DNA from: Devosia sp. 1566
Lineage (GTDB): Bacteria > Pseudomonadota > Alphaproteobacteria > Rhizobiales > Devosiaceae
Length of the DNA stretch: 64,000 bases
Direction: 5' to 3'
NCBI RefSeq assembly: GCF_004005995.1
Contig: NZ_CP034767.1
Location: 4,008,501 to 4,072,500 of the forward strand
Shown: positions 1 to 64,000 of the stretch, piece after piece
Layout: each line of letters opens with the position of its first letter
Numbering within the stretch: the first letter of the stretch is position 1
Program-made: the position numbers and the translations under genes
Notes under the pieces: model-generated
Databases searched by the model: none
The model's input: the letters and a program-made list of their open reading frames with translations, nothing else
Told to the model about the DNA's origin: nothing

Positions 1-2
1 CC

Positions 3-251
3 GTCTTTGCGCTGCGCCATGGGCTCTGGCTCGAACTGCTCGTCTACGTGCTCCTCGTCCTTGCGCTCGGATTTGCCTCCCTTTGGCTGGGGCAGGGCGC
101 CACCACAGCTCTTTACGGCGTGCTGGCCGCGTCGATCGGCTTTGCCGCGCCCGCGCTGCGCCGGGCCAAGCTGACGCGCGCCGGCTGGACCTATCGCCGC
201 GAACTCTGGGCACCCTATCCCGAACAGGCTCAACTGGAGGCCCTGCAATGA
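3..251 (+). CDS. DUF2628-type membrane protein, C-terminal part (5' end outside window)
   Basis: The reading frame is open from the first bases of the window, so the start lies upstream. The visible 82 residues hold one strongly hydrophobic segment (about residues 9-45 of the visible part) followed by a basic tail with GWTYRREL and a short acidic end. This matches my memory of the small DUF2628 membrane proteins that sit just before hisH in rhizobial his operons; the family call rests on that context and the tail, not on a search. The stop overlaps the hisH start as ATGA, which implies co-translation. Function unknown. Confidence 0.6.
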
Positions 252-901
252 GCCGCGTTGCCATCATCGATTACGGCGCAGGCAATCTGCATTCGGCCGC
301 CAAGGCCTTCGAGCGGGTGGCCGCCGGCTTCGAACACCCACCTGAAATCCTCGTCACCGCCGACCCTGAAGTGGTGCGTGGCGCTGACCACATCATGCTG
401 CCTGGCGTCGGCGCCTTTGCCGATTGCAAGCGCGGTCTCGATGCCGTGCCCGGCATGGTCGAAACCCTCAACAGCAAGGTCATTGCCGGCGGCACGCCGT
501 TTCTGGGCATCTGCGTGGGCATGCAGCTCATGGCCGGCGAAGGCCGCGAAAAGGAAATCACCCCCGGGCTTGGCTGGATTCCCGGTTCGGTCGAGCGCAT
601 CGCCCCCAGCGATCCCAGCCTCAAGATCCCCCATATGGGCTGGAACACGCTTCGCTTCGAGCGCCCCCATGCGCTGTTGTCGGGGATCGCCGACGGCCCT
701 AATGGGCTCCACGCCTATTTTGTCCATTCCTATCACCTGCGCCCCACCCATCCCGAGCATCTCATCGCCACCGCCGATTACGGCGGCCCGGTGACCGCTT
801 GCGTTGGGCGCGACAATCTCTTTGGCGCGCAGTTCCACCCGGAAAAATCCCAAACCCTGGGCCTGCGCCTGATCGAAAACTTCCTGAGGTGGACGCCATG
901 A
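248..901 (+). CDS. hisH: Imidazole glycerol phosphate synthase, glutaminase subunit HisH
   Basis: HisH is the class I glutamine amidotransferase that releases ammonia from glutamine for HisF in histidine biosynthesis. The product is 217 aa, the normal size. Visible motifs are the N-terminal [11 protein letters not shown], the oxyanion and nucleophile segment [11 protein letters not shown] with Cys89, and the C-terminal QFHPEKS with catalytic His197 and Glu199. The chosen ATG overlaps the previous stop; an upstream in-frame extension is not family-like. Its stop overlaps hisA (ATGA). The partner gene hisF lies about 1 kb downstream. Confidence 0.97.
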
Positions 902-1629
902 TCCTCTTCCCCGCCATCGACCTCAAGGATGGCCAATGCGTGCGCCTCAAGCTTGGGGACATGAACCAGGCCACCGTCTTCAACGACGATCCGGCTGCTC
1001 AGGCCAAGAGCTTTGAAGATCAGGGCTTTGAGTATCTCCACGTCGTTGACCTCAATGGCGCCTTTGCCGGCCAAAGCGTCAACGGCGCGGCGGTGGAAGC
1101 CATTCTCAAGACGGTGAAGTTTCCCGTCCAGCTCGGCGGCGGCATCCGCAATCTCGGCCATATCGAAGCCTGGCTCGACAAGGGCCTCGCCCGCGTCATC
1201 CTCGGCACCGTCGCCGTGCGCGACCCCGCTTTGGTGAAAGAAGCCGCCCGCAAGTGGCCCGACCAGGTCGCCGTCGGCATCGATGCGCGCGCCGGCATGG
1301 TGGCGGTGGAAGGCTGGGCCGAAACCTCCGAGCTCAGCGTCATCGAGCTCGCCCGGCGCTTCGAAGGCGCTGGCGTTGCCGCCATCATCTATACCGATAT
1401 CGACCGCGACGGTGTACTCGCCGGCATCAACTGGGACTCGACGCTGGAGCTTGCCCGCGCCACCGGCATTCCGGTGATCGCCTCGGGGGGCCTCGCGTCC
1501 ATGGCTGATATTGAGCGCCTGACCCAACCCGATGCGCAGGTGCTCGAAGGCGCCATCACTGGCCGCGCCCTTTACGATGGCCGCATTGATTCACGTGAAG
1601 CCCTGACCCTGTTGCGGCAGGCGGCCTGA
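898..1629 (+). CDS. hisA: 1-(5-phosphoribosyl)-5-[(5-phosphoribosylamino)methylideneamino]imidazole-4-carboxamide isomerase HisA
   Basis: HisA is the (beta/alpha)8-barrel Amadori isomerase acting just before HisF/HisH. The product is 243 aa. The N-terminal [14 protein letters not shown] carries the first catalytic Asp and YTDIDRDG carries the second; phosphate-binding glycine segments QLGGGIRN and IASGGL are in place. The start is the ATG that overlaps the hisH stop. A parS-like site lies inside the 3' end of the gene. Confidence 0.97.
1587..1602. promoter_or_regulatory. Weak parS-like site inside hisA
   Basis: The 16-mer TGATTCACGTGAAGCC matches 13 of 16 positions of the classical parS sequence TGTTTCACGTGAAACA and keeps the central TTCACGTGAA. 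It lies in coding sequence, so on its own it could be chance; it is listed because better sites occur at 5934 and 24311. Confidence 0.3.
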
Positions 1630-1947
1630 ATGGCGAACCGCTTTCCCTGGCGGTTCTACCTTCTGGCGCTCGCCGTCATCGTCTTTCTGGCCCTCCTGCC
1701 ACTGATTTCGGTATGGCTGGCCACAAGTCTTGCCGATTGGCACAATTGCCAACTGGACGAAGGCTCGGTTCATGCCTGCATGATCGCCGGGGCCGATTGG
1801 GGCGAAGCGCTTTACGCCATGGCCCTGATGGGCTGGCTGATGCTGGCCAGCATTCCGCTCGGTGGCGGGGCCGTGCTGGTCTGGCTGATTATGCTTATCA
1901 TTCACTGGCTGGCCTGGCGCCGGCACACGCGCCTGCCGCAAGGATAA
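1630..1947 (+). CDS. Small membrane protein of unknown function inside the his operon
   Basis: The 105-aa product has two clear hydrophobic segments, about residues 8-33 and 58-95, separated by a polar loop containing two cysteines ([13 protein letters not shown]), which would face the periplasm if both ends are cytoplasmic. The ATG directly abuts the hisA stop and the stop lies 4 nt before hisF, so it is almost certainly co-transcribed and co-translated with the his genes. I do not recognise a characterised family. The position between hisA and hisF suggests expression with histidine synthesis but not necessarily a role in it. Confidence 0.75.
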
Positions 1948-1951
1948 TCCG

Positions 1952-2755
1952 ATGACCCTCAAGACCCGATTGATCCCCTGCCTTGATGTGATGGGCGGCC
2001 GCGTCGTCAAGGGCGTGCAGTTCGTTGACCTTCAGGATGCCGGCGATCCCGTCCAGGCCGCCATGGCCTATGACGCCGCCGGCGCGGATGAACTCACCTT
2101 CCTTGATATTGCCGCCAGCCACGAAGGGCGCGACACCATTGTCGATGTGGTCCGCCGCACGGCCGAACATTGCTTCATGCCAGTAACCGTTGGCGGTGGA
2201 GTGCGCACCGTGGAAGACATTCGCCGCCTGCTGCTGGCCGGCGCCGACAAGGTCGCCATCAACTCCGCCGCCGTCAGCGATCCCGATTTCATTGCCCGCG
2301 CCGCCGACAAGTTCGGCAATCAATGCATCGTCGTCTCTGTCGACGCCAAGGCCCGCGCCGAGGGTCCCGGTTGGGAAATCTGGACCCATGGGGGGCGCAA
2401 GCCGACGGGCATTGATGCGGTGGAATTTGCCACCCGCATGGTCGAGCGCGGCGCCGGCGAATTGCTGGTCACCTCCATGGACCGCGACGGCACCAAGACT
2501 GGCTTTGACCTTCCCCTCACCCGCACCATCGCCGATGCCGTGGAAGTCCCGGTGATCGCCTCGGGTGGCGTCGGCACGCTCGATCACCTCGTTGAGGGCG
2601 TCCGGGAAGGCCATGCCAGCGCCGTGCTGGCCGCCTCCATCTTCCACTTCGGCACCTTCACCATCCCCCAGGCCAAGCAGTATCTGCGCGACCATGGCGT
2701 TGCCGTGCGCATGGACCCGCCCGATGTCGAACCCGAGCAAAGGATTGCCCCATGA
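1952..2755 (+). CDS. hisF: Imidazole glycerol phosphate synthase, cyclase subunit HisF
   Basis: HisF closes the imidazole ring using ammonia from HisH and yields imidazole glycerol phosphate plus AICAR. The product is 267 aa. Motifs are [15 protein letters not shown] with catalytic Asp11 and [13 protein letters not shown] with the second Asp, plus the phosphate loops TVGGGVR and IASGGVG. The final residues overlap the hisE start (ATGA). Length and both catalytic sites are normal. Confidence 0.97.
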
Positions 2756-3069
2756 CCCTCGAGGAACTCGACGCCCGCATCGCTTTGCGCGCCGCCGCTT
2801 CGCCTGACGAGAGCTACACCGCCAAGCTCCTCGCCCGGGGCATCGAAAAATCAGCGCAAAAGCTCGGCGAAGAAGCCACCGAAGCCGTGATTGCCGCCGT
2901 CACCGGCAACAAGCCCGAACTCACCAAGGAAGCCGCCGACGTGCTTTATCATCTGCTTGTCGTGCTGCGCGCGGCTGACCTGCCGCTGGCCGAGGTCATG
3001 GCCGAGCTTGACCGCCGCACCGCCCAAAGCGGGCTCGAAGAAAAAGCTGCGCGCGGGGCAGGGCACTGA
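2752..3069 (+). CDS. hisE: Phosphoribosyl-ATP diphosphatase HisE
   Basis: HisE hydrolyses phosphoribosyl-ATP to phosphoribosyl-AMP, the second step of histidine synthesis. The 105-aa all-helical product has the family signature [10 protein letters not shown], then [13 protein letters not shown] and [13 protein letters not shown], which supply the acidic Mg-binding residues. It stands alone and is not fused to HisI. It overlaps hisF upstream and coaA downstream by a few bases. Confidence 0.95.
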
Positions 3070-4022
3070 TGGCCAAGCTCAAGCGTCGGCCCCCCGAGCC
3101 CTACCATCACCTCACCAAGGCGCAATGGTCCAAGCTGCGCGCCGATGAGCCCATGACCCTGACGCGCGAGGACGTTGCGCGCCTGCGTACCCTCTCCGAT
3201 CCCATCTCGCTCGAGGAAGCCGAGGAAGTCTATCTGCCGCTGACCCGGCTGCTCTCGTTCTATGTGGAAGCCGTGCAGAATCTGCACCAGGTTTCGACGC
3301 GCTTTCTCGGCACACCCGACCAGCGCGTGCCCTTCATCATCGGCGTTGCGGGTTCCGTTGCCGTGGGCAAATCCACCACCGCCCGCATTCTCCAGGCGCT
3401 GCTGCGCCGCTGGCCGGCGAGCCCCAAGGTCGATCTCGTCACCACTGATGGCTTTTTGTACCCCAATGCCGTTCTGGCCGAACGCGGGCTCATGGAGCGC
3501 AAGGGCTTTCCCGAGAGCTATGATCGTGCTCGCGTCGTCGGCTTTCTCGCCGATGTGAAATCGGGCAAGGGCAAGATCTCGGTCCCGGTTTATTCCCACC
3601 TCGTTTACGACGTCGTACCCGGCGAGGAAGTGGTAATTGATCGCCCCGATATCCTCATTGTCGAGGGGCTCAACATCCTGCAGACCGGCGAACTCCCCAA
3701 GACCGGGGACCCGATCCTCTTTGCCTCCGATTTCCTCGACTTCTCCATCTATATCGATGCGGACGAGGATGATCTACGCGACTGGTACATGGAGCGATTC
3801 TTCCGCCTGCGCGAAACCGCCTTCCGTGACCCCAGTTCGTTCTTCCGCCGTTTTGCCGATATGACCGAGGAAGAGGCCGGGGCCTTTGGGAACAAGGTCT
3901 GGGAAACCATCAACCTGCCCAATCTGCTCAATAACGTGCTGCCGACGCGTGGCCGCGCCGATCTGATCCTCAAAAAGGGCAAGAGCCATCTGATCGAGGA
4001 AGTGCGCCTGCGTCGCGTCTGA
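3069..4022 (+). CDS. coaA: Type I pantothenate kinase
   Basis: CoaA phosphorylates pantothenate, the committed step of coenzyme A synthesis. The product is 317 aa, typical of the bacterial type I (PRK-like) enzyme. The P-loop GSVAVGKST lies at residues 95-103, followed by the substrate region TTDGFLYPN and the conserved ESYD and SHLVYD segments. The start overlaps the hisE stop by one base, so it is the last gene of the his operon, an arrangement common in Rhizobiales. Confidence 0.96.
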   Translation: MAKLKRRPPEPYHHLTKAQWSKLRADEPMTLTREDVARLRTLSDPISLEEAEEVYLPLTRLLSFYVEAVQNLHQVSTRFLGTPDQRVPFIIGVAGSVAVGKSTTARILQALLRRWPASPKVDLVTTDGFLYPNAVLAERGLMERKGFPESYDRARVVGFLADVKSGKGKISVPVYSHLVYDVVPGEEVVIDRPDILIVEGLNILQTGELPKTGDPILFASDFLDFSIYIDADEDDLRDWYMERFFRLRETAFRDPSSFFRRFADMTEEEAGAFGNKVWETINLPNLLNNVLPTRGRADLILKKGKSHLIEEVRLRRV

Positions 4023-4025
4023 CGC

Positions 4026-4376
4026 TTAGTACGTCCCCGGCCGCGGCTCGCTTAAGACGATCTGGTTGCCGTCGGGGTCGCGCAGTTTGGCGGTCTTGAA
4101 GAAATCACCCATCGATTTGGCCACCGGCTCGATGCCCACGCTTTTAAGCCGGTGCAATTCCCCCGCCAGATCATCGACGATCAGCGTCAGCGTCGATGCA
4201 CCCGCGCGGTCCCCGTCGGTAATCAGCTGGATCCAGCCATCGGTTGGCAGTTTCCATTCGGCCACATCGCCCAGCGGGCGCGAATCGGCCTCCCGGCCGA
4301 ACAACAGCTCATACCAAGGCAGCGACTCGCCAAAATCGTCGACCGCGATGCCCGCAAGCGCATTGGTGATGGTCAT
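4026..4376 (-). CDS. VOC (glyoxalase/bleomycin resistance) family protein
   Basis: The 116-aa product is a single vicinal-oxygen-chelate fold: an N-terminal VDDFGESLPWYELLFG segment and a C-terminal KLRDPDGNQIVLSEP, the usual beta-alpha-beta ending that contributes a metal ligand or substrate contact. The substrate cannot be told from the sequence. It converges on coaA with only 3 nt between the stops. Confidence 0.8.
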   Translation of the reverse strand: MTITNALAGIAVDDFGESLPWYELLFGREADSRPLGDVAEWKLPTDGWIQLITDGDRAGASTLTLIVDDLAGELHRLKSVGIEPVAKSMGDFFKTAKLRDPDGNQIVLSEPRPGTY

Positions 4377-4492
4377 GCAAGATCTACCCCGCCCTTAGAG
4401 TTTCCCAACCTAGCACGCCGGTCCCCGCGGGGCACGCAGTTGGCGCGGCCCGATGGCGCTGCTATAGGCAAAGCCGAAAATCGGAGTAGATG

Positions 4493-5323
4493 ATGGCGGA
4501 ACTGAGGGTAATCATCGCGGGCGCCGGCGGGCGCATGGGCGCAGCCAATATTCGGGCGCTGGTCAACCATCCCGGCGTGGTGCTCCACGCCGCCCTGGAT
4601 CGGCCCGGCTCAAGCGTGCTCGGGCGTGATGCCGGCACGCTAGCCGGGCTTGAGGCCCTCGGTGTTCCGGTGGTCGATTCGCTCGATACAGCGCTGCCCG
4701 GCGCCGACGCCATCATCGATTTCACCGCCCCCGCGGTCAGCGTCACACTGGCACAGCGGGCCGCTGACACTGGCTTGATTCATGTGATCGGCACTACCGG
4801 GTGCACTCCCGAGGACGACGCCGCGATTGCTGCCGCTGCCAAGGCCGGGGCCCGCATCGTCAAATCAGGCAATTTCTCCCTCGGCATGGCCGTGCTCTCC
4901 AACCTCGTGGAACAGGCCGCTGCGGCTCTGGCCGATTACGACATCGAAATCGTCGAAATGCACCATAGCCGCAAGGTCGACGCGCCCTCGGGCAGCGCCC
5001 TCATCCTCGGGGAAGCGGCCGCGCGCGGTCGCGCCGTTTCGCTCGAGGAAAAATCCGTGCGCGTACGCGATGGTCATACCGGCCCGCGTGAAGCCGGCAC
5101 GATCGGCTTTGCCACCCTGCGCGGCGGCACGGTCGTCGGCGATCACAGCGTCATCTTTGCCGGCCCCGGTGAGCGCCTCGAGCTCGGTCACCGCGCCGAA
5201 GACCGCTCCATCTTTGCCAATGGCGCCCTGCGCTCCGCGCTCTGGGCCCGCGATCAGGCCCCCGGCCTTTACACCATTGCCGATGTGCTCGGCCTCACCC
5301 AGTCATCAAGGACCTCATCATGA
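4493..5323 (+). CDS. dapB: 4-hydroxy-tetrahydrodipicolinate reductase DapB
   Basis: DapB reduces 4-hydroxy-tetrahydrodipicolinate with NAD(P)H in the diaminopimelate/lysine pathway. The N-terminal [18 protein letters not shown] is the Rossmann nucleotide loop, [11 protein letters not shown] and [11 protein letters not shown] follow, and [16 protein letters not shown] carries the catalytic His and Lys. Two ATGs occur back to back at 4490 and 4493; GGAG at 4483-4486 is better spaced for 4493, giving 276 aa. The stop overlaps gpmA (ATGA). Confidence 0.95.
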
Positions 5324-5934
5324 CCGGCACCCTGATCCTTGTCCGTCACGGCCAAAGCGAGTGGAACCTGCTCAACCTCTTTACCGGCTGGCGTAACCCC
5401 GACCTGACCGAGCAGGGGATGGAAGAGGCCCGCGCCACCGGCAAGGCGCTGAAGGCCGCGGGCATCGTGCCCGACCTTTATTATACCTCGGCTCTGCGCC
5501 GGGCCCAGCACACGCTCGATTTGATGCTCGAGGAAATGGGCGTTCTGAATTGCACCATCATTCGCAACACTGCGCTCAATGAACGCGACTATGGCGACCT
5601 CTCGGGTCTCAACAAGGATGATGCCCGCGCCAAATGGGGCGAGGAGCAGGTGCTGATCTGGCGCCGCTCCTATGATGTGCCCCCTCCTGGCGGCGAATCG
5701 CTCAAGGACACGGCGGCCCGCACCTTGCCTTACTACCAAGCCGAGATCCTGCCGCGTCTCCAGGCCGGCGCAACCATCCTCATTGTTGCCCATGGCAACT
5801 CGCTGCGCGCCATGGTCATGGCCATTGAGGGGCTGACGCCCGAGCAGATCCTCAAGCGCGAGATCGCGACCGGCCAGCCTACGGTGTACGAGATCGGCAG
5901 CGACGGGGCGCTGGAGCGCCGCATCGAGCTCTAG
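5320..5934 (+). CDS. gpmA: 2,3-bisphosphoglycerate-dependent phosphoglycerate mutase
   Basis: It interconverts 3- and 2-phosphoglycerate in glycolysis and gluconeogenesis. The 204-aa product is the short alphaproteobacterial form. The catalytic [10 protein letters not shown] (phosphohistidine His10) is followed by [13 protein letters not shown], a tail of [10 protein letters not shown], and the second histidine in VAHGNSLRA. It is coupled to dapB. Its TAG shares a CTAG with the stop of the gene on the other strand, and a parS-like palindrome begins at its last base. Confidence 0.95.
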
Positions 5935-6818
5935 GTTTCACGTGAAACCGGGTGGGTGGCGGAAATGACCCCGGCCTCCCACCCCAGGATCGCGCGCTTG
6001 CGCGGCACGCCCCAATGATAGCCGGTCAGCGCCCCTGAACTGCCCACCACCCGGTGGCAGGGCACCACAAAGCTGATCGGGTTCTTGCCCACCGCCGCCC
6101 CCACCGCCCGCGATGCCGAGGGCCGTCCCACCTGACGCGCCACCTCCGCATAGGTGCTGGCCTGCCCCAGTGGGATCGAAAGCAGCGTCTCCCACACCTT
6201 GACCTCGAAGTCGGTGCCGATCAGCACCACCCGCACCGGCTGCTCGGGCGACCAATGCTCGGGCGAAAACACCTGGGCGACCATGGGCGCAATGCGCGCA
6301 TCGTCGCGAATGAACCGGGCATTGGGCCAGCGCTGCGCCAGATCCTCGAAGGCCCGCTCGATGCTGGTCTCGCCATCGGCAAAGCCCAGCCCGGAAATAC
6401 CGTAGTCGGTGGCAGTCACGACGGCGGTCCCGAACGGGGAGGGGGCCGCGCCCCAGATCATGTCGATCCCCGCGCCACCGGCCCGGAACACGCCGGGCGG
6501 CATCGCCTCATAGGTCACGAACAGATCATGTAGCCGCGAGGTCGAGGAGAGACCCACTTCATAGGTGGTGTCGAGTACGCTTTGCCGGCTCGCCAGCAGC
6601 GATTTGGCATGGTCGAGCGCCACCGCCTGGGCAAAGGACTTGGGTGTCAGCCCGCACCAGCGGCGAAACAATTCGCTGAGCGAACGCTCGCTTTGCCCCA
6701 GCGCACGGGCGAATCGGGCGAGATCGAGTTCATCGGGGCCTGTTTCGCTGAGATAGCGAATGGCCGCGCGAATCGCCTCGTAGTCATCGGCTGCGGATAT
6801 GGTCACATGCGTGTTCAT
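5931..6818 (-). CDS. Ada-like protein: AraC-type HTH plus methylated-DNA--protein-cysteine methyltransferase
   Basis: The 295-aa product has an N-terminal AraC-type helix-turn-helix domain (about residues 10-105, with [21 protein letters not shown] and [16 protein letters not shown]) and a C-terminal O6-alkylguanine-DNA alkyltransferase domain (about 125-285). The acceptor cysteine lies in [13 protein letters not shown], the canonical PCHRV motif. The zinc-binding N-terminal domain of full-length E. coli Ada, with its phosphotriester-accepting Cys38, is absent. It therefore likely repairs O6-alkylguanine and perhaps regulates genes by another route. A single-gene unit, tail to tail with gpmA. 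Confidence 0.9.
5934..5949. promoter_or_regulatory. parS-like ParB-binding site (perfect 16-bp palindrome)
   Basis: GGTTTCACGTGAAACC is a perfect palindrome whose 14-bp core GTTTCACGTGAAAC equals the core of bacterial parS (TGTTTCACGTGAAACA); only the two outermost bases differ. It lies exactly where the convergent gpmA and Ada-like genes end and codes for the last residues of the latter. ParB loading at such sites, usually near the origin, drives chromosome segregation. Confidence 0.75.
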
Positions 6819-6868
6819 GGGGAGGAAGCTAGGACAATGCGCCCCCGCAAGCGACCCGAAAACAACGT

Positions 6869-7351
6869 CTAGGCGCGCGCCTTGCGCAGGGCCGAACCGA
6901 AGGCCTTGCTGAAGCTCGAGAGGTCATCGGGATGCAAGAACGCCCCCACTGGCGTATCGAGCCCGCCCGAGCGCAGCAACAGCCCCGTCGTGCGCTCGTT
7001 GATATCGCGCTCGATCACCAGCCGCACCTGGCGCGGGTCAAACAGCTGCGTGCTGGTTTCGCCCTTGGCCCCGATGCTGGTCAGCTCGAGCCGATCCTTC
7101 CACAGCCGCACCTGTTCGGCCTGCTTGCCGCCCTTGATCGAGGCATGCATCGCCCAGGCAATGGCCAGCACGTCGAGGCCCATGAACCCGATCACCGGCC
7201 AGGCGCCCATGGCAAAAAAGATGATACCGGGGATCAGCGCGAGGACGCCTGCCAGGGCAACAACGAACCAGCCACCGCGTCGCGACAGGGAGCGGTGTGG
7301 CGTCAGCCTAGCTGCAAAGAGCGGCGCTGTGGTTGTAGCTTGCATCGACAT
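6869..7351 (-). CDS. DUF2244 membrane protein
   Basis: The 160-aa product has two adjacent hydrophobic segments (about residues 25-65, GWFVVALAGVLALIPGIIFF and then GFMGLDVLAIAWAM), followed by a soluble beta-rich part with RQVRLVIERDINERTTGLLLR. This layout and the C-terminal GAFLHPDDLSSFSKAF resemble the DUF2244 family of alphaproteobacteria, whose role is unknown. It is divergent from nth with 45 nt between the starts, so the two promoters must share a very short space. Confidence 0.75.
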   Translation of the reverse strand: MSMQATTTAPLFAARLTPHRSLSRRGGWFVVALAGVLALIPGIIFFAMGAWPVIGFMGLDVLAIAWAMHASIKGGKQAEQVRLWKDRLELTSIGAKGETSTQLFDPRQVRLVIERDINERTTGLLLRSGGLDTPVGAFLHPDDLSSFSKAFGSALRKARA

Positions 7352-7396
7352 GGTAAAGCTCTCAAGCCATATAACCCCAAAGCGGGGAGTGAGAAA

Positions 7397-8089
7397 ATGC
7401 CGCCATTAAAAAAAGTGAAGTCACTGCCTCCCGCGGCTATCGCGGCGATCTTCGAGCGCTTCCACAGCATAGACCCTGAGCCAAAGGGCGAACTCGAATA
7501 TGTCAACGCCTTCACTTTGTTGGTGGCGGTGGTGCTTTCGGCCCAGGCGACCGATGCAGGCGTCAACAAGGCGACCCGCGCGCTCTTTCAACTGGCGCCC
7601 ACCCCCGCCGCAATGGTGGCGCTTGGCCCCGAGCGCATCGAGGAAATGATTCGCACCATTGGCCTGTTCCGCACCAAGGCCAAGAATGTCTATGCCCTCA
7701 GCCAAAAGCTCCTCAACGATTATAGCGGCGAGGTCCCGGCCGATCGCGAGGCGCTGGAATCCCTGCCCGGCGTCGGGCGCAAAACCGCCAATGTCGTGCT
7801 CAACATCTTTTTTGGCCAGCCCACTATGGCCGTCGACACCCATGTGTTCCGGGTCAGCAACCGCACCGGCATCGCTCCAGGCGCCACGGTGCTGGCAGTG
7901 GAAACCCGGCTGATGCAGGTTATTCCACCCGAGTATGCGCTCCATGCCCATCACTGGCTGATCCTGCACGGCCGTTATATCTGCAAGGCGCGCAAGCCCG
8001 AATGCTGGCGCTGCCCCATCCGGCAATGGTGCCTGTTCGAGCCCAAGACGCCCGCACCCGGCGGCGGCCCCCAAGCGCTCTCGAGCTAG
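7397..8089 (+). CDS. nth: Endonuclease III (DNA glycosylase/AP lyase)
   Basis: Nth removes oxidised pyrimidines and cuts abasic sites in base excision repair. The start at this ATG gives 230 aa, family size; longer in-frame readings run into unrelated upstream sequence. The helix-hairpin-helix LESLPGVGRKTANVV holds catalytic Lys129, and AVDTHVFRVSNR holds Asp147. The C-terminal C-x6-C-x2-C-x5-C cluster (CKARKPECWRCPIRQWC) binds 4Fe-4S. It ends in a CTAG shared with the convergent gene. Confidence 0.96.
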   Translation: MPPLKKVKSLPPAAIAAIFERFHSIDPEPKGELEYVNAFTLLVAVVLSAQATDAGVNKATRALFQLAPTPAAMVALGPERIEEMIRTIGLFRTKAKNVYALSQKLLNDYSGEVPADREALESLPGVGRKTANVVLNIFFGQPTMAVDTHVFRVSNRTGIAPGATVLAVETRLMQVIPPEYALHAHHWLILHGRYICKARKPECWRCPIRQWCLFEPKTPAPGGGPQALSS

Positions 8090-8550
8090 CTGCCGTAACC
8101 CCGCGCCATCATCGCAGCAAAGATTGGCACGAGGATGAGAAAACCCAACTCGGCATGGAGGAACCGACGCTGCCGGCGAATTTCACCTTCGCTTGGGCGA
8201 AAGCCGGGATCGGCGCGAAGCGCTTTGCGCCACCGGCCAAAGGCAATTGTGGGCGCAATTGACAGCAGGCCCACCGCCACAAAGGCGGCCATCTTTCCCC
8301 AGAAGGCGTGATTGCTGAAATAATAGTCCGGACCCGCGGCACCCCAGTACAGCCGCATCACTCCCACCAGCACCACCAGCACTGCGGCGCTGCCATAAAC
8401 GGCGTCGAGCCGCGCCAAGCGCTGCAGCTGTACGCCGTCTAGACCGGGACGCAGCAGCACGAATTCGGCTGCGATCGCGCCAACCAAGGTGAACACCGCT
8501 AGATGGTGACCGATCGCCAAGGCAAGATCTGCATCCATCTTCCGCTCCAT
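8086..8550 (-). CDS. DUF2214 family membrane protein
   Basis: The 154-aa product has four predicted membrane segments (about residues 8-30, 48-70, 85-105 and 130-150) and the family-like HHLAVFTLVGAIAAEF and LDAVYGSAAVLVV. DUF2214 proteins are uncharacterised. The gene is divergent from a TetR regulator, with the starts 39 nt apart over a long inverted repeat, so it is the likely regulated target. A second ATG 12 nt in (MDADLAL) is a possible start. Confidence 0.78.
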   Translation of the reverse strand: MERKMDADLALAIGHHLAVFTLVGAIAAEFVLLRPGLDGVQLQRLARLDAVYGSAAVLVVLVGVMRLYWGAAGPDYYFSNHAFWGKMAAFVAVGLLSIAPTIAFGRWRKALRADPGFRPSEGEIRRQRRFLHAELGFLILVPIFAAMMARGYGS

Positions 8551-8551
8551 T

Positions 8552-8597
8552 GTTGACGCTGTTCACATGCTAGTTTAGGCATGTGAACAATGTCAAC
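8552..8597. promoter_or_regulatory. Long inverted-repeat operator between the DUF2214 and TetR genes
   Basis: The left arm GTTGACGCTGTTCACATGC (8552-8570) and the right arm GCATGTGAACAATGTCAAC (8579-8597) are complementary at 17 of 19 positions around an 8-nt centre. The arms are themselves split as GTTGAC-N3-GTTCACATGC. The right arm covers the ATG of the TetR gene and the left arm ends next to the divergent start, which fits an operator that controls both directions and autoregulates the repressor. Confidence 0.75.
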
Positions 8598-9150
8598 TTC
8601 GAACCACCCGCCGTATCACCATGGCGATCTGCGCAACGCCTTGCTCGACGCCGCTCTCATCATTCTGGAGCGGGAAGGGGAGGCGGGCCTCGGGCTGCGC
8701 GAACTCGCCCGTGCCGTTGGCGTGTCACCAGCCGCGCCTTATCGCCATTTCGACGGCCGCATTGCCCTCCTGGAAGCGCTGGCGGTCACCGGCTTTCGCC
8801 GCTTCACCCAGATGATGGACGAGGTCGGCGCCACGAACCCGCCCGATCCGCTCGCCGCCATGGGCCGCGCCTATGTCTTGTTCGCGCTTGATAACGGCAA
8901 TCTCTTTCGCCTGATGTTTTCCCCGCAGCTGCGCCGCGCCAATCGTCCCGGCCTGCGCATGGCCGCCGATGCCGCCTTTGCCACCCTGCGCCGCGTTGCT
9001 GGCGGGGAAGGGCGGGAAGCCCGCATTGCCTCGCTCACCGCGTGGGCGCGCGTTCATGGCCTTGCCGTGCTGCTGCTCGATGGCCAGATCGCCATTGAAG
9101 CGGGCGAAGACACCCGAGACCTGATCGCCCAGATCATCGGCCGCTCCTAA
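8590..9150 (+). CDS. TetR/AcrR family transcriptional regulator
   Basis: The 186-aa product has an N-terminal TetR DNA-binding domain (about residues 10-60): LRNALLDAALIILEREGEAGLGLRELARAVGVSPAAPYRHF is the helix-turn-helix with the usual PYRHF end, here named by its position at residues 14-55 and key residues VSPAAPYRHF. The C-terminal part, with LFRLMFSP and RVHGLAVLLLDGQI, resembles the WHG-type ligand domain. The start codon lies inside the operator palindrome and I see no Shine-Dalgarno sequence before it, so the mRNA could be leaderless. Confidence 0.88.
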   Translation: MSTSNHPPYHHGDLRNALLDAALIILEREGEAGLGLRELARAVGVSPAAPYRHFDGRIALLEALAVTGFRRFTQMMDEVGATNPPDPLAAMGRAYVLFALDNGNLFRLMFSPQLRRANRPGLRMAADAAFATLRRVAGGEGREARIASLTAWARVHGLAVLLLDGQIAIEAGEDTRDLIAQIIGRS

Positions 9151-9236
9151 GCTGGCTACCCGCCTAGTTCGGCTGGCCAATTGCACAGCCCGGCGCGATC
9201 CTCTACACCGCCAAGGTCTGGTCCCGGAGCCCCTGC

Positions 9237-10241
9237 ATGTCCGAAACGCGGTTTGACGTCCTCACCATCGGCAATGCCATTGTCGATATCATTGCCCCCG
9301 TCGAGCCGGGCTTCATCGAGCGCGAAGGCATGAGCAAGGGCATCATGCACCTCATCGACACCGACCGCGCTGCCGATCTTTACGACAAGATGCCCCTGGG
9401 CAAGCAGCAGATCTCGGGCGGCAGCGCCGCCAATACCGCCGCCGGCGTCGCCTCCCTTGGTGGCCGCGCCGCCTTTATCGGCAAGGTCGCCGACGATCCG
9501 CTGGGCGACGTCTTTGCCACCGACCTCGATGCGCTGGGCGTCTACTACGCCACCAGCCGCCTCGAAAACGGCGCGCTCACCGCCCGCTCCATGATCTTCC
9601 TGTCCGAAGATGGCGAGCGCACCATGAACACCTATCTCGGCGCCTGCCACGAGCTGACCGAGCGCGACATCCGCCCCGACGAGATCGGCAGCGCTGCCAT
9701 CACCTATATGGAAGGCTTTCTATGGGACCCGGTCGAGGCCAAAAAGGCCTTTGTGCTGGCCGCCCACTACGCCCACAAGAACGAGCGCGCCGCCGCCTTC
9801 ACCCTTTCGGACCCGTTCTGCGTCGATCGTTATCGCGCCGAGTTCCTCGATCTCATCCGCTCCAAGACCATCGACTATGTCTTTGCCAATATCAACGAGC
9901 TGAAATCGCTCTACCAGACGGATGACCTCGGCGTCGCTGTTCGCGAGATCGCCAAGGATGCCGAACTCGCCGCCATCACCATGGGCGCCGATGGCGCGAT
10001 GGCGATCTGCAATGGCGAAGTGGTTTCGGTACCAGCCTTCCCGGTGCCCCATGTCGTCGATGCCACCGGCGCCGGCGATCTCTTCGCCTCGGGTTTCCTG
10101 CTCGCTATGGCCCGTGGCCAAACGCTGGAAACCGCGCTCAAAACCGGCTGCCTCGCGGCTTCCGAGGTGATCTCCCATATCGGCGCGCGCCCGCAGCTCG
10201 ATCTGGGCGACCTGACCCGCGAGCACGGGCTGGCGGGCTAG
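9237..10241 (+). CDS. Adenosine kinase (PfkB/ribokinase family)
   Basis: This PfkB-fold sugar kinase is 334 aa. It has the N-terminal DVLTIGNAIVDI, the substrate motif QISGGSAANTAAGVASLGG, and the C-terminal DATGAGDLFASGFL signature whose GAGD carries the catalytic base Asp281 and anion hole. Overall it resembles the adenosine kinases of alphaproteobacteria, which salvage adenosine to AMP, though the family also holds other nucleoside and sugar kinases. It stands alone and shares a CTAG stop with the convergent NUDIX gene. Confidence 0.85.
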   Translation: MSETRFDVLTIGNAIVDIIAPVEPGFIEREGMSKGIMHLIDTDRAADLYDKMPLGKQQISGGSAANTAAGVASLGGRAAFIGKVADDPLGDVFATDLDALGVYYATSRLENGALTARSMIFLSEDGERTMNTYLGACHELTERDIRPDEIGSAAITYMEGFLWDPVEAKKAFVLAAHYAHKNERAAAFTLSDPFCVDRYRAEFLDLIRSKTIDYVFANINELKSLYQTDDLGVAVREIAKDAELAAITMGADGAMAICNGEVVSVPAFPVPHVVDATGAGDLFASGFLLAMARGQTLETALKTGCLAASEVISHIGARPQLDLGDLTREHGLAG

Positions 10242-10801
10242 GCTCGGAGCGCCTCCAGCCGCCGCAGCCCGCGCGGGGCGAAATCGGCCAGCGCCTCGAC
10301 TGACCGCCACTGCGCGCCATGCACTTCCTCGAGCTGGGGCGTGAGCGGCAAGCCCGGGTCGGCTACGAACAGATATTGCAGATCGTGGTGCACATGCGCC
10401 GGCTCGTTGCGGGCCGGTTTGCCCGGCACGTCGTGGCTGTCGATGGTGAAGGGCAGATCGCTATCCGCGTGCCAGGGATGGAGCCGCAGATCTGCGACCC
10501 CCGTTTCCTCGAAGGCTTCCCGTGCCGCCGATTGGGCAAAGCGCGGTGCCGGTTCGTAGTGCCCGCCCGGCTGCAGCCATCGGCCGATGGTGACATGGTC
10601 GATCAACAAGGCCTGCCGGAGATCGGGCGAAAGCACAAAGGCACTGGTCGTGACATGCCCCGGCAAGGTGCTCCGCTCATCGAGCTGATGCCCCTCTGCG
10701 ATCTGCCAGCGTAACAGGGAGAGGTATTCTCCCCGCTCCGCCACTTCGGCAAGGTAGCGCTCCACCAGGGCATTCAGCGTGGGCAGGAAGGGTTTAGGCA
10801 A
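10238..10801 (-). CDS. NUDIX hydrolase
   Basis: The 187-aa product carries a NUDIX box from residue 100 or so: GGHYEP followed by [11 protein letters not shown], matching G-x5-E-x7-REUxEExGU except for small spacing differences at the first Glu. It would cleave a nucleoside diphosphate linked to some group; the substrate is not predictable. The start is a TTG overlapping the end of pyrF by 8 nt, so translation is probably coupled. A GTG 12 codons in is an alternative. Confidence 0.82.
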
Positions 10802-11492
10802 GCCGTGTGCCGCCGGCCATTTCGGCGAGGATCGCCCGGGCTGCCGCTGCGGGATCGGGCGCTTCGATGATCGGGCGCGCCACGACGAGATGGGTCGCGC
10901 CGGCGTCGAGCGCCTCGCGCGGACCCATGACCCGCTTCTGGTCCCCCGCCGGCGAACCGGACGGGCGAATGCCGGGCGTCACTACCGCGAGGTCAGGACC
11001 CACGAGATTGCGCACCATCCCCGCTTCATGGGCCGAAGCCACAACGCCACCGATCCCGGCTGCCCGCGCCTGTTCGGCCCGCAGCGCGACGAGGCCCGCC
11101 GCATCGCGCTCATAACCCGCTTCGCGCAGATCGGCATCGTCCATCGAGGTCAGCACGGTAACGCCCAATACGCACAGCCCCGATCCGGCGGCGGCCTTGG
11201 CGGCGGCGCGCATGGTCTTGGGATAGGCATGCACGGTCAGCATGGTCGCGCCCGTCTGCGCGAAAGCAGCGACCCCTTTTTCAACCGTGTTGTCGATGTC
11301 GAGGAGCTTGAGATCGAAGAATACCTTCTTGCCCGCGCTAATCAACTCCTTGCCCAGGGCAAACCCGTCCCCGCCATAAAACAGCTGGTAGCCGATCTTG
11401 TAGAACTCGACGCTGTCGCCCAGCCGCGCGACCATGTCTTCGGCCTTGGCGCGCGACGACAGGTCCAGACCAACAATCAATTCTCCGCTCAC
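10794..11492 (-). CDS. pyrF: Orotidine 5'-phosphate decarboxylase
   Basis: PyrF makes UMP from OMP, the last step of de novo pyrimidine synthesis. The catalytic tetrad motif [14 protein letters not shown] (D-x-K-x-x-D) is intact, as are IVGLDLSS at the N-terminus and the phosphate-binding [15 protein letters not shown] at 11492 with GGGAG about 8 nt upstream gives 232 aa and is preferred over a TTG at 11513. It lies third in a minus-strand run with a NADPH-FMN reductase and a phosphatase upstream and NUDIX downstream. Confidence 0.94.
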
Positions 11493-11528
11493 CGCTGCTT
11501 CTCCCGGGCTCAAAAACTGCCGGGAGGC

Positions 11529-12167
11529 TTAGGTCAAAACCCGAGCCTCCGCAATCGCCGGCGCGGTGAACCAGTCCGGTGGCAATTCCTCGAGGGGCGT
11601 CCAGTCCAGCAGCACTTGTCTCTCGGCAAGCTCGAACACGAACCCATTGCCACCGCCCCGACCGCCGCGGCGCCCCTGGTCTTCCCGCCGGTCGATCGGC
11701 ACTCCTGCGACAAAGCATTTGAGCAGCGTGCCCACCCCGCCATGCCCGCAAAACACTGCCGGGGTGCCCGGGGGGACACTGGCCAGCGCCGTGCGCACCG
11801 TTTCAACGATACGGGCCTGCGCGTCGATCGCCCGTTCCCATCCCTGGTAGCTGCTATGGGGTTCGGCAAAGAACTGGTCGGCTGCCAGCTCAAACAGCGC
11901 CGGGGGCAGAAAGCCCGTGCTGCTGCGATCATTTTCCCCCATCAGGTGATCGCTCAACACCACTGTCCCGGTGCTCGCCGCGAGAACTTCGGCGAGATCG
12001 AGTGCCTTGCGCTCGCGGCTCGAAAAGATCATCGCGCCGGGCGGCACCACGCCCCGCGCCGCAAAGCGCTCAGCCCGGTCGAGCCCTTCGGCCGACAGCG
12101 GCCACAGCGGCACCGGCACATTGGCATCCATGCTGATCTGCGGGTGGGAAAGGTAAAGTGCCCGCAT
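11529..12167 (-). CDS. Histidine phosphatase superfamily protein with variant RHG motif
   Basis: The 212-aa product has the phosphoglycerate-mutase-like layout: N-terminal phosphohistidine region, MIFSSRERKALDLAE in the middle and a second histidine in AVFCGHGGVGTLL. The usual R-H-G triad at the N-terminus reads S-H-P (ALYLSHPQISMD), so the histidine is kept but the adjacent arginine and glycine are not. I recall related alphaproteobacterial proteins with SHP or THP here, so it is probably a subfamily and not a decayed gene. Substrate unknown. A GGRGGG low-complexity stretch occurs near residue 178. Confidence 0.75.
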   Translation of the reverse strand: MRALYLSHPQISMDANVPVPLWPLSAEGLDRAERFAARGVVPPGAMIFSSRERKALDLAEVLAASTGTVVLSDHLMGENDRSSTGFLPPALFELAADQFFAEPHSSYQGWERAIDAQARIVETVRTALASVPPGTPAVFCGHGGVGTLLKCFVAGVPIDRREDQGRRGGRGGGNGFVFELAERQVLLDWTPLEELPPDWFTAPAIAEARVLT

Positions 12168-12173
12168 CGCCTG

Positions 12174-12719
12174 CTAGCCTCTGCTGAAATGGGTGAGATC
12201 GTGCACCAGCTGCTCGATCTTGCCGACCACGGATTTTTCGGTGGGATTGCCGTCCGCATCAAAGGCGGCGGCGCCCGGGCCAATGCCGAGCAGCGTCGGC
12301 ACCACCAGGGCTCCAAGTTTGCTCAGGCTATCGCGCAGATGGGACTGGCCCATCACCGTGCCATATTTGCCCGAGCTCACCCCGCCAATGCCAAAAACGG
12401 CGTGCCGGAACGGATTGGGCTTTTGCCGGCTGAGCCAGGCAATGGTGTTGACCGTCAGGGGTGTCAGCCCGCCATTATATTCCGGACTGGCCCAGAAGAT
12501 GATGTCGTGGCTGGCAAACAGCTGCGCGAGAACAGGCGCTGCTTCCGGTACCTGGTCCGGTTCCAGATCCTCGTTGAACAGGGGCATGGGAAAGTCGCCC
12601 AGTTCAAGCTGGGTGACCGCAACCCCGGCTTGCGTGAGCTTGCGCCCGACATGGTTTTGCAGCACGCGGTTGAGCGAGCCGCGCCGGATCGAGCCTGAAA
12701 GCGTCAATGCAGTGCCCAT
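12174..12719 (-). CDS. NADPH-dependent FMN reductase family protein
   Basis: The 181-aa product is a flavodoxin-like NAD(P)H:FMN oxidoreductase. The phosphate-binding loop SGSIRRGSLNRVL is at the N-terminus, FWASPEYNGGLTPLTVN follows (the conserved S-P-E-Y-N-G), and GVSSGKYGTVMGQSHLR binds the flavin ring region. I chose the ATG at 12719, with GGAGG 12 nt upstream; a longer reading to 12776 adds an unconserved tail. It probably heads the operon with the phosphatase, pyrF and NUDIX genes. Confidence 0.85.
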   Translation of the reverse strand: MGTALTLSGSIRRGSLNRVLQNHVGRKLTQAGVAVTQLELGDFPMPLFNEDLEPDQVPEAAPVLAQLFASHDIIFWASPEYNGGLTPLTVNTIAWLSRQKPNPFRHAVFGIGGVSSGKYGTVMGQSHLRDSLSKLGALVVPTLLGIGPGAAAFDADGNPTEKSVVGKIEQLVHDLTHFSRG

Positions 12720-12839
12720 GCCGGCAGTGTTCCTCCGCGTTGGAGGATCAATGTTGCTCAGCTGCGGGATGTGCACAAGCCATGTTGACGCATAGCTGCC
12801 GATGGGATCGTCTCAACTCGCACTGAGGGAGACAATTAC

Positions 12840-13070
12840 ATGGCTTCGAAGTTGAACGTGACCCATCTCTCGCACGACCTGGCGGCCGGCAAGAGCTATC
12901 TGTCATTCGTGTGGGCCGATGATTCCAACAAGCGCCTTGGGCTTGAAGTGCCCTTCGGCACCGCCATCGCCGATGCCGAGGATGCGGGCAGGGCGGCGCT
13001 CACAGCCCTGTCGCGTGAACTCGACGAAGCCGTGCTCGTCGTCCCGCCGGCGGCAACCACCGGTTCTTGA
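12840..13070 (+). CDS. Hypothetical small protein
   Basis: The 76-aa product (MASKLNVTHLSHDL...) has no signal peptide or membrane segment, an alternating beta pattern in KSYLSFVWADDSNKRLGL, and a likely helix in EDAGRAALTALSREL. I do not recognise it. GAGGGAG about 10 nt before the ATG is a good ribosome-binding site and codon use resembles its neighbours, so it is likely a real gene. It sits alone on the plus strand between two minus-strand units. Confidence 0.6.
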   Translation: MASKLNVTHLSHDLAAGKSYLSFVWADDSNKRLGLEVPFGTAIADAEDAGRAALTALSRELDEAVLVVPPAATTGS

Positions 13071-13085
13071 CCGGCGGCAGCGCGC

Positions 13086-14216
13086 TTAGGTGTCGAACAT
13101 CTTTTTGAGCTTGGCGAAAAACCCGTCCGAAGTGGGGCTGGTTTCGTTCGTGGTCAGGCGCTGGAATTCTTCGAGCAGTTCGCGCTGCTTGCGGCTGAGG
13201 TTCTGCGGCGTCTCAATATCGAGCTGCACATAAAGATCGCCCTGATCCTTGGAGCGGAGCACCGGCATGCCCTTGCCCTTGAGGCGCACGCGCTGACCCG
13301 GCTGGGTGCCGGCCGGCACCTTGACCTTGGCTCGCGCATTATCAAGCGTTGGCACCTCGAACTCGCCCCCCAGCGCCGCCGTCGTCATCGCGATGGGGAC
13401 GCGCGCATAAAGATCAGCGCCGTCGCGCTGGAACAGGTCGTGCGGCTTGATCGAGATAAAGATGTAAAGATCGCCCGGCGGGCCACCACGCAGCCCCGCC
13501 TCGCCCTCATTGGCCAGCCGGATGCGCGTGCCATCCTCGATGCCCTTGGGGATATCCACCGATAGCTTGCGATTCTCCTCGCGCCGGCCCTGGCCACCGC
13601 AATCGGTGCAGGGCTGGTCCATCATCTGGCCGCGGCCCTGGCACACGGGGCAGGTCCGCTCGATGGTGAAAAAGCCCTGTGCAGCGCGCACCTTGCCATG
13701 GCCATTGCATTGCCGGCAGGTATGGGTGCCGGTGCCCGGCTTGGCGCCCGAGCCATCGCAGGTGGTGCAGCCAACCAGCGTTGGCACATCGATCTCGACC
13801 GTGCGGCCGGTATAGGATTCCTCGAGCGAGATTTCGAGATTATAGCGCAAATCCGAGCCGCGCAGCTTGGCCGAGGCCCCGCCGCCGCCGCGTCGGCCGC
13901 CCATGAAATCGCCAAAGATGTCTTCGAAGATATCGGACATCGAGGAGTTGAATTCGGGGCCAAAGCCCGCGCCTCCACGCCCACCGCCATTTTCAAACGC
14001 GGCATGGCCGAACCGGTCATAGGCGGCGCGCTTCTGGCCGTCCTTGAGCGTGTCATAGGCCTCGCTGATTTCCTTGAACTTGGCCTCCGCTTCGCTGTTG
14101 CCGGGGTTGCGGTCGGGATGATGCTGCATGGCCAGCTTGCGATAAGCACTCTTGAGTGCCGCATCGTCGGCTCCCTTGGCAACGCCAAGCACTTCGTAGA
14201 AATCTCGTTTGGCCAA
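13086..14216 (-). CDS. dnaJ: Chaperone protein DnaJ
   Basis: DnaJ is the Hsp40 co-chaperone that delivers unfolded substrates to DnaK and stimulates its ATPase. The J domain (residues 1-70) has HHPDRNPG with the essential HPD. A glycine-rich linker follows, then four CxxCxGxG zinc repeats ([32 protein letters not shown]) and the C-terminal substrate domain. The start is a TTG (reads [11 protein letters not shown]) preceded by GGAG 9 nt upstream, giving 376 aa; longer readings add sequence foreign to the family. Confidence 0.95.
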
Positions 14217-14404
14217 GAAAATTGTCTCCAGACGCCGGGCTGCGGTACGGGCGTCGCGCGGGGAGCGCGCCAGCCCGGCACCGATGGGATTGGTTGGAAC
14301 TGCCTCACAGATGGCGACGCTGCGCCGCCGGTGCAAGGGTGATTAGCAAGGGTAGGGCGCGCCAGCAACTCTTGGATACACGTGAAACCCTGTTGCCCAG
14401 GCCC

Positions 14405-14438
14405 AAAACAAAAAGGGCCCGGCCAAGCCGGACCCCTC
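14405..14438 (-). terminator. Rho-independent terminator after dnaK
   Basis: On the minus strand GGGTCCGGC and GCCGGGCCC form a 9-bp stem (one G-U pair) with a short loop, followed by TTTTTGTTTT. It lies about 18 nt past the dnaK stop and before dnaJ, so part of the dnaK transcript should end here and dnaJ likely has a promoter of its own or depends on read-through. Confidence 0.8.
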
Positions 14439-14455
14439 TAGACCATTCTGAAGGC

Positions 14456-16366
<1,911 letters not shown>

Positions 16367-16483
16367 AACGTGCCTCTTTTTAAGCAAAACCCTTGATCGA
16401 AACCCCTCTTGAAAGCGGGTTTCCAGGGCCTTCGGAGCCGGGTTTCCTTGAATTGGGTGTGCTCATTGCTGAGCGTGAGGGGT

Positions 16484-16512
16484 ATATAGGAGGGGGGCTG
16501 GAAGCGTTCAAG
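16484..16512 (-). promoter_or_regulatory. RpoH (sigma-32) heat-shock promoter of dnaK
   Basis: On the minus strand CTTG (CTTGAA, 16507-16512) is followed after 18 nt by CCTATAT (16484-16490). This matches the alphaproteobacterial RpoH consensus CTTG-N17/18-CYTATNT. It points at dnaK with a leader of roughly 110 nt. Confidence 0.8.
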
Positions 16513-16648
16513 CAGAACAAAAGCGATTTGCCTGAACGAGGGGCCCTCCGGGGCCGCCATCGTGCCGGCCCGGCGCTGCTTGTGCCACCCGGCCGCGCTC
16601 GCGCCAAGTGGCTTTGCACGGCGGCCCATCCACAATAGAATCAAAGCC

Positions 16649-18451
16649 ATGTTCGCTCCCGGCTCAGTGCTGCTCCACGACAATCTCGCGCCCGACGGCA
16701 CCAATCTGCTGTTCACGGACCCGCACGCCATCCTTGTGGCCCATACCAGCGAGGAAGCCCGAAGGGCCCTGGCGGAACTGGAACGAGCCAAGCAGCAGGG
16801 CTTCTGGGCCGCGGGGTTTCTGAGCTATGAGCTCGGATTTTTGTTTGAAGAGCGCCTCGAGCCTCTTCTGCCCGAGCGCTCGCCTTTTCCCCTGCTTTGG
16901 CTTGGCCTCTACAGCGCGCCCCAACGCTTGTCCGCCGGGGAAGTAGACCAACGCCTCGACAGCGCCATACCCGGGCAGGGCGCAGAAGCCCTCGACCTCG
17001 TCCCCAGCCGCCCCTTTGCCGATTACGCCCCCGGCTTTGGGCAAGTGCAGCAATGGATCGGCGCCGGCGACACCTATCAGGTCAACCTCACCTTCAAGGC
17101 CCGCTTCCGCCTTGAAGGCCACCCCGCCGCGCTTTATCGCGATCTCGCGCGCAAGCAGCAGGTTGCCTATGGCGCGCTCATCAACACCGGCGAGCACTGG
17201 ATCTTGTCGCGCTCGCCCGAACTTTTTGTCGCCAGCACCGGCGGCACGCTGTCCGCTCGCCCGATGAAGGGCACGCGGCGGCGCGCCGGCACCATTGCAC
17301 AGGACGAAGCGGGTCGCGCGGCCCTCGCCGCCGATCCCAAGAACCGCGCCGAAAACCTGATGATCGTTGATCTCCTGCGCAACGATCTGTCCCGCATCAG
17401 CGCCGTGGGCTCGGTCGAGGTCACCGACCTCTTTTCCGTGCAAACCCTGCGCACCCTCCACACCATGACCTCGGGCATCACCGCGCAGCGCTTGCCTGAT
17501 GTGTCCACCACCCAGCTCCTCGCCCAGCTCTTTCCCTGCGGCTCCATCACCGGGGCGCCAAAACTGCGGGCCATGGAAATCATCGCCGCGGTGGAGGCCG
17601 AACCGCGCGGGCTTTACACCGGCTCGATCGGCTATTTCGCCCCCAACGGAGACCTCACGCTCAACGTCGCCATCCGCACCGCCGTGATCGACGGGGAGGG
17701 ACAGGGGGAAATCGGCATCGGCGGGGGCGTCGTCGCCGACTCGGCGGCCGAGGACGAATATGAGGAAGCACTGCTGAAAATGGCTTTTCTTGCGGACAAG
17801 AGCCCACCCATCTGCCTGATCGAAACCCTGCGTTGGACCAACATCACGAGCTTTTGGCTGCTCGAGCGCCATCTCGATCGCATCGCCGCTTCTGCGCAAT
17901 ATTTCAACATGCCGTTCGACCGGTACGCCGCCACAAGCCTTCTCACCAAAACCGCTGCCGGCTGGAGCGAGCCGGCCATGCGAGTGCGCCTTACTCTCGA
18001 GCAGGTGGCGGGGCTCGGCCTTTCCGCCACCCCGTTGCCGGCCAACCCAGCGCTGTTCCGCTTCGCGGTTGCTGAGGAGCGGCTCGATTCCGGCTCGCTC
18101 TGGCTGGCGCATAAAACCACCAACCGCGCTTTTTACGACGAGCCGCGCCAGCGCGCCGCGGCCGCGCTTGGCGTCGATGAAATCGTCTTTCTCAACGAGC
18201 GCGGCGAGCTGACAGAAGGCTCCATCACCTCGCTGTTCCTGCGGCGGGGCGGCGTGCTCCTCACCCCGCCGCTCGAGGCCGGCTTGCTGCCCGGCACCTT
18301 GCGTGCTGAACTGCTCGCAACCGGCGCAGCCAGGGAGGCGCGCCTGACCCTTGATGACCTGGCAAGCGCCAACGCCATTTATCTCGGCAATTCCGTGCGC
18401 GGCTTGCTCCGCGCCAGCTGGATTCACCGCCCAAGCAAGGATGCGACATGA
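16649..18451 (+). CDS. pabB: Fused aminodeoxychorismate synthase component I / 4-amino-4-deoxychorismate lyase
   Basis: The 600-aa product joins two steps of p-aminobenzoate (folate) synthesis. Residues about 1-385 form the chorismate-using PabB domain, with SRSPELFV, RPMKGTRRR, LMIVDLLRNDLSRI and SITGAPKLRAME. Residues about 395-600 form a class IV PLP aminotransferase-like PabC domain, with HKTTNRAFYDE (the PLP lysine) and VDEIVFLNERGELTEGSITSLF, named by the key residues NERGELTEGSI. The last codons overlap pncA (ATGA). The upstream 282 nt hold the divergent dnaK promoter. The start ATG has a weak ribosome site. Confidence 0.92.
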   Translation: MFAPGSVLLHDNLAPDGTNLLFTDPHAILVAHTSEEARRALAELERAKQQGFWAAGFLSYELGFLFEERLEPLLPERSPFPLLWLGLYSAPQRLSAGEVDQRLDSAIPGQGAEALDLVPSRPFADYAPGFGQVQQWIGAGDTYQVNLTFKARFRLEGHPAALYRDLARKQQVAYGALINTGEHWILSRSPELFVASTGGTLSARPMKGTRRRAGTIAQDEAGRAALAADPKNRAENLMIVDLLRNDLSRISAVGSVEVTDLFSVQTLRTLHTMTSGITAQRLPDVSTTQLLAQLFPCGSITGAPKLRAMEIIAAVEAEPRGLYTGSIGYFAPNGDLTLNVAIRTAVIDGEGQGEIGIGGGVVADSAAEDEYEEALLKMAFLADKSPPICLIETLRWTNITSFWLLERHLDRIAASAQYFNMPFDRYAATSLLTKTAAGWSEPAMRVRLTLEQVAGLGLSATPLPANPALFRFAVAEERLDSGSLWLAHKTTNRAFYDEPRQRAAAALGVDEIVFLNERGELTEGSITSLFLRRGGVLLTPPLEAGLLPGTLRAELLATGAAREARLTLDDLASANAIYLGNSVRGLLRASWIHRPSKDAT

Positions 18452-19083
18452 CCTTCGACATCACCCCGCATGACGTTCTGATCGTGGTGGATGTGCAAAA
18501 TGATTTCCTGCCCGGCGGCAGCCTTGCCGTGCCCAGCGGTGACGAAATTGTGCCGCTGATCAACCAGCTGGCCCGCCGCTTTACCCATGTGGTGCTGACC
18601 CAGGACTGGCACCCCGCCGATCACATCTCCTTTGCCAGCCAGCATCCCGGCACCCAACCCTTCCAAACCATCGAGCTGCCCTATGGCACCCAGGTTCTGT
18701 GGCCCGACCATTGCGTTTGGGACACCCATGGGGCGCAGATTTCGGCCGATCTCGATATTCCCCATGCGCAGCTGACCATCCGCAAAGGTTATAACCGCGG
18801 CGTCGATTCCTATTCCGGCTTCCAGGAAGCCGACCGCCGCACCCGCACCGGCCTTGGCGGCTATCTCGCCGAACGGCGTCTCGCCAAGATCTATGTTGCG
18901 GGTCTCGCCACCGATTTCTGCGTCGCCTGGACCGCGCTCGATGCCGCCGAGGCTGGCCTCGATGTCAGCGTGATCGAAGACGCCAGCCGCGCCATCGACA
19001 GCAATGGTTCACTGCAACAAGCCTGGACCCAGATGGGTGCCGCCGGCATCGGCCGCCTGATGAGCAGGGATATTTTGGGGTAA
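18448..19083 (+). CDS. pncA: Nicotinamidase (isochorismatase family)
   Basis: PncA deamidates nicotinamide to nicotinate for NAD salvage. The 211-aa product has the catalytic triad Asp15 (VVDVQNDFLPGG), Lys113 (RKGYN) and Cys158 (GLATDFCV), and the metal site Asp53, His55 (TQDWH) and His88 (PDHC). Length and motifs are standard. It is coupled to the pabBC fusion and ends at a terminator shared with grpE. Confidence 0.95.
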   Translation: MTFDITPHDVLIVVDVQNDFLPGGSLAVPSGDEIVPLINQLARRFTHVVLTQDWHPADHISFASQHPGTQPFQTIELPYGTQVLWPDHCVWDTHGAQISADLDIPHAQLTIRKGYNRGVDSYSGFQEADRRTRTGLGGYLAERRLAKIYVAGLATDFCVAWTALDAAEAGLDVSVIEDASRAIDSNGSLQQAWTQMGAAGIGRLMSRDILG

Positions 19084-19108
19084 CGGGCCCTCACCATCCC
19101 TACAAACA

Positions 19109-19135
19109 AAAATCCCCGCCAAAGCGGGGATTTTC
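19109..19135. terminator. Bidirectional terminator between pncA and grpE
   Basis: AATCCCCGC and GCGGGGATT pair perfectly around CAAA, flanked by an A-run on the left and TTTT on the right. It sits between the convergent pncA and grpE stops and can serve both. Confidence 0.85.
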
Positions 19136-19154
19136 CAGAACCGTACCTGAACAC

Positions 19155-19736
19155 TCAGGCTGATTTATCAACCGTTTCGGCGCCTTCTGCGGCGCGTGGG
19201 CCACCCTTGGCCACACCAACCATCGCCGGGCGCAGCACGCGATCGCCGATGGCAAAGCCGGTCTGCACTACCTGCACCACCGTCCCTTCGGGATGGCTGG
19301 GATCGGGCACTTCAAACATCGCCTGGTGCTTGTGCGGATCGAACTTCTGCCCTTCGGCTTCGATCGGCTTGACGCCATGCTTGGCCAGCAGGCGCTGCAT
19401 TTCGCGCTCGGTCATCTCGATGCCCTCGATCAGGGACTTGGTCGTGGCATCGCCCGATTCGCGCGCTTCGGGCGGCAGCACCATCAGCGCCCGGCTCAGT
19501 GCATCGGTGGCCGAGAGCATGTCGCGGGCAAACCCCGAAATGGCATAGGAGCGCGTATCGGCAATATCGCGTTCCATGCGCTTGCGCAGGTTTTCCATTT
19601 CCGCTGCCGTGCGCAGCACCCGGTCCTTGAGCTCGGCATTCTCGGCGCGCAAGGCTTCCACGGGATCCACTTCGCTTTCCGGTACGGGCGTTTCGATCTC
19701 GAATTCTTCGCTGGGCGAGGTGTTTTCGTCGCTCAT
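19155..19736 (-). CDS. grpE: Nucleotide exchange factor GrpE
   Basis: GrpE releases ADP from DnaK. The 193-aa product has a disordered acidic N-terminus, a long coiled coil (about residues 25-85, [22 protein letters not shown] in its centre, here cited for its heptads), and the C-terminal beta domain with HQAMFEVP and [17 protein letters not shown] chose the second ATG (MSDENT) since GrpE proteins start this way; an ATG 18 nt upstream is possible. It follows hrcA with about 70 nt between. Confidence 0.95.
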
Positions 19737-19808
19737 AAGGGCAAGCTTTCGCATTGGGAATGAATTTGCCCCCGATATCGGTCAATGCACCGGCTTTTTC
19801 AACCCTCC

Positions 19809-20894
19809 CTAGCCGCGCCCCTTGCGCGCCATCATCGAGGTGATGACATTGGCCGTATAGTCCACCACCGGCACGATACGGGCATAATTGAGCCGCGTCG
19901 GCCCGATAACCCCAAGCACGCCCACCACCTTGTCATTGGCGTCCTTGTAGGGGCTCAGGATCACCGAAGATCCCGAAAGGGAAAACAACTTGTTTTCCGA
20001 GCCGATAAAGATGCGCACGCCCTGGGCGTTTTCCGCATCTCCCAAGAGTTCCAGCAACCCGTCTTTACTTTCGAGTTCGTCGAATAGCTGGCGCATGCGA
20101 GCCATGTCTTCGGACGCCATGGTGTCATTCAACAGATTAGCCCGGCCCCGCACGATCACCGTGGGCTGCGCCGCCGGCGATGGCTGGCTCAGTGTCGCGA
20201 TCCCGGAATCAACCAGCTTTTGGGTCAGCTCGTCCAGTTCCGCCCGCTGCTCGGCGCGCTGCTCGCCCAGGGCCTTGCGCGCTTCCGCAATGGTGCGCCC
20301 CACCACATGATGGGCAAGGTAATTGCTGGCCTGTTGCAGCGCACTGGCGGTCAGGCCCGGGGGCAGGGGCAGGATGCGGTTTTCCACCTGCCCGTCCTCC
20401 CCCACCAGGATCGCCATCGCGCGAGCTTGGTCGAGCCGGACAAATTCGATGTGCTTGAGCACCATATCGGCTTTGGTCGCGATCACCACGCCCGCGCCCT
20501 GGCTTAGCCCCGACAGCAACTGGCTCGCCTCGGCGAGGAGGTCCTCCACCTGCCCGCCTTGCGCGGTTTCGGCAATGTGCTGGGCAATGCGGCTGCGTTC
20601 GCGCTCGTCGACGGCACCCACTTCCAGCATCGCATCAACGAAAAAGCGCAGGCCCTCCTGGGTCGGCGCGCGCCCGGCCGAAACATGGGGTGCGGCAATC
20701 AGCCCGAGATCCTCGAGATCGGCCATCACATTGCGCACCGAAGCGGGCGACAGGCCCAGTTGCAGCATGCGGCTGAGATCACGCGAACCCACCGGCTGGC
20801 CCGTGTCGAGATAGCGCTCCACGATGCGCCGGAAGATATCCTGGCTGCGCGTATTGAGGACGGCGAGAAAGTCTTCGGGTGGCTTGACCATCAT
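19809..20894 (-). CDS. hrcA: Heat-inducible transcription repressor HrcA
   Basis: HrcA represses chaperone genes by binding CIRCE elements. The 361-aa product has the N-terminal winged helix with LSPASVRNVMADLEDLGLI, the linker HVSAGRAPTQEGLRFFVD and the GAF-like and dimerisation regions. Two ATGs are adjacent at 20894 and 20891. It probably forms an operon with grpE. I find no CIRCE (TTAGCACTC-N9-GAGTGCTAA) anywhere in the window, so its main target, probably groESL, must be elsewhere. Confidence 0.96.
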   Translation of the reverse strand: MMVKPPEDFLAVLNTRSQDIFRRIVERYLDTGQPVGSRDLSRMLQLGLSPASVRNVMADLEDLGLIAAPHVSAGRAPTQEGLRFFVDAMLEVGAVDERERSRIAQHIAETAQGGQVEDLLAEASQLLSGLSQGAGVVIATKADMVLKHIEFVRLDQARAMAILVGEDGQVENRILPLPPGLTASALQQASNYLAHHVVGRTIAEARKALGEQRAEQRAELDELTQKLVDSGIATLSQPSPAAQPTVIVRGRANLLNDTMASEDMARMRQLFDELESKDGLLELLGDAENAQGVRIFIGSENKLFSLSGSSVILSPYKDANDKVVGVLGVIGPTRLNYARIVPVVDYTANVITSMMARKGRG

Positions 20895-20930
20895 ATTCGT
20901 TCAAATTGTCGGCTTTAACCCTCCCCATTC

Positions 20931-20959
20931 ATTTAGGGGCATTGCGGCCATTCGCCAAG
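20931..20959 (-). promoter_or_regulatory. Candidate RpoH promoter of hrcA-grpE
   Basis: On the minus strand CTTG (20956-20959) lies 18 nt before CCTAAAT (20931-20937), which matches six of seven bases of the RpoH -10 CYTATNT. It is about 37 nt before the hrcA start. The -35 overlaps a perfect inverted repeat, CAAGCCAG-C-CTGGCTTG (20956-20972), that could be an operator. Confidence 0.5.
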
Positions 20960-21034
20960 CCAGCCTGGCTTGTGAGGACCTGCAGAGAGGGTTAAGAGGC
21001 GGTTAACTGTTTTTTACTGCCAAGGTGATTGCCT

Positions 21035-21751
21035 ATGCGCCCTTCCGGACGCGAACCCAACCAGATGCGCGCGATTTCCATCGAGCGCAATGTTTCGCTG
21101 AAAGCCGAGGGATCCTGCCTTGTCTCGTTCGGCGACACCAAGGTTTTGGTGACCGCTTCGGTGGAAACCAATCTGCCCGGCTGGCTGCGCAACAAGGGCC
21201 AGGGCTGGGTCACTGCCGAATACGGCATGCTGCCCCGCGCCACCGGCTCGCGCACCCGCCGCGAAGCGACCGCCGGCAAGCAATCGGGCCGCACCCAGGA
21301 AATCCAGCGCCTGATCGGCCGCTCGCTGCGCGCCGTGGTGGATCTTCCCATGCTGGGCGAAAACCAGGTCACCCTCGATTGCGACGTGCTCGAAGCCGAT
21401 GGCGGCACCCGCACCGCCGCGATCACCGGTGCCTATGTTGCCCTGGCCGATGCCATCCGCTGGATGGACGAGCGCAAGCTCACCCGCGGCCCGGCCTTGC
21501 GCGATTCCGTGGCCGCCGTGTCCTGTGGCATCTATCGCGGCACCCCCGTGCTCGATCTCGATTATCTCGAGGACGTGGAAGCCCATACCGATGCTAATTT
21601 CGTCATGACCGGCTCAGGCAAGTTCGTGGAAATCCAGGGCACTGCCGAGCAGGCCCCCTTCAGCCGCGACGAACTCGACCAGCTCATGGGCCTGGCCGAA
21701 ACCGGCATCGCCGAACTCACCCGCCTTCAAACAGCAGCACTGCAAGCATGA
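21035..21751 (+). CDS. rph: Ribonuclease PH
   Basis: RNase PH is the phosphate-dependent 3' exonuclease that trims tRNA precursors. The 238-aa product begins [12 protein letters not shown] and carries the phosphate-binding [14 protein letters not shown] near the end and [31 protein letters not shown] in the middle (key residues [14 protein letters not shown]). AAGGTGA before this ATG sets the start. Divergent from hrcA. The stop overlaps a small ORF (ATGA). Confidence 0.97.
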
Positions 21752-21921
21752 ACCTGTTTTTCCGCAAGAAAAGCGGCGCCGCCACGACTGCCCCCCAGGC
21801 GAGCGGCCGCAGCACGCCCGGCACCAATTGCCCCATCTGGCATGATGTGGCGCGCGCCCTTGATCAACCCGCCCGCGCCTCGGCCGGGCGCAGCAAGGCC
21901 CGGCAAGGATCCCCCAAATGA
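21748..21921 (+). CDS. Small basic ORF coupled to rph and rdgB
   Basis: A 57-codon frame starts at an ATG overlapping the rph stop and ends in a TGA overlapping the rdgB ATG, so both junctions are ATGA. The product starts [14 protein letters not shown], is rich in Arg, Lys, Ala and Ser, has one tryptophan-containing stretch ([13 protein letters not shown]) and a basic tail. I do not recognise it. The exact double overlap argues that the frame is translated, at least to carry ribosomes from rph to rdgB, but it could also be chance sequence between two genes. Confidence 0.5.
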
Positions 21922-22565
21922 GCGCCATTCCCCGTCTTCGCGCTGGTGACCGCCTCGTGCTGGCGTCGCACAATGCGGGCAAGCTGGCCGAGTTTCGGGA
22001 ATTGTTTGCCCCCTTCGGGCTCGAGCTGATCTCGGCCGCGCAGCTTGATCTGCCTGAGCCCGATGAAACCGGCACCACCTTTGCCGAAAACGCCCGCATC
22101 AAGGCCCATGCCGCCGCGAGTGCCGCCAATATGCTGGCCCTGTCCGACGATTCCGGCCTGTGCGTTGATGCGCTGGGCGGCGATCCCGGCGTCTACACCG
22201 CCAATTGGGCCGGCCCTAATCGCGATTTCAATCACGGCATGAAGCGCGTCGAGGATGCCCTCCAGGCTGCCAATGCCACAACGCCAGCCCAGCGCCACGG
22301 CTCCTTCCGCGCCACGCTTTGCCTCGCCCATCCCGATGGCCGCGACGCCCTCTACGAAGGCCGCATCGATGGCACCCTGGTCTGGCCGCCGCGTGGCGAT
22401 GTCGGCTTCGGCTTTGATCCCGTCTTCATGCCCGAAGGCTTCGACGTCACCTTTGGCGAAATGCCCTCGAGCGTCAAACATGGCTGGGCTCCGGGGCAGG
22501 AGGGTCTCTCCCACCGCGCCCGCGCCTTCGCCAAATTCGTCGAGGGCCAAATTGAGCAGGCCTGA
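21918..22565 (+). CDS. rdgB: Non-canonical purine NTP pyrophosphatase (dITP/XTP)
   Basis: It hydrolyses dITP and XTP and keeps deaminated purines out of DNA and RNA. The 215-aa product has the signature [16 protein letters not shown], then [24 protein letters not shown] and [11 protein letters not shown], all standard Ham1-family segments. The rph-rdgB-hemW-rsmI order is common in Rhizobiales. Confidence 0.96.
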
Positions 22566-22619
22566 TCGCGTGCCCGCCAATCGCTGCCACGCCACCAACC
22601 CACATGAGGGGGCTGCCGC

Positions 22620-23771
22620 ATGAGCCGTAACGACCTCTTTGGCGTTTATGTGCACTGGCCCTTTTGCGCGGCCAAGTGCCCCTACTGCGATTTCAATTCC
22701 CATGTGCATCGCGGCCCGCTCGATGAGCAGGCCTTTGTCGCCGCCTATCAGCGCGAGATTGCCCATACCGCCAGCCTCACTCCGGGCCGGGTCGTGCAGT
22801 CGATCTTTTTTGGCGGCGGCACGCCCTCGCTGATGAGCCCTTGGGCCGTGGAAACCATTCTCGACACCATCGCCGCCCATTGGACGGTCGAACAACGCGC
22901 CGAGATCACGCTCGAAGCCAATCCCACCAGCGTCGAGGTTGATCGCTTCAAGGGTTTTCGTTCCGCCGGCATCAACCGTGTCTCGCTCGGCGTGCAGTCC
23001 CTGCGGGACAAGCCGCTGGCGGACCTCGGCCGCCGCCACACCGTCGATGAAGCCATCGCTGCCGTGCGCATCGCCCAGTCGATCTTTGATCGCTCGAGCT
23101 TTGATCTGATCTATGCCCGCCCGGGTCAAACCCTCGAGGATTGGGAGGACGAACTCAAGGAAGGCCTCTGGCTCGCGCGTGGCCATATCTCGCTCTATCA
23201 GCTCACCATCGAGCAGGGCACGCGCTATTTCGACCTGCATCGCGCCGGAAAGCTCATCATGCCCGATGAGGATCTGTCCGCCGATTTCTACGAGTTGACC
23301 CAGGAACTCACGGCCTCCGCCGGCCTGCCGGCCTATGAGATTTCCAACCACGCCCGCCCCGGTCAGGAAAGCCAGCACAACATGCTCTATTGGCGCTATG
23401 GCGAATATGCCGGCATCGGCCCAGGCGCCCATGGGCGCCTCCTGATCAACAACCAGCGCCACGCCACCGCCGCCGAAAAGCTGCCCTTCAAATGGCAGGA
23501 AAAGGTGCTGGCGCAGGGCCATGGCCTCGTCACCGACGATGTGTTGACCTGGGAAGAGCAGGGCGACGAATTCCTCGTCATGGGCCTGCGCCTCAAGGAA
23601 GGCATCTCGCCCCAGCGCTTCACCGCGCTGTCCGGCCGTCGCATCAGCCAGCGCCAGATCGAGGATCTCAAGGGCTACGGCTTTGTGGAAACCCTCCCAA
23701 ACGGCAATATCCGCGTCACTGACCGTGGTTGGCCGGTGCTCGACGCCGTCGTTGCCGATCTCGCCGCTTAG
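22620..23771 (+). CDS. hemW: Radical SAM heme chaperone HemW
   Basis: HemW (formerly called HemN-like coproporphyrinogen oxidase) binds heme and hands it to target proteins. The 383-aa product has a CxxxCxxC cluster at Cys16, Cys20 and Cys23 (FCAAKCPYC), followed by FFGGGTPSLM and GVQSLRDK. It is shorter at the N-terminus than HemN and uses the HemW-type C-x3-C-x2-C without the additional Cys of HemN. GAGG upstream supports this ATG. Confidence 0.93.
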   Translation: MSRNDLFGVYVHWPFCAAKCPYCDFNSHVHRGPLDEQAFVAAYQREIAHTASLTPGRVVQSIFFGGGTPSLMSPWAVETILDTIAAHWTVEQRAEITLEANPTSVEVDRFKGFRSAGINRVSLGVQSLRDKPLADLGRRHTVDEAIAAVRIAQSIFDRSSFDLIYARPGQTLEDWEDELKEGLWLARGHISLYQLTIEQGTRYFDLHRAGKLIMPDEDLSADFYELTQELTASAGLPAYEISNHARPGQESQHNMLYWRYGEYAGIGPGAHGRLLINNQRHATAAEKLPFKWQEKVLAQGHGLVTDDVLTWEEQGDEFLVMGLRLKEGISPQRFTALSGRRISQRQIEDLKGYGFVETLPNGNIRVTDRGWPVLDAVVADLAA

Positions 23772-23810
23772 CGATTGGGTGGCGCGCGCCTGCGTGCTAG
23801 CCTTGCGCCC

Positions 23811-24692
23811 ATGAGTTCAGAGTTCTTCATCGCCGGCACCAAGCTCGAGGCCCCTCCCTTGGCGCCCGGCCTTTACGTCGTTGCCACCCCCATCGGCAAT
23901 CTGCGTGACATCACCATCCGCGCCCTTGAAACCCTTGCCGCCGCGTCCGCCGTGCTCTGCGAAGACACCCGCATGTCGGCGCGCCTGCTCGATCACTACG
24001 GCATCAAGACCCGCCGCGTGGCGCTGCACGAACACAATGAGCGCGCCAAGGCCGACGACATCGTCGCGCGCATCGCCGCCGGGGAAGCCCTGGCGCTGAT
24101 TTCCGACGCCGGCACGCCCTTGCTTTCCGATCCCGGCTTCCCGCTGATCCGCGCGCTGGCCGCCGCCGATCTGCCGGTCTTCGCCGTCCCCGGCGCCTCA
24201 GCACTTCTTTCCGCTCTTGTCGTCGCGGGCCTGCCGACCGACGCCTTTGCCTTTCACGGCTTTTTGCCGGCCAAGGCGGGCGCTCGCGCCACCGCGCTTG
24301 CCGCCCTTTCGGTTTCACGTGAAACTCTGGTGTTCTACGAATCCCCGCGCCGCCTCGACGATACTTTGGCTGCTATGGCCGAAATTCTCGGTCCGGACCG
24401 GCAAGCGGCCGTCGCCCTCGAGCTCACCAAGCGCTTCGAACGCGTGCAGCGCGGCACTCTGGCCGAACTCGCTGAGAGCTTCGCCGAAGGCGATACCAAG
24501 GGCGAAGCCGTTATCGTTGTCGCCGGCGCGGCCGAAGCTGCGGCCCCCGACGCGGCCGATTGGCAGGCCGCGCTCCTTGCCGAAATGGCCGACCAGCCCC
24601 TCCGCGCCGCGGTTGACGCTGTCACCGCCCGCTTTGGGCTAAAGCGCAAGGAGGTCTATGATGCCGCCCTCGCCCTTAAAGCCACCGACTGA
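23811..24692 (+). CDS. rsmI: 16S rRNA (cytidine(1402)-2'-O)-methyltransferase
   Basis: RsmI methylates the ribose of C1402 in 16S rRNA. The 293-aa product has [21 protein letters not shown] near its start and [14 protein letters not shown] and [17 protein letters not shown], all typical of this tetrapyrrole-methylase-fold family. The start is ATG at 23811; upstream codons are unconserved. Its 3' end overlaps yraN by about 30 nt. A parS-like site lies inside the gene. Confidence 0.95.
24311..24326. promoter_or_regulatory. parS-like ParB-binding site inside rsmI
   Basis: GGTTTCACGTGAAACT holds a perfect 14-bp GTTTCACGTGAAAC core and differs from the classical parS only at the first and last base. 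It is coding sequence (VSRET) yet keeps full palindromic symmetry in the core. It is the second such perfect core in the window. Confidence 0.7.
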
Positions 24693-25055
24693 ACCCAGCC
24701 GCGCCCGCCAGCGCGCCAACCGCGGGGGCGAACGCGCTGAAGCCCTGGCCGCGCTCTTTCTCCAGCTCAAGCTCTACCGCATTCTTGCCCGCCGCCACAA
24801 AACCCCGCTTGGCGAAATCGACTTGATCGCCCAGCGTTGGGGCACCACGGTCTTTGTTGAGGTCAAGGCGCGTGCTTCAGAGCCCAGGAAGGCGAGGCGC
24901 TCACCCAGGTGAACCAGGCCCGCATCAGCCGCGCCGCCCACTACTGGCTCTCGCGCCACCCCGCCTATGCCCAAGCCAATCTGCGCTTTGACGTGATTTT
25001 CCTTGCGCCCTGGGCTTGGCCGCGCCATCACATCAACGCTTTCGACGCTTCCTAG
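24661..25055 (+). pseudogene. yraN: YraN family endonuclease-like protein, disrupted by a frameshift
   Basis: The first frame codes for a YraN N-terminus with [35 protein letters not shown] (the Glu-Asp and Glu-Lys of a PD-ExK-like site, cited by its ends GEIDLI and VEVKAR) and then runs into a TGA at 24910-24912. From about 24873 the next frame continues the family: [20 protein letters not shown], then NLRFDVIFLAPW, ending at 25055. One missing base around 24880-24886 would restore a protein of about 131 aa. GGAGG sets the start at 24658 or, better spaced, 24661. Either a real lesion or a sequencing error. Confidence 0.85.
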
Positions 25056-25064
25056 GACCTCTGC

Positions 25065-26009
25065 ATGTCACTCAAGATCGCCGTCCAGATGGACCCCATT
25101 GCCAGCATCAATCCCGCCGGCGACTCCACCTTTGCCATGATGCTCGAAGCTCAGGCGCGCGGCCATGCGCTGGTATATTATACACCCGACACGCTCGGCC
25201 TGCGCGGCACCACCGTTTCCGCCCTCGCCGCACCGGTCGAGGTCTTCGACAAGCCCAAGGGCGAGCACTTTAAGCTGGGGGCGTTCACGCGCATCGATCT
25301 GGGCGAGCAGGATGTGATCCTGATGCGCCAGGATCCGCCCTTCGACATGAACTACACCACCATCACCCATATTCTCGAGCGGCTGCACCCGAAAACCTTC
25401 GTGGTCAATCCGCCCGCTGCGGTGCGCAATGCGCCCGAAAAGATCCTCGTCACCGATTTTCCCAAGCTGATGCCGCCCACCCTAGTGACGCGCGATCGCG
25501 AGATGATCCGCGCCTTCCGCCAGGAGCATGGCAACATCATCCTCAAGCCCCTTTACGGCAATGGCGGCGCCGGTGTCTTCTTCCTTCAGGAGGGCGACCA
25601 TAACCTCGCCTCCCTGATCGAGCTGTTTGAGCTCAGCTTCCGCGAACCCTTCATGGTGCAGAAATACCTGCCCGATGTCCGCAAGGGCGACAAGCGCATC
25701 ATCCTCATCGATGGCGAGCCCGTCGCAGGCCTCAACCGCATTCCCGCCGAAGGGGAATCGCGCTCCAACATGCATGTGGGCGGCCGCCCGGAACTGTCCG
25801 AACTCACCGCCCGCGAGCGCGAGATCTGCGCTGCCATCGGCTCCGCGCTCAAGGAGCGCGATATGATCTTTGTCGGTATCGACGTGATCGGCGACTACCT
25901 CACCGAGATCAATGTCACCTCGCCCACCGGCATTCGCGAGATCAAGCGCTTTGGCGGTCCCGATATTGCGGTGATGATCCTTGATGCCATCGAACGGCGC
26001 CGCCGCTGA
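25065..26009 (+). CDS. gshB: Glutathione synthase
   Basis: GshB joins gamma-glutamylcysteine and glycine in an ATP-grasp reaction. The 314-aa product begins [20 protein letters not shown], as usual for the family, followed by [13 protein letters not shown], the ATP-grasp segment [15 protein letters not shown] and [21 protein letters not shown] near the end. Length is normal. It starts 9 nt past the yraN stop, so yraN and gshB are probably co-transcribed. Confidence 0.96.
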
Positions 26010-26040
26010 CCGTGCCGCTTAACTTAAGGGCGGTGTGCTG

Positions 26041-26685
26041 ATGCCGGTCGATACCTATCTGCTGGCGGTTACCACGTTTTTTGCCACTATCGGCCCCGCC
26101 GATCTGGCCGTGGTGTTCCTGGCGCTCACGCGCGACACCTCCTCGCCCGAGCGGCGCCGCCTGGCGCTTCGCGGGGTGCTGATCGGCGGATTGATCCTGC
26201 TCTTCTTCGCGCTCTTCGGCGAACCCCTCCTTGCGCTCTTCGGCATTACCTTGCCGGCACTGCGCACGGCCGGCGGCGTGCTGCTGCTCCTCATCGCCAT
26301 CGACATGGTGTTCGCTCGCTCATCTGGCGGCACCTCCACCACCACCGAGGAAGATATCGAGGCGCGCGACCGCGCCGATATCTCGGTGTTCCCTCTCGCC
26401 ACCCCGCTCATTGCGGGACCGGGGGCGATCAGCGCCGTGATCCTGCTCATCGCTGGCTCGGAAGGCGATTACGTCAAGGACGCCGCGGTGATCGCGGGCC
26501 TGCTCACCATCTTGCTGCTGACCTATGTGATGCTGCGTCTCGCTATCCCCATCCAGCGCTTGCTGGGTGTCACCGGCGCCCATGTGGTGTCACGCGTGGT
26601 CGGCGTGCTGCTGTCGGCTTTGGCGGTGCAGTTCATCTTTGATGGCATTGCCTCGAGCGGCATCTTCCGCCCCTTGGCCAGCTAA
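26041..26685 (+). CDS. MarC family membrane protein
   Basis: The 214-aa product has six hydrophobic segments typical of MarC/UPF0056: PVDTYLLAVTTFFATIGPADLAVVFLALT at the start, a short cytoplasmic loop with a polar insert (SGGTSTTTEEDIEARD) and FPLATPLIAGPGAISAVILL. The family is annotated as NAAT transporters, but transport function is not established. The ATG at 26041 has GGGCGG upstream; a GTG six bases earlier is less likely. Confidence 0.85.
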   Translation: MPVDTYLLAVTTFFATIGPADLAVVFLALTRDTSSPERRRLALRGVLIGGLILLFFALFGEPLLALFGITLPALRTAGGVLLLLIAIDMVFARSSGGTSTTTEEDIEARDRADISVFPLATPLIAGPGAISAVILLIAGSEGDYVKDAAVIAGLLTILLLTYVMLRLAIPIQRLLGVTGAHVVSRVVGVLLSALAVQFIFDGIASSGIFRPLAS

Positions 26686-26688
26686 TCC

Positions 26689-26775
26689 CGCGGCGCCCAT
26701 TCGTTGAGCGCTCGCGCTCGCGGCGCCCCTTCGTTGAGCGCTCGCGCCCGCGGCGCCGATTCAGGCGCTCGCGCT
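26689..26775. repeat. Three imperfect 30-bp tandem repeats
   Basis: Units at 26689-26718 and 26719-26748 differ at three positions or fewer (each begins CGCGGCGCCC and contains CGTTGAGCGCTCGCGC); a third unit from 26749 is shortened. Each unit contains the palindromic GAGCGCTC and GGCGCC. They lie in the spacer after marC. Confidence 0.8.
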
Positions 26776-26802
26776 TCTGGTCCTGTGACAGCCCTCAACA
26801 AC

Positions 26803-26831
26803 AAAAAAGCGACCGGCCTTGTGCCAGTCGC
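26803..26831 (-). terminator. Rho-independent terminator of the 40-aa gene
   Basis: On the minus strand GCGACTGGC and GCCGGTCGC pair (one G-U) around ACAAG and are followed by TTTTTTG. It lies 24 nt past the stop of the small gene at 26855-26977. Confidence 0.85.
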
Positions 26832-26854
26832 TCATTCGCATTTGCTCGGCATGC

Positions 26855-26977
26855 TTACTTCTTGCCGGTATTGCCGGTGCTGCCGCTACCAAGGCCCGTG
26901 ATCGGCTTTGCTGTTTCCAGCTTGTCCTTTTTGGGCTTCTTGGCTTCCTTGTTGCTGCGCATCTGACCTTTAGCCAT
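26855..26977 (-). CDS. Tiny basic conserved protein (40 aa)
   Basis: The frame codes for MAKGQMRSNKEAKKPKKDK followed by a short linker and a Gly/Ser/Thr tail ending in GKK. GAGGAG stands 8 nt before the ATG and a rho-independent terminator follows, so this is a complete single-gene unit of its own. I recall near-identical small proteins starting MAKGQxRSN(K/R)EAKKPK in Hyphomicrobiales, with no known function. The charge pattern suggests binding to nucleic acid or ribosomes, which is inference only. Confidence 0.85.
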   Translation of the reverse strand: MAKGQMRSNKEAKKPKKDKLETAKPITGLGSGSTGNTGKK

Positions 26978-27061
26978 GGCTGTTCTCCTCTGCGCCGGGC
27001 TGAGCCCGGAAGACGGGCTGGAATCTAGTCCTCGCCACCGCGGCTGACAAGTGACGGCGCC

Positions 27062-27898
27062 CTATTTGTAGACGCGGCACCGGCCAGTCGGGGCAAGGGC
27101 GGCAAATGAGCGTGGATCGCAGCCCGTCATCAGGAAATTGATCCAGTCATTCCGATCACCGTAAAAGGCGTTGCGGTCCACTTCACCTCGGATGCCGGGC
27201 ACGACGCCAGTCTGCGTCCACTGCCAGAACGTCCAGCCGCGGTTACGATAGCGCTCATGCGGTTCGGCAGCCGTGGAGCGCAACCAGAACGCATTGGGGA
27301 AGTACTCCCCATCCAGCACGTCGCGGTGGAAGTTCATGTCGGTATAGATGATGGGCAGCTTGCCGGTATGGGCTTCCATTGCCGCTAGCATCACCCGGAT
27401 CTTTTCCAGCGCATCGGCCCGCGATGGCTTGACCTTGCACGAGGAATGATTGTTCCACTCCAGATCCAGAACGGGCGGCAGCGCGTCGGGATCATTGGGC
27501 ACATTGGCGATGAACCACTGCGCCTGCTCGGAGGCGAGCGAACACCAGGTCATGAAGTGGTAGGCGCCGCGTGGCATGCCCGCATCGCGTGCGGCCGCCC
27601 AGTTCCGGCGGAAGTTCGGATCGATGTAATCCTTTCCTTCCGTAGCCTTCATGAACACAAAGGCGATGCCCGAGCGCAGCGCCGTCGAAAAGTCGATATG
27701 GGATTGGTAGCGCGCCACATCGATCCCCTGGATCGGCATTTTGCGCGCTCGGTCCACTCCGGCATGGGGCCGGTTGTCCCCGTCGATCGGGCCATAAAGT
27801 CCACCGCCGCTCGCGCAGGCGGCAAGCAGCACCACCATTGCCGCCATTGCGGCGCCCTTGAGCATGGAAGAAAAACGGCGCGCGCAGACTGGGGGCAT
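27062..27898 (-). CDS. GH25 lysozyme-like lipoprotein
   Basis: The product is a glycoside hydrolase family 25 muramidase. After a signal sequence with twin Arg and lipobox LLAAC, the catalytic domain begins IQGIDVARYQSHIDF (first Asp) and contains PPVLDLEWNN with the D-x-E pair; FWQWTQTG near the end is also typical. It should be anchored in the membrane facing the periplasm and act on peptidoglycan. The ATG at 27898 gives 278 aa; the start is uncertain because no clear ribosome site precedes any candidate. Confidence 0.85.
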   Translation of the reverse strand: MPPVCARRFSSMLKGAAMAAMVVLLAACASGGGLYGPIDGDNRPHAGVDRARKMPIQGIDVARYQSHIDFSTALRSGIAFVFMKATEGKDYIDPNFRRNWAAARDAGMPRGAYHFMTWCSLASEQAQWFIANVPNDPDALPPVLDLEWNNHSSCKVKPSRADALEKIRVMLAAMEAHTGKLPIIYTDMNFHRDVLDGEYFPNAFWLRSTAAEPHERYRNRGWTFWQWTQTGVVPGIRGEVDRNAFYGDRNDWINFLMTGCDPRSFAALAPTGRCRVYK

Positions 27899-28074
27899 GA
27901 ATATACTCGTGTACGACCAGGCGAGCCTTTCATTCAACATGGCGCGGTTAAGGGAAGCTTGCGTTAACTCCAATCCGCCGCCTCGTGGTTAACCCCTATT
28001 TAATGTTCGCTGAATGTTCTTGTTGGAGCGGCAGTGCTCTGCTAGCCTCCTCCTGTGCTGGGGGAATGGCGTAC

Positions 28075-29598
28075 ATGGTAACCCGGGTTGCGACCGTGGC
28101 TTTTCAGGGCATCGAGGCGGTGCCGGTCGATGTCCAGGTGCAGATTGCGCCAGGCCTGCCCAAGTTTCTCATGGTCGGTTTGCCCGATAAGGCGGTCAAG
28201 GAGTCGAGCGAACGCGTTTATGCCGCGCTGCTCGCCTCGGGCCTCAGCCTGCCGCCCAAGCGCATCACCGTTAATCTCGCTCCCGCCGACCTGCCCAAGG
28301 AAGGCAGCCATTATGATTTGCCTATCGCCCTGGGGCTGATGGCCGCGATCGGCGCCATTCCGCAGGATGCGCTGGAAGGTTTCCTTGCCCTGGGCGAACT
28401 GGGGCTCGATGGCCGCCTCGCTCCCGTAAATGGCATCCTCCCTGCTGCTATTGCCGCCGGTGCCCGCGACCTTGGCATCATCTGCCCCGAAGCCTGCGGC
28501 CCCGAAGCCGCTTGGGCCGGGGAAGACGTCGACATCGTCGCCGCCGAAAGCCTCTTGGCCTTGGTGAATCACCTGACCGGTCATCAGCGCGCCCCGCGGC
28601 CACTGCCGCGCAAGCACCTCACCAATGGCGGCCTGCCAGATTTGAGCGAAGTGCGCGGGCAACTCGTCGCCCGCCGCGCCCTCGAAGTCGCCGCTGCCGG
28701 TGGCCACAATCTCCTGATGATCGGCCCGCCCGGCGCCGGCAAGTCCATGCTCGCGGCCCGTCTGCCTTCCATCCTGCCGCCGCTCAATCCGCGCGAACTG
28801 CTCGATATCTCGATGATCCAGTCCATCGCGGGCGAACTGGCCGGCGGCGCCATTTCCGATCGCCGCCCCTTCCGCGCGCCCCACCATTCCGCGTCCATGG
28901 CGGCGCTAGTCGGCGGTGGCCTGCGCGTTCGTCCCGGTGAAGTCAGCCTTGCCCATAATGGCGTGCTGTTTCTCGACGAACTCGCCGAATTCGCGCCCCA
29001 GGTTCTCGATTCCTTGCGCCAGCCGCTTGAAGCGGGCGAAACCGTCATCGCCCGCGCCAATGCCCGCGTGTCCTATCCCTCGCGCGTCCAGCTGATTGCG
29101 GCGATGAACCCCTGCAAATGCGGTCTCGCCGGTACGCCCGGCCACACCTGCAAGCGCGGCGCCGCCTGCGCCAATGACTATCAGGCCCGCGTGTCCGGCC
29201 CCTTTCTTGACCGCATCGATATCCGCATCGACGTGCCCGCCGTCAGCGCCGCCGATCTTATTGCCCCCGCCGAACCCGCCGAAGCCTCCAGCGTCGTCGC
29301 CCAACGCGTCGAGCGCGCCCGCGAGCGGCAACGCCAGCGCTTCCTCGAACACGGCGCGCCTGGCATCTACACCAATGCGGCTGCCGGCCCCACCCTGATC
29401 GAAACCGTGGTCAACCCCGATAGCGACAGCCGCAAGCTCCTGCTCCAGGCCGCCGAGCGCTTCAACCTTTCCGCCCGCGCTTACCACCGCGTCCTCAAGG
29501 TTGCGCGCACCCTTGCCGACCTCGCCGGCGTCGACCGCGTCGCCCGCCCTCACATCGCCGAAGCCCTGAGCTACCGCGTCAACTTGGCCGCAGCGTAA
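28075..29598 (+). CDS. YifB/ComM family Mg-chelatase-like AAA+ ATPase
   Basis: The 507-aa product has an N-terminal Lon-like fold domain (about 1-170, with VPVDVQVQIAPGLPKFLMVGLP), a Mg-chelatase AAA+ core with Walker A GPPGAGKSMLA and Walker B GVLFLDELAEF, then AAMNPCKCG with a Cys cluster, and a C-terminal helical domain with LSARAYHRVLKVARTLADL. In Vibrio and others ComM is a branch-migration helicase in natural transformation. GGGGGA is well spaced for the ATG at 28075; another ATG lies 9 nt upstream. Confidence 0.92.
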   Translation: MVTRVATVAFQGIEAVPVDVQVQIAPGLPKFLMVGLPDKAVKESSERVYAALLASGLSLPPKRITVNLAPADLPKEGSHYDLPIALGLMAAIGAIPQDALEGFLALGELGLDGRLAPVNGILPAAIAAGARDLGIICPEACGPEAAWAGEDVDIVAAESLLALVNHLTGHQRAPRPLPRKHLTNGGLPDLSEVRGQLVARRALEVAAAGGHNLLMIGPPGAGKSMLAARLPSILPPLNPRELLDISMIQSIAGELAGGAISDRRPFRAPHHSASMAALVGGGLRVRPGEVSLAHNGVLFLDELAEFAPQVLDSLRQPLEAGETVIARANARVSYPSRVQLIAAMNPCKCGLAGTPGHTCKRGAACANDYQARVSGPFLDRIDIRIDVPAVSAADLIAPAEPAEASSVVAQRVERARERQRQRFLEHGAPGIYTNAAAGPTLIETVVNPDSDSRKLLLQAAERFNLSARAYHRVLKVARTLADLAGVDRVARPHIAEALSYRVNLAAA

Positions 29599-29657
29599 GT
29601 CGCGCTGATATTTGGTTAACTGCATCGCGGCTATGGCTAGGGCAAAGGGGAGCCTCA

Positions 29658-30149
29658 ATGCCCAGCGATCAACCGGGAAGGTCGCCCACCAAACGCCCGC
29701 CCGCCCGAAAACCGCAGACAAAAACGGCGAGCCGTCAATCGAAGCGGCTGCCTCCCGCCCCTCCGCCAAAGCCAGCGCCTGGGCTCAGAACCGTTGCCGC
29801 CATCCTGCTGACCGCCTTGGTTGCCTTGGCGCTCGCCCGGGCCGCACTCCCCGTCTGGTCAGCGGCGGTTTATTTCGCCGCGAGCGCCCTGTCTTTTCAC
29901 CTCTACCACAAGGACAAGCTGGCCGCTCAAGCCGGTGAGTGGCGGGTCAGCGAAGGCGCCCTCCATGCCATTGATCTGTGCGGCGGCATAATCGGTGGCC
30001 TCGTGGCGCAGCAGCGGTTCCGCCATAAAACCCGCAAGCCGAGCTTCGTTCTGGCGACAGCGGGCATTGCCCTGCTGCATCTGCTGGCTCTGGCAGCTTT
30101 GGCGCTTGGGCTTGTAGCACCGCGTGGAGGGGCGAGCCTGTTGCCCTAG
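29658..30149 (+). CDS. DUF1294 membrane protein
   Basis: The 163-aa product has a basic, proline-rich N-terminus of about 45 residues, then three hydrophobic segments (about 45-65, 68-82 and 135-160). The middle part AASALSFHLYHKDKLAAQAGEWRVSE and GGIIGGLVAQQRFRHKTRKPSF is the DUF1294 signature (named by key residues DKLAA and RHKTRKPSF). Family function is unknown. It converges on the next gene and shares its CTAG. Confidence 0.85.
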   Translation: MPSDQPGRSPTKRPPARKPQTKTASRQSKRLPPAPPPKPAPGLRTVAAILLTALVALALARAALPVWSAAVYFAASALSFHLYHKDKLAAQAGEWRVSEGALHAIDLCGGIIGGLVAQQRFRHKTRKPSFVLATAGIALLHLLALAALALGLVAPRGGASLLP

Positions 30150-30859
30150 TGTTCCCACTTGGCTTGCCATTCGGGATAATGCTCTTCCCAGAGCGCCTGC
30201 CATTCGCGCACCAGCGCCGCCCGCCGCCGGCCATAGCGCTCCTCGGTGAGCTCGAGCGCCAAAATCCGGTCGGTGCGGAAATTGCGGAATGCATCGCGCA
30301 GGCAGCACCAGGCCGCGACCGTCTGCTTGCCCTCGAAAAACGCCACCTGCACCGGCCAGATCACCCGCTCGGTGCGCTGGCCCGCTTCATCGGCATAGCT
30401 GATCCGCAGCGCCTTTTCGCAGCGCATCGCCATGCGCACGTCCCCAAGAATGGGCAGGGGCTCGCGCTCGCGCCAGAGCGCCACGGGCCACAGGCCCGTA
30501 TCATTGATGCGGTCGCGCAAGTCCTCGGGCGAGGCAGTGGCGATTTTCGCCAGCGCGTTCTTGGCCGCGAGGCCCAGCCCGTCATCGGGCTGCGCCTGCA
30601 CCCAGCGCGCGCCCAGCACCAGCGCTTCCAGCTCCTCGGGCGTGAACATCAGCGGGGGCAGGAAAAATCCGGGTTTTAGCATATAGCCGATCCCCGCTTC
30701 TCCCGCGATCGGCGCGCCCAGCCCGATAAGGGTCTGCACATCGCGATACAGCGTACGCACCGAAACGCCCTGCTCCTCGGCGAGCGCCGCAGCCGTAACC
30801 GGCCGGCGGTGCCGGCGCAGCGCATCCATGATCGAAAACAACCGCTCGGTCTTGTCCAG
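30146..30859 (-). CDS. YafY-type HTH/WYL-domain transcriptional regulator
   Basis: An N-terminal HTH_11 winged helix (about residues 1-60: IMDALRRHRRPVTAAALAEE and VSVRTLYRDVQTL) is followed by a WYL domain that usually senses a ligand. The start is unusual. Homologous-looking residues DKTERLFSIMDAL begin before the TTG at 30841. The only candidate that includes them is a CTG at 30859, preceded by GGAG 8 nt upstream, giving 237 aa. An ATG at about 30873 is out of frame. Regulated genes are unknown. Confidence 0.85.
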   Translation of the reverse strand: MDKTERLFSIMDALRRHRRPVTAAALAEEQGVSVRTLYRDVQTLIGLGAPIAGEAGIGYMLKPGFFLPPLMFTPEELEALVLGARWVQAQPDDGLGLAAKNALAKIATASPEDLRDRINDTGLWPVALWREREPLPILGDVRMAMRCEKALRISYADEAGQRTERVIWPVQVAFFEGKQTVAAWCCLRDAFRNFRTDRILALELTEERYGRRRAALVREWQALWEEHYPEWQAKWEH

Positions 30860-30918
30860 CTTGTGTTCTCCATCCCCGGCCCTCCCGCCTGCTGCGGAAA
30901 GGATGTTGCGCTTTGGCC

Positions 30919-31037
30919 CTGACAGCGCCTGTCAGGACGCCGCGACCTCTTGGTCGTCGGCCCCGCCGCGACCTCCTGGTCGTCGCCCCGCGGCGGGCCC
31001 TTGCTCGTCCGCTCCCGGCGAGCCCTTGCTCGTCCGC
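30919..31037. repeat. GC-rich repeat block beside galM
   Basis: CTGACAG-CGC-CTGTCAG (30919-30935) is a perfect inverted repeat. Two near-identical 21-26-nt units containing GCGACCTCYTGGTCGTCG lie at 30939-30964 and 30965-30985, and two 22-nt units containing GCCCTTGCTCGTCCGC at 30991-31012 and 31016-31037. No coding function is visible. Confidence 0.75.
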
Positions 31038-31049
31038 CCTGTTTATCGC

Positions 31050-32060
31050 CTAGCCGATCTCGATCTCGCACCAATGCCGGTATGGCTTGTCGGGCCCATG
31101 GATGATCGAGGGGAAATGCGGGTTGTGCAAGGCATCGGGGAACATCTGGTCCTCGAGGCAAAACCCGGAATGCTTGGGATAGCGGCGACCGTTCAACCCG
31201 GGCACCGCCACATTGGTCATCACCCCGTTATAGAACTGCAGGCCCGGCCGGTCGCTCCATAATTGGAGTGTAAGCGCCCCGTCTGGCCCGCGCACGGTCG
31301 CGATCGGGTCGGCGAGATCGCGGCCGGTGTCGAGCACGAGATTGATGTCATAGTCGATCGGCGCGCCCGCTTCATCGCGCAACGTGCGCCCCGCGCGCAG
31401 GTCATATTGCGTGCCGCGCGAGGGCAGGATGGCGCCGGTGGGGCACAGATCGGGGCCCAGCTGCGTATAGGCGCTCGAGGGGATCTGCACCCAATGGTCC
31501 AGCACCAGCGGGTCGGTGCCCAAATTCCAGTACTGGTGCTGCACGAGGCTGATCGGCGTGCGCCGGTCGGTTGTTGCCTCGAACTCGGTGCGCAGCCGGT
31601 TGCCCACCAGCCGATAGGTCACGGCAAAATCCACATTGCCCGGATACCCCATCGCCCCGTCGGGGCTATGGAGGGTAAACCGCACGCTGTTGCCGGCACT
31701 GTCGACCTCGCCGGCCCAGACCTGGCGCCCCAGCCCTTCGGGGCCGCCATGCAGGTGAATATTGCCCTCATTGACCGGCAGGTCGTAGTGCTGCCCGTCC
31801 AGGTCGAATGATGCGCCCACGATCCGGTTGGCCACCCGCCCCGTGATCGCGCCGAAATGCGGACTATGCTCGGGATAGGGCTCGAAGCTGTCGAACCCCA
31901 GCGCCACCGAGCGCAGGCCCCCCGCCACCCGCACCCGCCAGTCGCGCACCGCCGCGCCATAGCCGATAATGTCGATCTCGACCCCCGTATCGCTGCGCAG
32001 ATGATATTGATCCACGCGCTTGCCGTTGAACTGGCCGAATTCGCTAACTGCTATGCTCAT
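31050..32060 (-). CDS. Aldose 1-epimerase (mutarotase) family protein
   Basis: The 336-aa product is a GalM-like beta-sandwich. It contains the family histidine segments VANRIVGASFDLDG, NIHLHGGPEGLGRQVW and QHQYWNLG, and ends with FCLEDQMFPDALHNPHFPSI (the Glu base lies in CLEDQ). It interconverts alpha and beta anomers of an aldose. Divergent from the LacI-type regulator of the xylose genes, it probably acts on xylose. The ATG at 32060 has GAGAGG upstream. Confidence 0.88.
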   Translation of the reverse strand: MSIAVSEFGQFNGKRVDQYHLRSDTGVEIDIIGYGAAVRDWRVRVAGGLRSVALGFDSFEPYPEHSPHFGAITGRVANRIVGASFDLDGQHYDLPVNEGNIHLHGGPEGLGRQVWAGEVDSAGNSVRFTLHSPDGAMGYPGNVDFAVTYRLVGNRLRTEFEATTDRRTPISLVQHQYWNLGTDPLVLDHWVQIPSSAYTQLGPDLCPTGAILPSRGTQYDLRAGRTLRDEAGAPIDYDINLVLDTGRDLADPIATVRGPDGALTLQLWSDRPGLQFYNGVMTNVAVPGLNGRRYPKHSGFCLEDQMFPDALHNPHFPSIIHGPDKPYRHWCEIEIG

Positions 32061-32088
32061 GCGCCTCTCCCCTTTTGCGCCCTGCTTT

Positions 32089-32148
32089 AGCCGGTTTGCG
32101 TTCACCCCTGCAACGGCGCACTTGACCAAACACTTGACCTAACCGGCT
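32089..32148. promoter_or_regulatory. Candidate control region between galM and the LacI-type gene
   Basis: Adjacent direct repeats CACTTGACCAAA (32119-32130) and CACTTGACCTAA (32131-32142) each contain a TTGACC -35-like hexamer, and AGCCGGTT (32089-32096) is inverted as AACCGGCT at 32141-32148. The 127-nt divergent spacer must hold two promoters and probably operators for the regulator. Confidence 0.4.
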
Positions 32149-32187
32149 GCCCTCCGCAGTGTCTCGCGCGGTTTGGAGACAAGGGCA

Positions 32188-33228
32188 GTGAACGAGATCG
32201 GATCGAGGCGCCGGGCAACGGTTCATGATGTGGCGCGCGCCGCGGGCGTGTCGCTGGCCACGGTTGATCGCGTGCTCAACAATCGCCCCGGCGTGCGCCC
32301 CGTCACCGCGCAAAAAGTCGAAGCGGCAATGGCCGCTATCGGTTTCCAGCGCGATCTGTCCGCCTCGCTGCTGGCCCGCGGGCGCGATCTGCGCGTCGTT
32401 TTCCTCCTGCCCGCCGGCTCCAACGAATTCATGGGCAGCCTGGCCGGCGCGGTGGAGCGGCGCGCCCAATCCAGCGCGGGCGAGCGGCTGGCGCTCGAGC
32501 TGCGGCGCCTGCGCCCGCTTGATCCCGAAGGGCTCGCCCGCGCCCTTGACGGGCTCGAACCTGCCATCTGCGATTGCGCCGTGATCGTGGGCAGCGAAAC
32601 GCCGTCTGTACTGGCTGCCGTCGAGCGCGCCAGCCGCCGCGGCGTCGCGGTGGTGACCCTCGTGTCGGATCTGCCCAATTCCGCCCGCCGCCATTTCATC
32701 GGCATCGACAATCCCGCCGCCGGCCGCACCGCCGCCTCCCTCATGGGCCGGTTCTGCCCAAAGGGAGCCATCGGCGTCATCGCCGGCTCGCTCGCGCTGC
32801 GCGATCATCGCGACCGCCTCGATGGCTTTGGCGCCGTTCTCGCCCGCGAGTTCCCGGACTTGCAACTGCTCGGACCGCTCGAAAGCCATGACGAGCCCGC
32901 CCACGCAGAGGCGCTTGCCACCCGGCTTTTGGCCGACCATCCCGATCTGGCCGGCATCTACAATCTTGGCGCCGGCAATGCCGGGCTCGTGGCGGCGCTC
33001 GCCGCCTCCGAGCGCGCCCGCGCTGTGCGCGTCATTGCCCATGAGCTGACGCCCGCCACCCGCGCCGGGCTTGATTCGGGGGCGATCGATGTGGTGCTGG
33101 ATCAAAATCCCGATCACGAAATCCGCGAGGCGCTGCGCGCCGCCCAGCAATGTGCCCTTGGCAGTGCCGCACCCGTCACCACCGACCCCATTGAAATTGG
33201 GATATTCCTGCGCGACAATCTGCGCTAA
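32188..33228 (+). CDS. LacI family transcriptional regulator of the xylose cluster
   Basis: The 346-aa product has an N-terminal LacI helix-turn-helix (ATVHDVARAAGVSLATVDRV, then NNRPGVRPVTAQKV) and a periplasmic-binding-protein-like sugar domain with HFIGIDNPAAGRTAA. A GTG start is supported by GGAGA and AAGGG upstream. Its place directly before xylB-xylA suggests it represses them and releases on a pentose. The variant VDRVLNN in the hinge region is common in subfamilies with a type I sugar-binding domain. Confidence 0.88.
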   Translation: MNEIGSRRRATVHDVARAAGVSLATVDRVLNNRPGVRPVTAQKVEAAMAAIGFQRDLSASLLARGRDLRVVFLLPAGSNEFMGSLAGAVERRAQSSAGERLALELRRLRPLDPEGLARALDGLEPAICDCAVIVGSETPSVLAAVERASRRGVAVVTLVSDLPNSARRHFIGIDNPAAGRTAASLMGRFCPKGAIGVIAGSLALRDHRDRLDGFGAVLAREFPDLQLLGPLESHDEPAHAEALATRLLADHPDLAGIYNLGAGNAGLVAALAASERARAVRVIAHELTPATRAGLDSGAIDVVLDQNPDHEIREALRAAQQCALGSAAPVTTDPIEIGIFLRDNLR

Positions 33229-33321
33229 CACAGCAGCCGATCCAAAATTCGGCATCGCCCAAACGGGCAGGGGAGGGACTTTCGTGTTTTCACGCTTGCC
33301 AAATTGTGAGGTACGTTCCTC

Positions 33322-34788
33322 ATGACCAACTTCCTTGGCATTGATATCGGCACCTCCGGCGTCAAGGTGATGCTGATCGATGCGGCAGGCCGTCCCATCG
33401 GCGACGCCACCGCGCCTTCCCCCGAGCCGACCCGCCCCCATCCCGGCTGGTCCGAACAGAACCCTGCCGATTGGTGGGCAGCAACCCAGGCCGCCCTTGA
33501 TGGGCTGAGCCAAAGCCACGCGACCGAGCTCGCCGCCGTGCGCGGCATTGGCCTCTCCGGTCACATGCATGGCGCCACGCTGCTGGGGGAAGACGATGTG
33601 GTTCTGCGCCCCTGCATTTTGTGGAATGACGGGCGCTCGGCCGCCGAATGCGCCGAAATGGAAGCGGCGCTCCCCACCCTGCGTGATATTGCCGGCAACA
33701 TCGCCATGCCCGGTTTCACCGCGCCCAAGATCGCCTGGGTGCGCAAGCATGAGCCCGAGGTCTATGCGCGCATCCGCAAGGTGCTGCTCCCCAAGGCCTA
33801 TGTGCGCCTCTTGCTGACCGGCGACTATATCGAAGACATGAGCGATGCCTCGGGCACGCTCTGGCTCGATGTCGGCCGGCGCGACTGGTCCGACGAACTG
33901 CTTGCCGTGACCGGCCTTGATCGCTCCCACATGCCGCGCCTCGTTGAAGGCTCTGCCCCCTCGGCCATCCTCAAGCGCGAGCTCGCTGCCCGCTGGGGCA
34001 TGTCGGGCGATGTGGTGGTGGCCGGCGGCGCTGGCGACAATGCTGCCGCCGCTTGCGGTATCGGCGCCATTCGCCCCGGCGAAGGCTTTGTGTCGCTCGG
34101 CACCTCGGGCGTCCTGTTCGTATCCAACGACAAGTTCCGCCCCAACACCTCGGGCGCCGTGCATGCCTTTTGCCATGCCGTTCCCGACACCTGGCACCAG
34201 ATGGGCGTGATCCTTTCAGCGACCGACTCGCTCAACTGGCTCGGGCACATCACCGGCCAGAAGCCCGCCGCCCTGGCCGGCGCTGCCGAAGCGGGTTTCA
34301 CCGGTCCCGGCGAGGAGATCTTCCTGCCCTATCTCTCGGGCGAACGCACGCCGCACAACAATGCCGGCGCCCGCGGCAGCTTTGTCGGCCTCTCCCACCG
34401 CTCCGATCCGGCCCGGCTCGCCCAGGCGGTGATGGAAGGGGTCAGCTTTGCCGTGCGCGACTGCCAACGCGTCCTTGAGGATGCCGGCACCCAGATCAAC
34501 CGGCTGATCGCGGTGGGCGGGGGCAGCCGGTCGGCGCTGTGGCTCAAGCTGATCGCCACCAATCTCAACACCGAGATTGCCCTGCCTGAAGATGGCGATT
34601 TCGGCGGTGCGCTGGGCGCCGCCCGTCTCGGGCTCTGCGCGGCCACTGGCGCCAACCCCGCCGAGGTAATGACCATGCCCGCCATCAAGACCGTCATTGC
34701 ACCCGATGCCCGTTTGTCGGCTGCCTATACCGAGCAATACCAGCGCTACCGCGCGCTTTATCCCGCCATCGAGGAGGCACGTTCGTGA
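33322..34788 (+). CDS. xylB: Xylulokinase
   Basis: XylB phosphorylates D-xylulose to xylulose 5-phosphate. The 488-aa FGGY-family product begins [18 protein letters not shown] (phosphate loop), has [12 protein letters not shown] with the substrate HMHG, and the signature [35 protein letters not shown] near the end. It is coupled to xylA by GTGA. Spacing to the regulator is 93 nt. Confidence 0.96.
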
Positions 34789-36092
34789 CTGATTTCTTCA
34801 AGGGCATTTCGCCCGTCAAATATGAAGGCCCGTCGAGCACCAATCCGCTCGCCTATACCCATTACAACAAGGACGAGATGGTCGCCGGCAAGCGGATGGA
34901 AGACCATATCCGTCCCGCCATCGCCTATTGGCACACCTTTGCCTATGAAGGCGGCGACCCCTTTGGCGGCCGCACCTATGATCGCCCCTGGTTCGATCGC
35001 GGCATGGACGGCGCCCGTATGAAGGCCGATGTGGCCTTCGAGCTCTTCGAATTGCTCGACGCGCCCTTCTTCTGCTTCCACGATGCCGATATCGCCCCCG
35101 AAGGGGAAACCCTCGCCGAATCCAACCGCAATGTGCGTGCCATCGGCGAGATCTTTGCCAGGAAGATGGAAACGAGCCGCACCAAGCTCCTTTGGGGCAC
35201 GGCCAACCTCTTCTCCAACCGCCGCTATATGGCGGGCGCCGCCACCAATCCCGATCCCGAGATCTTTGCCTATGCCGCCGGCCAGGTGAAGAACGTGCTC
35301 GAACTCACCCATGAACTGGGTGGCGCCAATTACGTGCTCTGGGGCGGCCGCGAGGGCTATGAAACCCTCCTTAACACCAAGATCGGCCAGGAGCAGGACC
35401 AGATGGCCCGGTTCCTCCACCTCGTGATCGATCACGCCGACAAGATCGGCTTCACGGGCCAGATCCTGATCGAGCCCAAGCCGCAGGAGCCATCCAAGCA
35501 CCAGTACGACTTCGACGTCGCGACGGTTTACGGCTTCCTCAAGAAGTACGGCCTCGAAACCCGCGTGAAGTGCAACATCGAAGTCGGCCACGCTTTCCTT
35601 GCCAACCATTCCTTTGAGCACGAACTGGCGCTGGCCGCGTCGCTGGGCATGCTGGGTTCGGTCGATGCCAATCGCAACGATTTGCAGTCGGGCTGGGACA
35701 CCGACCAGTTCCCCAATGACCCGCGCGAAATGACTCTCGCCTTCCTGCAGATCCTCAAGAATGGCGGCCTCGGGTCAGGCGGCTTCAACTTCGACGCCCG
35801 CGTGCGCCGCCAGTCGCTTGATCCCCAGGATCTGCTGATCGGCCATATCGGCGGGCTCGACGTCCTCGCCCGCGGCCTCAAGGCTGCCGCCGCCATCATC
35901 GCCGACGGCACCTATGACCAGGCGGTCGACCAGCGCTATGCCGGCTGGACCGAAGGCCTTGGCCAGGACATCCTCTCGGGCAAGCTGTCGCTCGCCGACC
36001 TCGCCCAGAAAGTGGAAACCGAGAACCTCAACCCCCAACCCGTCTCGGGCCGCCAGGAATATCTCGAAAACCTGATCAACCGCTTCATCTAG
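34785..36092 (+). CDS. xylA: Xylose isomerase
   Basis: XylA converts D-xylose to D-xylulose with two divalent metals. The 435-aa product is the class II (long) form: [17 protein letters not shown] has the catalytic His and Asp, [15 protein letters not shown] and [20 protein letters not shown] (metal ligands, cited by EPKPQEP) and [19 protein letters not shown] follow. The start is a GTG overlapping the xylB stop. Confidence 0.97.
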
Positions 36093-36116
36093 GCCTTGTC
36101 ACGAGACGTCGGGCCA

Positions 36117-36283
36117 TCCCACCCCTCCCCCTTGAGGGGAGGGGTCAGGGGTGGGGGTTCAGGCCTCTCCTCCACTTCGACTTCGCCGCTCGATCGTCCC
36201 CGCTTCGGACAGTTCGAACCACCCCCGATCTCTCCTCCGCCACCCCTCCCCCTTGAGGGGAGGGGCCGGGGGAGGGGGTCCCT
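36117..36283. repeat. Compound palindromic repeats between xylA and the xylosidase
   Basis: Two copies of a palindromic core, CCCTCCCCCTTGAGGGGAGG, start near 36124 and 36245, followed by AGGGGTGGGGGTTC-like and GGGGGAGGGGGTCC-like tails. TTCGAACCACCCCC at about 36212 is an inverted copy of the first tail. The same element family fills 47826-48325. These 273 nt hold no gene. Confidence 0.85.
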
Positions 36284-36365
36284 CAGTGACCCCGCCAACC
36301 ACCCCAGTCCTCTGCCCCATAGAGGACCCAAGGCACCGCCACCGCTGCGCTCGCGCGAGGAACCC

Positions 36366-37979
36366 ATGCCCACCATCACCAATCCCATTCTGCCCGGCTT
36401 CAACCCCGATCCCTCGATCTGCCGCGTCGGCGAGGATTATTACATCGCCACCTCCACCTTCGAGTGGTTCCCCGGCGTGCAGATCCACCACTCCCGCGAC
36501 CTCGCCAACTGGGACCTCGTCTGCCGTCCGCTCACCCGAAAGACTCAGCTCGACATGCGCGGCGATCCCGATAGCTGCGGCGTCTGGGCGCCCGACATTT
36601 CCTATGCCGATGGCTTGTTCTGGCTCGTCTATACCGACGTCAAGCGCAAGGACGGCTCCTTCAAGGACGCCCATAACTACATAGTCACCGCCCCCTCGAT
36701 CGAGGGGCCCTGGTCCGACCCGATCTACATCAATTCCTCGGGCTTTGACCCCTCGCTGTTCCACGACGATGACGGCCGCAAATACTTCGTCAACATGCTC
36801 TGGGACCACCGCACCCGCCCGCTCAAATTCGCCGGCATTGCGCTCCAGGAATTCGACCCCGCCGCCGGCAAGCTCATCGGCCCGGTCACCAATATCTACC
36901 AGGGCACCGACCTCAAGCTCGTCGAAGGCCCGCATCTTTATAAGCGCAACGGCTGGTACTACCTGCTGACCGCCGAAGGCGGCACCGCCTATGAGCATGC
37001 CTGCACCTTCGCGCGCTCGCGCACCATCGATGGGCAATACGAAACCCATCCGGACAAGCATATCCTCACCTCCAAGGACGCGCCCTTTGCCGCCATCCAG
37101 CGCGCCGGCCATGGCGATCTCGTCGATACCCCCGAGGGCAAGACCTATCTCGTCCATCTCGGTGGCCGTCCCACCACCCAGAACCGGCGCTGCGTTCTGG
37201 GCCGCGAAACCTCGATCCAGGAAGCCTATTGGGGCGATGACGACTGGATTCACGTGAAACAGGGTCCCGTGCCCTCTCTCCACGTCGAAGTGCCCGGCAC
37301 CCGCAACGACACCCCCTATTGGAGTGAGCAGCGCTATAGCTTCGCCGATAGCGAGCTACACCAGGACTTCCAGTGGCTGCGCACCCCCGAGCCTGAGCGC
37401 ATCTTTGCCCTCGAGGATGGCAAGCTGCGCCTTTTCGGCCGCGAATCCATCGGCTCCTGGTTCGAGCAATCCCTCGTCGCCCGCCGCCAGACCCACTTCT
37501 CCTATGATGCCGAAACCACGCTCAGCTTCGATCCGGTCGACGAGCGCACCATGGCGGGCCTTACCGCCTATTACAGCCGCTACAATTTCTATTATCTCGC
37601 CGTCACCGCCCATTCCGACCGCCAGCGCGAGCTGCTCCTGATGAGCTCGGAAATGAGCTGGCCCGACGGCAATCTGCGCTTCCCCGCCGAACCGGTGCAG
37701 ATCCCCCAGACCGGCAAGGTCAAGCTCGCCCTCTCCATCCGCGGCGCCGCCTTGCAGTTCTACTACGCCCTGGAAGGCGAAGCCCTGCAGCCCATCGGCC
37801 CGGTGCTCGATGCCTCGATCCTTTCGGACGAATGCGGCGGTCACCAAGCCCATGGCTCCTTTACGGGCGCCTTTGTCGGCGTCGCCGCCCAGGATCTCAA
37901 CGGCACCGCCCGCCCGGCCGATTTCGATTATTTCGTCTATCGTCCCGAGCACCACGCCAGCGACCGCTACGAGGTCTAG
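36366..37979 (+). CDS. Beta-xylosidase, glycoside hydrolase family 43
   Basis: The 537-aa product starts TITNPILPGFNPDPSICRVG, the GH43 beta-propeller with its catalytic base Asp. TSTFEWFPGVQIHHS, CGVWAPDISYADGLFWLVYT and KLVEGPHLYKRNGWYYLLTA (the general acid Glu) follow. About residues 340-530 form the GH43 C-terminal beta-sandwich. No signal peptide, so it cleaves imported xylo-oligosaccharides in the cytoplasm and feeds XylA. The ATG has GAGGAA just upstream; the gap from xylA carries repeats. A weak parS-like site lies inside. Confidence 0.93.
   Translation: MPTITNPILPGFNPDPSICRVGEDYYIATSTFEWFPGVQIHHSRDLANWDLVCRPLTRKTQLDMRGDPDSCGVWAPDISYADGLFWLVYTDVKRKDGSFKDAHNYIVTAPSIEGPWSDPIYINSSGFDPSLFHDDDGRKYFVNMLWDHRTRPLKFAGIALQEFDPAAGKLIGPVTNIYQGTDLKLVEGPHLYKRNGWYYLLTAEGGTAYEHACTFARSRTIDGQYETHPDKHILTSKDAPFAAIQRAGHGDLVDTPEGKTYLVHLGGRPTTQNRRCVLGRETSIQEAYWGDDDWIHVKQGPVPSLHVEVPGTRNDTPYWSEQRYSFADSELHQDFQWLRTPEPERIFALEDGKLRLFGRESIGSWFEQSLVARRQTHFSYDAETTLSFDPVDERTMAGLTAYYSRYNFYYLAVTAHSDRQRELLLMSSEMSWPDGNLRFPAEPVQIPQTGKVKLALSIRGAALQFYYALEGEALQPIGPVLDASILSDECGGHQAHGSFTGAFVGVAAQDLNGTARPADFDYFVYRPEHHASDRYEV
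37246..37261. promoter_or_regulatory. parS-like site inside the xylosidase gene
   Basis: GGATTCACGTGAAACA matches 14 of 16 positions of TGTTTCACGTGAAACA, with the right half perfect and mismatches at positions 1 and 3. It lies in coding sequence. Confidence 0.45.
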
Positions 37980-38160
37980 CCACCATAACGACGGGCGGGC
38001 AGGGCACCATCCAGGCCCGCCTGCCCCTTCACATCTTGCGGATGGGGGCGACACCGCGTCGCAGCTGCCCTATGCTCTTCCTGTTGCGGCTGCGGGTCCG
38101 CTGAACGCATTGCTGGTATTCTCACCGGGCCATGTGGCCTCCATTGGAGGATACCTCACC

Positions 38161-38976
38161 ATGGCCAATTTCCACATTCTGACCGGCGCGGGCACCAAGC
38201 TCGACCTGCCGGTTATCCGCACCATCACCATCGCCGATCTGTTTGATGCCCTTCGCGCCGGCGCCAGCGATTTCTGGGCCAAGCCGAGCCATTATCTGCT
38301 GCTCGCCGTAATCTACCCGATCGTGGGCGTCGTGCTCACCGTCTGGATGAGCGGCTTTCACACCTGGCCGCTGCTTTATCCGCTGATCGGCGGCTTCGCC
38401 CTGATCGGCCCTATCGCCGCGCTCCCCCTTTACGAAGTCAGCCGCCGTCTCGAAATAGGGGAGGAGATATCCTGGGGCGAAGCCATGAGCGTGCTGCGCT
38501 CTCCGGCCATCGGCGCCATTGCCGTGCTCGGGCTCATGCTCTTTGTGCTGTTCACGCTCTGGCTTACTGCCGCCCAGGGTCTTTACGAAGCCCTCTTGGG
38601 CGCCTCCCCGCCGCGCACCTTCGACGCTTTCCTTGCCCAGATCATGGGCGAACCCGCCGGCCGCACGCTGCTGGTCGCCGGCACGCTGCTTGGCGCCGGC
38701 TTTGCCCTCGTCACCCTTTGCACCACCGTCATCGCCTTCCCGCTGCTGCTTGATCGGGACGTGGGCGCCTATGTGGCAATGGAAACCTCGTTCCGCGCCG
38801 TGCTGCACAACCCGGTGCCCATGCTGGCCTGGGGCGTCATGGTGGGGGCCGGGCTGTTCCTGGGCTCGCTCCCCATCTTTGTCGGGCTTGCGCTGGTGAT
38901 CCCCATTTTCGGCCACGCCACCTGGCACCTCTATCGCAAGCTGGTGGATTCCGCCTCCCTGATCCGGGGTGCCTGA
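38161..38976 (+). CDS. DUF2189 multipass membrane protein
   Basis: The 271-aa product has about six hydrophobic segments and the opening LPVIRTITIADLFDALRAG, followed by a helix pair; this arrangement resembles DUF2189 inner-membrane proteins. GGAGG stands about 10 nt before the ATG. Function unknown. The 181-nt gap before it holds only a GGGCAGG/CCTGCCC inverted repeat (37998-38027) that might weakly end the xylosidase transcript. Confidence 0.82.
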   Translation: MANFHILTGAGTKLDLPVIRTITIADLFDALRAGASDFWAKPSHYLLLAVIYPIVGVVLTVWMSGFHTWPLLYPLIGGFALIGPIAALPLYEVSRRLEIGEEISWGEAMSVLRSPAIGAIAVLGLMLFVLFTLWLTAAQGLYEALLGASPPRTFDAFLAQIMGEPAGRTLLVAGTLLGAGFALVTLCTTVIAFPLLLDRDVGAYVAMETSFRAVLHNPVPMLAWGVMVGAGLFLGSLPIFVGLALVIPIFGHATWHLYRKLVDSASLIRGA

Positions 38977-39080
38977 CGCCCCAGCGGCAATCTTGCGGGC
39001 ATATCCAAACTGCCGCAGTTGGCATTGCCCCGCTAAGCCCCTAAGGTCCGCGCTTTCGAGCCCGGACCTTTGAGCGCTTG

Positions 39081-41792
39081 ATGCACGGATCGCCCACTTC
39101 TCCTGCCCCGACCGGCCCAGCCCCCACGCTGACGCCGATGATGGCCCAGTTCTTCGAGATCAAGGCGAACCATCCCGGCTATCTGCTGTTTTATCGCATG
39201 GGCGATTTCTACGAGCTGTTCTTTGAGGACGCCGAGATCGCCAGCGCCGCCTTGAACATTGTCCTCACCAAGCGCGGCAAGCATCTGGGCCAGGATATCG
39301 GCATGTGCGGCGTGCCAATCCACGCCGCCAATGATTATCTCAACAAGCTCATCAAGCTTGGCCACCGCGTCGCCATTTGCGAGCAGGTGGAAGATCCCGC
39401 CGAAGCCAAAAAGCGCGGCGCCAAATCGGTCGTGCGGCGCGAAGTGGTGCGCCTTATCACCGCCGGCACCCTGACCGAAGACGATCACCTCGACGCCCGC
39501 CGCTCCAATTTCCTCGCCGCCCTCGCCGCCGTGCGCCACGGCCAAACCGATTTCGCCCTCGCCTGGGCCGATATCTCGACTGGCGAGACCTTCACCCTCG
39601 AGCTGGCCGCCACCGAGCTCGCCGACGAACTCGCGCGCATCGATCCGGCTGAACTCCTCGTCAGCCCCGCCACGCGCCTCCTGCTCCGCGAGCAGCATCT
39701 TTGGGCCCCTGCCTGGGACAAGCTCACCCACGAAGCCGACCCGGCCGTTTTTGACAGCGAAGCGGGCACCGCGCGCATCCGTTCGGCTTTGGGCGGCGAG
39801 GGCTTTGACCCGACCGCCTTGTCCCGTCCCGCCCGCGCGGCGCTGGGCGCGCTCCTCGCCTATGCCGAGGAAAGCCAGAAGGGCGCGGCTGTCCCCCTGC
39901 GCGCGCCGGCCAGCGAAGCGCCCGGCAAGTTCATGGCCATCGACAGCGCCACCCGCGCTTCCCTCGAACTGCACCAGACCCAGCGCGGCGAGAGCCGCGG
40001 CTCGCTCCGCCACGCCATTGATCTCACCGTCACCGCCCCCGGCTCGCGCCTCTTGGCCGCCCGCCTCGCCGCCCCGCTCAACGATGCCCGGGCCATCAAC
40101 GAGCGCCTCGATGCGGTCGCGGGCCTCGCGCAAGACCCAACCCTCACCGGGCGCCTGCGCACCGAGCTCAAATCGGTGCCCGATCTCGCCCGCGCCCTGA
40201 CCCGCCTGGCGCTGGAGCGCGGTGGCCCGCGTGATCTAGCTGCCATTGGCCGCGCCATTGCCGCCGCCGCCGCGCTCGGCCACCAGCTGGCCGGTACCGA
40301 GGGCTCGACCACCCTCACGCGGCTGCACGCCATCCTGTCCGGCGCTCCGCTCGATCTCGCCACCGTCCTCGGCAACGCCCTCGCCGATGAACTGCCGCTC
40401 CTCGCCCGCGATGGCGGCTTTGTGCGCGAGGGCTATGAGCCCAAGCTCGATGCCGAGCGCCTCCTTGGCCGCGAAACCCGCGCCGTCGTCGCCGCGCTCC
40501 AGGCCGAACTCGTGGCGCAAACCGATATTCGGACCCTCAAAATCCGGCACAACGGCATGCTGGGCTTTTTCGTTGAAGTCCCCGCCGCGCAAGGCGCCAA
40601 ACTCCTTGAAGAGCCGCTGCGCCAAAGCTTCATTCACCGCCAGACCATGGTCAACGCCATGCGGTTCACGACGACCGAGCTGGCCGAACTCGAAGGCCGC
40701 ATCGCCCGTGCCGGCGACGCCGCGCTCGAGCTTGAAACCGCGATCTTCGCGCGCCTCCGCACTGGCGTGCTCGACCACACACCAACCCTGCGTGCCCTCG
40801 CCGATGCGCTGGCCGAGCTTGATGTCACCGCCGCGCTCGCCCATCTCGCCGCCACCCGCAACTATGTGCGCCCCGAGATCGACACTTCCCTCGCCTTTGC
40901 CATCACCGCGGGCCGCCATCCCGTGGTCGAGGAAATGGTGCGCGCCGACGGCAAGTCTTTTGTCGCCAATGATGCCGATCTCTCCGGTGACGAGGCTTCG
41001 GGCGGCGGGCATCTCTGGCTGGTCACCGGGCCCAATATGGGCGGTAAATCGACCTTCCTCCGCCAGAACGCCTTGCTCGCCATTCTCGCGCAAATGGGCA
41101 GTTTCGTGCCGGCCGATCGCGCCCATATCGGTGTTGTCGATCGCCTGTTCTCGCGCGTCGGCGCTTCGGACGACATCGCCCATGGGCGCTCCACCTTCAT
41201 GGTGGAAATGGTGGAAACCGCCGCCATCCTCAATCGCGCCACTCGCCGGTCTCTCGTCGTGCTCGACGAGATCGGCCGTGGCACTGCCACTTTCGATGGT
41301 CTCTCGATCGCCTGGGCGGCTGTCGAGGCGCTGCACGAAACCACCGGCTGCCGCGCCCTTTTTGCCACTCACTTCCATGAGCTGACCAGCCTCGCCAAGA
41401 CCCTCACGCGCGTGTCCAACCATACCATGAAGGTGCGCGAATGGGAGGGCGAGGTCGTGTTCCTCCATGAGGTGGGGCAGGGGGCGGCCGATCGCTCCTA
41501 TGGCATTCAGGTCGCCCGTCTCGCCGGCCTGCCCGAGCCGGTTCTGCGCCGCGCTCGCCAAGTCTTGACCGTGCTGGAGGAGCGCGCGGCGGGTGCGGCC
41601 CCTTCCGGCCGCGTCACCAGCGTGCTAGACGATCTTCCGCTGTTTTCCCACCAGCCAGCGCCGGCGCCCGCCGTCGCCAACCCAGTTGATGAAAAGCTCG
41701 ACGCTATCCGCCCCGATGAAATTACGCCTAAAGAGGCGCTCGAGCTGATCTACGAGTTGAAGAAAACCCGCGATGCCGCTCGCCGAAGTTGA
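39081..41792 (+). CDS. mutS: DNA mismatch repair protein MutS
   Basis: MutS recognises mismatches. The 903-aa product begins with the mismatch-binding domain (MAQFFEIKANHPGYLLFYRM then GDFYELFFEDA, which holds the Phe-x-Glu wedge), then connector, lever and clamp domains, and an ABC ATPase with Walker A TGPNMGGKSTFLRQ, Walker B LVVLDEIGRGTATFDG and the helix-turn-helix tail. ATG 39081 follows an in-frame TTG. The C-terminus overlaps glnD by 20 nt. Confidence 0.97.
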   Translation: MHGSPTSPAPTGPAPTLTPMMAQFFEIKANHPGYLLFYRMGDFYELFFEDAEIASAALNIVLTKRGKHLGQDIGMCGVPIHAANDYLNKLIKLGHRVAICEQVEDPAEAKKRGAKSVVRREVVRLITAGTLTEDDHLDARRSNFLAALAAVRHGQTDFALAWADISTGETFTLELAATELADELARIDPAELLVSPATRLLLREQHLWAPAWDKLTHEADPAVFDSEAGTARIRSALGGEGFDPTALSRPARAALGALLAYAEESQKGAAVPLRAPASEAPGKFMAIDSATRASLELHQTQRGESRGSLRHAIDLTVTAPGSRLLAARLAAPLNDARAINERLDAVAGLAQDPTLTGRLRTELKSVPDLARALTRLALERGGPRDLAAIGRAIAAAAALGHQLAGTEGSTTLTRLHAILSGAPLDLATVLGNALADELPLLARDGGFVREGYEPKLDAERLLGRETRAVVAALQAELVAQTDIRTLKIRHNGMLGFFVEVPAAQGAKLLEEPLRQSFIHRQTMVNAMRFTTTELAELEGRIARAGDAALELETAIFARLRTGVLDHTPTLRALADALAELDVTAALAHLAATRNYVRPEIDTSLAFAITAGRHPVVEEMVRADGKSFVANDADLSGDEASGGGHLWLVTGPNMGGKSTFLRQNALLAILAQMGSFVPADRAHIGVVDRLFSRVGASDDIAHGRSTFMVEMVETAAILNRATRRSLVVLDEIGRGTATFDGLSIAWAAVEALHETTGCRALFATHFHELTSLAKTLTRVSNHTMKVREWEGEVVFLHEVGQGAADRSYGIQVARLAGLPEPVLRRARQVLTVLEERAAGAAPSGRVTSVLDDLPLFSHQPAPAPAVANPVDEKLDAIRPDEITPKEALELIYELKKTRDAARRS

Positions 41793-44571
41793 CGCCAAGC
41801 CGCGAAAGCCGCTGTTTGCGACCCGACCTGCCCAAGTCATCCTGGAAGAACTCGATGCTGCCATTGGCACCGAGCCACCCAAGAGTGCGGCGGCACGCGC
41901 TGCGGTCCTCGCCCATGTCAGGCAGTGCCTTGCCGAAGCGCGCCAGGGTGCCGAAGCCGAACTGATCGCCAGTGGCAAGGGCACGCGCTGCGCTCAGAAT
42001 CTGTCGGCGGCGCAGGACGAGATCATCACCGCCGTCCACCTCTTTGCCACCCACCGCGTTTATCCCGTCGACAATCCCTCTGGCGCCGAAGCCATCGCCC
42101 TCTCGGCTGTCGGCGGCTATGGCCGCGGCACCCTCGCCCCCGGCTCCGATATCGACCTGCTCTTCATCCTTCCCTATCGCCAGACCCCCTGGGGCGAACA
42201 GGTCACCGAATACATCCTTTATATGCTCTGGGATCTCGGCCAGAAGGTCGGCCACGCCGTACGCTCGGTGGATGAATGTATCCGCATGGCCCGCGCCGAC
42301 ATGACCGTGCGCACCGCCACCCTCGAAGCGCGCTTCCTCACCGGCGACAAGGCGCTCTTTGACAATCTCGTCCACCGCTTTGAAACCGAGATCGTGCCCC
42401 ATACCGGGCCCGAATTCATTGCCGCCAAAATGGCCGAGCGCGACGAGCGCCACCGCATCATGGGCAATACGCGCTATGTCGTTGAACCCAATGTCAAGGA
42501 TGGCAAGGGGGGCCTACGCGACCTCAACACGCTCTTCTGGATCGGTAAATACTTCTACCAGGTCAAGACCTCGGCCGAACTCGTCGACAAGGGCGTGCTC
42601 GCCCCCGCCGAATACCGCCTGTTCCAGCGCGCCGAGGATTTCCTCTGGGCCGTGCGCTGTCACCTGCATTTCCTCACCGGCCGCGCTGAGGAAAAGCTGA
42701 CCTTTGACGTGCAGCCCGAACTCGCGCAGCGCATGGGCTATGCCAAGCGCGCCGGCATGCTGGGCGTCGAGCGCTTCATGAAGCGCTATTTCCTCGTCGC
42801 CAAGGATGTGGGCGATCTCACCCGCATCTTCTGTGCTTCGCTCGAATTTAACCACGCCAAGGACATGGATCTAGTGGGCCGCGTTCTCGCGCCTTTCCGC
42901 TCCGGCAAGTCCAAGATCAAGGGCGAAACCGATTTCATCCTCGATACCGGCCGGCTCAACATCGCCCGCCCCGATGTCTTCACCAGGGATCCGGTCAACC
43001 TCATCAAGATGTTCCTCGTTGCCGGGCGCCAGCAGCTGCTGTTCCATCCCGATGCGATCAAGGAAATCACCCGCTCGCTGCATCTCATCAACAACAAGCT
43101 GCGCACCGATCCCAAGGCCAACAGCTATTTCCTGACCATCCTGACCTCACCGGAATCGGTCGAGCGCATGCTGCGCCAGATGAACGAAAGCGGCGTGCTC
43201 GGGCGCTTCGTGCCTGAATTCGGCAAGATCGTCGCCCTGATGCAGTTCAACATGTACCACCACTATACGGTGGACGAGCATCTGATCCGCGCCGTCGGCG
43301 TCATGGCCGAGATCGCCAATGGCGGCCTGCGCCAGGAACTGCCCCTCACCCACGAATTGCTGCCCCAGCTCAACGACACCCGCCTCCTCTATGTCGCCCT
43401 GTTCCTCCATGACATCGCCAAGGGCGGCCAGGAAGACCATTCCGAAGCCGGCGCCCGCATCGCCCGCCGCCTCTGTCCGCGCTTTGGCCTCTCGCCCGCC
43501 GAAACCGACACCGTCGCCTGGCTGATCCAGTATCACCTCTTGATGAGCGAGGTCGCCCAGGCCCGCGACATCCAGGACCCCGAAACCGCCAAGGCCTTTG
43601 CCGATATCGTCCAGTCGCCCCAGCGCCTGGCGCTCCTGATGATCCTCACCGCCTGCGATATCCGCGCCGTCGGCCCCGGCGTCTGGACGGGATGGAAGGG
43701 CTCGCTGCTGCGCGCCCTTTATTACGCCACCGAACCGCTGCTCTCGGGCGGCCATTCCCAGGTTACCCAATCCGCCCGCATCGCTGATGTCCGCGCCACC
43801 CTCACCGAGGCCCTCTCAAGCTGGCCCGCCGAGGAAGTGGCCGCCTATACCGCCCGCCATTACGATCACTACTGGCTGCGCGCCGAGCCCGAACTGCAGA
43901 TCGAGCACGCCCGCATGATCCACGAGGCTGACCAGAACGGGGACGCTTTTGCCGGCTCCATCCGGGTCAAGGCTTTCGAGGGTATCACCGAAGTCAGCTT
44001 CTATACCCCCGACCATCCGCGCCTGCTCTCGCTGATCGCCGGCGCCTGCACCATGCAGGATGCCTCCATCATCGGCGCGCAGATCTTTTCCACCCGCGAC
44101 GGCCGCGCCATTGACACCTTCCGCCTGCGCCGCACCTTCACCAATGACGAAGACGAAAAGGTGCGCGCCACCCGCATCATTGATACCGTCAAGCAATTGC
44201 TGCAGGGCCGCCGCACCATCCTCATCGATCTCGGCAAGGAATCGCGTCACAACCGCCGCCTCAAACCCTTCGCGCTCCCGGCCGAAGTGATGGTCTCCAA
44301 CTCGCTCTCGGAAAAATTCACCGTCATCGAGGTTTCGGGCCTTGATCGCATGGGGCTCCTGCATGCCCTGACGCGTGAGATCTCCGATCTCAACCTCTCC
44401 ATCGGCTCGGCCCATATTGGCACCTATGGCGAAAAGGCCGTCGACGTTTTCTATGTCACCGATCTCACCGGCGGCAAGATTTCGAGCAAGCCCCGCCAGC
44501 GCCGCATCCGCGATGCGCTCCTTGCCGTCTTCCACCCCCGCGCCGCCGAAGCCAAGGTGGCCAATGGCTGA
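41773..44571 (+). CDS. glnD: Bifunctional [protein-PII] uridylyltransferase/uridylyl-removing enzyme
   Basis: GlnD senses glutamine and modifies PII signal proteins. The 932-aa product has the nucleotidyltransferase motif GGYGRGTLAPGSDIDLLF (residues about 113-130), a linker domain, the HD hydrolase site HDIAKGGQEDHSEAGARIA, and two C-terminal ACT domains (SFYTPDHPRLLSLIAGACTM and VSGLDRMGLLHALTREISDL). All key residues are present. It starts within the mutS end, so expression is coupled, a common order in Rhizobiales. Confidence 0.97.
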   Translation: MPLAEVDAKPRKPLFATRPAQVILEELDAAIGTEPPKSAAARAAVLAHVRQCLAEARQGAEAELIASGKGTRCAQNLSAAQDEIITAVHLFATHRVYPVDNPSGAEAIALSAVGGYGRGTLAPGSDIDLLFILPYRQTPWGEQVTEYILYMLWDLGQKVGHAVRSVDECIRMARADMTVRTATLEARFLTGDKALFDNLVHRFETEIVPHTGPEFIAAKMAERDERHRIMGNTRYVVEPNVKDGKGGLRDLNTLFWIGKYFYQVKTSAELVDKGVLAPAEYRLFQRAEDFLWAVRCHLHFLTGRAEEKLTFDVQPELAQRMGYAKRAGMLGVERFMKRYFLVAKDVGDLTRIFCASLEFNHAKDMDLVGRVLAPFRSGKSKIKGETDFILDTGRLNIARPDVFTRDPVNLIKMFLVAGRQQLLFHPDAIKEITRSLHLINNKLRTDPKANSYFLTILTSPESVERMLRQMNESGVLGRFVPEFGKIVALMQFNMYHHYTVDEHLIRAVGVMAEIANGGLRQELPLTHELLPQLNDTRLLYVALFLHDIAKGGQEDHSEAGARIARRLCPRFGLSPAETDTVAWLIQYHLLMSEVAQARDIQDPETAKAFADIVQSPQRLALLMILTACDIRAVGPGVWTGWKGSLLRALYYATEPLLSGGHSQVTQSARIADVRATLTEALSSWPAEEVAAYTARHYDHYWLRAEPELQIEHARMIHEADQNGDAFAGSIRVKAFEGITEVSFYTPDHPRLLSLIAGACTMQDASIIGAQIFSTRDGRAIDTFRLRRTFTNDEDEKVRATRIIDTVKQLLQGRRTILIDLGKESRHNRRLKPFALPAEVMVSNSLSEKFTVIEVSGLDRMGLLHALTREISDLNLSIGSAHIGTYGEKAVDVFYVTDLTGGKISSKPRQRRIRDALLAVFHPRAAEAKVANG

Positions 44572-44595
44572 GGCCCAGCCCCGGCGCCCCCGCCC

Positions 44596-46185
44596 ATGAG
44601 CCTATACCGCAATTTCCTGTCCGTGGGCGGGCTCACCCTCGTGTCGCGCGTGGCCGGCTTTGCCCGCGATGCACTGATGGCGGCGGTTCTCGGCATCAGC
44701 CCCGTCGCCGATGCCTTCAACGCCGCCTTCCGCTTTCCCAACCTGTTCCGGCGCCTCTTTGCCGAAGGCGCCTTCAACACCGCCTTTGTGCCCATGTTCT
44801 CGACCGCGCTCGAGCAGCAGGGCCACGACGCGGCCAAGGAACTCGCCTCGCGCATCATGAGCTGGCTCGTCGCCGCCATCGCCGTGGTGACCATCCTCGC
44901 CGAAATTTTCATGCCCCAGATCATGGTCTGGTTCGTGCCCGGCTTTGCCGATGATCCGCAAAAGCTCGAACTGACCGTCTTCCTCACCCGGGTGATGTTC
45001 CCGTACCTCGCCTGCATGTCGCTGATGTCGGCCTATGCGGCGATCCTCAATTCCCTGGGGCGGTATTTCGCCTCCGCCTTCGCCCCGGTCGTGCTCAACA
45101 TCGTCAACATCGCCGCCCTTGTGCCGCTGGCCTTCCTGAACCTCCCCGATCAGGCCGATACCGCCTTCTGGATCGCCATCGCCACCATGCTCGGCGGCAT
45201 CGCCCAGCTGGCTCTCGTTTATGGCGCCATTCGTCGCGCTAGCTTTGTGCCCCGCCTGCGCCTGCCGCGCATGGATGCCGATGTGCGCCGCTTCTGGGTC
45301 CTCGCCATTCCCGCGATCCTGGCCGGCGGCATCACCCAGATCAACATCTTCGTTGGCACCATCATCGCCTCCACGAGCGACAACGTCATTTCCATCCTCG
45401 CCTATGCCGATCGCCTCTACCAATTGCCCCTCGGCATTGTCGGCATCGCCATCGGCACCGTGCTCCTGCCCGAGCTCTCCCGCCATATCGGCGCCGGCCG
45501 CGATGCCGAAGCGCGCGCCAGCCAGAGCCAGTCCCTGCTGCTGGCCATGCTGCTGTCGCTCCCCGCCGCGGTGGCGCTCGCCACCATTCCCGTCCCCATC
45601 ATCCGCGTCCTCTTCGAGCGCGGCCAGTTCGGCCCCGCCGATACCCTGCTTACCGCCCAGGCCCTGGTCGGCTACGCCGTGGGACTGCCCGCTTTCGTTC
45701 TGGTGCGCGTGCTCCAGCCCGGCTTCTTTTCACGCCAGGATACCCGCACCCCCACCGTTTTTGCCGGCGTCTCGGTTGCGGCCAATATTGCCATTTCCCT
45801 CTGGCTGTTCCCGACCCTCCAGCATCTGGGCATTGCGCTCGCGACCTCCGCCTCCGCCTGGCTCAATGTCCTCCTCCTTGCCGTTTTCCTGCGCCGTCGC
45901 GGCCATTTCCGCATGAGCCTCTCGGAATGGCGGCGCCTCGCCACCATTCTCCTGGTCGCCATGGTCATGGGGGCGGTGCTCTATCTCCTTGCCGCGCGCG
46001 CCGGGGCGATTTTTTCCCCCGGCCACTCGCTCTTGGTGCAGATCACCGCGCTGGGCGCCATTTGCCTCTTTGGCGCGCTGACCTATTTCACCCTCGCCCA
46101 TTTCAGCGGTGCTCAGTCGCTTGGCGGCCTCGTGTCGCGTCTGCGCCGCCGCCGCGCCAAAAGCCAGACTCCTGCCGGCTCTTGA
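44596..46185 (+). CDS. murJ: Lipid II flippase MurJ
   Basis: MurJ moves lipid II across the inner membrane for peptidoglycan synthesis. The 529-aa product has 14 predicted membrane segments of the MOP/MVF family; the opening YRNFLSVGGLTLVSRVAGFARD and the segment FNAAFRFPNLFRRLFAEGAF are the family signature (cited by SRVAGFARD and NLFRRLFAEGAF). It starts 24 nt after glnD. Confidence 0.95.
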   Translation: MSLYRNFLSVGGLTLVSRVAGFARDALMAAVLGISPVADAFNAAFRFPNLFRRLFAEGAFNTAFVPMFSTALEQQGHDAAKELASRIMSWLVAAIAVVTILAEIFMPQIMVWFVPGFADDPQKLELTVFLTRVMFPYLACMSLMSAYAAILNSLGRYFASAFAPVVLNIVNIAALVPLAFLNLPDQADTAFWIAIATMLGGIAQLALVYGAIRRASFVPRLRLPRMDADVRRFWVLAIPAILAGGITQINIFVGTIIASTSDNVISILAYADRLYQLPLGIVGIAIGTVLLPELSRHIGAGRDAEARASQSQSLLLAMLLSLPAAVALATIPVPIIRVLFERGQFGPADTLLTAQALVGYAVGLPAFVLVRVLQPGFFSRQDTRTPTVFAGVSVAANIAISLWLFPTLQHLGIALATSASAWLNVLLLAVFLRRRGHFRMSLSEWRRLATILLVAMVMGAVLYLLAARAGAIFSPGHSLLVQITALGAICLFGALTYFTLAHFSGAQSLGGLVSRLRRRRAKSQTPAGS

Positions 46186-46263
46186 CCAACTCCAAGGTTC
46201 CAAACCGGGCATTTGCCCTATAATGCTTCCCCTCTGATCCCATTCCGTTCGACCAGGCGTTCC

Positions 46264-47298
46264 ATGACCTTCACCCCGCGCATCTTTTCGGGCATCAAGC
46301 CTTCGGGCGATCTGCATCTGGGCAATTACCTCGGCGCCATCCGCCAGTTCGTGCCGCTGCAGGACACCCACGAGACCATCTATTGTGTGGTCGACATGCA
46401 CGCGATCACGGTCTGGCAGGAGCCCGAGGATCTCAAGCGCCGCACCTATGAGATCGCCGCCGCCTATATCGCCGCCGGGCTCGATCCCAAGCGCTCCATC
46501 ATCTTCAACCAGTCCCAGGTGATGGAACATGCTGAACTGAGCTGGATCTTCAACTGCGTGGCCCGCATGGGCTGGATGGCCCGCATGACCCAGTTCAAGG
46601 ACAAGGCCGGTGAAAACAGCGAGAACGTCTCGCTCGGGCTCTTTGCCTATCCTTCGCTGATGGCCGCCGATATCCTCCTTTACAAGAGCACCGCCGTGCC
46701 GGTGGGCGAGGACCAGCGCCAGCATCTGGAGCTGACCCGCGACATCGCCAAGAAATTCAACCACGATTTCAGGAAGCAAATCGCCGAGCTTGGCTTTGAG
46801 GAAGACTTCTTCCCCATCACCGAAACCCTCGCCACCGGTCCGGCCATGCGCGTCAAGTCGCTGAAAGACGGCTCCAAGAAGATGAGCAAGTCCGAGTCGA
46901 CGTCGGACCTCGCCACCATCTACCTGCTCGATGATGCCGATGCCGTGGCCAAGAAGATCAAGCGCGCCACCACCGATCCCGAACCCCTGCCCAGCGAAGC
47001 GGCCGGGCTCGAAAGCCGCCCTGAGGCCGAAAACCTCGTCGGCATCTATGCCGCGCTCTCCAATCAAAGCGTTGATGCGGTGCTGGCCGGATTTGGCGGC
47101 AAAGGCTGGGGCGCCTTCAAGCCCGCCCTCGCCGATCTGGCCGTCAGCGTGCTCTCGCCCATTGCCAATGAGATGCAGCGCCTGGTCGCCGATCGCGGCG
47201 AAATGGACCGCATCCTGCGCGATGGCGCCGATCGCGCCCGTGCCATTGCCGCGCCGGTGATGGCAGATGTGCGCCAGATCGTCGGCTTTATCCGCTAA
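46264..47298 (+). CDS. trpS: Tryptophan--tRNA ligase
   Basis: TrpS charges tRNA-Trp. The 344-aa class I synthetase starts [20 protein letters not shown], with the HIGH-type motif HLGN, and carries the second signature [11 protein letters not shown]. The start at 46264 gives the standard N-terminus. Fourth in the mutS-glnD-murJ-trpS run, 78 nt after murJ. Confidence 0.97.
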
Positions 47299-47309
47299 CG
47301 GAGGCCCGC

Positions 47310-47783
47310 ATGGTTCCCGCCAACGAATACAAGCGCAAATTTCTCGTCGTCATCGATGAAACCGAGGAATGCGACCGCGCCCTCCTCTTTGCCGCCTATC
47401 GCGTCAAGCGCACCGGCGGCGCCGTCGTGCTGATGAGCGTGGTCGAGCCGCCCGAATTCATCGGCCTTGGCGTCGAAGAAGTGCTGCGCGCCGAAGCCGT
47501 GGAACAAGCCGAGCGCAATCTCGACACGCGGCTGGCCCGCCTGCGCTCCATCGGCGACATCAAGGTGGAATCGGTGATCCGCGAAGGCAGCGGCCCCGAA
47601 CAGATCGAGCGCGTCATCGACAAGGACAAGGGCGTCGCCATCCTCGTCCTTGCCGCCTCCATCTCCCCGGAAGGCCCCGGCCCCCTGGTCCTCCACTTCG
47701 CCAACCGCGCCAACGCCCTCCCCATCCCCCTCACCATCGTCCCCGGCCACATGACCGACGAAGAAATCATCGCCATCTGCTGA
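47310..47783 (+). CDS. Universal stress protein (UspA family)
   Basis: The 157-aa product is a single Usp domain: KFLVVIDETEECDRALLFAA at the start, AEAVEQAERNL in the middle and a C-terminal IERVIDKDKGVAILVLAAS. The ATP-binding G-x2-G-x9-G(S/T) motif is not clear, so it may be a non-ATP-binding type. GGAGG precedes the ATG; 11 nt after trpS, so co-transcribed. Confidence 0.87.
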   Translation: MVPANEYKRKFLVVIDETEECDRALLFAAYRVKRTGGAVVLMSVVEPPEFIGLGVEEVLRAEAVEQAERNLDTRLARLRSIGDIKVESVIREGSGPEQIERVIDKDKGVAILVLAASISPEGPGPLVLHFANRANALPIPLTIVPGHMTDEEIIAIC

Positions 47784-47825
47784 TTTTTGTCACCGGCGGC
47801 CGAACCGCAACCGGCACCAGCCTCA

Positions 47826-48325
47826 CGGCTCCCGCCCACCCTCCCCCTTGCGGGGAGGGCCGGGGAGGGGGTCGTGCAGTGATCCACCAAGCCCCGGTAA
47901 CCGCACCTACAAAACGCCGCGCCCCTTCGTCCCCTCCCCCTTGAGGGGAGGGCCAGGGTGGGGGTTCGAGCCCCTCTGCGAACTCGAATTAGGTGGGACC
48001 GCCCGAACCCCCACCCTCAATCCCTCCCATCAAGGGGGAGGGAGGCGTCAGCCCTGCACTGACCGCTAGCAAAACCATCCCTGCACAACAGCTGGTGCCC
48101 CTTCGTCCCTCCCCCTTGAGGCGAGGGCTAGGGTGGGGGTTCGAGCCCCTCAGCGAACTCGAATTAGGTGGATCCGCCCGAACCCCCACCCTCGATCCCT
48201 CCCCTCAAGGGGAGGGAGGCGCAACTCCCATGACCGGCGTCCAGCCGATCTGTCCCTCGCACAGGCGCTCATGCGCTTACCCACCCTCCCCCTTGCGGGG
48301 AGGGCCGGGGAGGGGGTCGATGGTT
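47826..48325. repeat. Block of six compound palindromic repeat copies
   Basis: This gene-free stretch holds six copies of one palindromic element (core CCCTCCCCCTTGMGGGGAGG): forward near 47838, 47933, 48108 and 48288, inverted near 48020 and 48198. Copies two-three and four-five form a pair duplicated with a period of 176 nt (about 47922-48050 and 48098-48224). Between each forward and inverted copy lies GCGAACTCGAATTAGGTGG, so each pair can fold into a long hairpin with this as its top. Same family as at 36117. Confidence 0.9.
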
Positions 48326-48362
48326 AAGCCCCCAAGCCAGCAGCGGCCTCAGCTTCCCCCGC

Positions 48363-48662
48363 TCAGTCCCGCGCCGCCACGGCCATTTGCTTGCGCCTGA
48401 GCAACCCGTCATTGGCAAACGTCCCGAACGGCACAAACGCCGCCAGTGCCGTGCGCACCCACTCCAGCGCCGTAAACCCCTTGCCGGGCAGGCACACCAG
48501 CATGGCCAGCAGATACAGCACAAACGCCGCCCCATGCGCGGCCCCGACCGGGGGCACGAGGCTGGGATTACCCAAAACATACTTCATCGGCATGGCGATG
48601 CCGAACAGCGCCAGCGTGGTGATGCCCTCCAAGAGGGCTAGTCGTCGAAACCATTGGATCAT
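48363..48662 (-). CDS. DUF3817 small membrane protein
   Basis: The 99-aa product (start chosen at MIQWFRRLALLEGITTLAL) has three hydrophobic segments and the DUF3817-like LEGITTLALFGIAMPMKYV, GAAHGAAFVLYLLAML and a basic end LLRRKQM. Function unknown. A longer reading to 48698 adds 12 unconserved residues. Confidence 0.78.
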   Translation of the reverse strand: MIQWFRRLALLEGITTLALFGIAMPMKYVLGNPSLVPPVGAAHGAAFVLYLLAMLVCLPGKGFTALEWVRTALAAFVPFGTFANDGLLRRKQMAVAARD

Positions 48663-48748
48663 GCCCGCGTTGTACCGCCCGCAGCGCATGGGAGCCACGC
48701 GGCGCGAGGTCGCGTAAAGCCTCTTGCACCGCGCCGCGAAAAGCTTAT

Positions 48749-48765
48749 TTTAGAAGCGTTCTAAA
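48749..48765. promoter_or_regulatory. Irr/ICE iron-responsive box upstream of nfuA
   Basis: TTTAGAA-GCG-TTCTAAA is a perfect 7-3-7 inverted repeat, identical to the ICE motif bound by the Hyphomicrobiales iron regulator Irr. It is 23 nt before the nfuA start codon, so Irr bound here would sit on or just downstream of the promoter, as expected for repression under low iron. Confidence 0.8.
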
Positions 48766-48788
48766 CACGTCCACGGCAAGGAAGCGCC

Positions 48789-49358
48789 ATGTTCATCCAG
48801 ACCGAAGCCACGCCCAATCCGGCGACCCTCAAGTTCCTGCCGGGGCGCGATGTGCTGGTGGGCGAGCCGCGCGATTTCCGCAACCCAGATGCTGCCGCAG
48901 CGTCCCCGCTGGCGACGGGCCTGTTTGCCATTTCCGGCGTTACCGGTGTGTTCCTTGGGTCCGATTTCATCTCGGTTACCAAGGACGACACCAACTGGGC
49001 CCATATCAAGCCCGCCATTCTGGGCGTGATCATGGATCACTTCCTGTCCGGCAAGCCGGTGCTGGCGCCCGAAGGCGAAGGCACTTCCGACTTTGCCGAT
49101 GATGGCGAAGAATTCTTCGAGGCCGAAGACAGCGAAACCGTCGAGGTGATCAAGGAGCTGCTCTCCACCCGCGTGCGTCCGGCCGTGGCGATGGATGGCG
49201 GCGACATCATCTTCAAGGGCTACAAGGAAGGCACCGTCTTCCTGCACATGCAGGGCGCCTGCTCGGGTTGCCCTTCCTCGACCGCAACGCTCAAGAACGG
49301 CATCGAAAACCTGCTGCGCCATTTCGTGCCCGGCGTCGAAGCCGTCCAGCAGGTCTAG
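48789..49358 (+). CDS. NfuA-like Fe-S cluster scaffold/carrier protein
   Basis: The 189-aa product has an N-terminal Nfu_N domain (about residues 1-90: MFIQTEATPNPATLKFLPG) and a C-terminal NifU domain (about 110-189) with the cluster-binding C-x2-C in GACSGCPSSTATLK. It carries Fe-S clusters to apo-proteins. The Irr box just upstream implies iron-dependent expression. It stands alone, with a strong terminator after it. Confidence 0.93.
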   Translation: MFIQTEATPNPATLKFLPGRDVLVGEPRDFRNPDAAAASPLATGLFAISGVTGVFLGSDFISVTKDDTNWAHIKPAILGVIMDHFLSGKPVLAPEGEGTSDFADDGEEFFEAEDSETVEVIKELLSTRVRPAVAMDGGDIIFKGYKEGTVFLHMQGACSGCPSSTATLKNGIENLLRHFVPGVEAVQQV

Positions 49359-49383
49359 GCTCTCCTTCATCACTTACAAAAAA

Positions 49384-49410
49384 AGCCCGGAGCGATCCGG
49401 GCTTTTTTTT
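49384..49410. terminator. Bidirectional terminator between nfuA and corC
   Basis: AGCCCGG and CCGGGCT pair around AGCGAT, flanked by an A-run (49378-49384) and eight T. It sits between the convergent nfuA and corC genes and works in both directions by sequence. Confidence 0.9.
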
Positions 49411-49412
49411 CA

Positions 49413-50447
49413 TCAGGAGGCGGCTTTTTCGCCTTCGCTGCGCTGATCGGTGATCGCCAGCGGCTCTTCGGGAGCGCCACCCTCGGGCACCCGGCGAATG
49501 CGCAAGCGCTTGATACGGCGGCTATCGGCAGCCAGCACCTCGAACTCGAACCCCTTTAGTCCGCCAACCTTTTCGCCGCGTTTTGGCACGTGTCCGGCCA
49601 GGTCGAACACCAGCCCGCCCACCGTATCGACTTCCTCGGCATAAGTGCCGGGATCGAAATCGGGTCCGATCAGTGCCTGCACATCGGCCAACTCCGCCCG
49701 GGCATTGGCGATATAGGTGTCTTCGCCCACTTTACGGATCAGTGCAGCGGTGAATTCGTCGTGCTCGTCTTCGATCTCGCCGACCACGGCTTCGAGCAGG
49801 TCCTCAATGGTGACGAGCCCATCCGTGCCGCCATATTCGTCGATGACGATCGCCATATGGACGCGGCTGGCGCGCATGGATTGCAAGAGGTCCCCGACCG
49901 GCATGAAGGTGGGCACGAACATCGCCGTGCGCACGAGGTCGAGCTTGCCGATCTTGGAGCGCAGCGCCGGCGACACCAGCTTGACCGGCACATCCTTTTC
50001 GGGATCGTTGACGCTATCGGTAATGCGCCGCAGCGCGTCCTTGACGTGAATGAAGCCGAGGATGTTGTCGAGCCCGTCCTCATAAACGGGCAGGCGGGAA
50101 TGGCCCACATCGCGGAACTTGGCCAGCAGCGTGCCCAGATTGACATCGGCCTCGATGGCCTGGATGTCCGAGCGCTCCACCATCACATCGCCCACCGTCA
50201 CATTGCCCAGCTTGAGCACGTTCTGCAGGATCGTCCGCTCGCTTTCGGAGAAATCGCCGGTTTCGGCGCTTCCCGGCTCGTCCAGTGCTTCCTGCAGGTC
50301 TTCGCGCAGGGACGCCGTGCCGCGCACCAGCATGGAGCGGATGCGGTTCAGGATCGAAAGCCCCCGGGCGGCTACCGGCGCGGGGGCGGGGGAAGAAGGA
50401 GGCTCGGCATTTTCGGGTCGGTGGCCCAAACTGTCACTGTCGGTCAT
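49413..50447 (-). CDS. CorC/HlyC family protein with CBS domains
   Basis: The 344-aa soluble product has a disordered proline-rich N-terminus, two CBS domains (about residues 85-225: VMVERSDIQAIEAD, YEDGLDNILGFIHVKDALRR and VHMAIVIDEYGGTDGLVTIE, cited by ends) and a C-terminal CorC_HlyC domain (about 240-325: LIGPDFDPGTYAEEVDTVGG). It lacks the DUF21 membrane domain, so it resembles E. coli CorC/YbeX. Context miaB-phoH-ybeY-corC matches ybeZ-ybeY-ybeX. Its role in metal homeostasis or ribosome quality control is by analogy. Confidence 0.88.
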   Translation of the reverse strand: MTDSDSLGHRPENAEPPSSPAPAPVAARGLSILNRIRSMLVRGTASLREDLQEALDEPGSAETGDFSESERTILQNVLKLGNVTVGDVMVERSDIQAIEADVNLGTLLAKFRDVGHSRLPVYEDGLDNILGFIHVKDALRRITDSVNDPEKDVPVKLVSPALRSKIGKLDLVRTAMFVPTFMPVGDLLQSMRASRVHMAIVIDEYGGTDGLVTIEDLLEAVVGEIEDEHDEFTAALIRKVGEDTYIANARAELADVQALIGPDFDPGTYAEEVDTVGGLVFDLAGHVPKRGEKVGGLKGFEFEVLAADSRRIKRLRIRRVPEGGAPEEPLAITDQRSEGEKAAS

Positions 50448-50507
50448 TGTTTTATGCCGCAAACGGCGGCTCTTCTGCTGTGGGAAGGGGTGTGGGCCCT
50501 GCGGGCG

Positions 50508-50981
50508 CTAATCGGCATAGGGGTCCTCGACCCCAAGACTTGCCAATATCTGAGTTTCGAGCCCCTCCATTTGAAGGGCCTCGTCTTCAACAATATGATC
50601 ATAACCCAGGATGTGGAGAAATCCATGCACCACCAGATGGGTAAAGTGATCGGTAAAACTCTTGCCCAACTCTTCGGCTTCGCGCGTGAGGGTTTCATGG
50701 GCGAGCGTAATATCGCCCAGGATCCCGACCACCGGGCCAAAGGGCTCGATCTGGGGAAAGCTCAGCACATTGGTCGCGCTGTCCTTGCCGCGCCATTGCG
50801 CATTGAGTTCGCGCTGTTCGGCATCGTCGGTGAGGAGGATGGAGATCTCGGCGGCGCCGGCGATCCGCGCCTTGCTGTGAGCAAGCGCGGCCAGCACCGC
50901 CCGCTCCGCGAGCGGGTCGAGATCTTCGGGCCAGGCGTCGCTGTTGCGGATCACCGCGATCTCGAGGGGGGAAGCGCTCAG
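50508..50981 (-). CDS. ybeY: rRNA maturation endoribonuclease YbeY
   Basis: YbeY is the zinc RNase of 16S rRNA 3' processing. The H-x3-H-x5-H zinc motif is intact in HLVVHGFLHILGYDH, and SILLTDDAEQRELNAQWRG and TNVLSFP are the other family segments. A GTG at 50954 gives 148 aa but drops residues LEIAVIRNSDAW that match the usual first strand. A CTG at 50981 overlapping the phoH stop as CTGA has AAGGGG 7 nt upstream and gives 157 aa, so I prefer it. Coupled to phoH. Confidence 0.92.
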   Translation of the reverse strand: MSASPLEIAVIRNSDAWPEDLDPLAERAVLAALAHSKARIAGAAEISILLTDDAEQRELNAQWRGKDSATNVLSFPQIEPFGPVVGILGDITLAHETLTREAEELGKSFTDHFTHLVVHGFLHILGYDHIVEDEALQMEGLETQILASLGVEDPYAD

Positions 50982-52021
50982 CGGGCCACCCCTTCGGCAA
51001 GCTTTTCCTGCGCCTTGCGGGTGGTGTCGGCCTCATAGGCGCGCACGATCCGCCCGACAAGGGCATGGCGCACCACATCCTTGTCGCCAAAGCGCGAGAC
51101 ATGCACGCCCTCGATCCCGTCGAGCAGCCCCACGGCCTCCACCAGCCCCGACTTTTCGCCCCGCGGCAGGTCGACCTGCGTCGGATCGCCCGTCACGATC
51201 ATCTTGGAATTTTCACCCAAACGGGTCAAAAACATCTTCATCTGCATCGAGGTGGTGTTCTGCGCCTCATCGAGGATCACCACCGCATTGGCCAGCGTGC
51301 GCCCGCGCATAAAGGCGAGCGGGGCCACTTCGATGATCCCCGAAGTGATGCAGCGCTCGACATTTTCGCTCTTCATCATGTCGTAGAGCGCGTCATAAAG
51401 CGGGCGCAGATAGGGATCGACCTTTTCCTTCATGTCGCCGGGCAAAAAGCCCAGCCGCTCGCCCGCTTCCACCGCCGGACGCGACAGGATGATGCGGTTG
51501 ATATCCCCGCGCTCGAGCAGCGACGCGGCATGCGCGACCGCGAGATAAGTCTTGCCGGTGCCGGCCGGACCCACCCCGAACACCAGCTCGGCCCGGTCCA
51601 TGGCCCGCATATAGGCGTCCTGCGCCGGGGTGCGCGCGAGAATGGTGGATTTGCGCGTGGCGATCTGGGCCATGCGCACCTTGCCCTTGCGCTCGAGCGT
51701 CGGCAGGGTCAGCTGGCTGTCCTCGGTTTCGATCATGCGGATCACGCCATCCACATCCGAAATCCCCAGCGCCCGACCTTCCTCGAGCGAGGCATACAGC
51801 GATTCCAGCACGCGCCGCGCCTGGTCCACGGCCTGCGCCGCGCCCTTGAGCAGCACATGATTGCCGCGCGGCGCGGCCGCCACTTTGAGCCTTTGCTCGA
51901 TCAGCGCCAGGTTCTGGTCGAAATCACCATAAAGCTGCGCCGCCAGGCGATTGTCTTCAAATGCGAGTTCGAGTTGGGATGCCAGTGCGTTGTCTGCGGT
52001 GGGTGCCAAATGCCTGCTCAA
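50978..52021 (-). CDS. PhoH family ATPase (YbeZ-like)
   Basis: The 347-aa product has an N-terminal domain of about 110 residues (KH-like) and a PhoH P-loop ATPase with Walker A GVGPAGTGKTYLAVAHA, RPAVEAGERLGFLPGD and Walker B NAVVILDEAQNTT. It is probably a ribosome-related ATPase or helicase partner of YbeY. The start is a TTG (52021) with GAGGAG about 12 nt upstream; another TTG lies 12 nt inside. Second in the miaB-phoH-ybeY-corC run. Confidence 0.92.
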   Translation of the reverse strand: MSRHLAPTADNALASQLELAFEDNRLAAQLYGDFDQNLALIEQRLKVAAAPRGNHVLLKGAAQAVDQARRVLESLYASLEEGRALGISDVDGVIRMIETEDSQLTLPTLERKGKVRMAQIATRKSTILARTPAQDAYMRAMDRAELVFGVGPAGTGKTYLAVAHAASLLERGDINRIILSRPAVEAGERLGFLPGDMKEKVDPYLRPLYDALYDMMKSENVERCITSGIIEVAPLAFMRGRTLANAVVILDEAQNTTSMQMKMFLTRLGENSKMIVTGDPTQVDLPRGEKSGLVEAVGLLDGIEGVHVSRFGDKDVVRHALVGRIVRAYEADTTRKAQEKLAEGVAR

Positions 52022-52182
52022 AAAAACTGGGGCTCCTCAAGGGAACGGAACACTGGCGCTGCCAGCAAGGGTTAAACGAGGCTAGGACGATTTTGTCCCC
52101 GCGTCAGCAGTAATATTGTGACGCCCACGCCCGCGCGCAAGCCGCTCCCTCGCGCCAGGCGCATCGGCAGGCGGCCGCCGGC

Positions 52183-53622
52183 TTAACCCACGTGCATAAC
52201 CGGCGCATCGCTACGCCGGAACTGCGGCAGATGCGCATGGCTGACGAGCCGCCCGACCAGCGAATTGGTCGAAGTGCCCACGATCTCCACCTGGTGGATC
52301 GACCCGATCAGCTCGGTCCCACCCTCCAGATGCACAGCCTGCAGGTAAGGCGAGCGACCGCCGACCTGCCCCGGCATGCGCCCGACGCGCTCGATCAGCA
52401 CCGGCAAGGTCTTGCCGACGCAGCTCTGGTGGAAGGCCGTGGTCTGGGCATTCACCAGCTCCTGCAGCCGATACAGCCGCTCGGTCTTGACCTCTTCGGG
52501 CACCTGGTCGGGCAGATTGGCCCCCGGCGTGCCAGGTCGCGTCGAATATTTGAACGAATAGGCCGAGGCGTAGCCAACCGCCCGGATGATCGCGAGCGTG
52601 TCCTCAAAATCGGCATCGGTTTCCCCCGGAAAGCCGACAATGAAATCCCCCGACAGCGCCATATCCGGCCGTGCCAGCTTGATCCGCTCGATCAAAGCCA
52701 AATACTCCGCCGCCGTATGGCGCCGGTTCATCGCCTTCAAAATCCGGTCCGACCCGGACTGCACCGGCAGGTGCAGATAAGGCATCAGGATGGGCAGGTC
52801 GCGATGGGCGGCGAGCAGCGCGTCGTCCATGTCGCGCGGATGGCTCGTCGTGTAGCGCAGCCGCTCCAGCCCGTCGATTTCTGCCAGCAGGTAAGCCAGC
52901 TCCCCCAGCCCAACCACCCGGCCGTCATCGGCCAATCCGTGATAGGCATTGACGTTTTGCCCGAGGAGGGTGATTTCGCGCACCCCCGCTTCCACGAGGC
53001 CCCGCGCTTCGGCCAGCACCTGGCGCACCGGCCGGCTGACCTCGGCGCCGCGGGTATAGGGCACGACGCAAAACGAGCAGAACTTGTCGCAGCCTTCCTG
53101 GACCGTCAAAAAGGCCGTCAGCCCGCGCTTGATCGTCACCTCCCGCTGCGGCGCGGGCAGGTGGTCGAACTTGTCTTCTTCGGGGAACTCGGTGTCGACG
53201 ATGGTGCGCCGCAGCGAGGGGTGCACGGCGCGCCGCGCCTGCGCTTCCGCCAGCATTTGGGGCAGCTTGTGATAGGCCTGCGGGCCCACCACCATGTCGA
53301 CCACCGGCGCGCGGCGGGCAATTTCCTCGCCCTCGGCCTGGGCCACGCAACCGGCGACCCCGATCATCAGGTCGGCGCCATCGGCCCGGCGCTCCGCCTG
53401 CAATTCCTTGAGGCGCCCGAGCTCGGAAAACACCTTTTCGGCCGCCTTTTCGCGGATATGGCAGGTGTTGAGCAGCACGAGGTCGGCATTGCCGATCTCG
53501 GTTGTCGCCTCATAGCCGTGCGGCGCCAGCGCATCGGCCATGCGGTCGCTGTCATAAACGTTCATCTGGCAACCATAGGTCTTGATGAACAGCTTTTTAG
53601 TGTTGGCACGCGTCTGGGTCAT
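52183..53622 (-). CDS. miaB: tRNA-2-methylthio-N6-dimethylallyladenosine synthase MiaB
   Basis: MiaB adds the 2-methylthio group to i6A37 of tRNAs. The 479-aa product has an N-terminal UPF0004 domain with three cluster cysteines ([31 protein letters not shown]), the radical SAM C-x3-C-x2-C in CDKFCSFC, and a C-terminal TRAM domain. Leads the run with phoH, with 161 nt of spacer that may hold a second promoter. Confidence 0.96.
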
Positions 53623-53723
53623 GGCGCTCCTTTACCAGAGCCTGCCGCCAGACCCAAGCGCTCCCTGCAACTTCCGGCCCCCCGCGCCGTTTAACGTGAG
53701 CTAACTTTTTCAAGGAGGTCATC

Positions 53724-53912
53724 ATGACCGATCCGACCACGCCAGGCGCAGCGGCACTCAAGGACGGCGAAAAGCCCGGCCCCAAGGATTCCCCGGTGCA
53801 GATTCGTCCAGCCGGCGGCGAGTCCCAGGCCGACAAACCCGAGGATTGGGATGAAGTGGATGAGGCCGTGGACGAAAGCTTCCCGGCCAGCGACCCCATC
53901 GCCAAGTACTGA
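53724..53912 (+). CDS. Small acidic protein with SFPASDP motif
   Basis: The 62-aa product is highly acidic and disordered, ending WDEVDEAVDESFPASDPIAKY. The DEAVDESFPASDP motif is widespread in small proteins and at the ends of larger proteins in Proteobacteria; its function is not established to my knowledge. AAGGAGG precedes the ATG. Single-gene unit between the divergent miaB and rpsO. Confidence 0.85.
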   Translation: MTDPTTPGAAALKDGEKPGPKDSPVQIRPAGGESQADKPEDWDEVDEAVDESFPASDPIAKY

Positions 53913-54026
53913 GCGCCTGCAGGACCCGGTTGATGGCCGCTGCACCCCGGGTGTGGCGGCTATCGCCTGTTTGGCAATCCAATAAAATCTGGCTTTCCGC
54001 GCTCCAATGCAGTATAGGGCAGGGCA

Positions 54027-54051
54027 ACTGGCGGGCGTTTGCCCCGTCAGT
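54027..54051 (+). promoter_or_regulatory. Hairpin in the rpsO leader
   Basis: ACTGGCGGG and CCCCGTCAGT fold around CGTTTG (4 + 1 G-U + 4 pairs) and are followed by TTTATTC, about 70 nt before rpsO. It may be an attenuator or a binding site for S15, which represses its own mRNA in several bacteria. The 208 nt before rpsO hold no gene. Confidence 0.35.
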
Positions 54052-54120
54052 TTATTCGGCCCCGCCTGGACGACATCCCGGCCGGGGCGACCCATCCTCC
54101 CAATTGAAAGGATATGCCCG

Positions 54121-54390
54121 ATGTCGATTACTCCTGAGCGCAAGACCGCCCTGATCCAGGAATATGCGACCAAGCCAAACGATACCGGTTCGCCGGAAGT
54201 GCAGGTCGCCATTCTGTCCGAGCGCATTGCCAACCTGACCGAGCACTTCAAGGGTCACGCCAAGGACAACCATTCCCGCCGCGGCCTGCTCAAGCTGGTT
54301 TCAACCCGTCGCAGCCTTCTGGACTATGTCAAGAAGATCGACGAGGATCGCTACAAGACCTTGATCGAACGTCTCGGCCTTCGTCGCTAA
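54121..54390 (+). CDS. rpsO: 30S ribosomal protein S15
   Basis: S15 is a primary 16S rRNA-binding protein of the small subunit. The 89-aa product has the typical [36 protein letters not shown] and [10 protein letters not shown] segments. AAAGGA precedes the ATG. pnp follows on the same strand after 467 nt. Confidence 0.98.
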
Positions 54391-54410
54391 GCGACGTCAG
54401 ATGATTTGCG

Positions 54411-54600
54411 GATGCGGGACCCGGTTCCGCATCTGTCGCCGGCGCCTTGAGATTGCGTCAGGGCGAGCCGAAAGTTCGGTTTTCGAGAACCGGAGCGGAG
54501 CGTACATCGGTACCTCAGCACCGGAACCGCAAAAACGGACTTGCAGGCCGCCCTCACGCGAAGATCAAGGGGTCGGAAGCGTAGACCGGCGTTCGCCGGA
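54411..54600 (+). other. Structured intergenic sequence between rpsO and pnp
   Basis: Several short hairpins follow one another: GATGCGG/CCGCATC (54411-54433), CCGAAAGTTCGG (54468-54479), GGTT/AACC (54478-54491), GAG-C-GTAC-ATCG-GTAC-CTC (54498-54516) and CCGGCGTTCGCCGG (54586-54599). No frame looks coding. This may be a processed mRNA segment or an RNA element; no T-run follows, so these are not simple terminators. Confidence 0.5.
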
Positions 54601-54619
54601 GCATGGCAGGATTATTGGC

Positions 54620-54694
54620 CGCTCCCCGCCTCACGCACTGCAAAATCATTTCCTTGGTTTTGAATCCGTGAGGCGCCCCACCATTCGGGGAGCG
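54620..54694 (+). promoter_or_regulatory. Long hairpin in the pnp leader, likely RNase III target
   Basis: CGCTCCCCG (54620-54628) pairs perfectly with CGGGGAGCG (54686-54694). Inside it CCTCACG pairs with CGTGAGG (54629-54635 and 54667-54673), and inside that CAAAATCA pairs with TGGTTTTG (54641-54648 and 54655-54662). In E. coli, RNase III cuts a long leader stem of pnp and PNPase then represses its own mRNA; this stem is in the right place for such control. Confidence 0.6.
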
Positions 54695-54857
54695 TCTTGT
54701 TGTCTTGCCCATGTTTCAGCCCGCCGAACCGAAACAGTGTCTGGTTTTGAGCCGGCGCGGCACATGGGGTGCGGCGCTCGGTGCGGACACACTCGATGAC
54801 TTCGCGGTCGCTATGCGCCGCGCTCCGGGTCATTGGGCAGAGATGAAAGACAAACAC

Positions 54858-56984
54858 ATGTTTGATCACCACAAGGTAGAGCTCAACTGGGGCGGCCAGC
54901 CCCTCACCCTCGAGACCGGCAAGATTGCGCGCCAGGCCGATGGTGCCGTTCTCGCCACCCTGGGCGAAACCGTGCTTCTGGCCACCGTTGTCAGCGCCAA
55001 GTCCCCGAAGCCGGGCATCGACTTCTTTCCGCTGACCGTCAACTACCAGGAAAAATACTTTGCTGCCGGCAAGATTCCGGGCGGCTATTTCAAGCGCGAA
55101 GGTCGCCCGACCGAAGCTGAAACGCTGACCTCGCGCCTGATCGATCGCCCCATCCGTCCCCTGTTCCCCGATGGGTACAAGAACGAAACCCAGGTGATCG
55201 TTACCGTTCTCCAGCACGACATGGAAAATAATCCTGACGTTCTGGCCATGGTCGCCGCTTCCGCTGCGCTGACCATTTCGGGCGTGCCCTTCATGGGCCC
55301 GATCGGCGCTGCGCGCGTTGGTTACGTTAATGGCGAATACGTCCTCAACCTGCCGGTTGACCGTCGCGCCGACTCCAAGCTCGATCTCGTCATGGCCGGC
55401 ACTGCCGATGCCGTGCTGATGGTTGAATCGGAAGCCAAGGAACTCAGCGAAGAAGTGATGCTGGGCGCCGTGATGTTCGGCCACGCCGAATCGCGCAAGG
55501 TCATCGACGCCATCATCAAGCTGGCCGAGCTGGCCGCCAAGGACGCCCGCGATTTCGAGCCCGAGGATTTCTCGGCCATCGAAACCGAAATGCTCGGCGT
55601 GATCGAAGCCGATCTGCGCGCCGCCTACAAGATCACCAAGAAGGAAGATCGCTACGACGCGGTCGACAAGGTCAAGGCAACGGCCAAGGCGCATTTTGCT
55701 GCCCGCGTTGATGCCGGCGAGATCTCGGCCGAAGATGTTGGCGCCGTGTTCAAGTCGCTCCAGGCCAAGGTTGTGCGCTGGAACGTGCTCGACACCGGCT
55801 ACCGCATCGATGGTCGTGACCTGCAAACCGTTCGCCCGATCGTTTCGGAAGTTGGCGTTCTGCCCCGCACCCATGGTTCGGCGCTGTTCACCCGCGGCGA
55901 AACCCAGGCGCTGGTGGTTGCGACCCTCGGCACCGGTGAAGACGAGCAGTTCATCGACTCGCTCGAAGGCACCCAGAAGCAGAACTTCCTGCTGCACTAC
56001 AACTTCCCTCCATACTCGGTGGGTGAAGCTGGCCGCATGGGTTCCCCAGGGCGTCGCGAAATCGGCCATGGCAAGCTTGCCTGGCGCGCGATCAACCCGA
56101 TCCGCCCTTCGGTTGAAGAGTTCCCCTACACGATCCGCGTCGTGTCAGAGATCACCGAGTCCAATGGCTCCTCCTCGATGGCCACCGTTTGCGGCACTTC
56201 GCTGGCGCTGATGGATGCTGGCGTGCCGCTGGCCCGTCCAGTGGCCGGCATTGCCATGGGCCTGATCCTCGAAGGCGAGAAGTTTGCTGTGCTCAGCGAC
56301 ATTCTCGGTGACGAAGATCACCTGGGCGACATGGATTTCAAGGTGGCGGGTACCGAAGAAGGCATCACCTCGCTCCAGATGGACATCAAGATCGCCGGCA
56401 TCACCGAGGAGATCATGAAGATCGCCCTCGAACAGGCCAAGGGCGGTCGTATCCACATCCTGGGCGAAATGGCCAAGGCGATCACCGCTTCGCGCAGCGA
56501 AGTGGGCGAATTCGCTCCGCGCATCGAAACCATGAAGATCCCGACCGAAAAGATCCGTGAAGTGATCGGCACCGGCGGCAAGGTGATCCGCGAGATCGTC
56601 GAAAAGACCGGCGCCAAGATCAACATCGATGATGACGGCACGATCAAGATCTCGTCCTCGGACGGCGCTCAGATCGAAGCGGCCATCAAGTGGATCCGCT
56701 CGATCACCGACGAAGCCGAAGTGGGCGCGATCTACCAGGGCACGGTCGTCAAGACAGCTGACTTTGGTGCCTTCGTGAACTTCTTTGGCGCCAAGGATGG
56801 CCTCGTGCACATCTCGCAGCTGGCCGAGGCTCGCGTTGCCAAGACCACCGACGTGGTCAAGGAAGGCGACAAGGTCTGGGTCAAGCTCCTGGGCTTTGAC
56901 GAGCGCGGCAAGGTCCGCCTCTCCATGAAGGTTGTCGATCAGGCAACCGGCAAGGAAGTCGAAAAGAGCGAACCGGCCGAATAA
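54858..56984 (+). CDS. pnp: Polyribonucleotide nucleotidyltransferase (PNPase)
   Basis: PNPase degrades RNA 3' to 5' with phosphate. The 708-aa product has two RNase PH cores (first [20 protein letters not shown], cited by TGKIARQ; second [12 protein letters not shown]), then KH ([20 protein letters not shown]) and S1 ([20 protein letters not shown]) domains. I chose ATG 54858 ([13 protein letters not shown]) from family resemblance; an ATG 15 nt upstream is possible. A strong terminator follows. Confidence 0.97.
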
Positions 56985-57004
56985 GCCGAAAAACATCTCC
57001 CAAG

Positions 57005-57033
57005 GGGGCTCGGTATCAAACCGGGCCCCTTTG
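57005..57033 (+). terminator. Rho-independent terminator of pnp
   Basis: GGGGCTCGGT and ACCGGGCCCC form a 10-bp stem with one G-U pair around ATCAA, followed by TTTG. It lies about 20 nt past the pnp stop. Confidence 0.8.
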
Positions 57034-57203
57034 CCTTAGTTGCGCCTCTGCAACACCACATTTCACATCTGTGCGAGGCAACCCACGCGTTAACGTAGCG
57101 TTGGCGTAGTGATGCTTTCCTGCACTCGACAATGGCTGTCACGGGGCTTAGGTCATTGTCGAATCACCATTTTTTCGTTCAGCCGCTCCACCAGGGAACT
57201 ACT

Positions 57204-57851
57204 GTGCTCAACCGCCGCCTGTTTATGATTGGACTTCCCCTCGCCCTGGCTGCCTGTACCACGTCGCGTCGTGCGCCGACGATGTCAGAGCCGACCATTG
57301 ATCCGTTCTACGTGTCCATGTACGGACCCGTGCTCGATGAACCTCATCCCGTCGCCGCCATGGACCTGCGCCGTGTCGACCCCAAGTGGTGGCGCCAGGA
57401 AGTGGAATATGTCACCGACGAGCGCCCGGGCACCATCATCGTCGATACCCCCAACCGCTTCCTTTACCTTGTGCAGGAAAACGGCCGCGCCATGCGTTAC
57501 GGCATTGGTGTGGGCAAGGACGAAGCTCTTGAGTTCCGCGGCAATGCCACGGTCGGCCGCAAGGCTGCCTGGCCCCGTTGGACCCCCACCAGCTCGATGA
57601 TCAAGCGCGAACCCGACCGCTATGGCCAATATGCCGGCGGCCTCGAAGGCGGCCCCACCAACCCGCTTGGTCCCCGTGCGCTTTATCTTTACAAGAACGG
57701 GCGCGACACCCTGTTCCGCCTGCACGGCACGACCGAGCCCTACACCATCGGCACCAATGTCTCCTCTGGCTGCATTCGCCTGATGAACCAGGACATCATC
57801 GACCTTTATTCGCGCGTCCCCACCGGCACCCGCGTGGTCGTTTACAACTAA
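57204..57851 (+). CDS. L,D-transpeptidase (YkuD) lipoprotein
   Basis: The 215-aa product begins with a lipoprotein signal (NRRLFMIGLPLALAAC, lipobox LAAC) and has a YkuD domain from about residue 75 (GTIIVDTPNRFLYLVQENGR). The active site is HGTTEPYTIGTNVSSGCIRL, with the His and the nucleophile Cys in SSGCIR. It makes 3-3 or protein-to-peptidoglycan crosslinks in the periplasm. A GTG at 57204 with AGGGA upstream puts the signal at the N-terminus; an ATG at 57132 would add 24 residues. Confidence 0.92.
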   Translation: MLNRRLFMIGLPLALAACTTSRRAPTMSEPTIDPFYVSMYGPVLDEPHPVAAMDLRRVDPKWWRQEVEYVTDERPGTIIVDTPNRFLYLVQENGRAMRYGIGVGKDEALEFRGNATVGRKAAWPRWTPTSSMIKREPDRYGQYAGGLEGGPTNPLGPRALYLYKNGRDTLFRLHGTTEPYTIGTNVSSGCIRLMNQDIIDLYSRVPTGTRVVVYN

Positions 57852-57858
57852 ACGGATT

Positions 57859-57942
57859 GGGTCATTGCCGCGGCAGCGGGGCTCCTTTTTTCGGATCCCG
57901 TAGTCACCGAAAGAAAGAACGCCGCTGTCGCGGCAATGACCC
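57859..57942. repeat. 84-nt near-perfect palindrome after the L,D-transpeptidase gene
   Basis: Arms at 57859-57894 and 57907-57942 are complementary over about 36 nt with about five mismatches; the outer 21 bp (starting GGGTCATTGCCGCG) have one. The centre is about 12 nt. The outer motif GTCATTGCCGCG resembles the widespread REP-like sequence GTCATTCCCGCG. It may be a mobile palindromic element or an RNA hairpin. Confidence 0.8.
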
Positions 57943-57956
57943 GGTTCAGCATCAAA

Positions 57957-57985
57957 AGCCCGCTCTCGATGAGAGCGGGCTTTTT
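57957..57985 (+). terminator. Rho-independent terminator
   Basis: AGCCCGCTCTC and GAGAGCGGGCT form a perfect 11-bp stem around GAT, followed by TTTTTG. It likely ends the L,D-transpeptidase transcript after the palindrome; TTTT on the other strand lets it act backwards too. No gene is seen from here to 58157. Confidence 0.88.
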
Positions 57986-58156
57986 GTTTACCGCCATTTG
58001 ATTCCCGGTCCCCGTGTGGTTTTTTGCGCGCCTCATAACTGCGCTTGGGCGGCGATCGGCAGGGGCGCGGCTAGGTGTGCCGCCTCGCGCATGAACGAGC
58101 CGTCAGCGGCTGTTCAGAAGGCGTTCAGCTACATGGCCGCTTTGTGGCCAAGGCAA

Positions 58157-58187
58157 CAAAAAAAGGGCGCGGATCCGATCCGCGCCC
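58157..58187 (-). terminator. Rho-independent terminator of the nusA-infB operon
   Basis: On the minus strand GGGCGCGGATC and GATCCGCGCCC pair around a single base (loop of 5 in practice), followed by seven T. It lies 26 nt past the infB stop and closes the operon here. Confidence 0.9.
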
Positions 58188-58212
58188 CTTGTCAATTTCA
58201 GTGTTCTTAGGC

Positions 58213-61116
58213 CTACAGCGTGCGCTGCACCGTCTCGACGCGGAAGCATTCGATCACATCGCCGGGACGCATGTCCTCGTAGTTCTCGAAGGCCATACCG
58301 CATTCCTGGCCGGTCTGGACTTCCTTCACTTCATCCTTGAAGCGCTTGAGAGTCTTGAGCTTTCCTTCGTGGATCACGACGTTGTCGCGGATCAAACGCA
58401 CGCCCGAGCCACGCTCCACCATGCCTTCGGTGATCCGGCAACCGGCGACCTTGCCCACCTTGGTGATCTGGAAGACCTCAAGGATCTCTGCATTACCAAT
58501 GAAGGTCTCGCGGCGCTCAGGCTTGAGCAACCCGCTCATCGCATTTTTCACATCATCCACAAGATCATAGATGATGTTGTAGTAACGAATTTCGATCCCG
58601 TCGCGGGTCGCAAGATCCGTGGCCTGCTTGTTGGCACGCACGTTGAAACCGATGACGATCGCGTTCGAGGCCGAAGCCAGGGTCACGTCCGATTCAGTGA
58701 TCCCGCCCACGGCGCTCATCAGGATCTGCGCCGACACTTCATCGGTTGAGAGCTTGTTGAGCGAAGCCACGATCGCTTCCACCGAACCCTGCACGTCGCC
58801 CTTGATAATCAAGGGGAACTTGGCAATGCCCGAGGCCTTGAGCTGGTTCATCATCTGCTCAAGGCTGGTCGCGCCGCCACCAGCAGTCTTCTCGCGGATA
58901 ACGCGCTGACGGTATTCGGTGACTTCGCGAGCCCGTGCTTCGCTTTCAACCACCGAGAACCGATCGCCAGCGCTTGGCACGCCGGTAAAGCCCAGGACCT
59001 CAACGGGGACCGAGGGGCCGGCCTCTTTGACCTGTTCGCCCTGATCGTTGATCAGCGCCCGAACACGGGCAAATTCGGTACCAGCAACCACGATGTCGCC
59101 GATCGCCAGCGTGCCGCGCTGCACCAGCACCGTCGCAACGGCACCGCGACCGCGGTCGAGCTTGGCTTCAATCACAAGGCCTTCGGCACGGCCGTCGCGC
59201 GCCACGCGTAGCTCAAGCACTTCGGCCTGCAGCAGGATGGTCTCGAGCAACTTGTCGAGGCCATCGCGCGTCTTGGCGGAAACCTCGACATCGAGCACAT
59301 CGCCGCCCATGGTTTCAACAAACACTTCGTGCTGCAGCAACTCGGTGCGAACCCGAATCGGGTTGGCATCGGGCTTGTCCATCTTGTTGATGGCCACGAT
59401 GATCGGAACACCGGCCGCCTTGGCGTGCTTGATGGACTCAATGGTCTGAGGCATCACGCCGTCATCGGCTGCCACAACCAAAACGGCAATGTCGGTCGCC
59501 TGCGCACCGCGGGCACGCATGGCGGTAAAGGCTTCGTGGCCCGGGGTGTCGAGGAAGGTGATCCGTGCACCGTTCTTTTCCACCTGATAGGCGCCGATAT
59601 GCTGGGTGATGCCACCGGCTTCCCCGCTCACCACATTGGCTTCGCGGATGGCGTCGAGCAGGGAGGTCTTGCCGTGGTCCACGTGACCCATGATGGTCAC
59701 GACGGGCGCACGATTAGTCAGATCCTCAGCCCGGTCATCGGTGGGCAGATCATAAAGCCCTTCTTCAACATCGGCTTCCGACACGCGCTTGACCGTGTGA
59801 CCGAGTTCGGTCGCAATCAGCTCGGCCGTATCGGCATCGAGGATGTCGTTGATCTTCATCATCTGGCCCTGGGCCATCAACAGCTTGATGACGTCAACGG
59901 CGCGCTCGGCCATGCGGTTGGCCAGTTCCTGGACGGTGATCGCCTCGGGAATGGTCACTTCACGGCTAAGCTTGGGCGCCACCTGCTGGTTGCGACCCAT
60001 CTTCTTGTCGCGACGACGACGCATTGCAGCCAGCGAGGGACCACGATCACGGTCGCTTTCGGCGCCGGCATTGGTAACCGTCAGCCGGCCGCGAGCATTG
60101 GCATCCTCACCAACGCGGCGCGTCGGACGCTCCGGCGTGGCGCGAGATGCGCGGCGGGCATTTTCCAGTTCAGCTTCACTGATCGGGCCACGATTGGTGG
60201 GCGCGCTGGTGCGGATCTTGCGACCATCGGCTTCGCTGGGCGGTGCCGGCGGCACATTGCCGATCGGTGCCATGCCAGCGCCCGCTGGACGACGAGCCTC
60301 CGCAGGACGAGTGGCGGTGCCCGACGGACGGGCCGTGGCAGCACCGGGGCGCAGTGCAGCGCCTGCACCGCGCTCGCTTGCGGGGCGCAGATTGGGGTTG
60401 GGGCGGTCGCCTGCCGGGCGCGTTGGCCGCGGCGGCTGGCCTGGGCGGCCGGCAACCACACGGACACTGCTCGGCCCGGGATTGCGCTGAGACGCTGGAA
60501 CAACGGGTGCAGCAGCTTCTGCCGGGGCAGGAGTGGGAGCCGATGTCTCGGCCGCAGCTGCAACTGGAGCTGCTTCAGCCTGAGGGGCAGGGCTGGATGG
60601 CTCAGGTGTTTCTGATGCCGCTTCGCTGGCGCGACGGCGCTCTTCTTCGAGCCGGGCCGCCTCTTCACGCACCTGGCGGCGGCGGGCATCTTCCTCAACG
60701 CGGCGGGCTTCCTCGGCGGCAAAGCGCTGTTGCTCCTCCGCCTGGCGCGCGCCGGCCTGCAACAGGGCGTTGCGCCGGGCTTCAGCTTCAGCAGCTGACA
60801 GGCCCAAGGGGGCACGGCTCTGCCCGGCCGGGCGACCTTGCGGCGGACGCTGGCTCTGGGGAGGGCGCTGGCTTTGCGCTGGCCGCTGGCTCGCCGCGGC
60901 GGCAGGGGCCGGAGCCGCTGACTGGGGCCGCTGCGGTGCACCACTCGGGGCGCCCGGCGTGGGCACGCGGCGCGTGCGCTTCTCGACCACCACGGTACGG
61001 GACTGTGGACGCGACATGCCGGGGCGGTTTCCGGCACCCGGACCCCCCTTCAATGTCAACGTCTTCTTGCCCCCGCCAGAAGTGTCGTCGATGCGCTTGT
61101 CGTCGTTATCAGCCAT
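58213..61116 (-). CDS. infB: Translation initiation factor IF-2
   Basis: IF-2 positions initiator tRNA. The 967-aa product has a very long low-complexity N-terminus of about 380 residues rich in Pro, Ala, Arg, Glu and Gln with [15 protein letters not shown] repeats, then the IF2_N helix and G domain with G1 [27 protein letters not shown] and [10 protein letters not shown], followed by domains II-IV. ATG 61116 ([11 protein letters not shown]) gives a normal start. The last gene of the operon. Confidence 0.97.
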
Positions 61117-61130
61117 GTATCTCGCGTCTC

Positions 61131-61811
61131 TCAAACTCGTTCGTCTGGCAAAACAGCACCGTCAACCGCAGGGCGGTCGGTGCTGTCGGCCATCGCTTGG
61201 GCGGTGTAAAGGGCCAGTCTGCGGGCCTTTTCCACTGCCGATTGGGCTGCCGCCCCTTTCGTTAGGGCAGCATGTATCACATTTTCCTGGCCAAGTGCCA
61301 AACCCAATTGCTCCGAAGAGAGCAATTCGAGATGAGGCACTTCAAAGTCGTCCACGCCTTCTTCGCGTGCGGCGTGATGAAGGGCCTTGAGGGGTCCTAC
61401 CATCTTGCTGCGTCCATCCGCCGAGGCGTCGGACGCGGTGATCAGCGCAACCAGCTCGCCCGTGGCAAGGAGACTGCGAACTTTGGTCGCCCCGGTCACC
61501 AGCTGCCCCGCCTTGCGCGTCATGCTCAGGGCCTGCAACAAGCGCTGCTCAAGCCGGGTTCGCACCAGCTCGGGCAGGTCTTGGGGGACCACAACCTCGC
61601 TTTTGAGGCTGCGCCCGAACACCTTCTTTTTCACCGCCTCGGCAACGGCCTGCTGGTTGAGGCTGATCCAGACGCCCCGCCCATCCGCCTTCGCCTCTGT
61701 GTCAGGGGCCAGGACCCCGTCGGGGCTCAGCACAAAGCGGATCAGCTCGGCGACCGGCTTTTCTTGCCGAGTCAGCGCGCACATCCGCGTTGTTTCTTCG
61801 CGCCGGGCCAA
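61131..61811 (-). CDS. YlxR/DUF448 and L7Ae-like RNA-binding protein
   Basis: The 226-aa product has an N-terminal YlxR domain ([19 protein letters not shown], then GRGVWIS) and, after about residue 95, an L7Ae/L30e-like RNA-binding domain ([16 protein letters not shown]). This fused form is usual between nusA and infB in alphaproteobacteria. The start is TTG with AAGGGAG upstream. The operon position suggests a role in translation or RNA binding. Confidence 0.88.
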
Positions 61812-61837
61812 ACGGAGCTCCCTTGCCTTGAGGCGGC

Positions 61838-63445
61838 TTAAACCGCCGCCTCTGCTTGAGTGACTTCGCCTTCTTCAGCCTGCGCGCCAGGCAGTTCGTC
61901 TTCGTTGATCCAGCCGGCCCGCACGCGCGCCTGCATGATCATATCTTCAGCTTCCTCGCGGCTGACGGGGAAGTCCTTCAACGTGCCTTCGAACCGCTTG
62001 GTTTCGCCGTCCTTGCGCTCACTCCATCCCACCAGATCGTCGGCGGCGCAGCCCGCGAAGTCTTCCACGGTCTTGATGTCATCCTTGCCCAGAGCTACCA
62101 GCATGGCGGCAGTCAGGCCCGGGATTTCGTAAAGATCGTCCTCGACACCGAGTGCCTGGCGCTCCTCGTCGTGAGCCCGATCAATGGCGGCCAGATATTC
62201 GGTGGCGCGGTTCTGGATTTCCGCAGCGGTTTCTTCGTCAAAGCCCTCGATCGAGGCGATTTCATCGAGTTCGATATAGGCGAGTTCTTCAACCGACGAG
62301 AAGCCTTCGGAAGCCAATAGTTGGGCAACCATCTCGTCCACGTCAAGGGCATCCATGAACAGGGTCGAGCGTTCGGTGAATTCTTTCTGACGCCGCTCGC
62401 TTTCTTCCTGCTCGGTCAGGATATCGATATCCCAGCCAATGAGCTGGCTGGCAAGACGGACATTCTGGCCACGGCGGCCAATGGCAAGGCTCAGCTGCTC
62501 ATCGGGCACCACGACTTCGATGCGCTCGGCCTGCTCATCGAGCACAACCTTGGCAACATCTGCCGGCTGCAGGGCCGAAACCACCAGATCGGCAATGGAG
62601 TCGGTCCACGGGATGATGTCGATCTTTTCGCCCTGCAGCTCGCCCACCACCGCCTGCACGCGCGAACCGCGCATACCGACGCAGGCGCCCACGGGGTCGA
62701 TGGAAGAGTCCGACGAGGTCACCGCGATCTTGGCGCGCGATCCCGGATCACGGGCAATTGAGCGAATGGTGATGATGCCATCATAGATCTCGGGCACTTC
62801 CTGCATGAACAGCTTGGCCATGAACTGCGGATGGGTGCGCGACAGGAAAATCTGCGGCCCACGCTGTTCGCGGCGCACGTCATAGACATAGGCGCGCACG
62901 CGATCGCCATAGCGGAACATTTCGCGCGGGATCAGCTCGTCACGGCGAATGATGGCTTCGCCACGGCCCAGATCCACGATCACATTGCCGTATTCGACGC
63001 GCTTGACCGTGCCATTGACGATCTCGCCAATGCGGTTGAAGTATTCGTCATACATGCGCTCGCGCTCGGCATCGCGCACCTTTTGCACGATAACCTGCTT
63101 GGCCGACTGAGCGGCAATGCGCCCAAATTCCATAGGGGGCAGGGGCTCGGTCAGGAAGTCGCCAATCTTGGCGGTAGGCGATTTGATCTGGGCGGTCTTC
63201 AGGTCAACCTGACGGCTGGGCTCTTCAACCTCGTCAACAATTTCCAGCAGGCGCCACATCCGGGTCTCACCCGAGCGGGGATTGATCTCGACCTTGATCT
63301 CGGTTTCCGCGCCATAGCGGCCCTTGGCGGCCTTTTCCATGGCGTCCTGCATGGCTTCGATCACAACCATGCGGTCGATCGATTTCTCGCGGGCGACGGC
63401 ATCTGCAATCTGCAAGAGCTCGAGTCTGTTCGCGCTAACGGCCAT
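61838..63445 (-). CDS. nusA: Transcription termination/antitermination protein NusA
   Basis: NusA binds RNA polymerase and controls pausing, termination and antitermination. The 535-aa product begins [20 protein letters not shown] and has an N-terminal RNAP-binding domain, S1 ([20 protein letters not shown]), two KH domains ([18 protein letters not shown] and [19 protein letters not shown]) and two C-terminal acidic helical repeats with [17 protein letters not shown]. It follows rimP with no gap. Confidence 0.97.
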
Positions 63446-64000
63446 TTAGTGGGTCTCCTGAACGATTTGGTCGTCTTCATCGTCGTCGCCGGGATCGGTG
63501 AACTCAACCGTTTCCGTTTCGTCGTCATCGATGGGATGAGCTTCCTGGTCGATCCGCGCCTTTTCCATCAAGGCATCGGTCATAACCAGCTTGGCTTCGG
63601 CAAGAGCCGTAAAGGGCAGGCGGAAATCGGGATCGGTGCCGCCCGGCGCATCGGGAATGGTAATGACGAAGGCATCATCCTCGACGGCCTTAATGATGCC
63701 GCGGAAGCGCTTGCGGCCATTAAGGGCATCGGCCAGTTCCACCTTGGCTTCATGACCGATATAGGTCTCGAAGTCGCGGCGGCGCACCAGCGGGCGATCA
63801 ATGCCTGGCGACGACACTTCCAGGTGATATTCGCGGTCGATCGGGTCCTCGACATCCAGCACCGGGGAGAGATCCTTGGACAGGGTTTCGCAATCGGTGA
63901 TTGCAAAGCGGCCGTTCTCGTCCTCGGCCATGATCTGCAAGGTCATGCCATTTTCCTGGGTGACCTTCACCCGCACCAGGGCATAACCAAGGCTGTTGGC
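63446..64000 (-). CDS. rimP: Ribosome maturation factor RimP (5' end outside window)
   Basis: RimP assists 30S subunit maturation. The reading frame runs off the window end, so about 185 codons are visible. NSLGYALVRVKVT, GRFAITDCETLSKDLSPVLDVEDPIDREYHLEVSSPGIDRPL (key residues EVSSPGIDRPL) and RRDFETYIG are the family core; a long acidic tail of DEDD type ends the protein. First visible gene of rimP-nusA-ylxR-infB. Confidence 0.95.
   Translation of the reverse strand, partial: ANSLGYALVRVKVTQENGMTLQIMAEDENGRFAITDCETLSKDLSPVLDVEDPIDREYHLEVSSPGIDRPLVRRRDFETYIGHEAKVELADALNGRKRFRGIIKAVEDDAFVITIPDAPGGTDPDFRLPFTALAEAKLVMTDALMEKARIDQEAHPIDDDETETVEFTDPGDDDEDDQIVQETH

Follow-up and report, generated by a model that had tools for sequence, protein, structure and literature searches.

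The five palindromic sites in the window, the 64,000-nucleotide stretch of the Devosia sp. 1566 chromosome analyzed here, are best explained as the parS nucleation sites at which an alphaproteobacterium of the Devosia group starts chromosomal ParABS partitioning, a reading that we hold with a probability of about 94%. The parAB genes lie to the left of the window, and the replication origin most likely occupies the gap between hemE and maf. These are ordinary parS sites of a well-known kind of system; less usual is that the array is partly embedded in genes, extends mainly along one arm, and keeps its imperfect sites imperfect. In the literature searched, no single paper mentions all three of parS, ParB, and Devosia; a probable origin and centromere are now placed for Devosia.

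parS-like sites in the window and along the chromosome

The window contains two perfect 14-bp cores of the parS motif TGTTTCACGTGAAACA and three variants, all centered on CACGTG; the center of the NBS motif of the nucleoid-occlusion protein Noc is CCCGGG. An earlier note had reported a perfect 16-bp palindrome, a further perfect core, and sites matching at 14, 13, and 12 of 16 positions, and each was recovered as described. The palindrome, GGTTTCACGTGAAACC (5934-5949), lies where the 3' ends of a phosphoglycerate-mutase-like gene (gpm-like; 5320..5934, plus strand; His_Phos_1, PF00300) and an ada-like gene converge. The other perfect core, in GGTTTCACGTGAAACT (24311-24326), falls within rsmI, a gene of the 16S rRNA methyltransferase family (23775..24692, plus strand; PF00590 and RsmI_C), where it is read as the codons GTT TCA CGT GAA ACT. 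The 14-of-16 site, GGATTCACGTGAAACA (37246-37261), is within a GH43 beta-xylosidase-like gene (36096..37979, plus strand; PF04616) whose real start probably follows the repeats at 36119-36279, while the 13-of-16 site, TGATTCACGTGAAGCC (1587-1602; codons GAT TCA CGT GAA GCx), is within a histidine-biosynthesis gene (799..1629, plus strand; PF00977, E 2.7e-80) that we call hisA, judging from its position ahead of a second His_biosynth gene. The degenerate 12-of-16 site, GGATACACGTGAAACC (14374-14389), is found in the gap between dnaK (14456..16387, minus strand; HSP70, E 2.4e-284) and dnaJ (13086..14336, minus strand; DnaJ domains); the 1587 and 14374 sites have two core mismatches each. Across the whole window, no tRNAs or Rfam families were detected at gathering score.

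The earlier note put the chance frequency of a perfect 14-mer at once per ~270 million positions, which is correct for even base use (4^14), and argued that two perfect cores in 64 kb could not be due to chance. Permutation bears this out: the window holds 2, 3, and 5 matches to the 14-mer at 0, ≤1, and ≤2 mismatches, and none of 419 permuted palindromes equaled its count at any of these thresholds, the mean number of matches at ≤2 mismatches being 0.15 for all 420 palindromes, parS among them. For the 16-mer at ≤3 mismatches, there were four matches in the window versus a shuffle mean of 0.09. There was no excess of the 14-mer in the window at ≤3 mismatches (5 matches, equaled by 35 of the 419 controls), and matches looser than two mismatches are therefore uninformative.

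An even scatter round the chromosome had been named as the finding that would speak against an origin-linked array, but the genome scan revealed clustering: of the 12 core matches at 0-2 mismatches, 10 fall within a 123-kb stretch (3,992,280-4,115,030) of the 4.17-Mb chromosome and two outside it, and all six matches at 0-1 mismatch are among the 10. The reversed motif gave 7 matches genome-wide at ≤2 mismatches versus 12 for the parS core. Measured from the hemE-maf gap, the 10 array sites at ≤2 mismatches reach 6.7 kb to the left and ~116 kb to the right, and 7 of them are on the right side; those in the window begin ~11 kb from the probable origin, and the right end of the array is formed by parS-like sites at 4,113,980 and 4,115,017. 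The array clusters beside parB (3,990,345-3,991,298; PF02195, PF17762, and PF23552, for ParB_N, HTH_ParB, and ParB_C) and the linked ParA ATPase gene parA (3,991,225-3,992,025), which are located 16-18 kb left of the window. This parB, the sole ParB gene in the genome above the Pfam cut-off, adjoins the ParA ATPase gene and mnmG/mnmE. The best solved relative of its product by sequence is Caulobacter ParB (6t1f), and the alignment includes the GERRWRAA stretch, which functions in CTP binding.

Probable position of the replication origin

The clustered sites, the nearby parAB genes, DnaA- and CtrA-like boxes, and a flip in the strand bias of GGGNAGGG together place oriC probably at 3,998,856-3,999,276, the hemE-maf gap, ~9.4 kb left of the window, in line with the earlier suggestion that the window lies near a replication origin. 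Judged by the usual consensus sequences, this 421-bp gap contains two DnaA-like and three CtrA-like boxes; when stretches as long as the gap were drawn 3,000 times at random from the sequence examined, none had this combination. The best change point of the GGGNAGGG bias was 3,999,408, which fit 121 of 142 sampled matches, 30 of the initial 172 having been dropped for an opposite match within 60 bp. Both GGGNAGGG and GC skew were sampled over ~0.53 Mb of the 4.17-Mb genome.

A comparison of the sites with oriC and GC skew, proposed in the earlier note, gave a divided answer: the sites are clustered round the inferred oriC, but GC skew does not turn at the hemE gap: it remains below zero across the window, and the change to positive values comes only near 4.125 Mb. 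GC skew by itself would have missed the probable origin. The sites could be parS and the origin nevertheless lie elsewhere, either at dnaA, ~170 kb away, or at the skew turn near 4.125 Mb; dnaA is the start of the record, the skew is negative all the way from the window to that turn and positive beyond it, and the two parS-like sites at the right end of the array could be cited in favor. However, among the sampled matches, plus-strand copies of GGGNAGGG outnumber minus-strand copies by 24 to 5 in 3,997,800-4,072,500 and by 13 to 1 in 4,072,501-4,124,999, versus 4 to 16 in 3,800,000-3,997,799, which places the flip left of the window and not at the skew turn. In the 4.5 kb scanned at the record start, no DnaA-like or CtrA-like box was found at ≤1 mismatch, and together with the position of the flip, this disfavors an origin at dnaA. 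Hyphomonas neptunium offers a precedent: as described in an excerpt of PMC6650430, marker frequency peaked near hemE, whereas GC skew, dnaA, and DnaA sites were indecisive. We thus consider an origin elsewhere unlikely, if worth keeping in mind, and retain the hemE-maf gap.

Conservation of the sites and selection on the rsmI copy

The nearest named relatives are Devosia, and most of the sites are conserved among them. In a sample of 61 genomes of the genus, for which counts per genome were used, sites at ≤1 mismatch were present in all 61, with 7-14 sites in 54; the reversed control gave one match in 11 genomes and none in 50. The window's own genome, with six such sites, is below most of the genus. 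Four of the five window sites recur in the origin regions of all four relatives compared; for the 37246 site, the identical 16-mer was found at the aligned position in one of the four, a count of the 16-mer and not of gene presence. The gene-match searches had matches in 58, 39, 40, and 41 genomes, of which the best 30 loci were used in each case. The hisA site, despite its two mismatches, is an identical 14-mer in all of the best 30 genus loci. The gpm-side and dnaJ-side sites mostly recur, and their position moves. Among the best 30 genus loci in each case, 20 have the former ≤900 bp past the gpm match and 5 have it at 1.10-1.14 kb, and the 1.5-kb flank of the remaining 5 contains no site; for the latter, 13 loci have a site ≤900 bp from the dnaJ match, 15 have one at 1.27-1.42 kb, and 2 have none on that side within the 1.5-kb flank. 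Recurrence on the dnaJ side across the genus backs even the 12-of-16 site at 14374. Counted against the best explanation were the recurrence of the 37246 site in a single relative, the lack of the gpm-side and dnaJ-side sites in 5 and 2 of 30 relatives, the low ≤1-mismatch count of this genome, and the GC skew.

A transcription factor reading a CACGTG-type palindrome might use the sites as operators and regulate origin-proximal genes by happenstance, and the 5934 and 14374 sites are indeed either noncoding or at the border of a gene. Yet hisA, rsmI, and the GH43 gene each contain a site, that in hisA being close to the 3' end, and a fourth site is at convergent 3' ends, so that none of these four is in a promoter; the genes near the sites have no function in common; the sites are grouped with parAB and match the published ParB motif; and 332 kb sampled away from the array contained no core match at ≤2 mismatches. 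We regard operators as very improbable.

The rsmI site was present in 11 of 11 genus loci versus 0 of 19 other-genus loci, and in 43 of the 46 named loci scanned, with no control matches; these 46 (L107 to L151 and L153) were drawn from 80, the other 34, at 39-52% identity and from other lineages, being left out. The codon test used 41 rows, comprising 40 loci and the window; L131, L150, and L153, which all carry the site, were set aside because the matched stretch was not in a single frame, and L143 to L145, which lack it, were counted among the other genera. The four core codons showed zero synonymous change in the 41 sequences, and only 5 of 181 conserved columns lacked such change, four of them the site codons. 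That the in-gene sites are mere by-products of protein conservation is scarcely credible. In its favor, 24 of 197 conserved columns in hisA are without synonymous change, 20 of them in addition to the four codons of the site. Against it, in rsmI the serine is replaced by Arg in 14, Lys in 4, Glu in 3, and Asn in 1 of the 22 other-genus rows, the genus retains the minority codons TCA and CGT in 41 of 41 rows (overall use, 0.13 and 0.14), and variation resumes at the first base beyond the 14-mer, all four ACN forms occurring in the codon after the core. Because of those 20 other columns, hisA alone is a weak codon test; one codon count at the 1587 site omitted 8 of the 30 loci, which were read on the wrong strand or truncated. 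As far as codon comparison can show it, the rsmI copy is under DNA-level selection, and rsmI offers a countable example of a gene constrained by the bacterial centromere site that it hosts.

Relation to known ParABS systems

By analogy with other species, ParB dimers would bind the palindrome and then load as CTP-dependent clamps that slide a few kilobases; a partition complex of ParB would assemble across the origin region, ParA would carry this complex to the new pole, and SMC may also be loaded there by ParB. Caulobacter crescentus has the ParB that is the best solved relative of the protein here. According to excerpts of PMC5815017, it has sites of the same motif family ~8 kb from its origin and within essential or costly genes, with the half-site GTGAAA better conserved, as in the window; unlike the sites here, its five strongest are confined to 5 kb of the left arm. 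The two weak Caulobacter sites moved into Escherichia coli gave little or no ParB enrichment (PMC5815017, in the same excerpts), a result that bears on the two-mismatch sites at 1587 and 14374 and was counted against the best explanation. H. neptunium resembles Devosia in having its origin near hemE, parAB ~7 kb from hemE, the same 16-bp consensus, and an unhelpful GC skew; the excerpt reports two parS sites there, whereas the origin region of the genome studied here has 10 at ≤2 mismatches (PMC6650430).

Partial text of PMC4368675 describes a set of ten parS sites in Pseudomonas aeruginosa, of which 9 are predicted in coding sequences. As in Devosia, several of the weaker sites keep one arm intact; affinity there is graded, perfect palindromes being the strongest. 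Its perfect palindrome differs (TGTTCCACGTGGAACA), as does its layout, with four strong sites ≤16 kb from the origin and two opposite it. Bacillus subtilis and Agrobacterium tumefaciens share the consensus and have several sites, most of those in B. subtilis being in the origin domain, but both belong to other lineages, and Agrobacterium has further RepB systems for other replicons (PMC9239152 and PMC7022226, as excerpted).

It is possible, though we advance it as a speculation, that in Devosia the centromere is an extended, graded array built into housekeeping genes and lying mostly on one arm. A symmetric site would stand ~6.5 kb to the left of the origin, and weaker, lopsided sites of the GATTCACGTGAAAC form would continue for tens of kilobases down the right arm; selection would keep these imperfect so that ParB/SMC loading declines along that arm, and the array would dictate RsmI codons and even residues. 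If so, ParB affinity should be graded across GTTTCACGTGAAAC, GATTCACGTGAAAC, and GATTCACGTGAAGC. Because these sites are recognizable in the sequences of dozens of species, it becomes testable whether selection keeps imperfect parS sites weak. A rule that the degraded half of a lopsided site faces oriC was rejected after comparison of 11 genomes, exceptions occurring on both arms: it holds for most right-arm sites and for those at -4.4 to -4.6 kb, but not for sites left of -9 kb, at -1.7 kb, or for some on the right arm. Because site positions are shared by descent, we make no claim on direction. The right-arm spread is not family-wide, as two genomes, G001 and G010, have every ≤1-mismatch site left of hemE.

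Clustering of parS-like sites in the genome

All five of the parS-like sites that the earlier note had claimed were found in the window (4,008,501-4,072,500 of the single contig of 4,168,745 bases): at 1587 in hisA, at 5934 by the 3' ends of a gpm-like and an ada-like gene, at 14374 in the dnaK-dnaJ gap, at 24311 in rsmI, and at 37246 in a GH43-family gene. The 14-bp palindromic core had 2, 3, and 5 matches in the window at 0, ≤1, and ≤2 mismatches, respectively, and the contention that such counts exceed chance held up, in that none of 419 composition-matched permuted palindromes reached them. At ≤3 mismatches, parS is no longer exceptional, its 5 matches being equalled or exceeded by 35 of the 419 permuted controls. 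Genome-wide, the core matched 6 times versus 1 for the reversed-motif control at ≤1 mismatch and 12 times versus 7 at ≤2 mismatches; in the origin-region sequence, it matched 10 times versus 0 at ≤2 mismatches, and the 332 kb of sequence sampled outside the array contained no core match at that threshold. All 6 genomic matches with 0 or 1 mismatch, and 10 of the 12 at ≤2, lie within 3,992,280-4,115,030 (the remaining two are at 3,858,089 and 2,540,649); thus, the even scatter that the earlier note had set against its own reading was not seen.

Left of the window, a parS pair exactly 270 bp apart lies between parA and mnmG (contig 3,992,280-3,992,563; L008:12281-12564 in the stretch of this contig so labelled), and among the matches listed, this spacing is repeated in four same-genus origin regions and several further genomes. 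Right of the window, two parS-like sites 1 kb apart (contig 4,113,980-4,115,030, stretch L010) lie ~115 kb from hemE, close to the place where GC skew becomes positive.

The parAB neighbourhood and the probable position of the origin

The genes left of the window are, in order, one with a weak DNA-polymerase-delta match (just below the cut-off), parB, parA, a gap that by gene order would be the expected place of rsmG, mnmG, mnmE, rho, a UPF0093 gene that we take to be hemJ, hemE, a 421-bp gap, maf, and an aroE-like gene. No other ParB gene in the genome exceeds the Pfam cut-off, the weak ParB_N match at 1,263,148 falling below it. All three ParB domains are present in the product of this parB, and among solved structures, Caulobacter ParB (6t1f) is the closest to it in sequence. 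Scanned with what we take to be the DnaA-box and CtrA-box consensus, the hemE-maf gap (3,998,856-3,999,276) contains two DnaA-like boxes, each with a single mismatch, and three CtrA-like boxes, of which one is exact and two have a single mismatch. Of 3,000 random 421-bp draws from the sequence examined, none equalled the gap in both kinds of box. The GGGNAGGG motif, which orients FtsK in E. coli, was used here solely as an arm marker. Its best-fitting strand flips are at 3,999,408 and back at 1,801,822, and these fit 121 of 142 sampled matches. Clustered G/C-rich palindromic repeats of the CCCTCCCCCTTGAGGGGAGGG type, which are REP-like, occur in the window at 36119-36279 and 47835-48338; such repeats yield paired GGGNAGGG matches and need removal before the motif serves as an arm marker. 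Similar paired matches are found at contig 4,125,550-4,125,633.

GC skew or dnaA would place the origin away from the hemE-maf gap. The skew is negative across the whole window, turns positive only from ~4.125 Mb, a turn that counts against an origin in the gap, and is ~zero or slightly negative again just beyond the record start, where dnaA lies (~170 kb away from hemE, should the contig be circular). However, the 4.5 kb scanned around the record start and dnaA had no DnaA-like or CtrA-like box, and there is a precedent in the alphaproteobacterium Hyphomonas: no clear origin emerged there from the skew, from dnaA, or from DnaA sites, the peak of marker frequency was near hemE, and parAB was ~7 kb from hemE (PMC6650430). 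The system here is similar in its probable origin by hemE, its nearby parAB, and its unhelpful GC skew. The suggestion that the window may lie near the replication origin was supported: the sites are near the inferred hemE-maf oriC, although the skew turns near 4.125 Mb instead. If the hemE-maf gap is the origin, its middle is ~9.4 kb from the start of the window, and the five sites lie at approximately +11, +15, +24, +34, and +47 kb.

The array in related genomes

The perfect 14-mer was present in 60 of 61 genomes of a family sample (reversed control, 0 in all 61), as one copy in 52, two in 7, and three in the window's genome only. At ≤1 mismatch, all 61 genomes of a genus sample had sites, 54 of them with 7 to 14 copies, versus one control match in 11 genomes and none in 50; the window's genome, with 6, is toward the low end. 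Among the matches listed for this sample, the commonest imperfect form was GATTCACGTGAAAC or its complement, a string not found in the open-licence literature searched. A perfect site lies 6.5 to 6.8 kb left of the hemE gap in all 11 genomes placed relative to hemE (6 genera), and sites spread along the right arm in 9 of them; two relatives' genomes, G001 and G010, had no right-arm site at ≤1 mismatch. Four same-genus origin regions contained 14, 15, 17, and 13 sites at ≤2 mismatches (controls, 1, 0, 0, and 0). For 1587, 5934, 14374, and 24311, all four had a site either at the aligned position or within the corresponding gap, and one had a counterpart of the 37246 site.

Origin-proximal parS sites that are multiple, graded, and embedded in genes are already known: 9 of 10 Pseudomonas sites were predicted in coding sequence (PMC4368675), and Caulobacter sites lie within essential or costly genes (PMC5815017), both resembling the gene-embedded sites here. 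The open-licence literature searched did not bring parS, ParB, and Devosia together, and as far as it goes, three things are new: the array in Devosia, its spread along the right arm, and the measurement at the codon level.

Constraint on coding and intergenic sites

The rsmI site (24311) is under selection on DNA, and the limits of this selection are those of the parS core. No synonymous change was seen in the codons GAT-TCA-CGT-GAA across the 41 genus rows of the alignment; only 5 of 181 conserved columns lack such change, and 4 of these are the site codons. The first codon is GAT in 38 rows and GTT (valine) in 3, including the window. Directly past the 14-mer, the codon takes all four ACN forms (15, 10, 8, and 8), residues directly before it are variable, and the serine position in 22 other rows is Arg (14), Lys (4), Glu (3), or Asn (1). 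All 11 same-genus loci had the site, and none of 19 other-genus loci had it at the same position; one of these 19 had a two-mismatch match outside the gene. Among 46 named loci scanned, 43 had the site and are 74 to 90% identical in RsmI, the closest mostly labelled Devosia and a few carrying broader labels (Rhizobiales, Alphaproteobacteria, Phyllobacteriaceae); the three without it are the most distant (64 to 69% identity). The hisA site (1587) had the same two mismatches in all 30 best genus loci, and it is weak as a codon test: a further 20 of the 197 columns are equally invariant.

ParB nucleation, CTP-clamp sliding, condensation, and ParA transport are established in other species. By analogy, ParB dimers would nucleate at these parS sites, close into CTP-bound clamps, and slide, condensing the origin region, which ParA would then move. 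On the model of Pseudomonas (PMC4368675) and Caulobacter (PMC5815017), the perfect sites at 5934 and 24311 should be the strongest predicted ParB sites and the two-mismatch sites weaker. The lopsided form of the site is retained in 38 of 41 rsmI rows, as is the two-mismatch form throughout the best hisA loci; our guess is that the weakness of the imperfect sites is kept by selection, but amino-acid constraint could contribute.

A 639-aa reading frame with coding-like composition and no Pfam match at E 0.001 lies at window 10779-12698 (+). In scans whose flanks reach 1.5 kb, the site past the gpm-like gene was at ≤900 bp in 20 of the best 30 loci and at 1.10 to 1.14 kb in 5, with none seen in 5; on the dnaK side of dnaJ, it was at ≤900 bp in 13 of the best 30 loci and at 1.27 to 1.42 kb in 15, with none seen in 2. 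The constancy of the hisA and rsmI sites, taken with these variable distances, shows that the two coding sites tested are fixed in place and that the intergenic sites move. In genus relatives compared at the dnaJ locus (L218-L246), the parS-like site is 47 to 261 bp or 1,270 to 1,416 bp from the end of the dnaJ match, on the dnaK side, as if an additional segment separated dnaJ from dnaK in some species.
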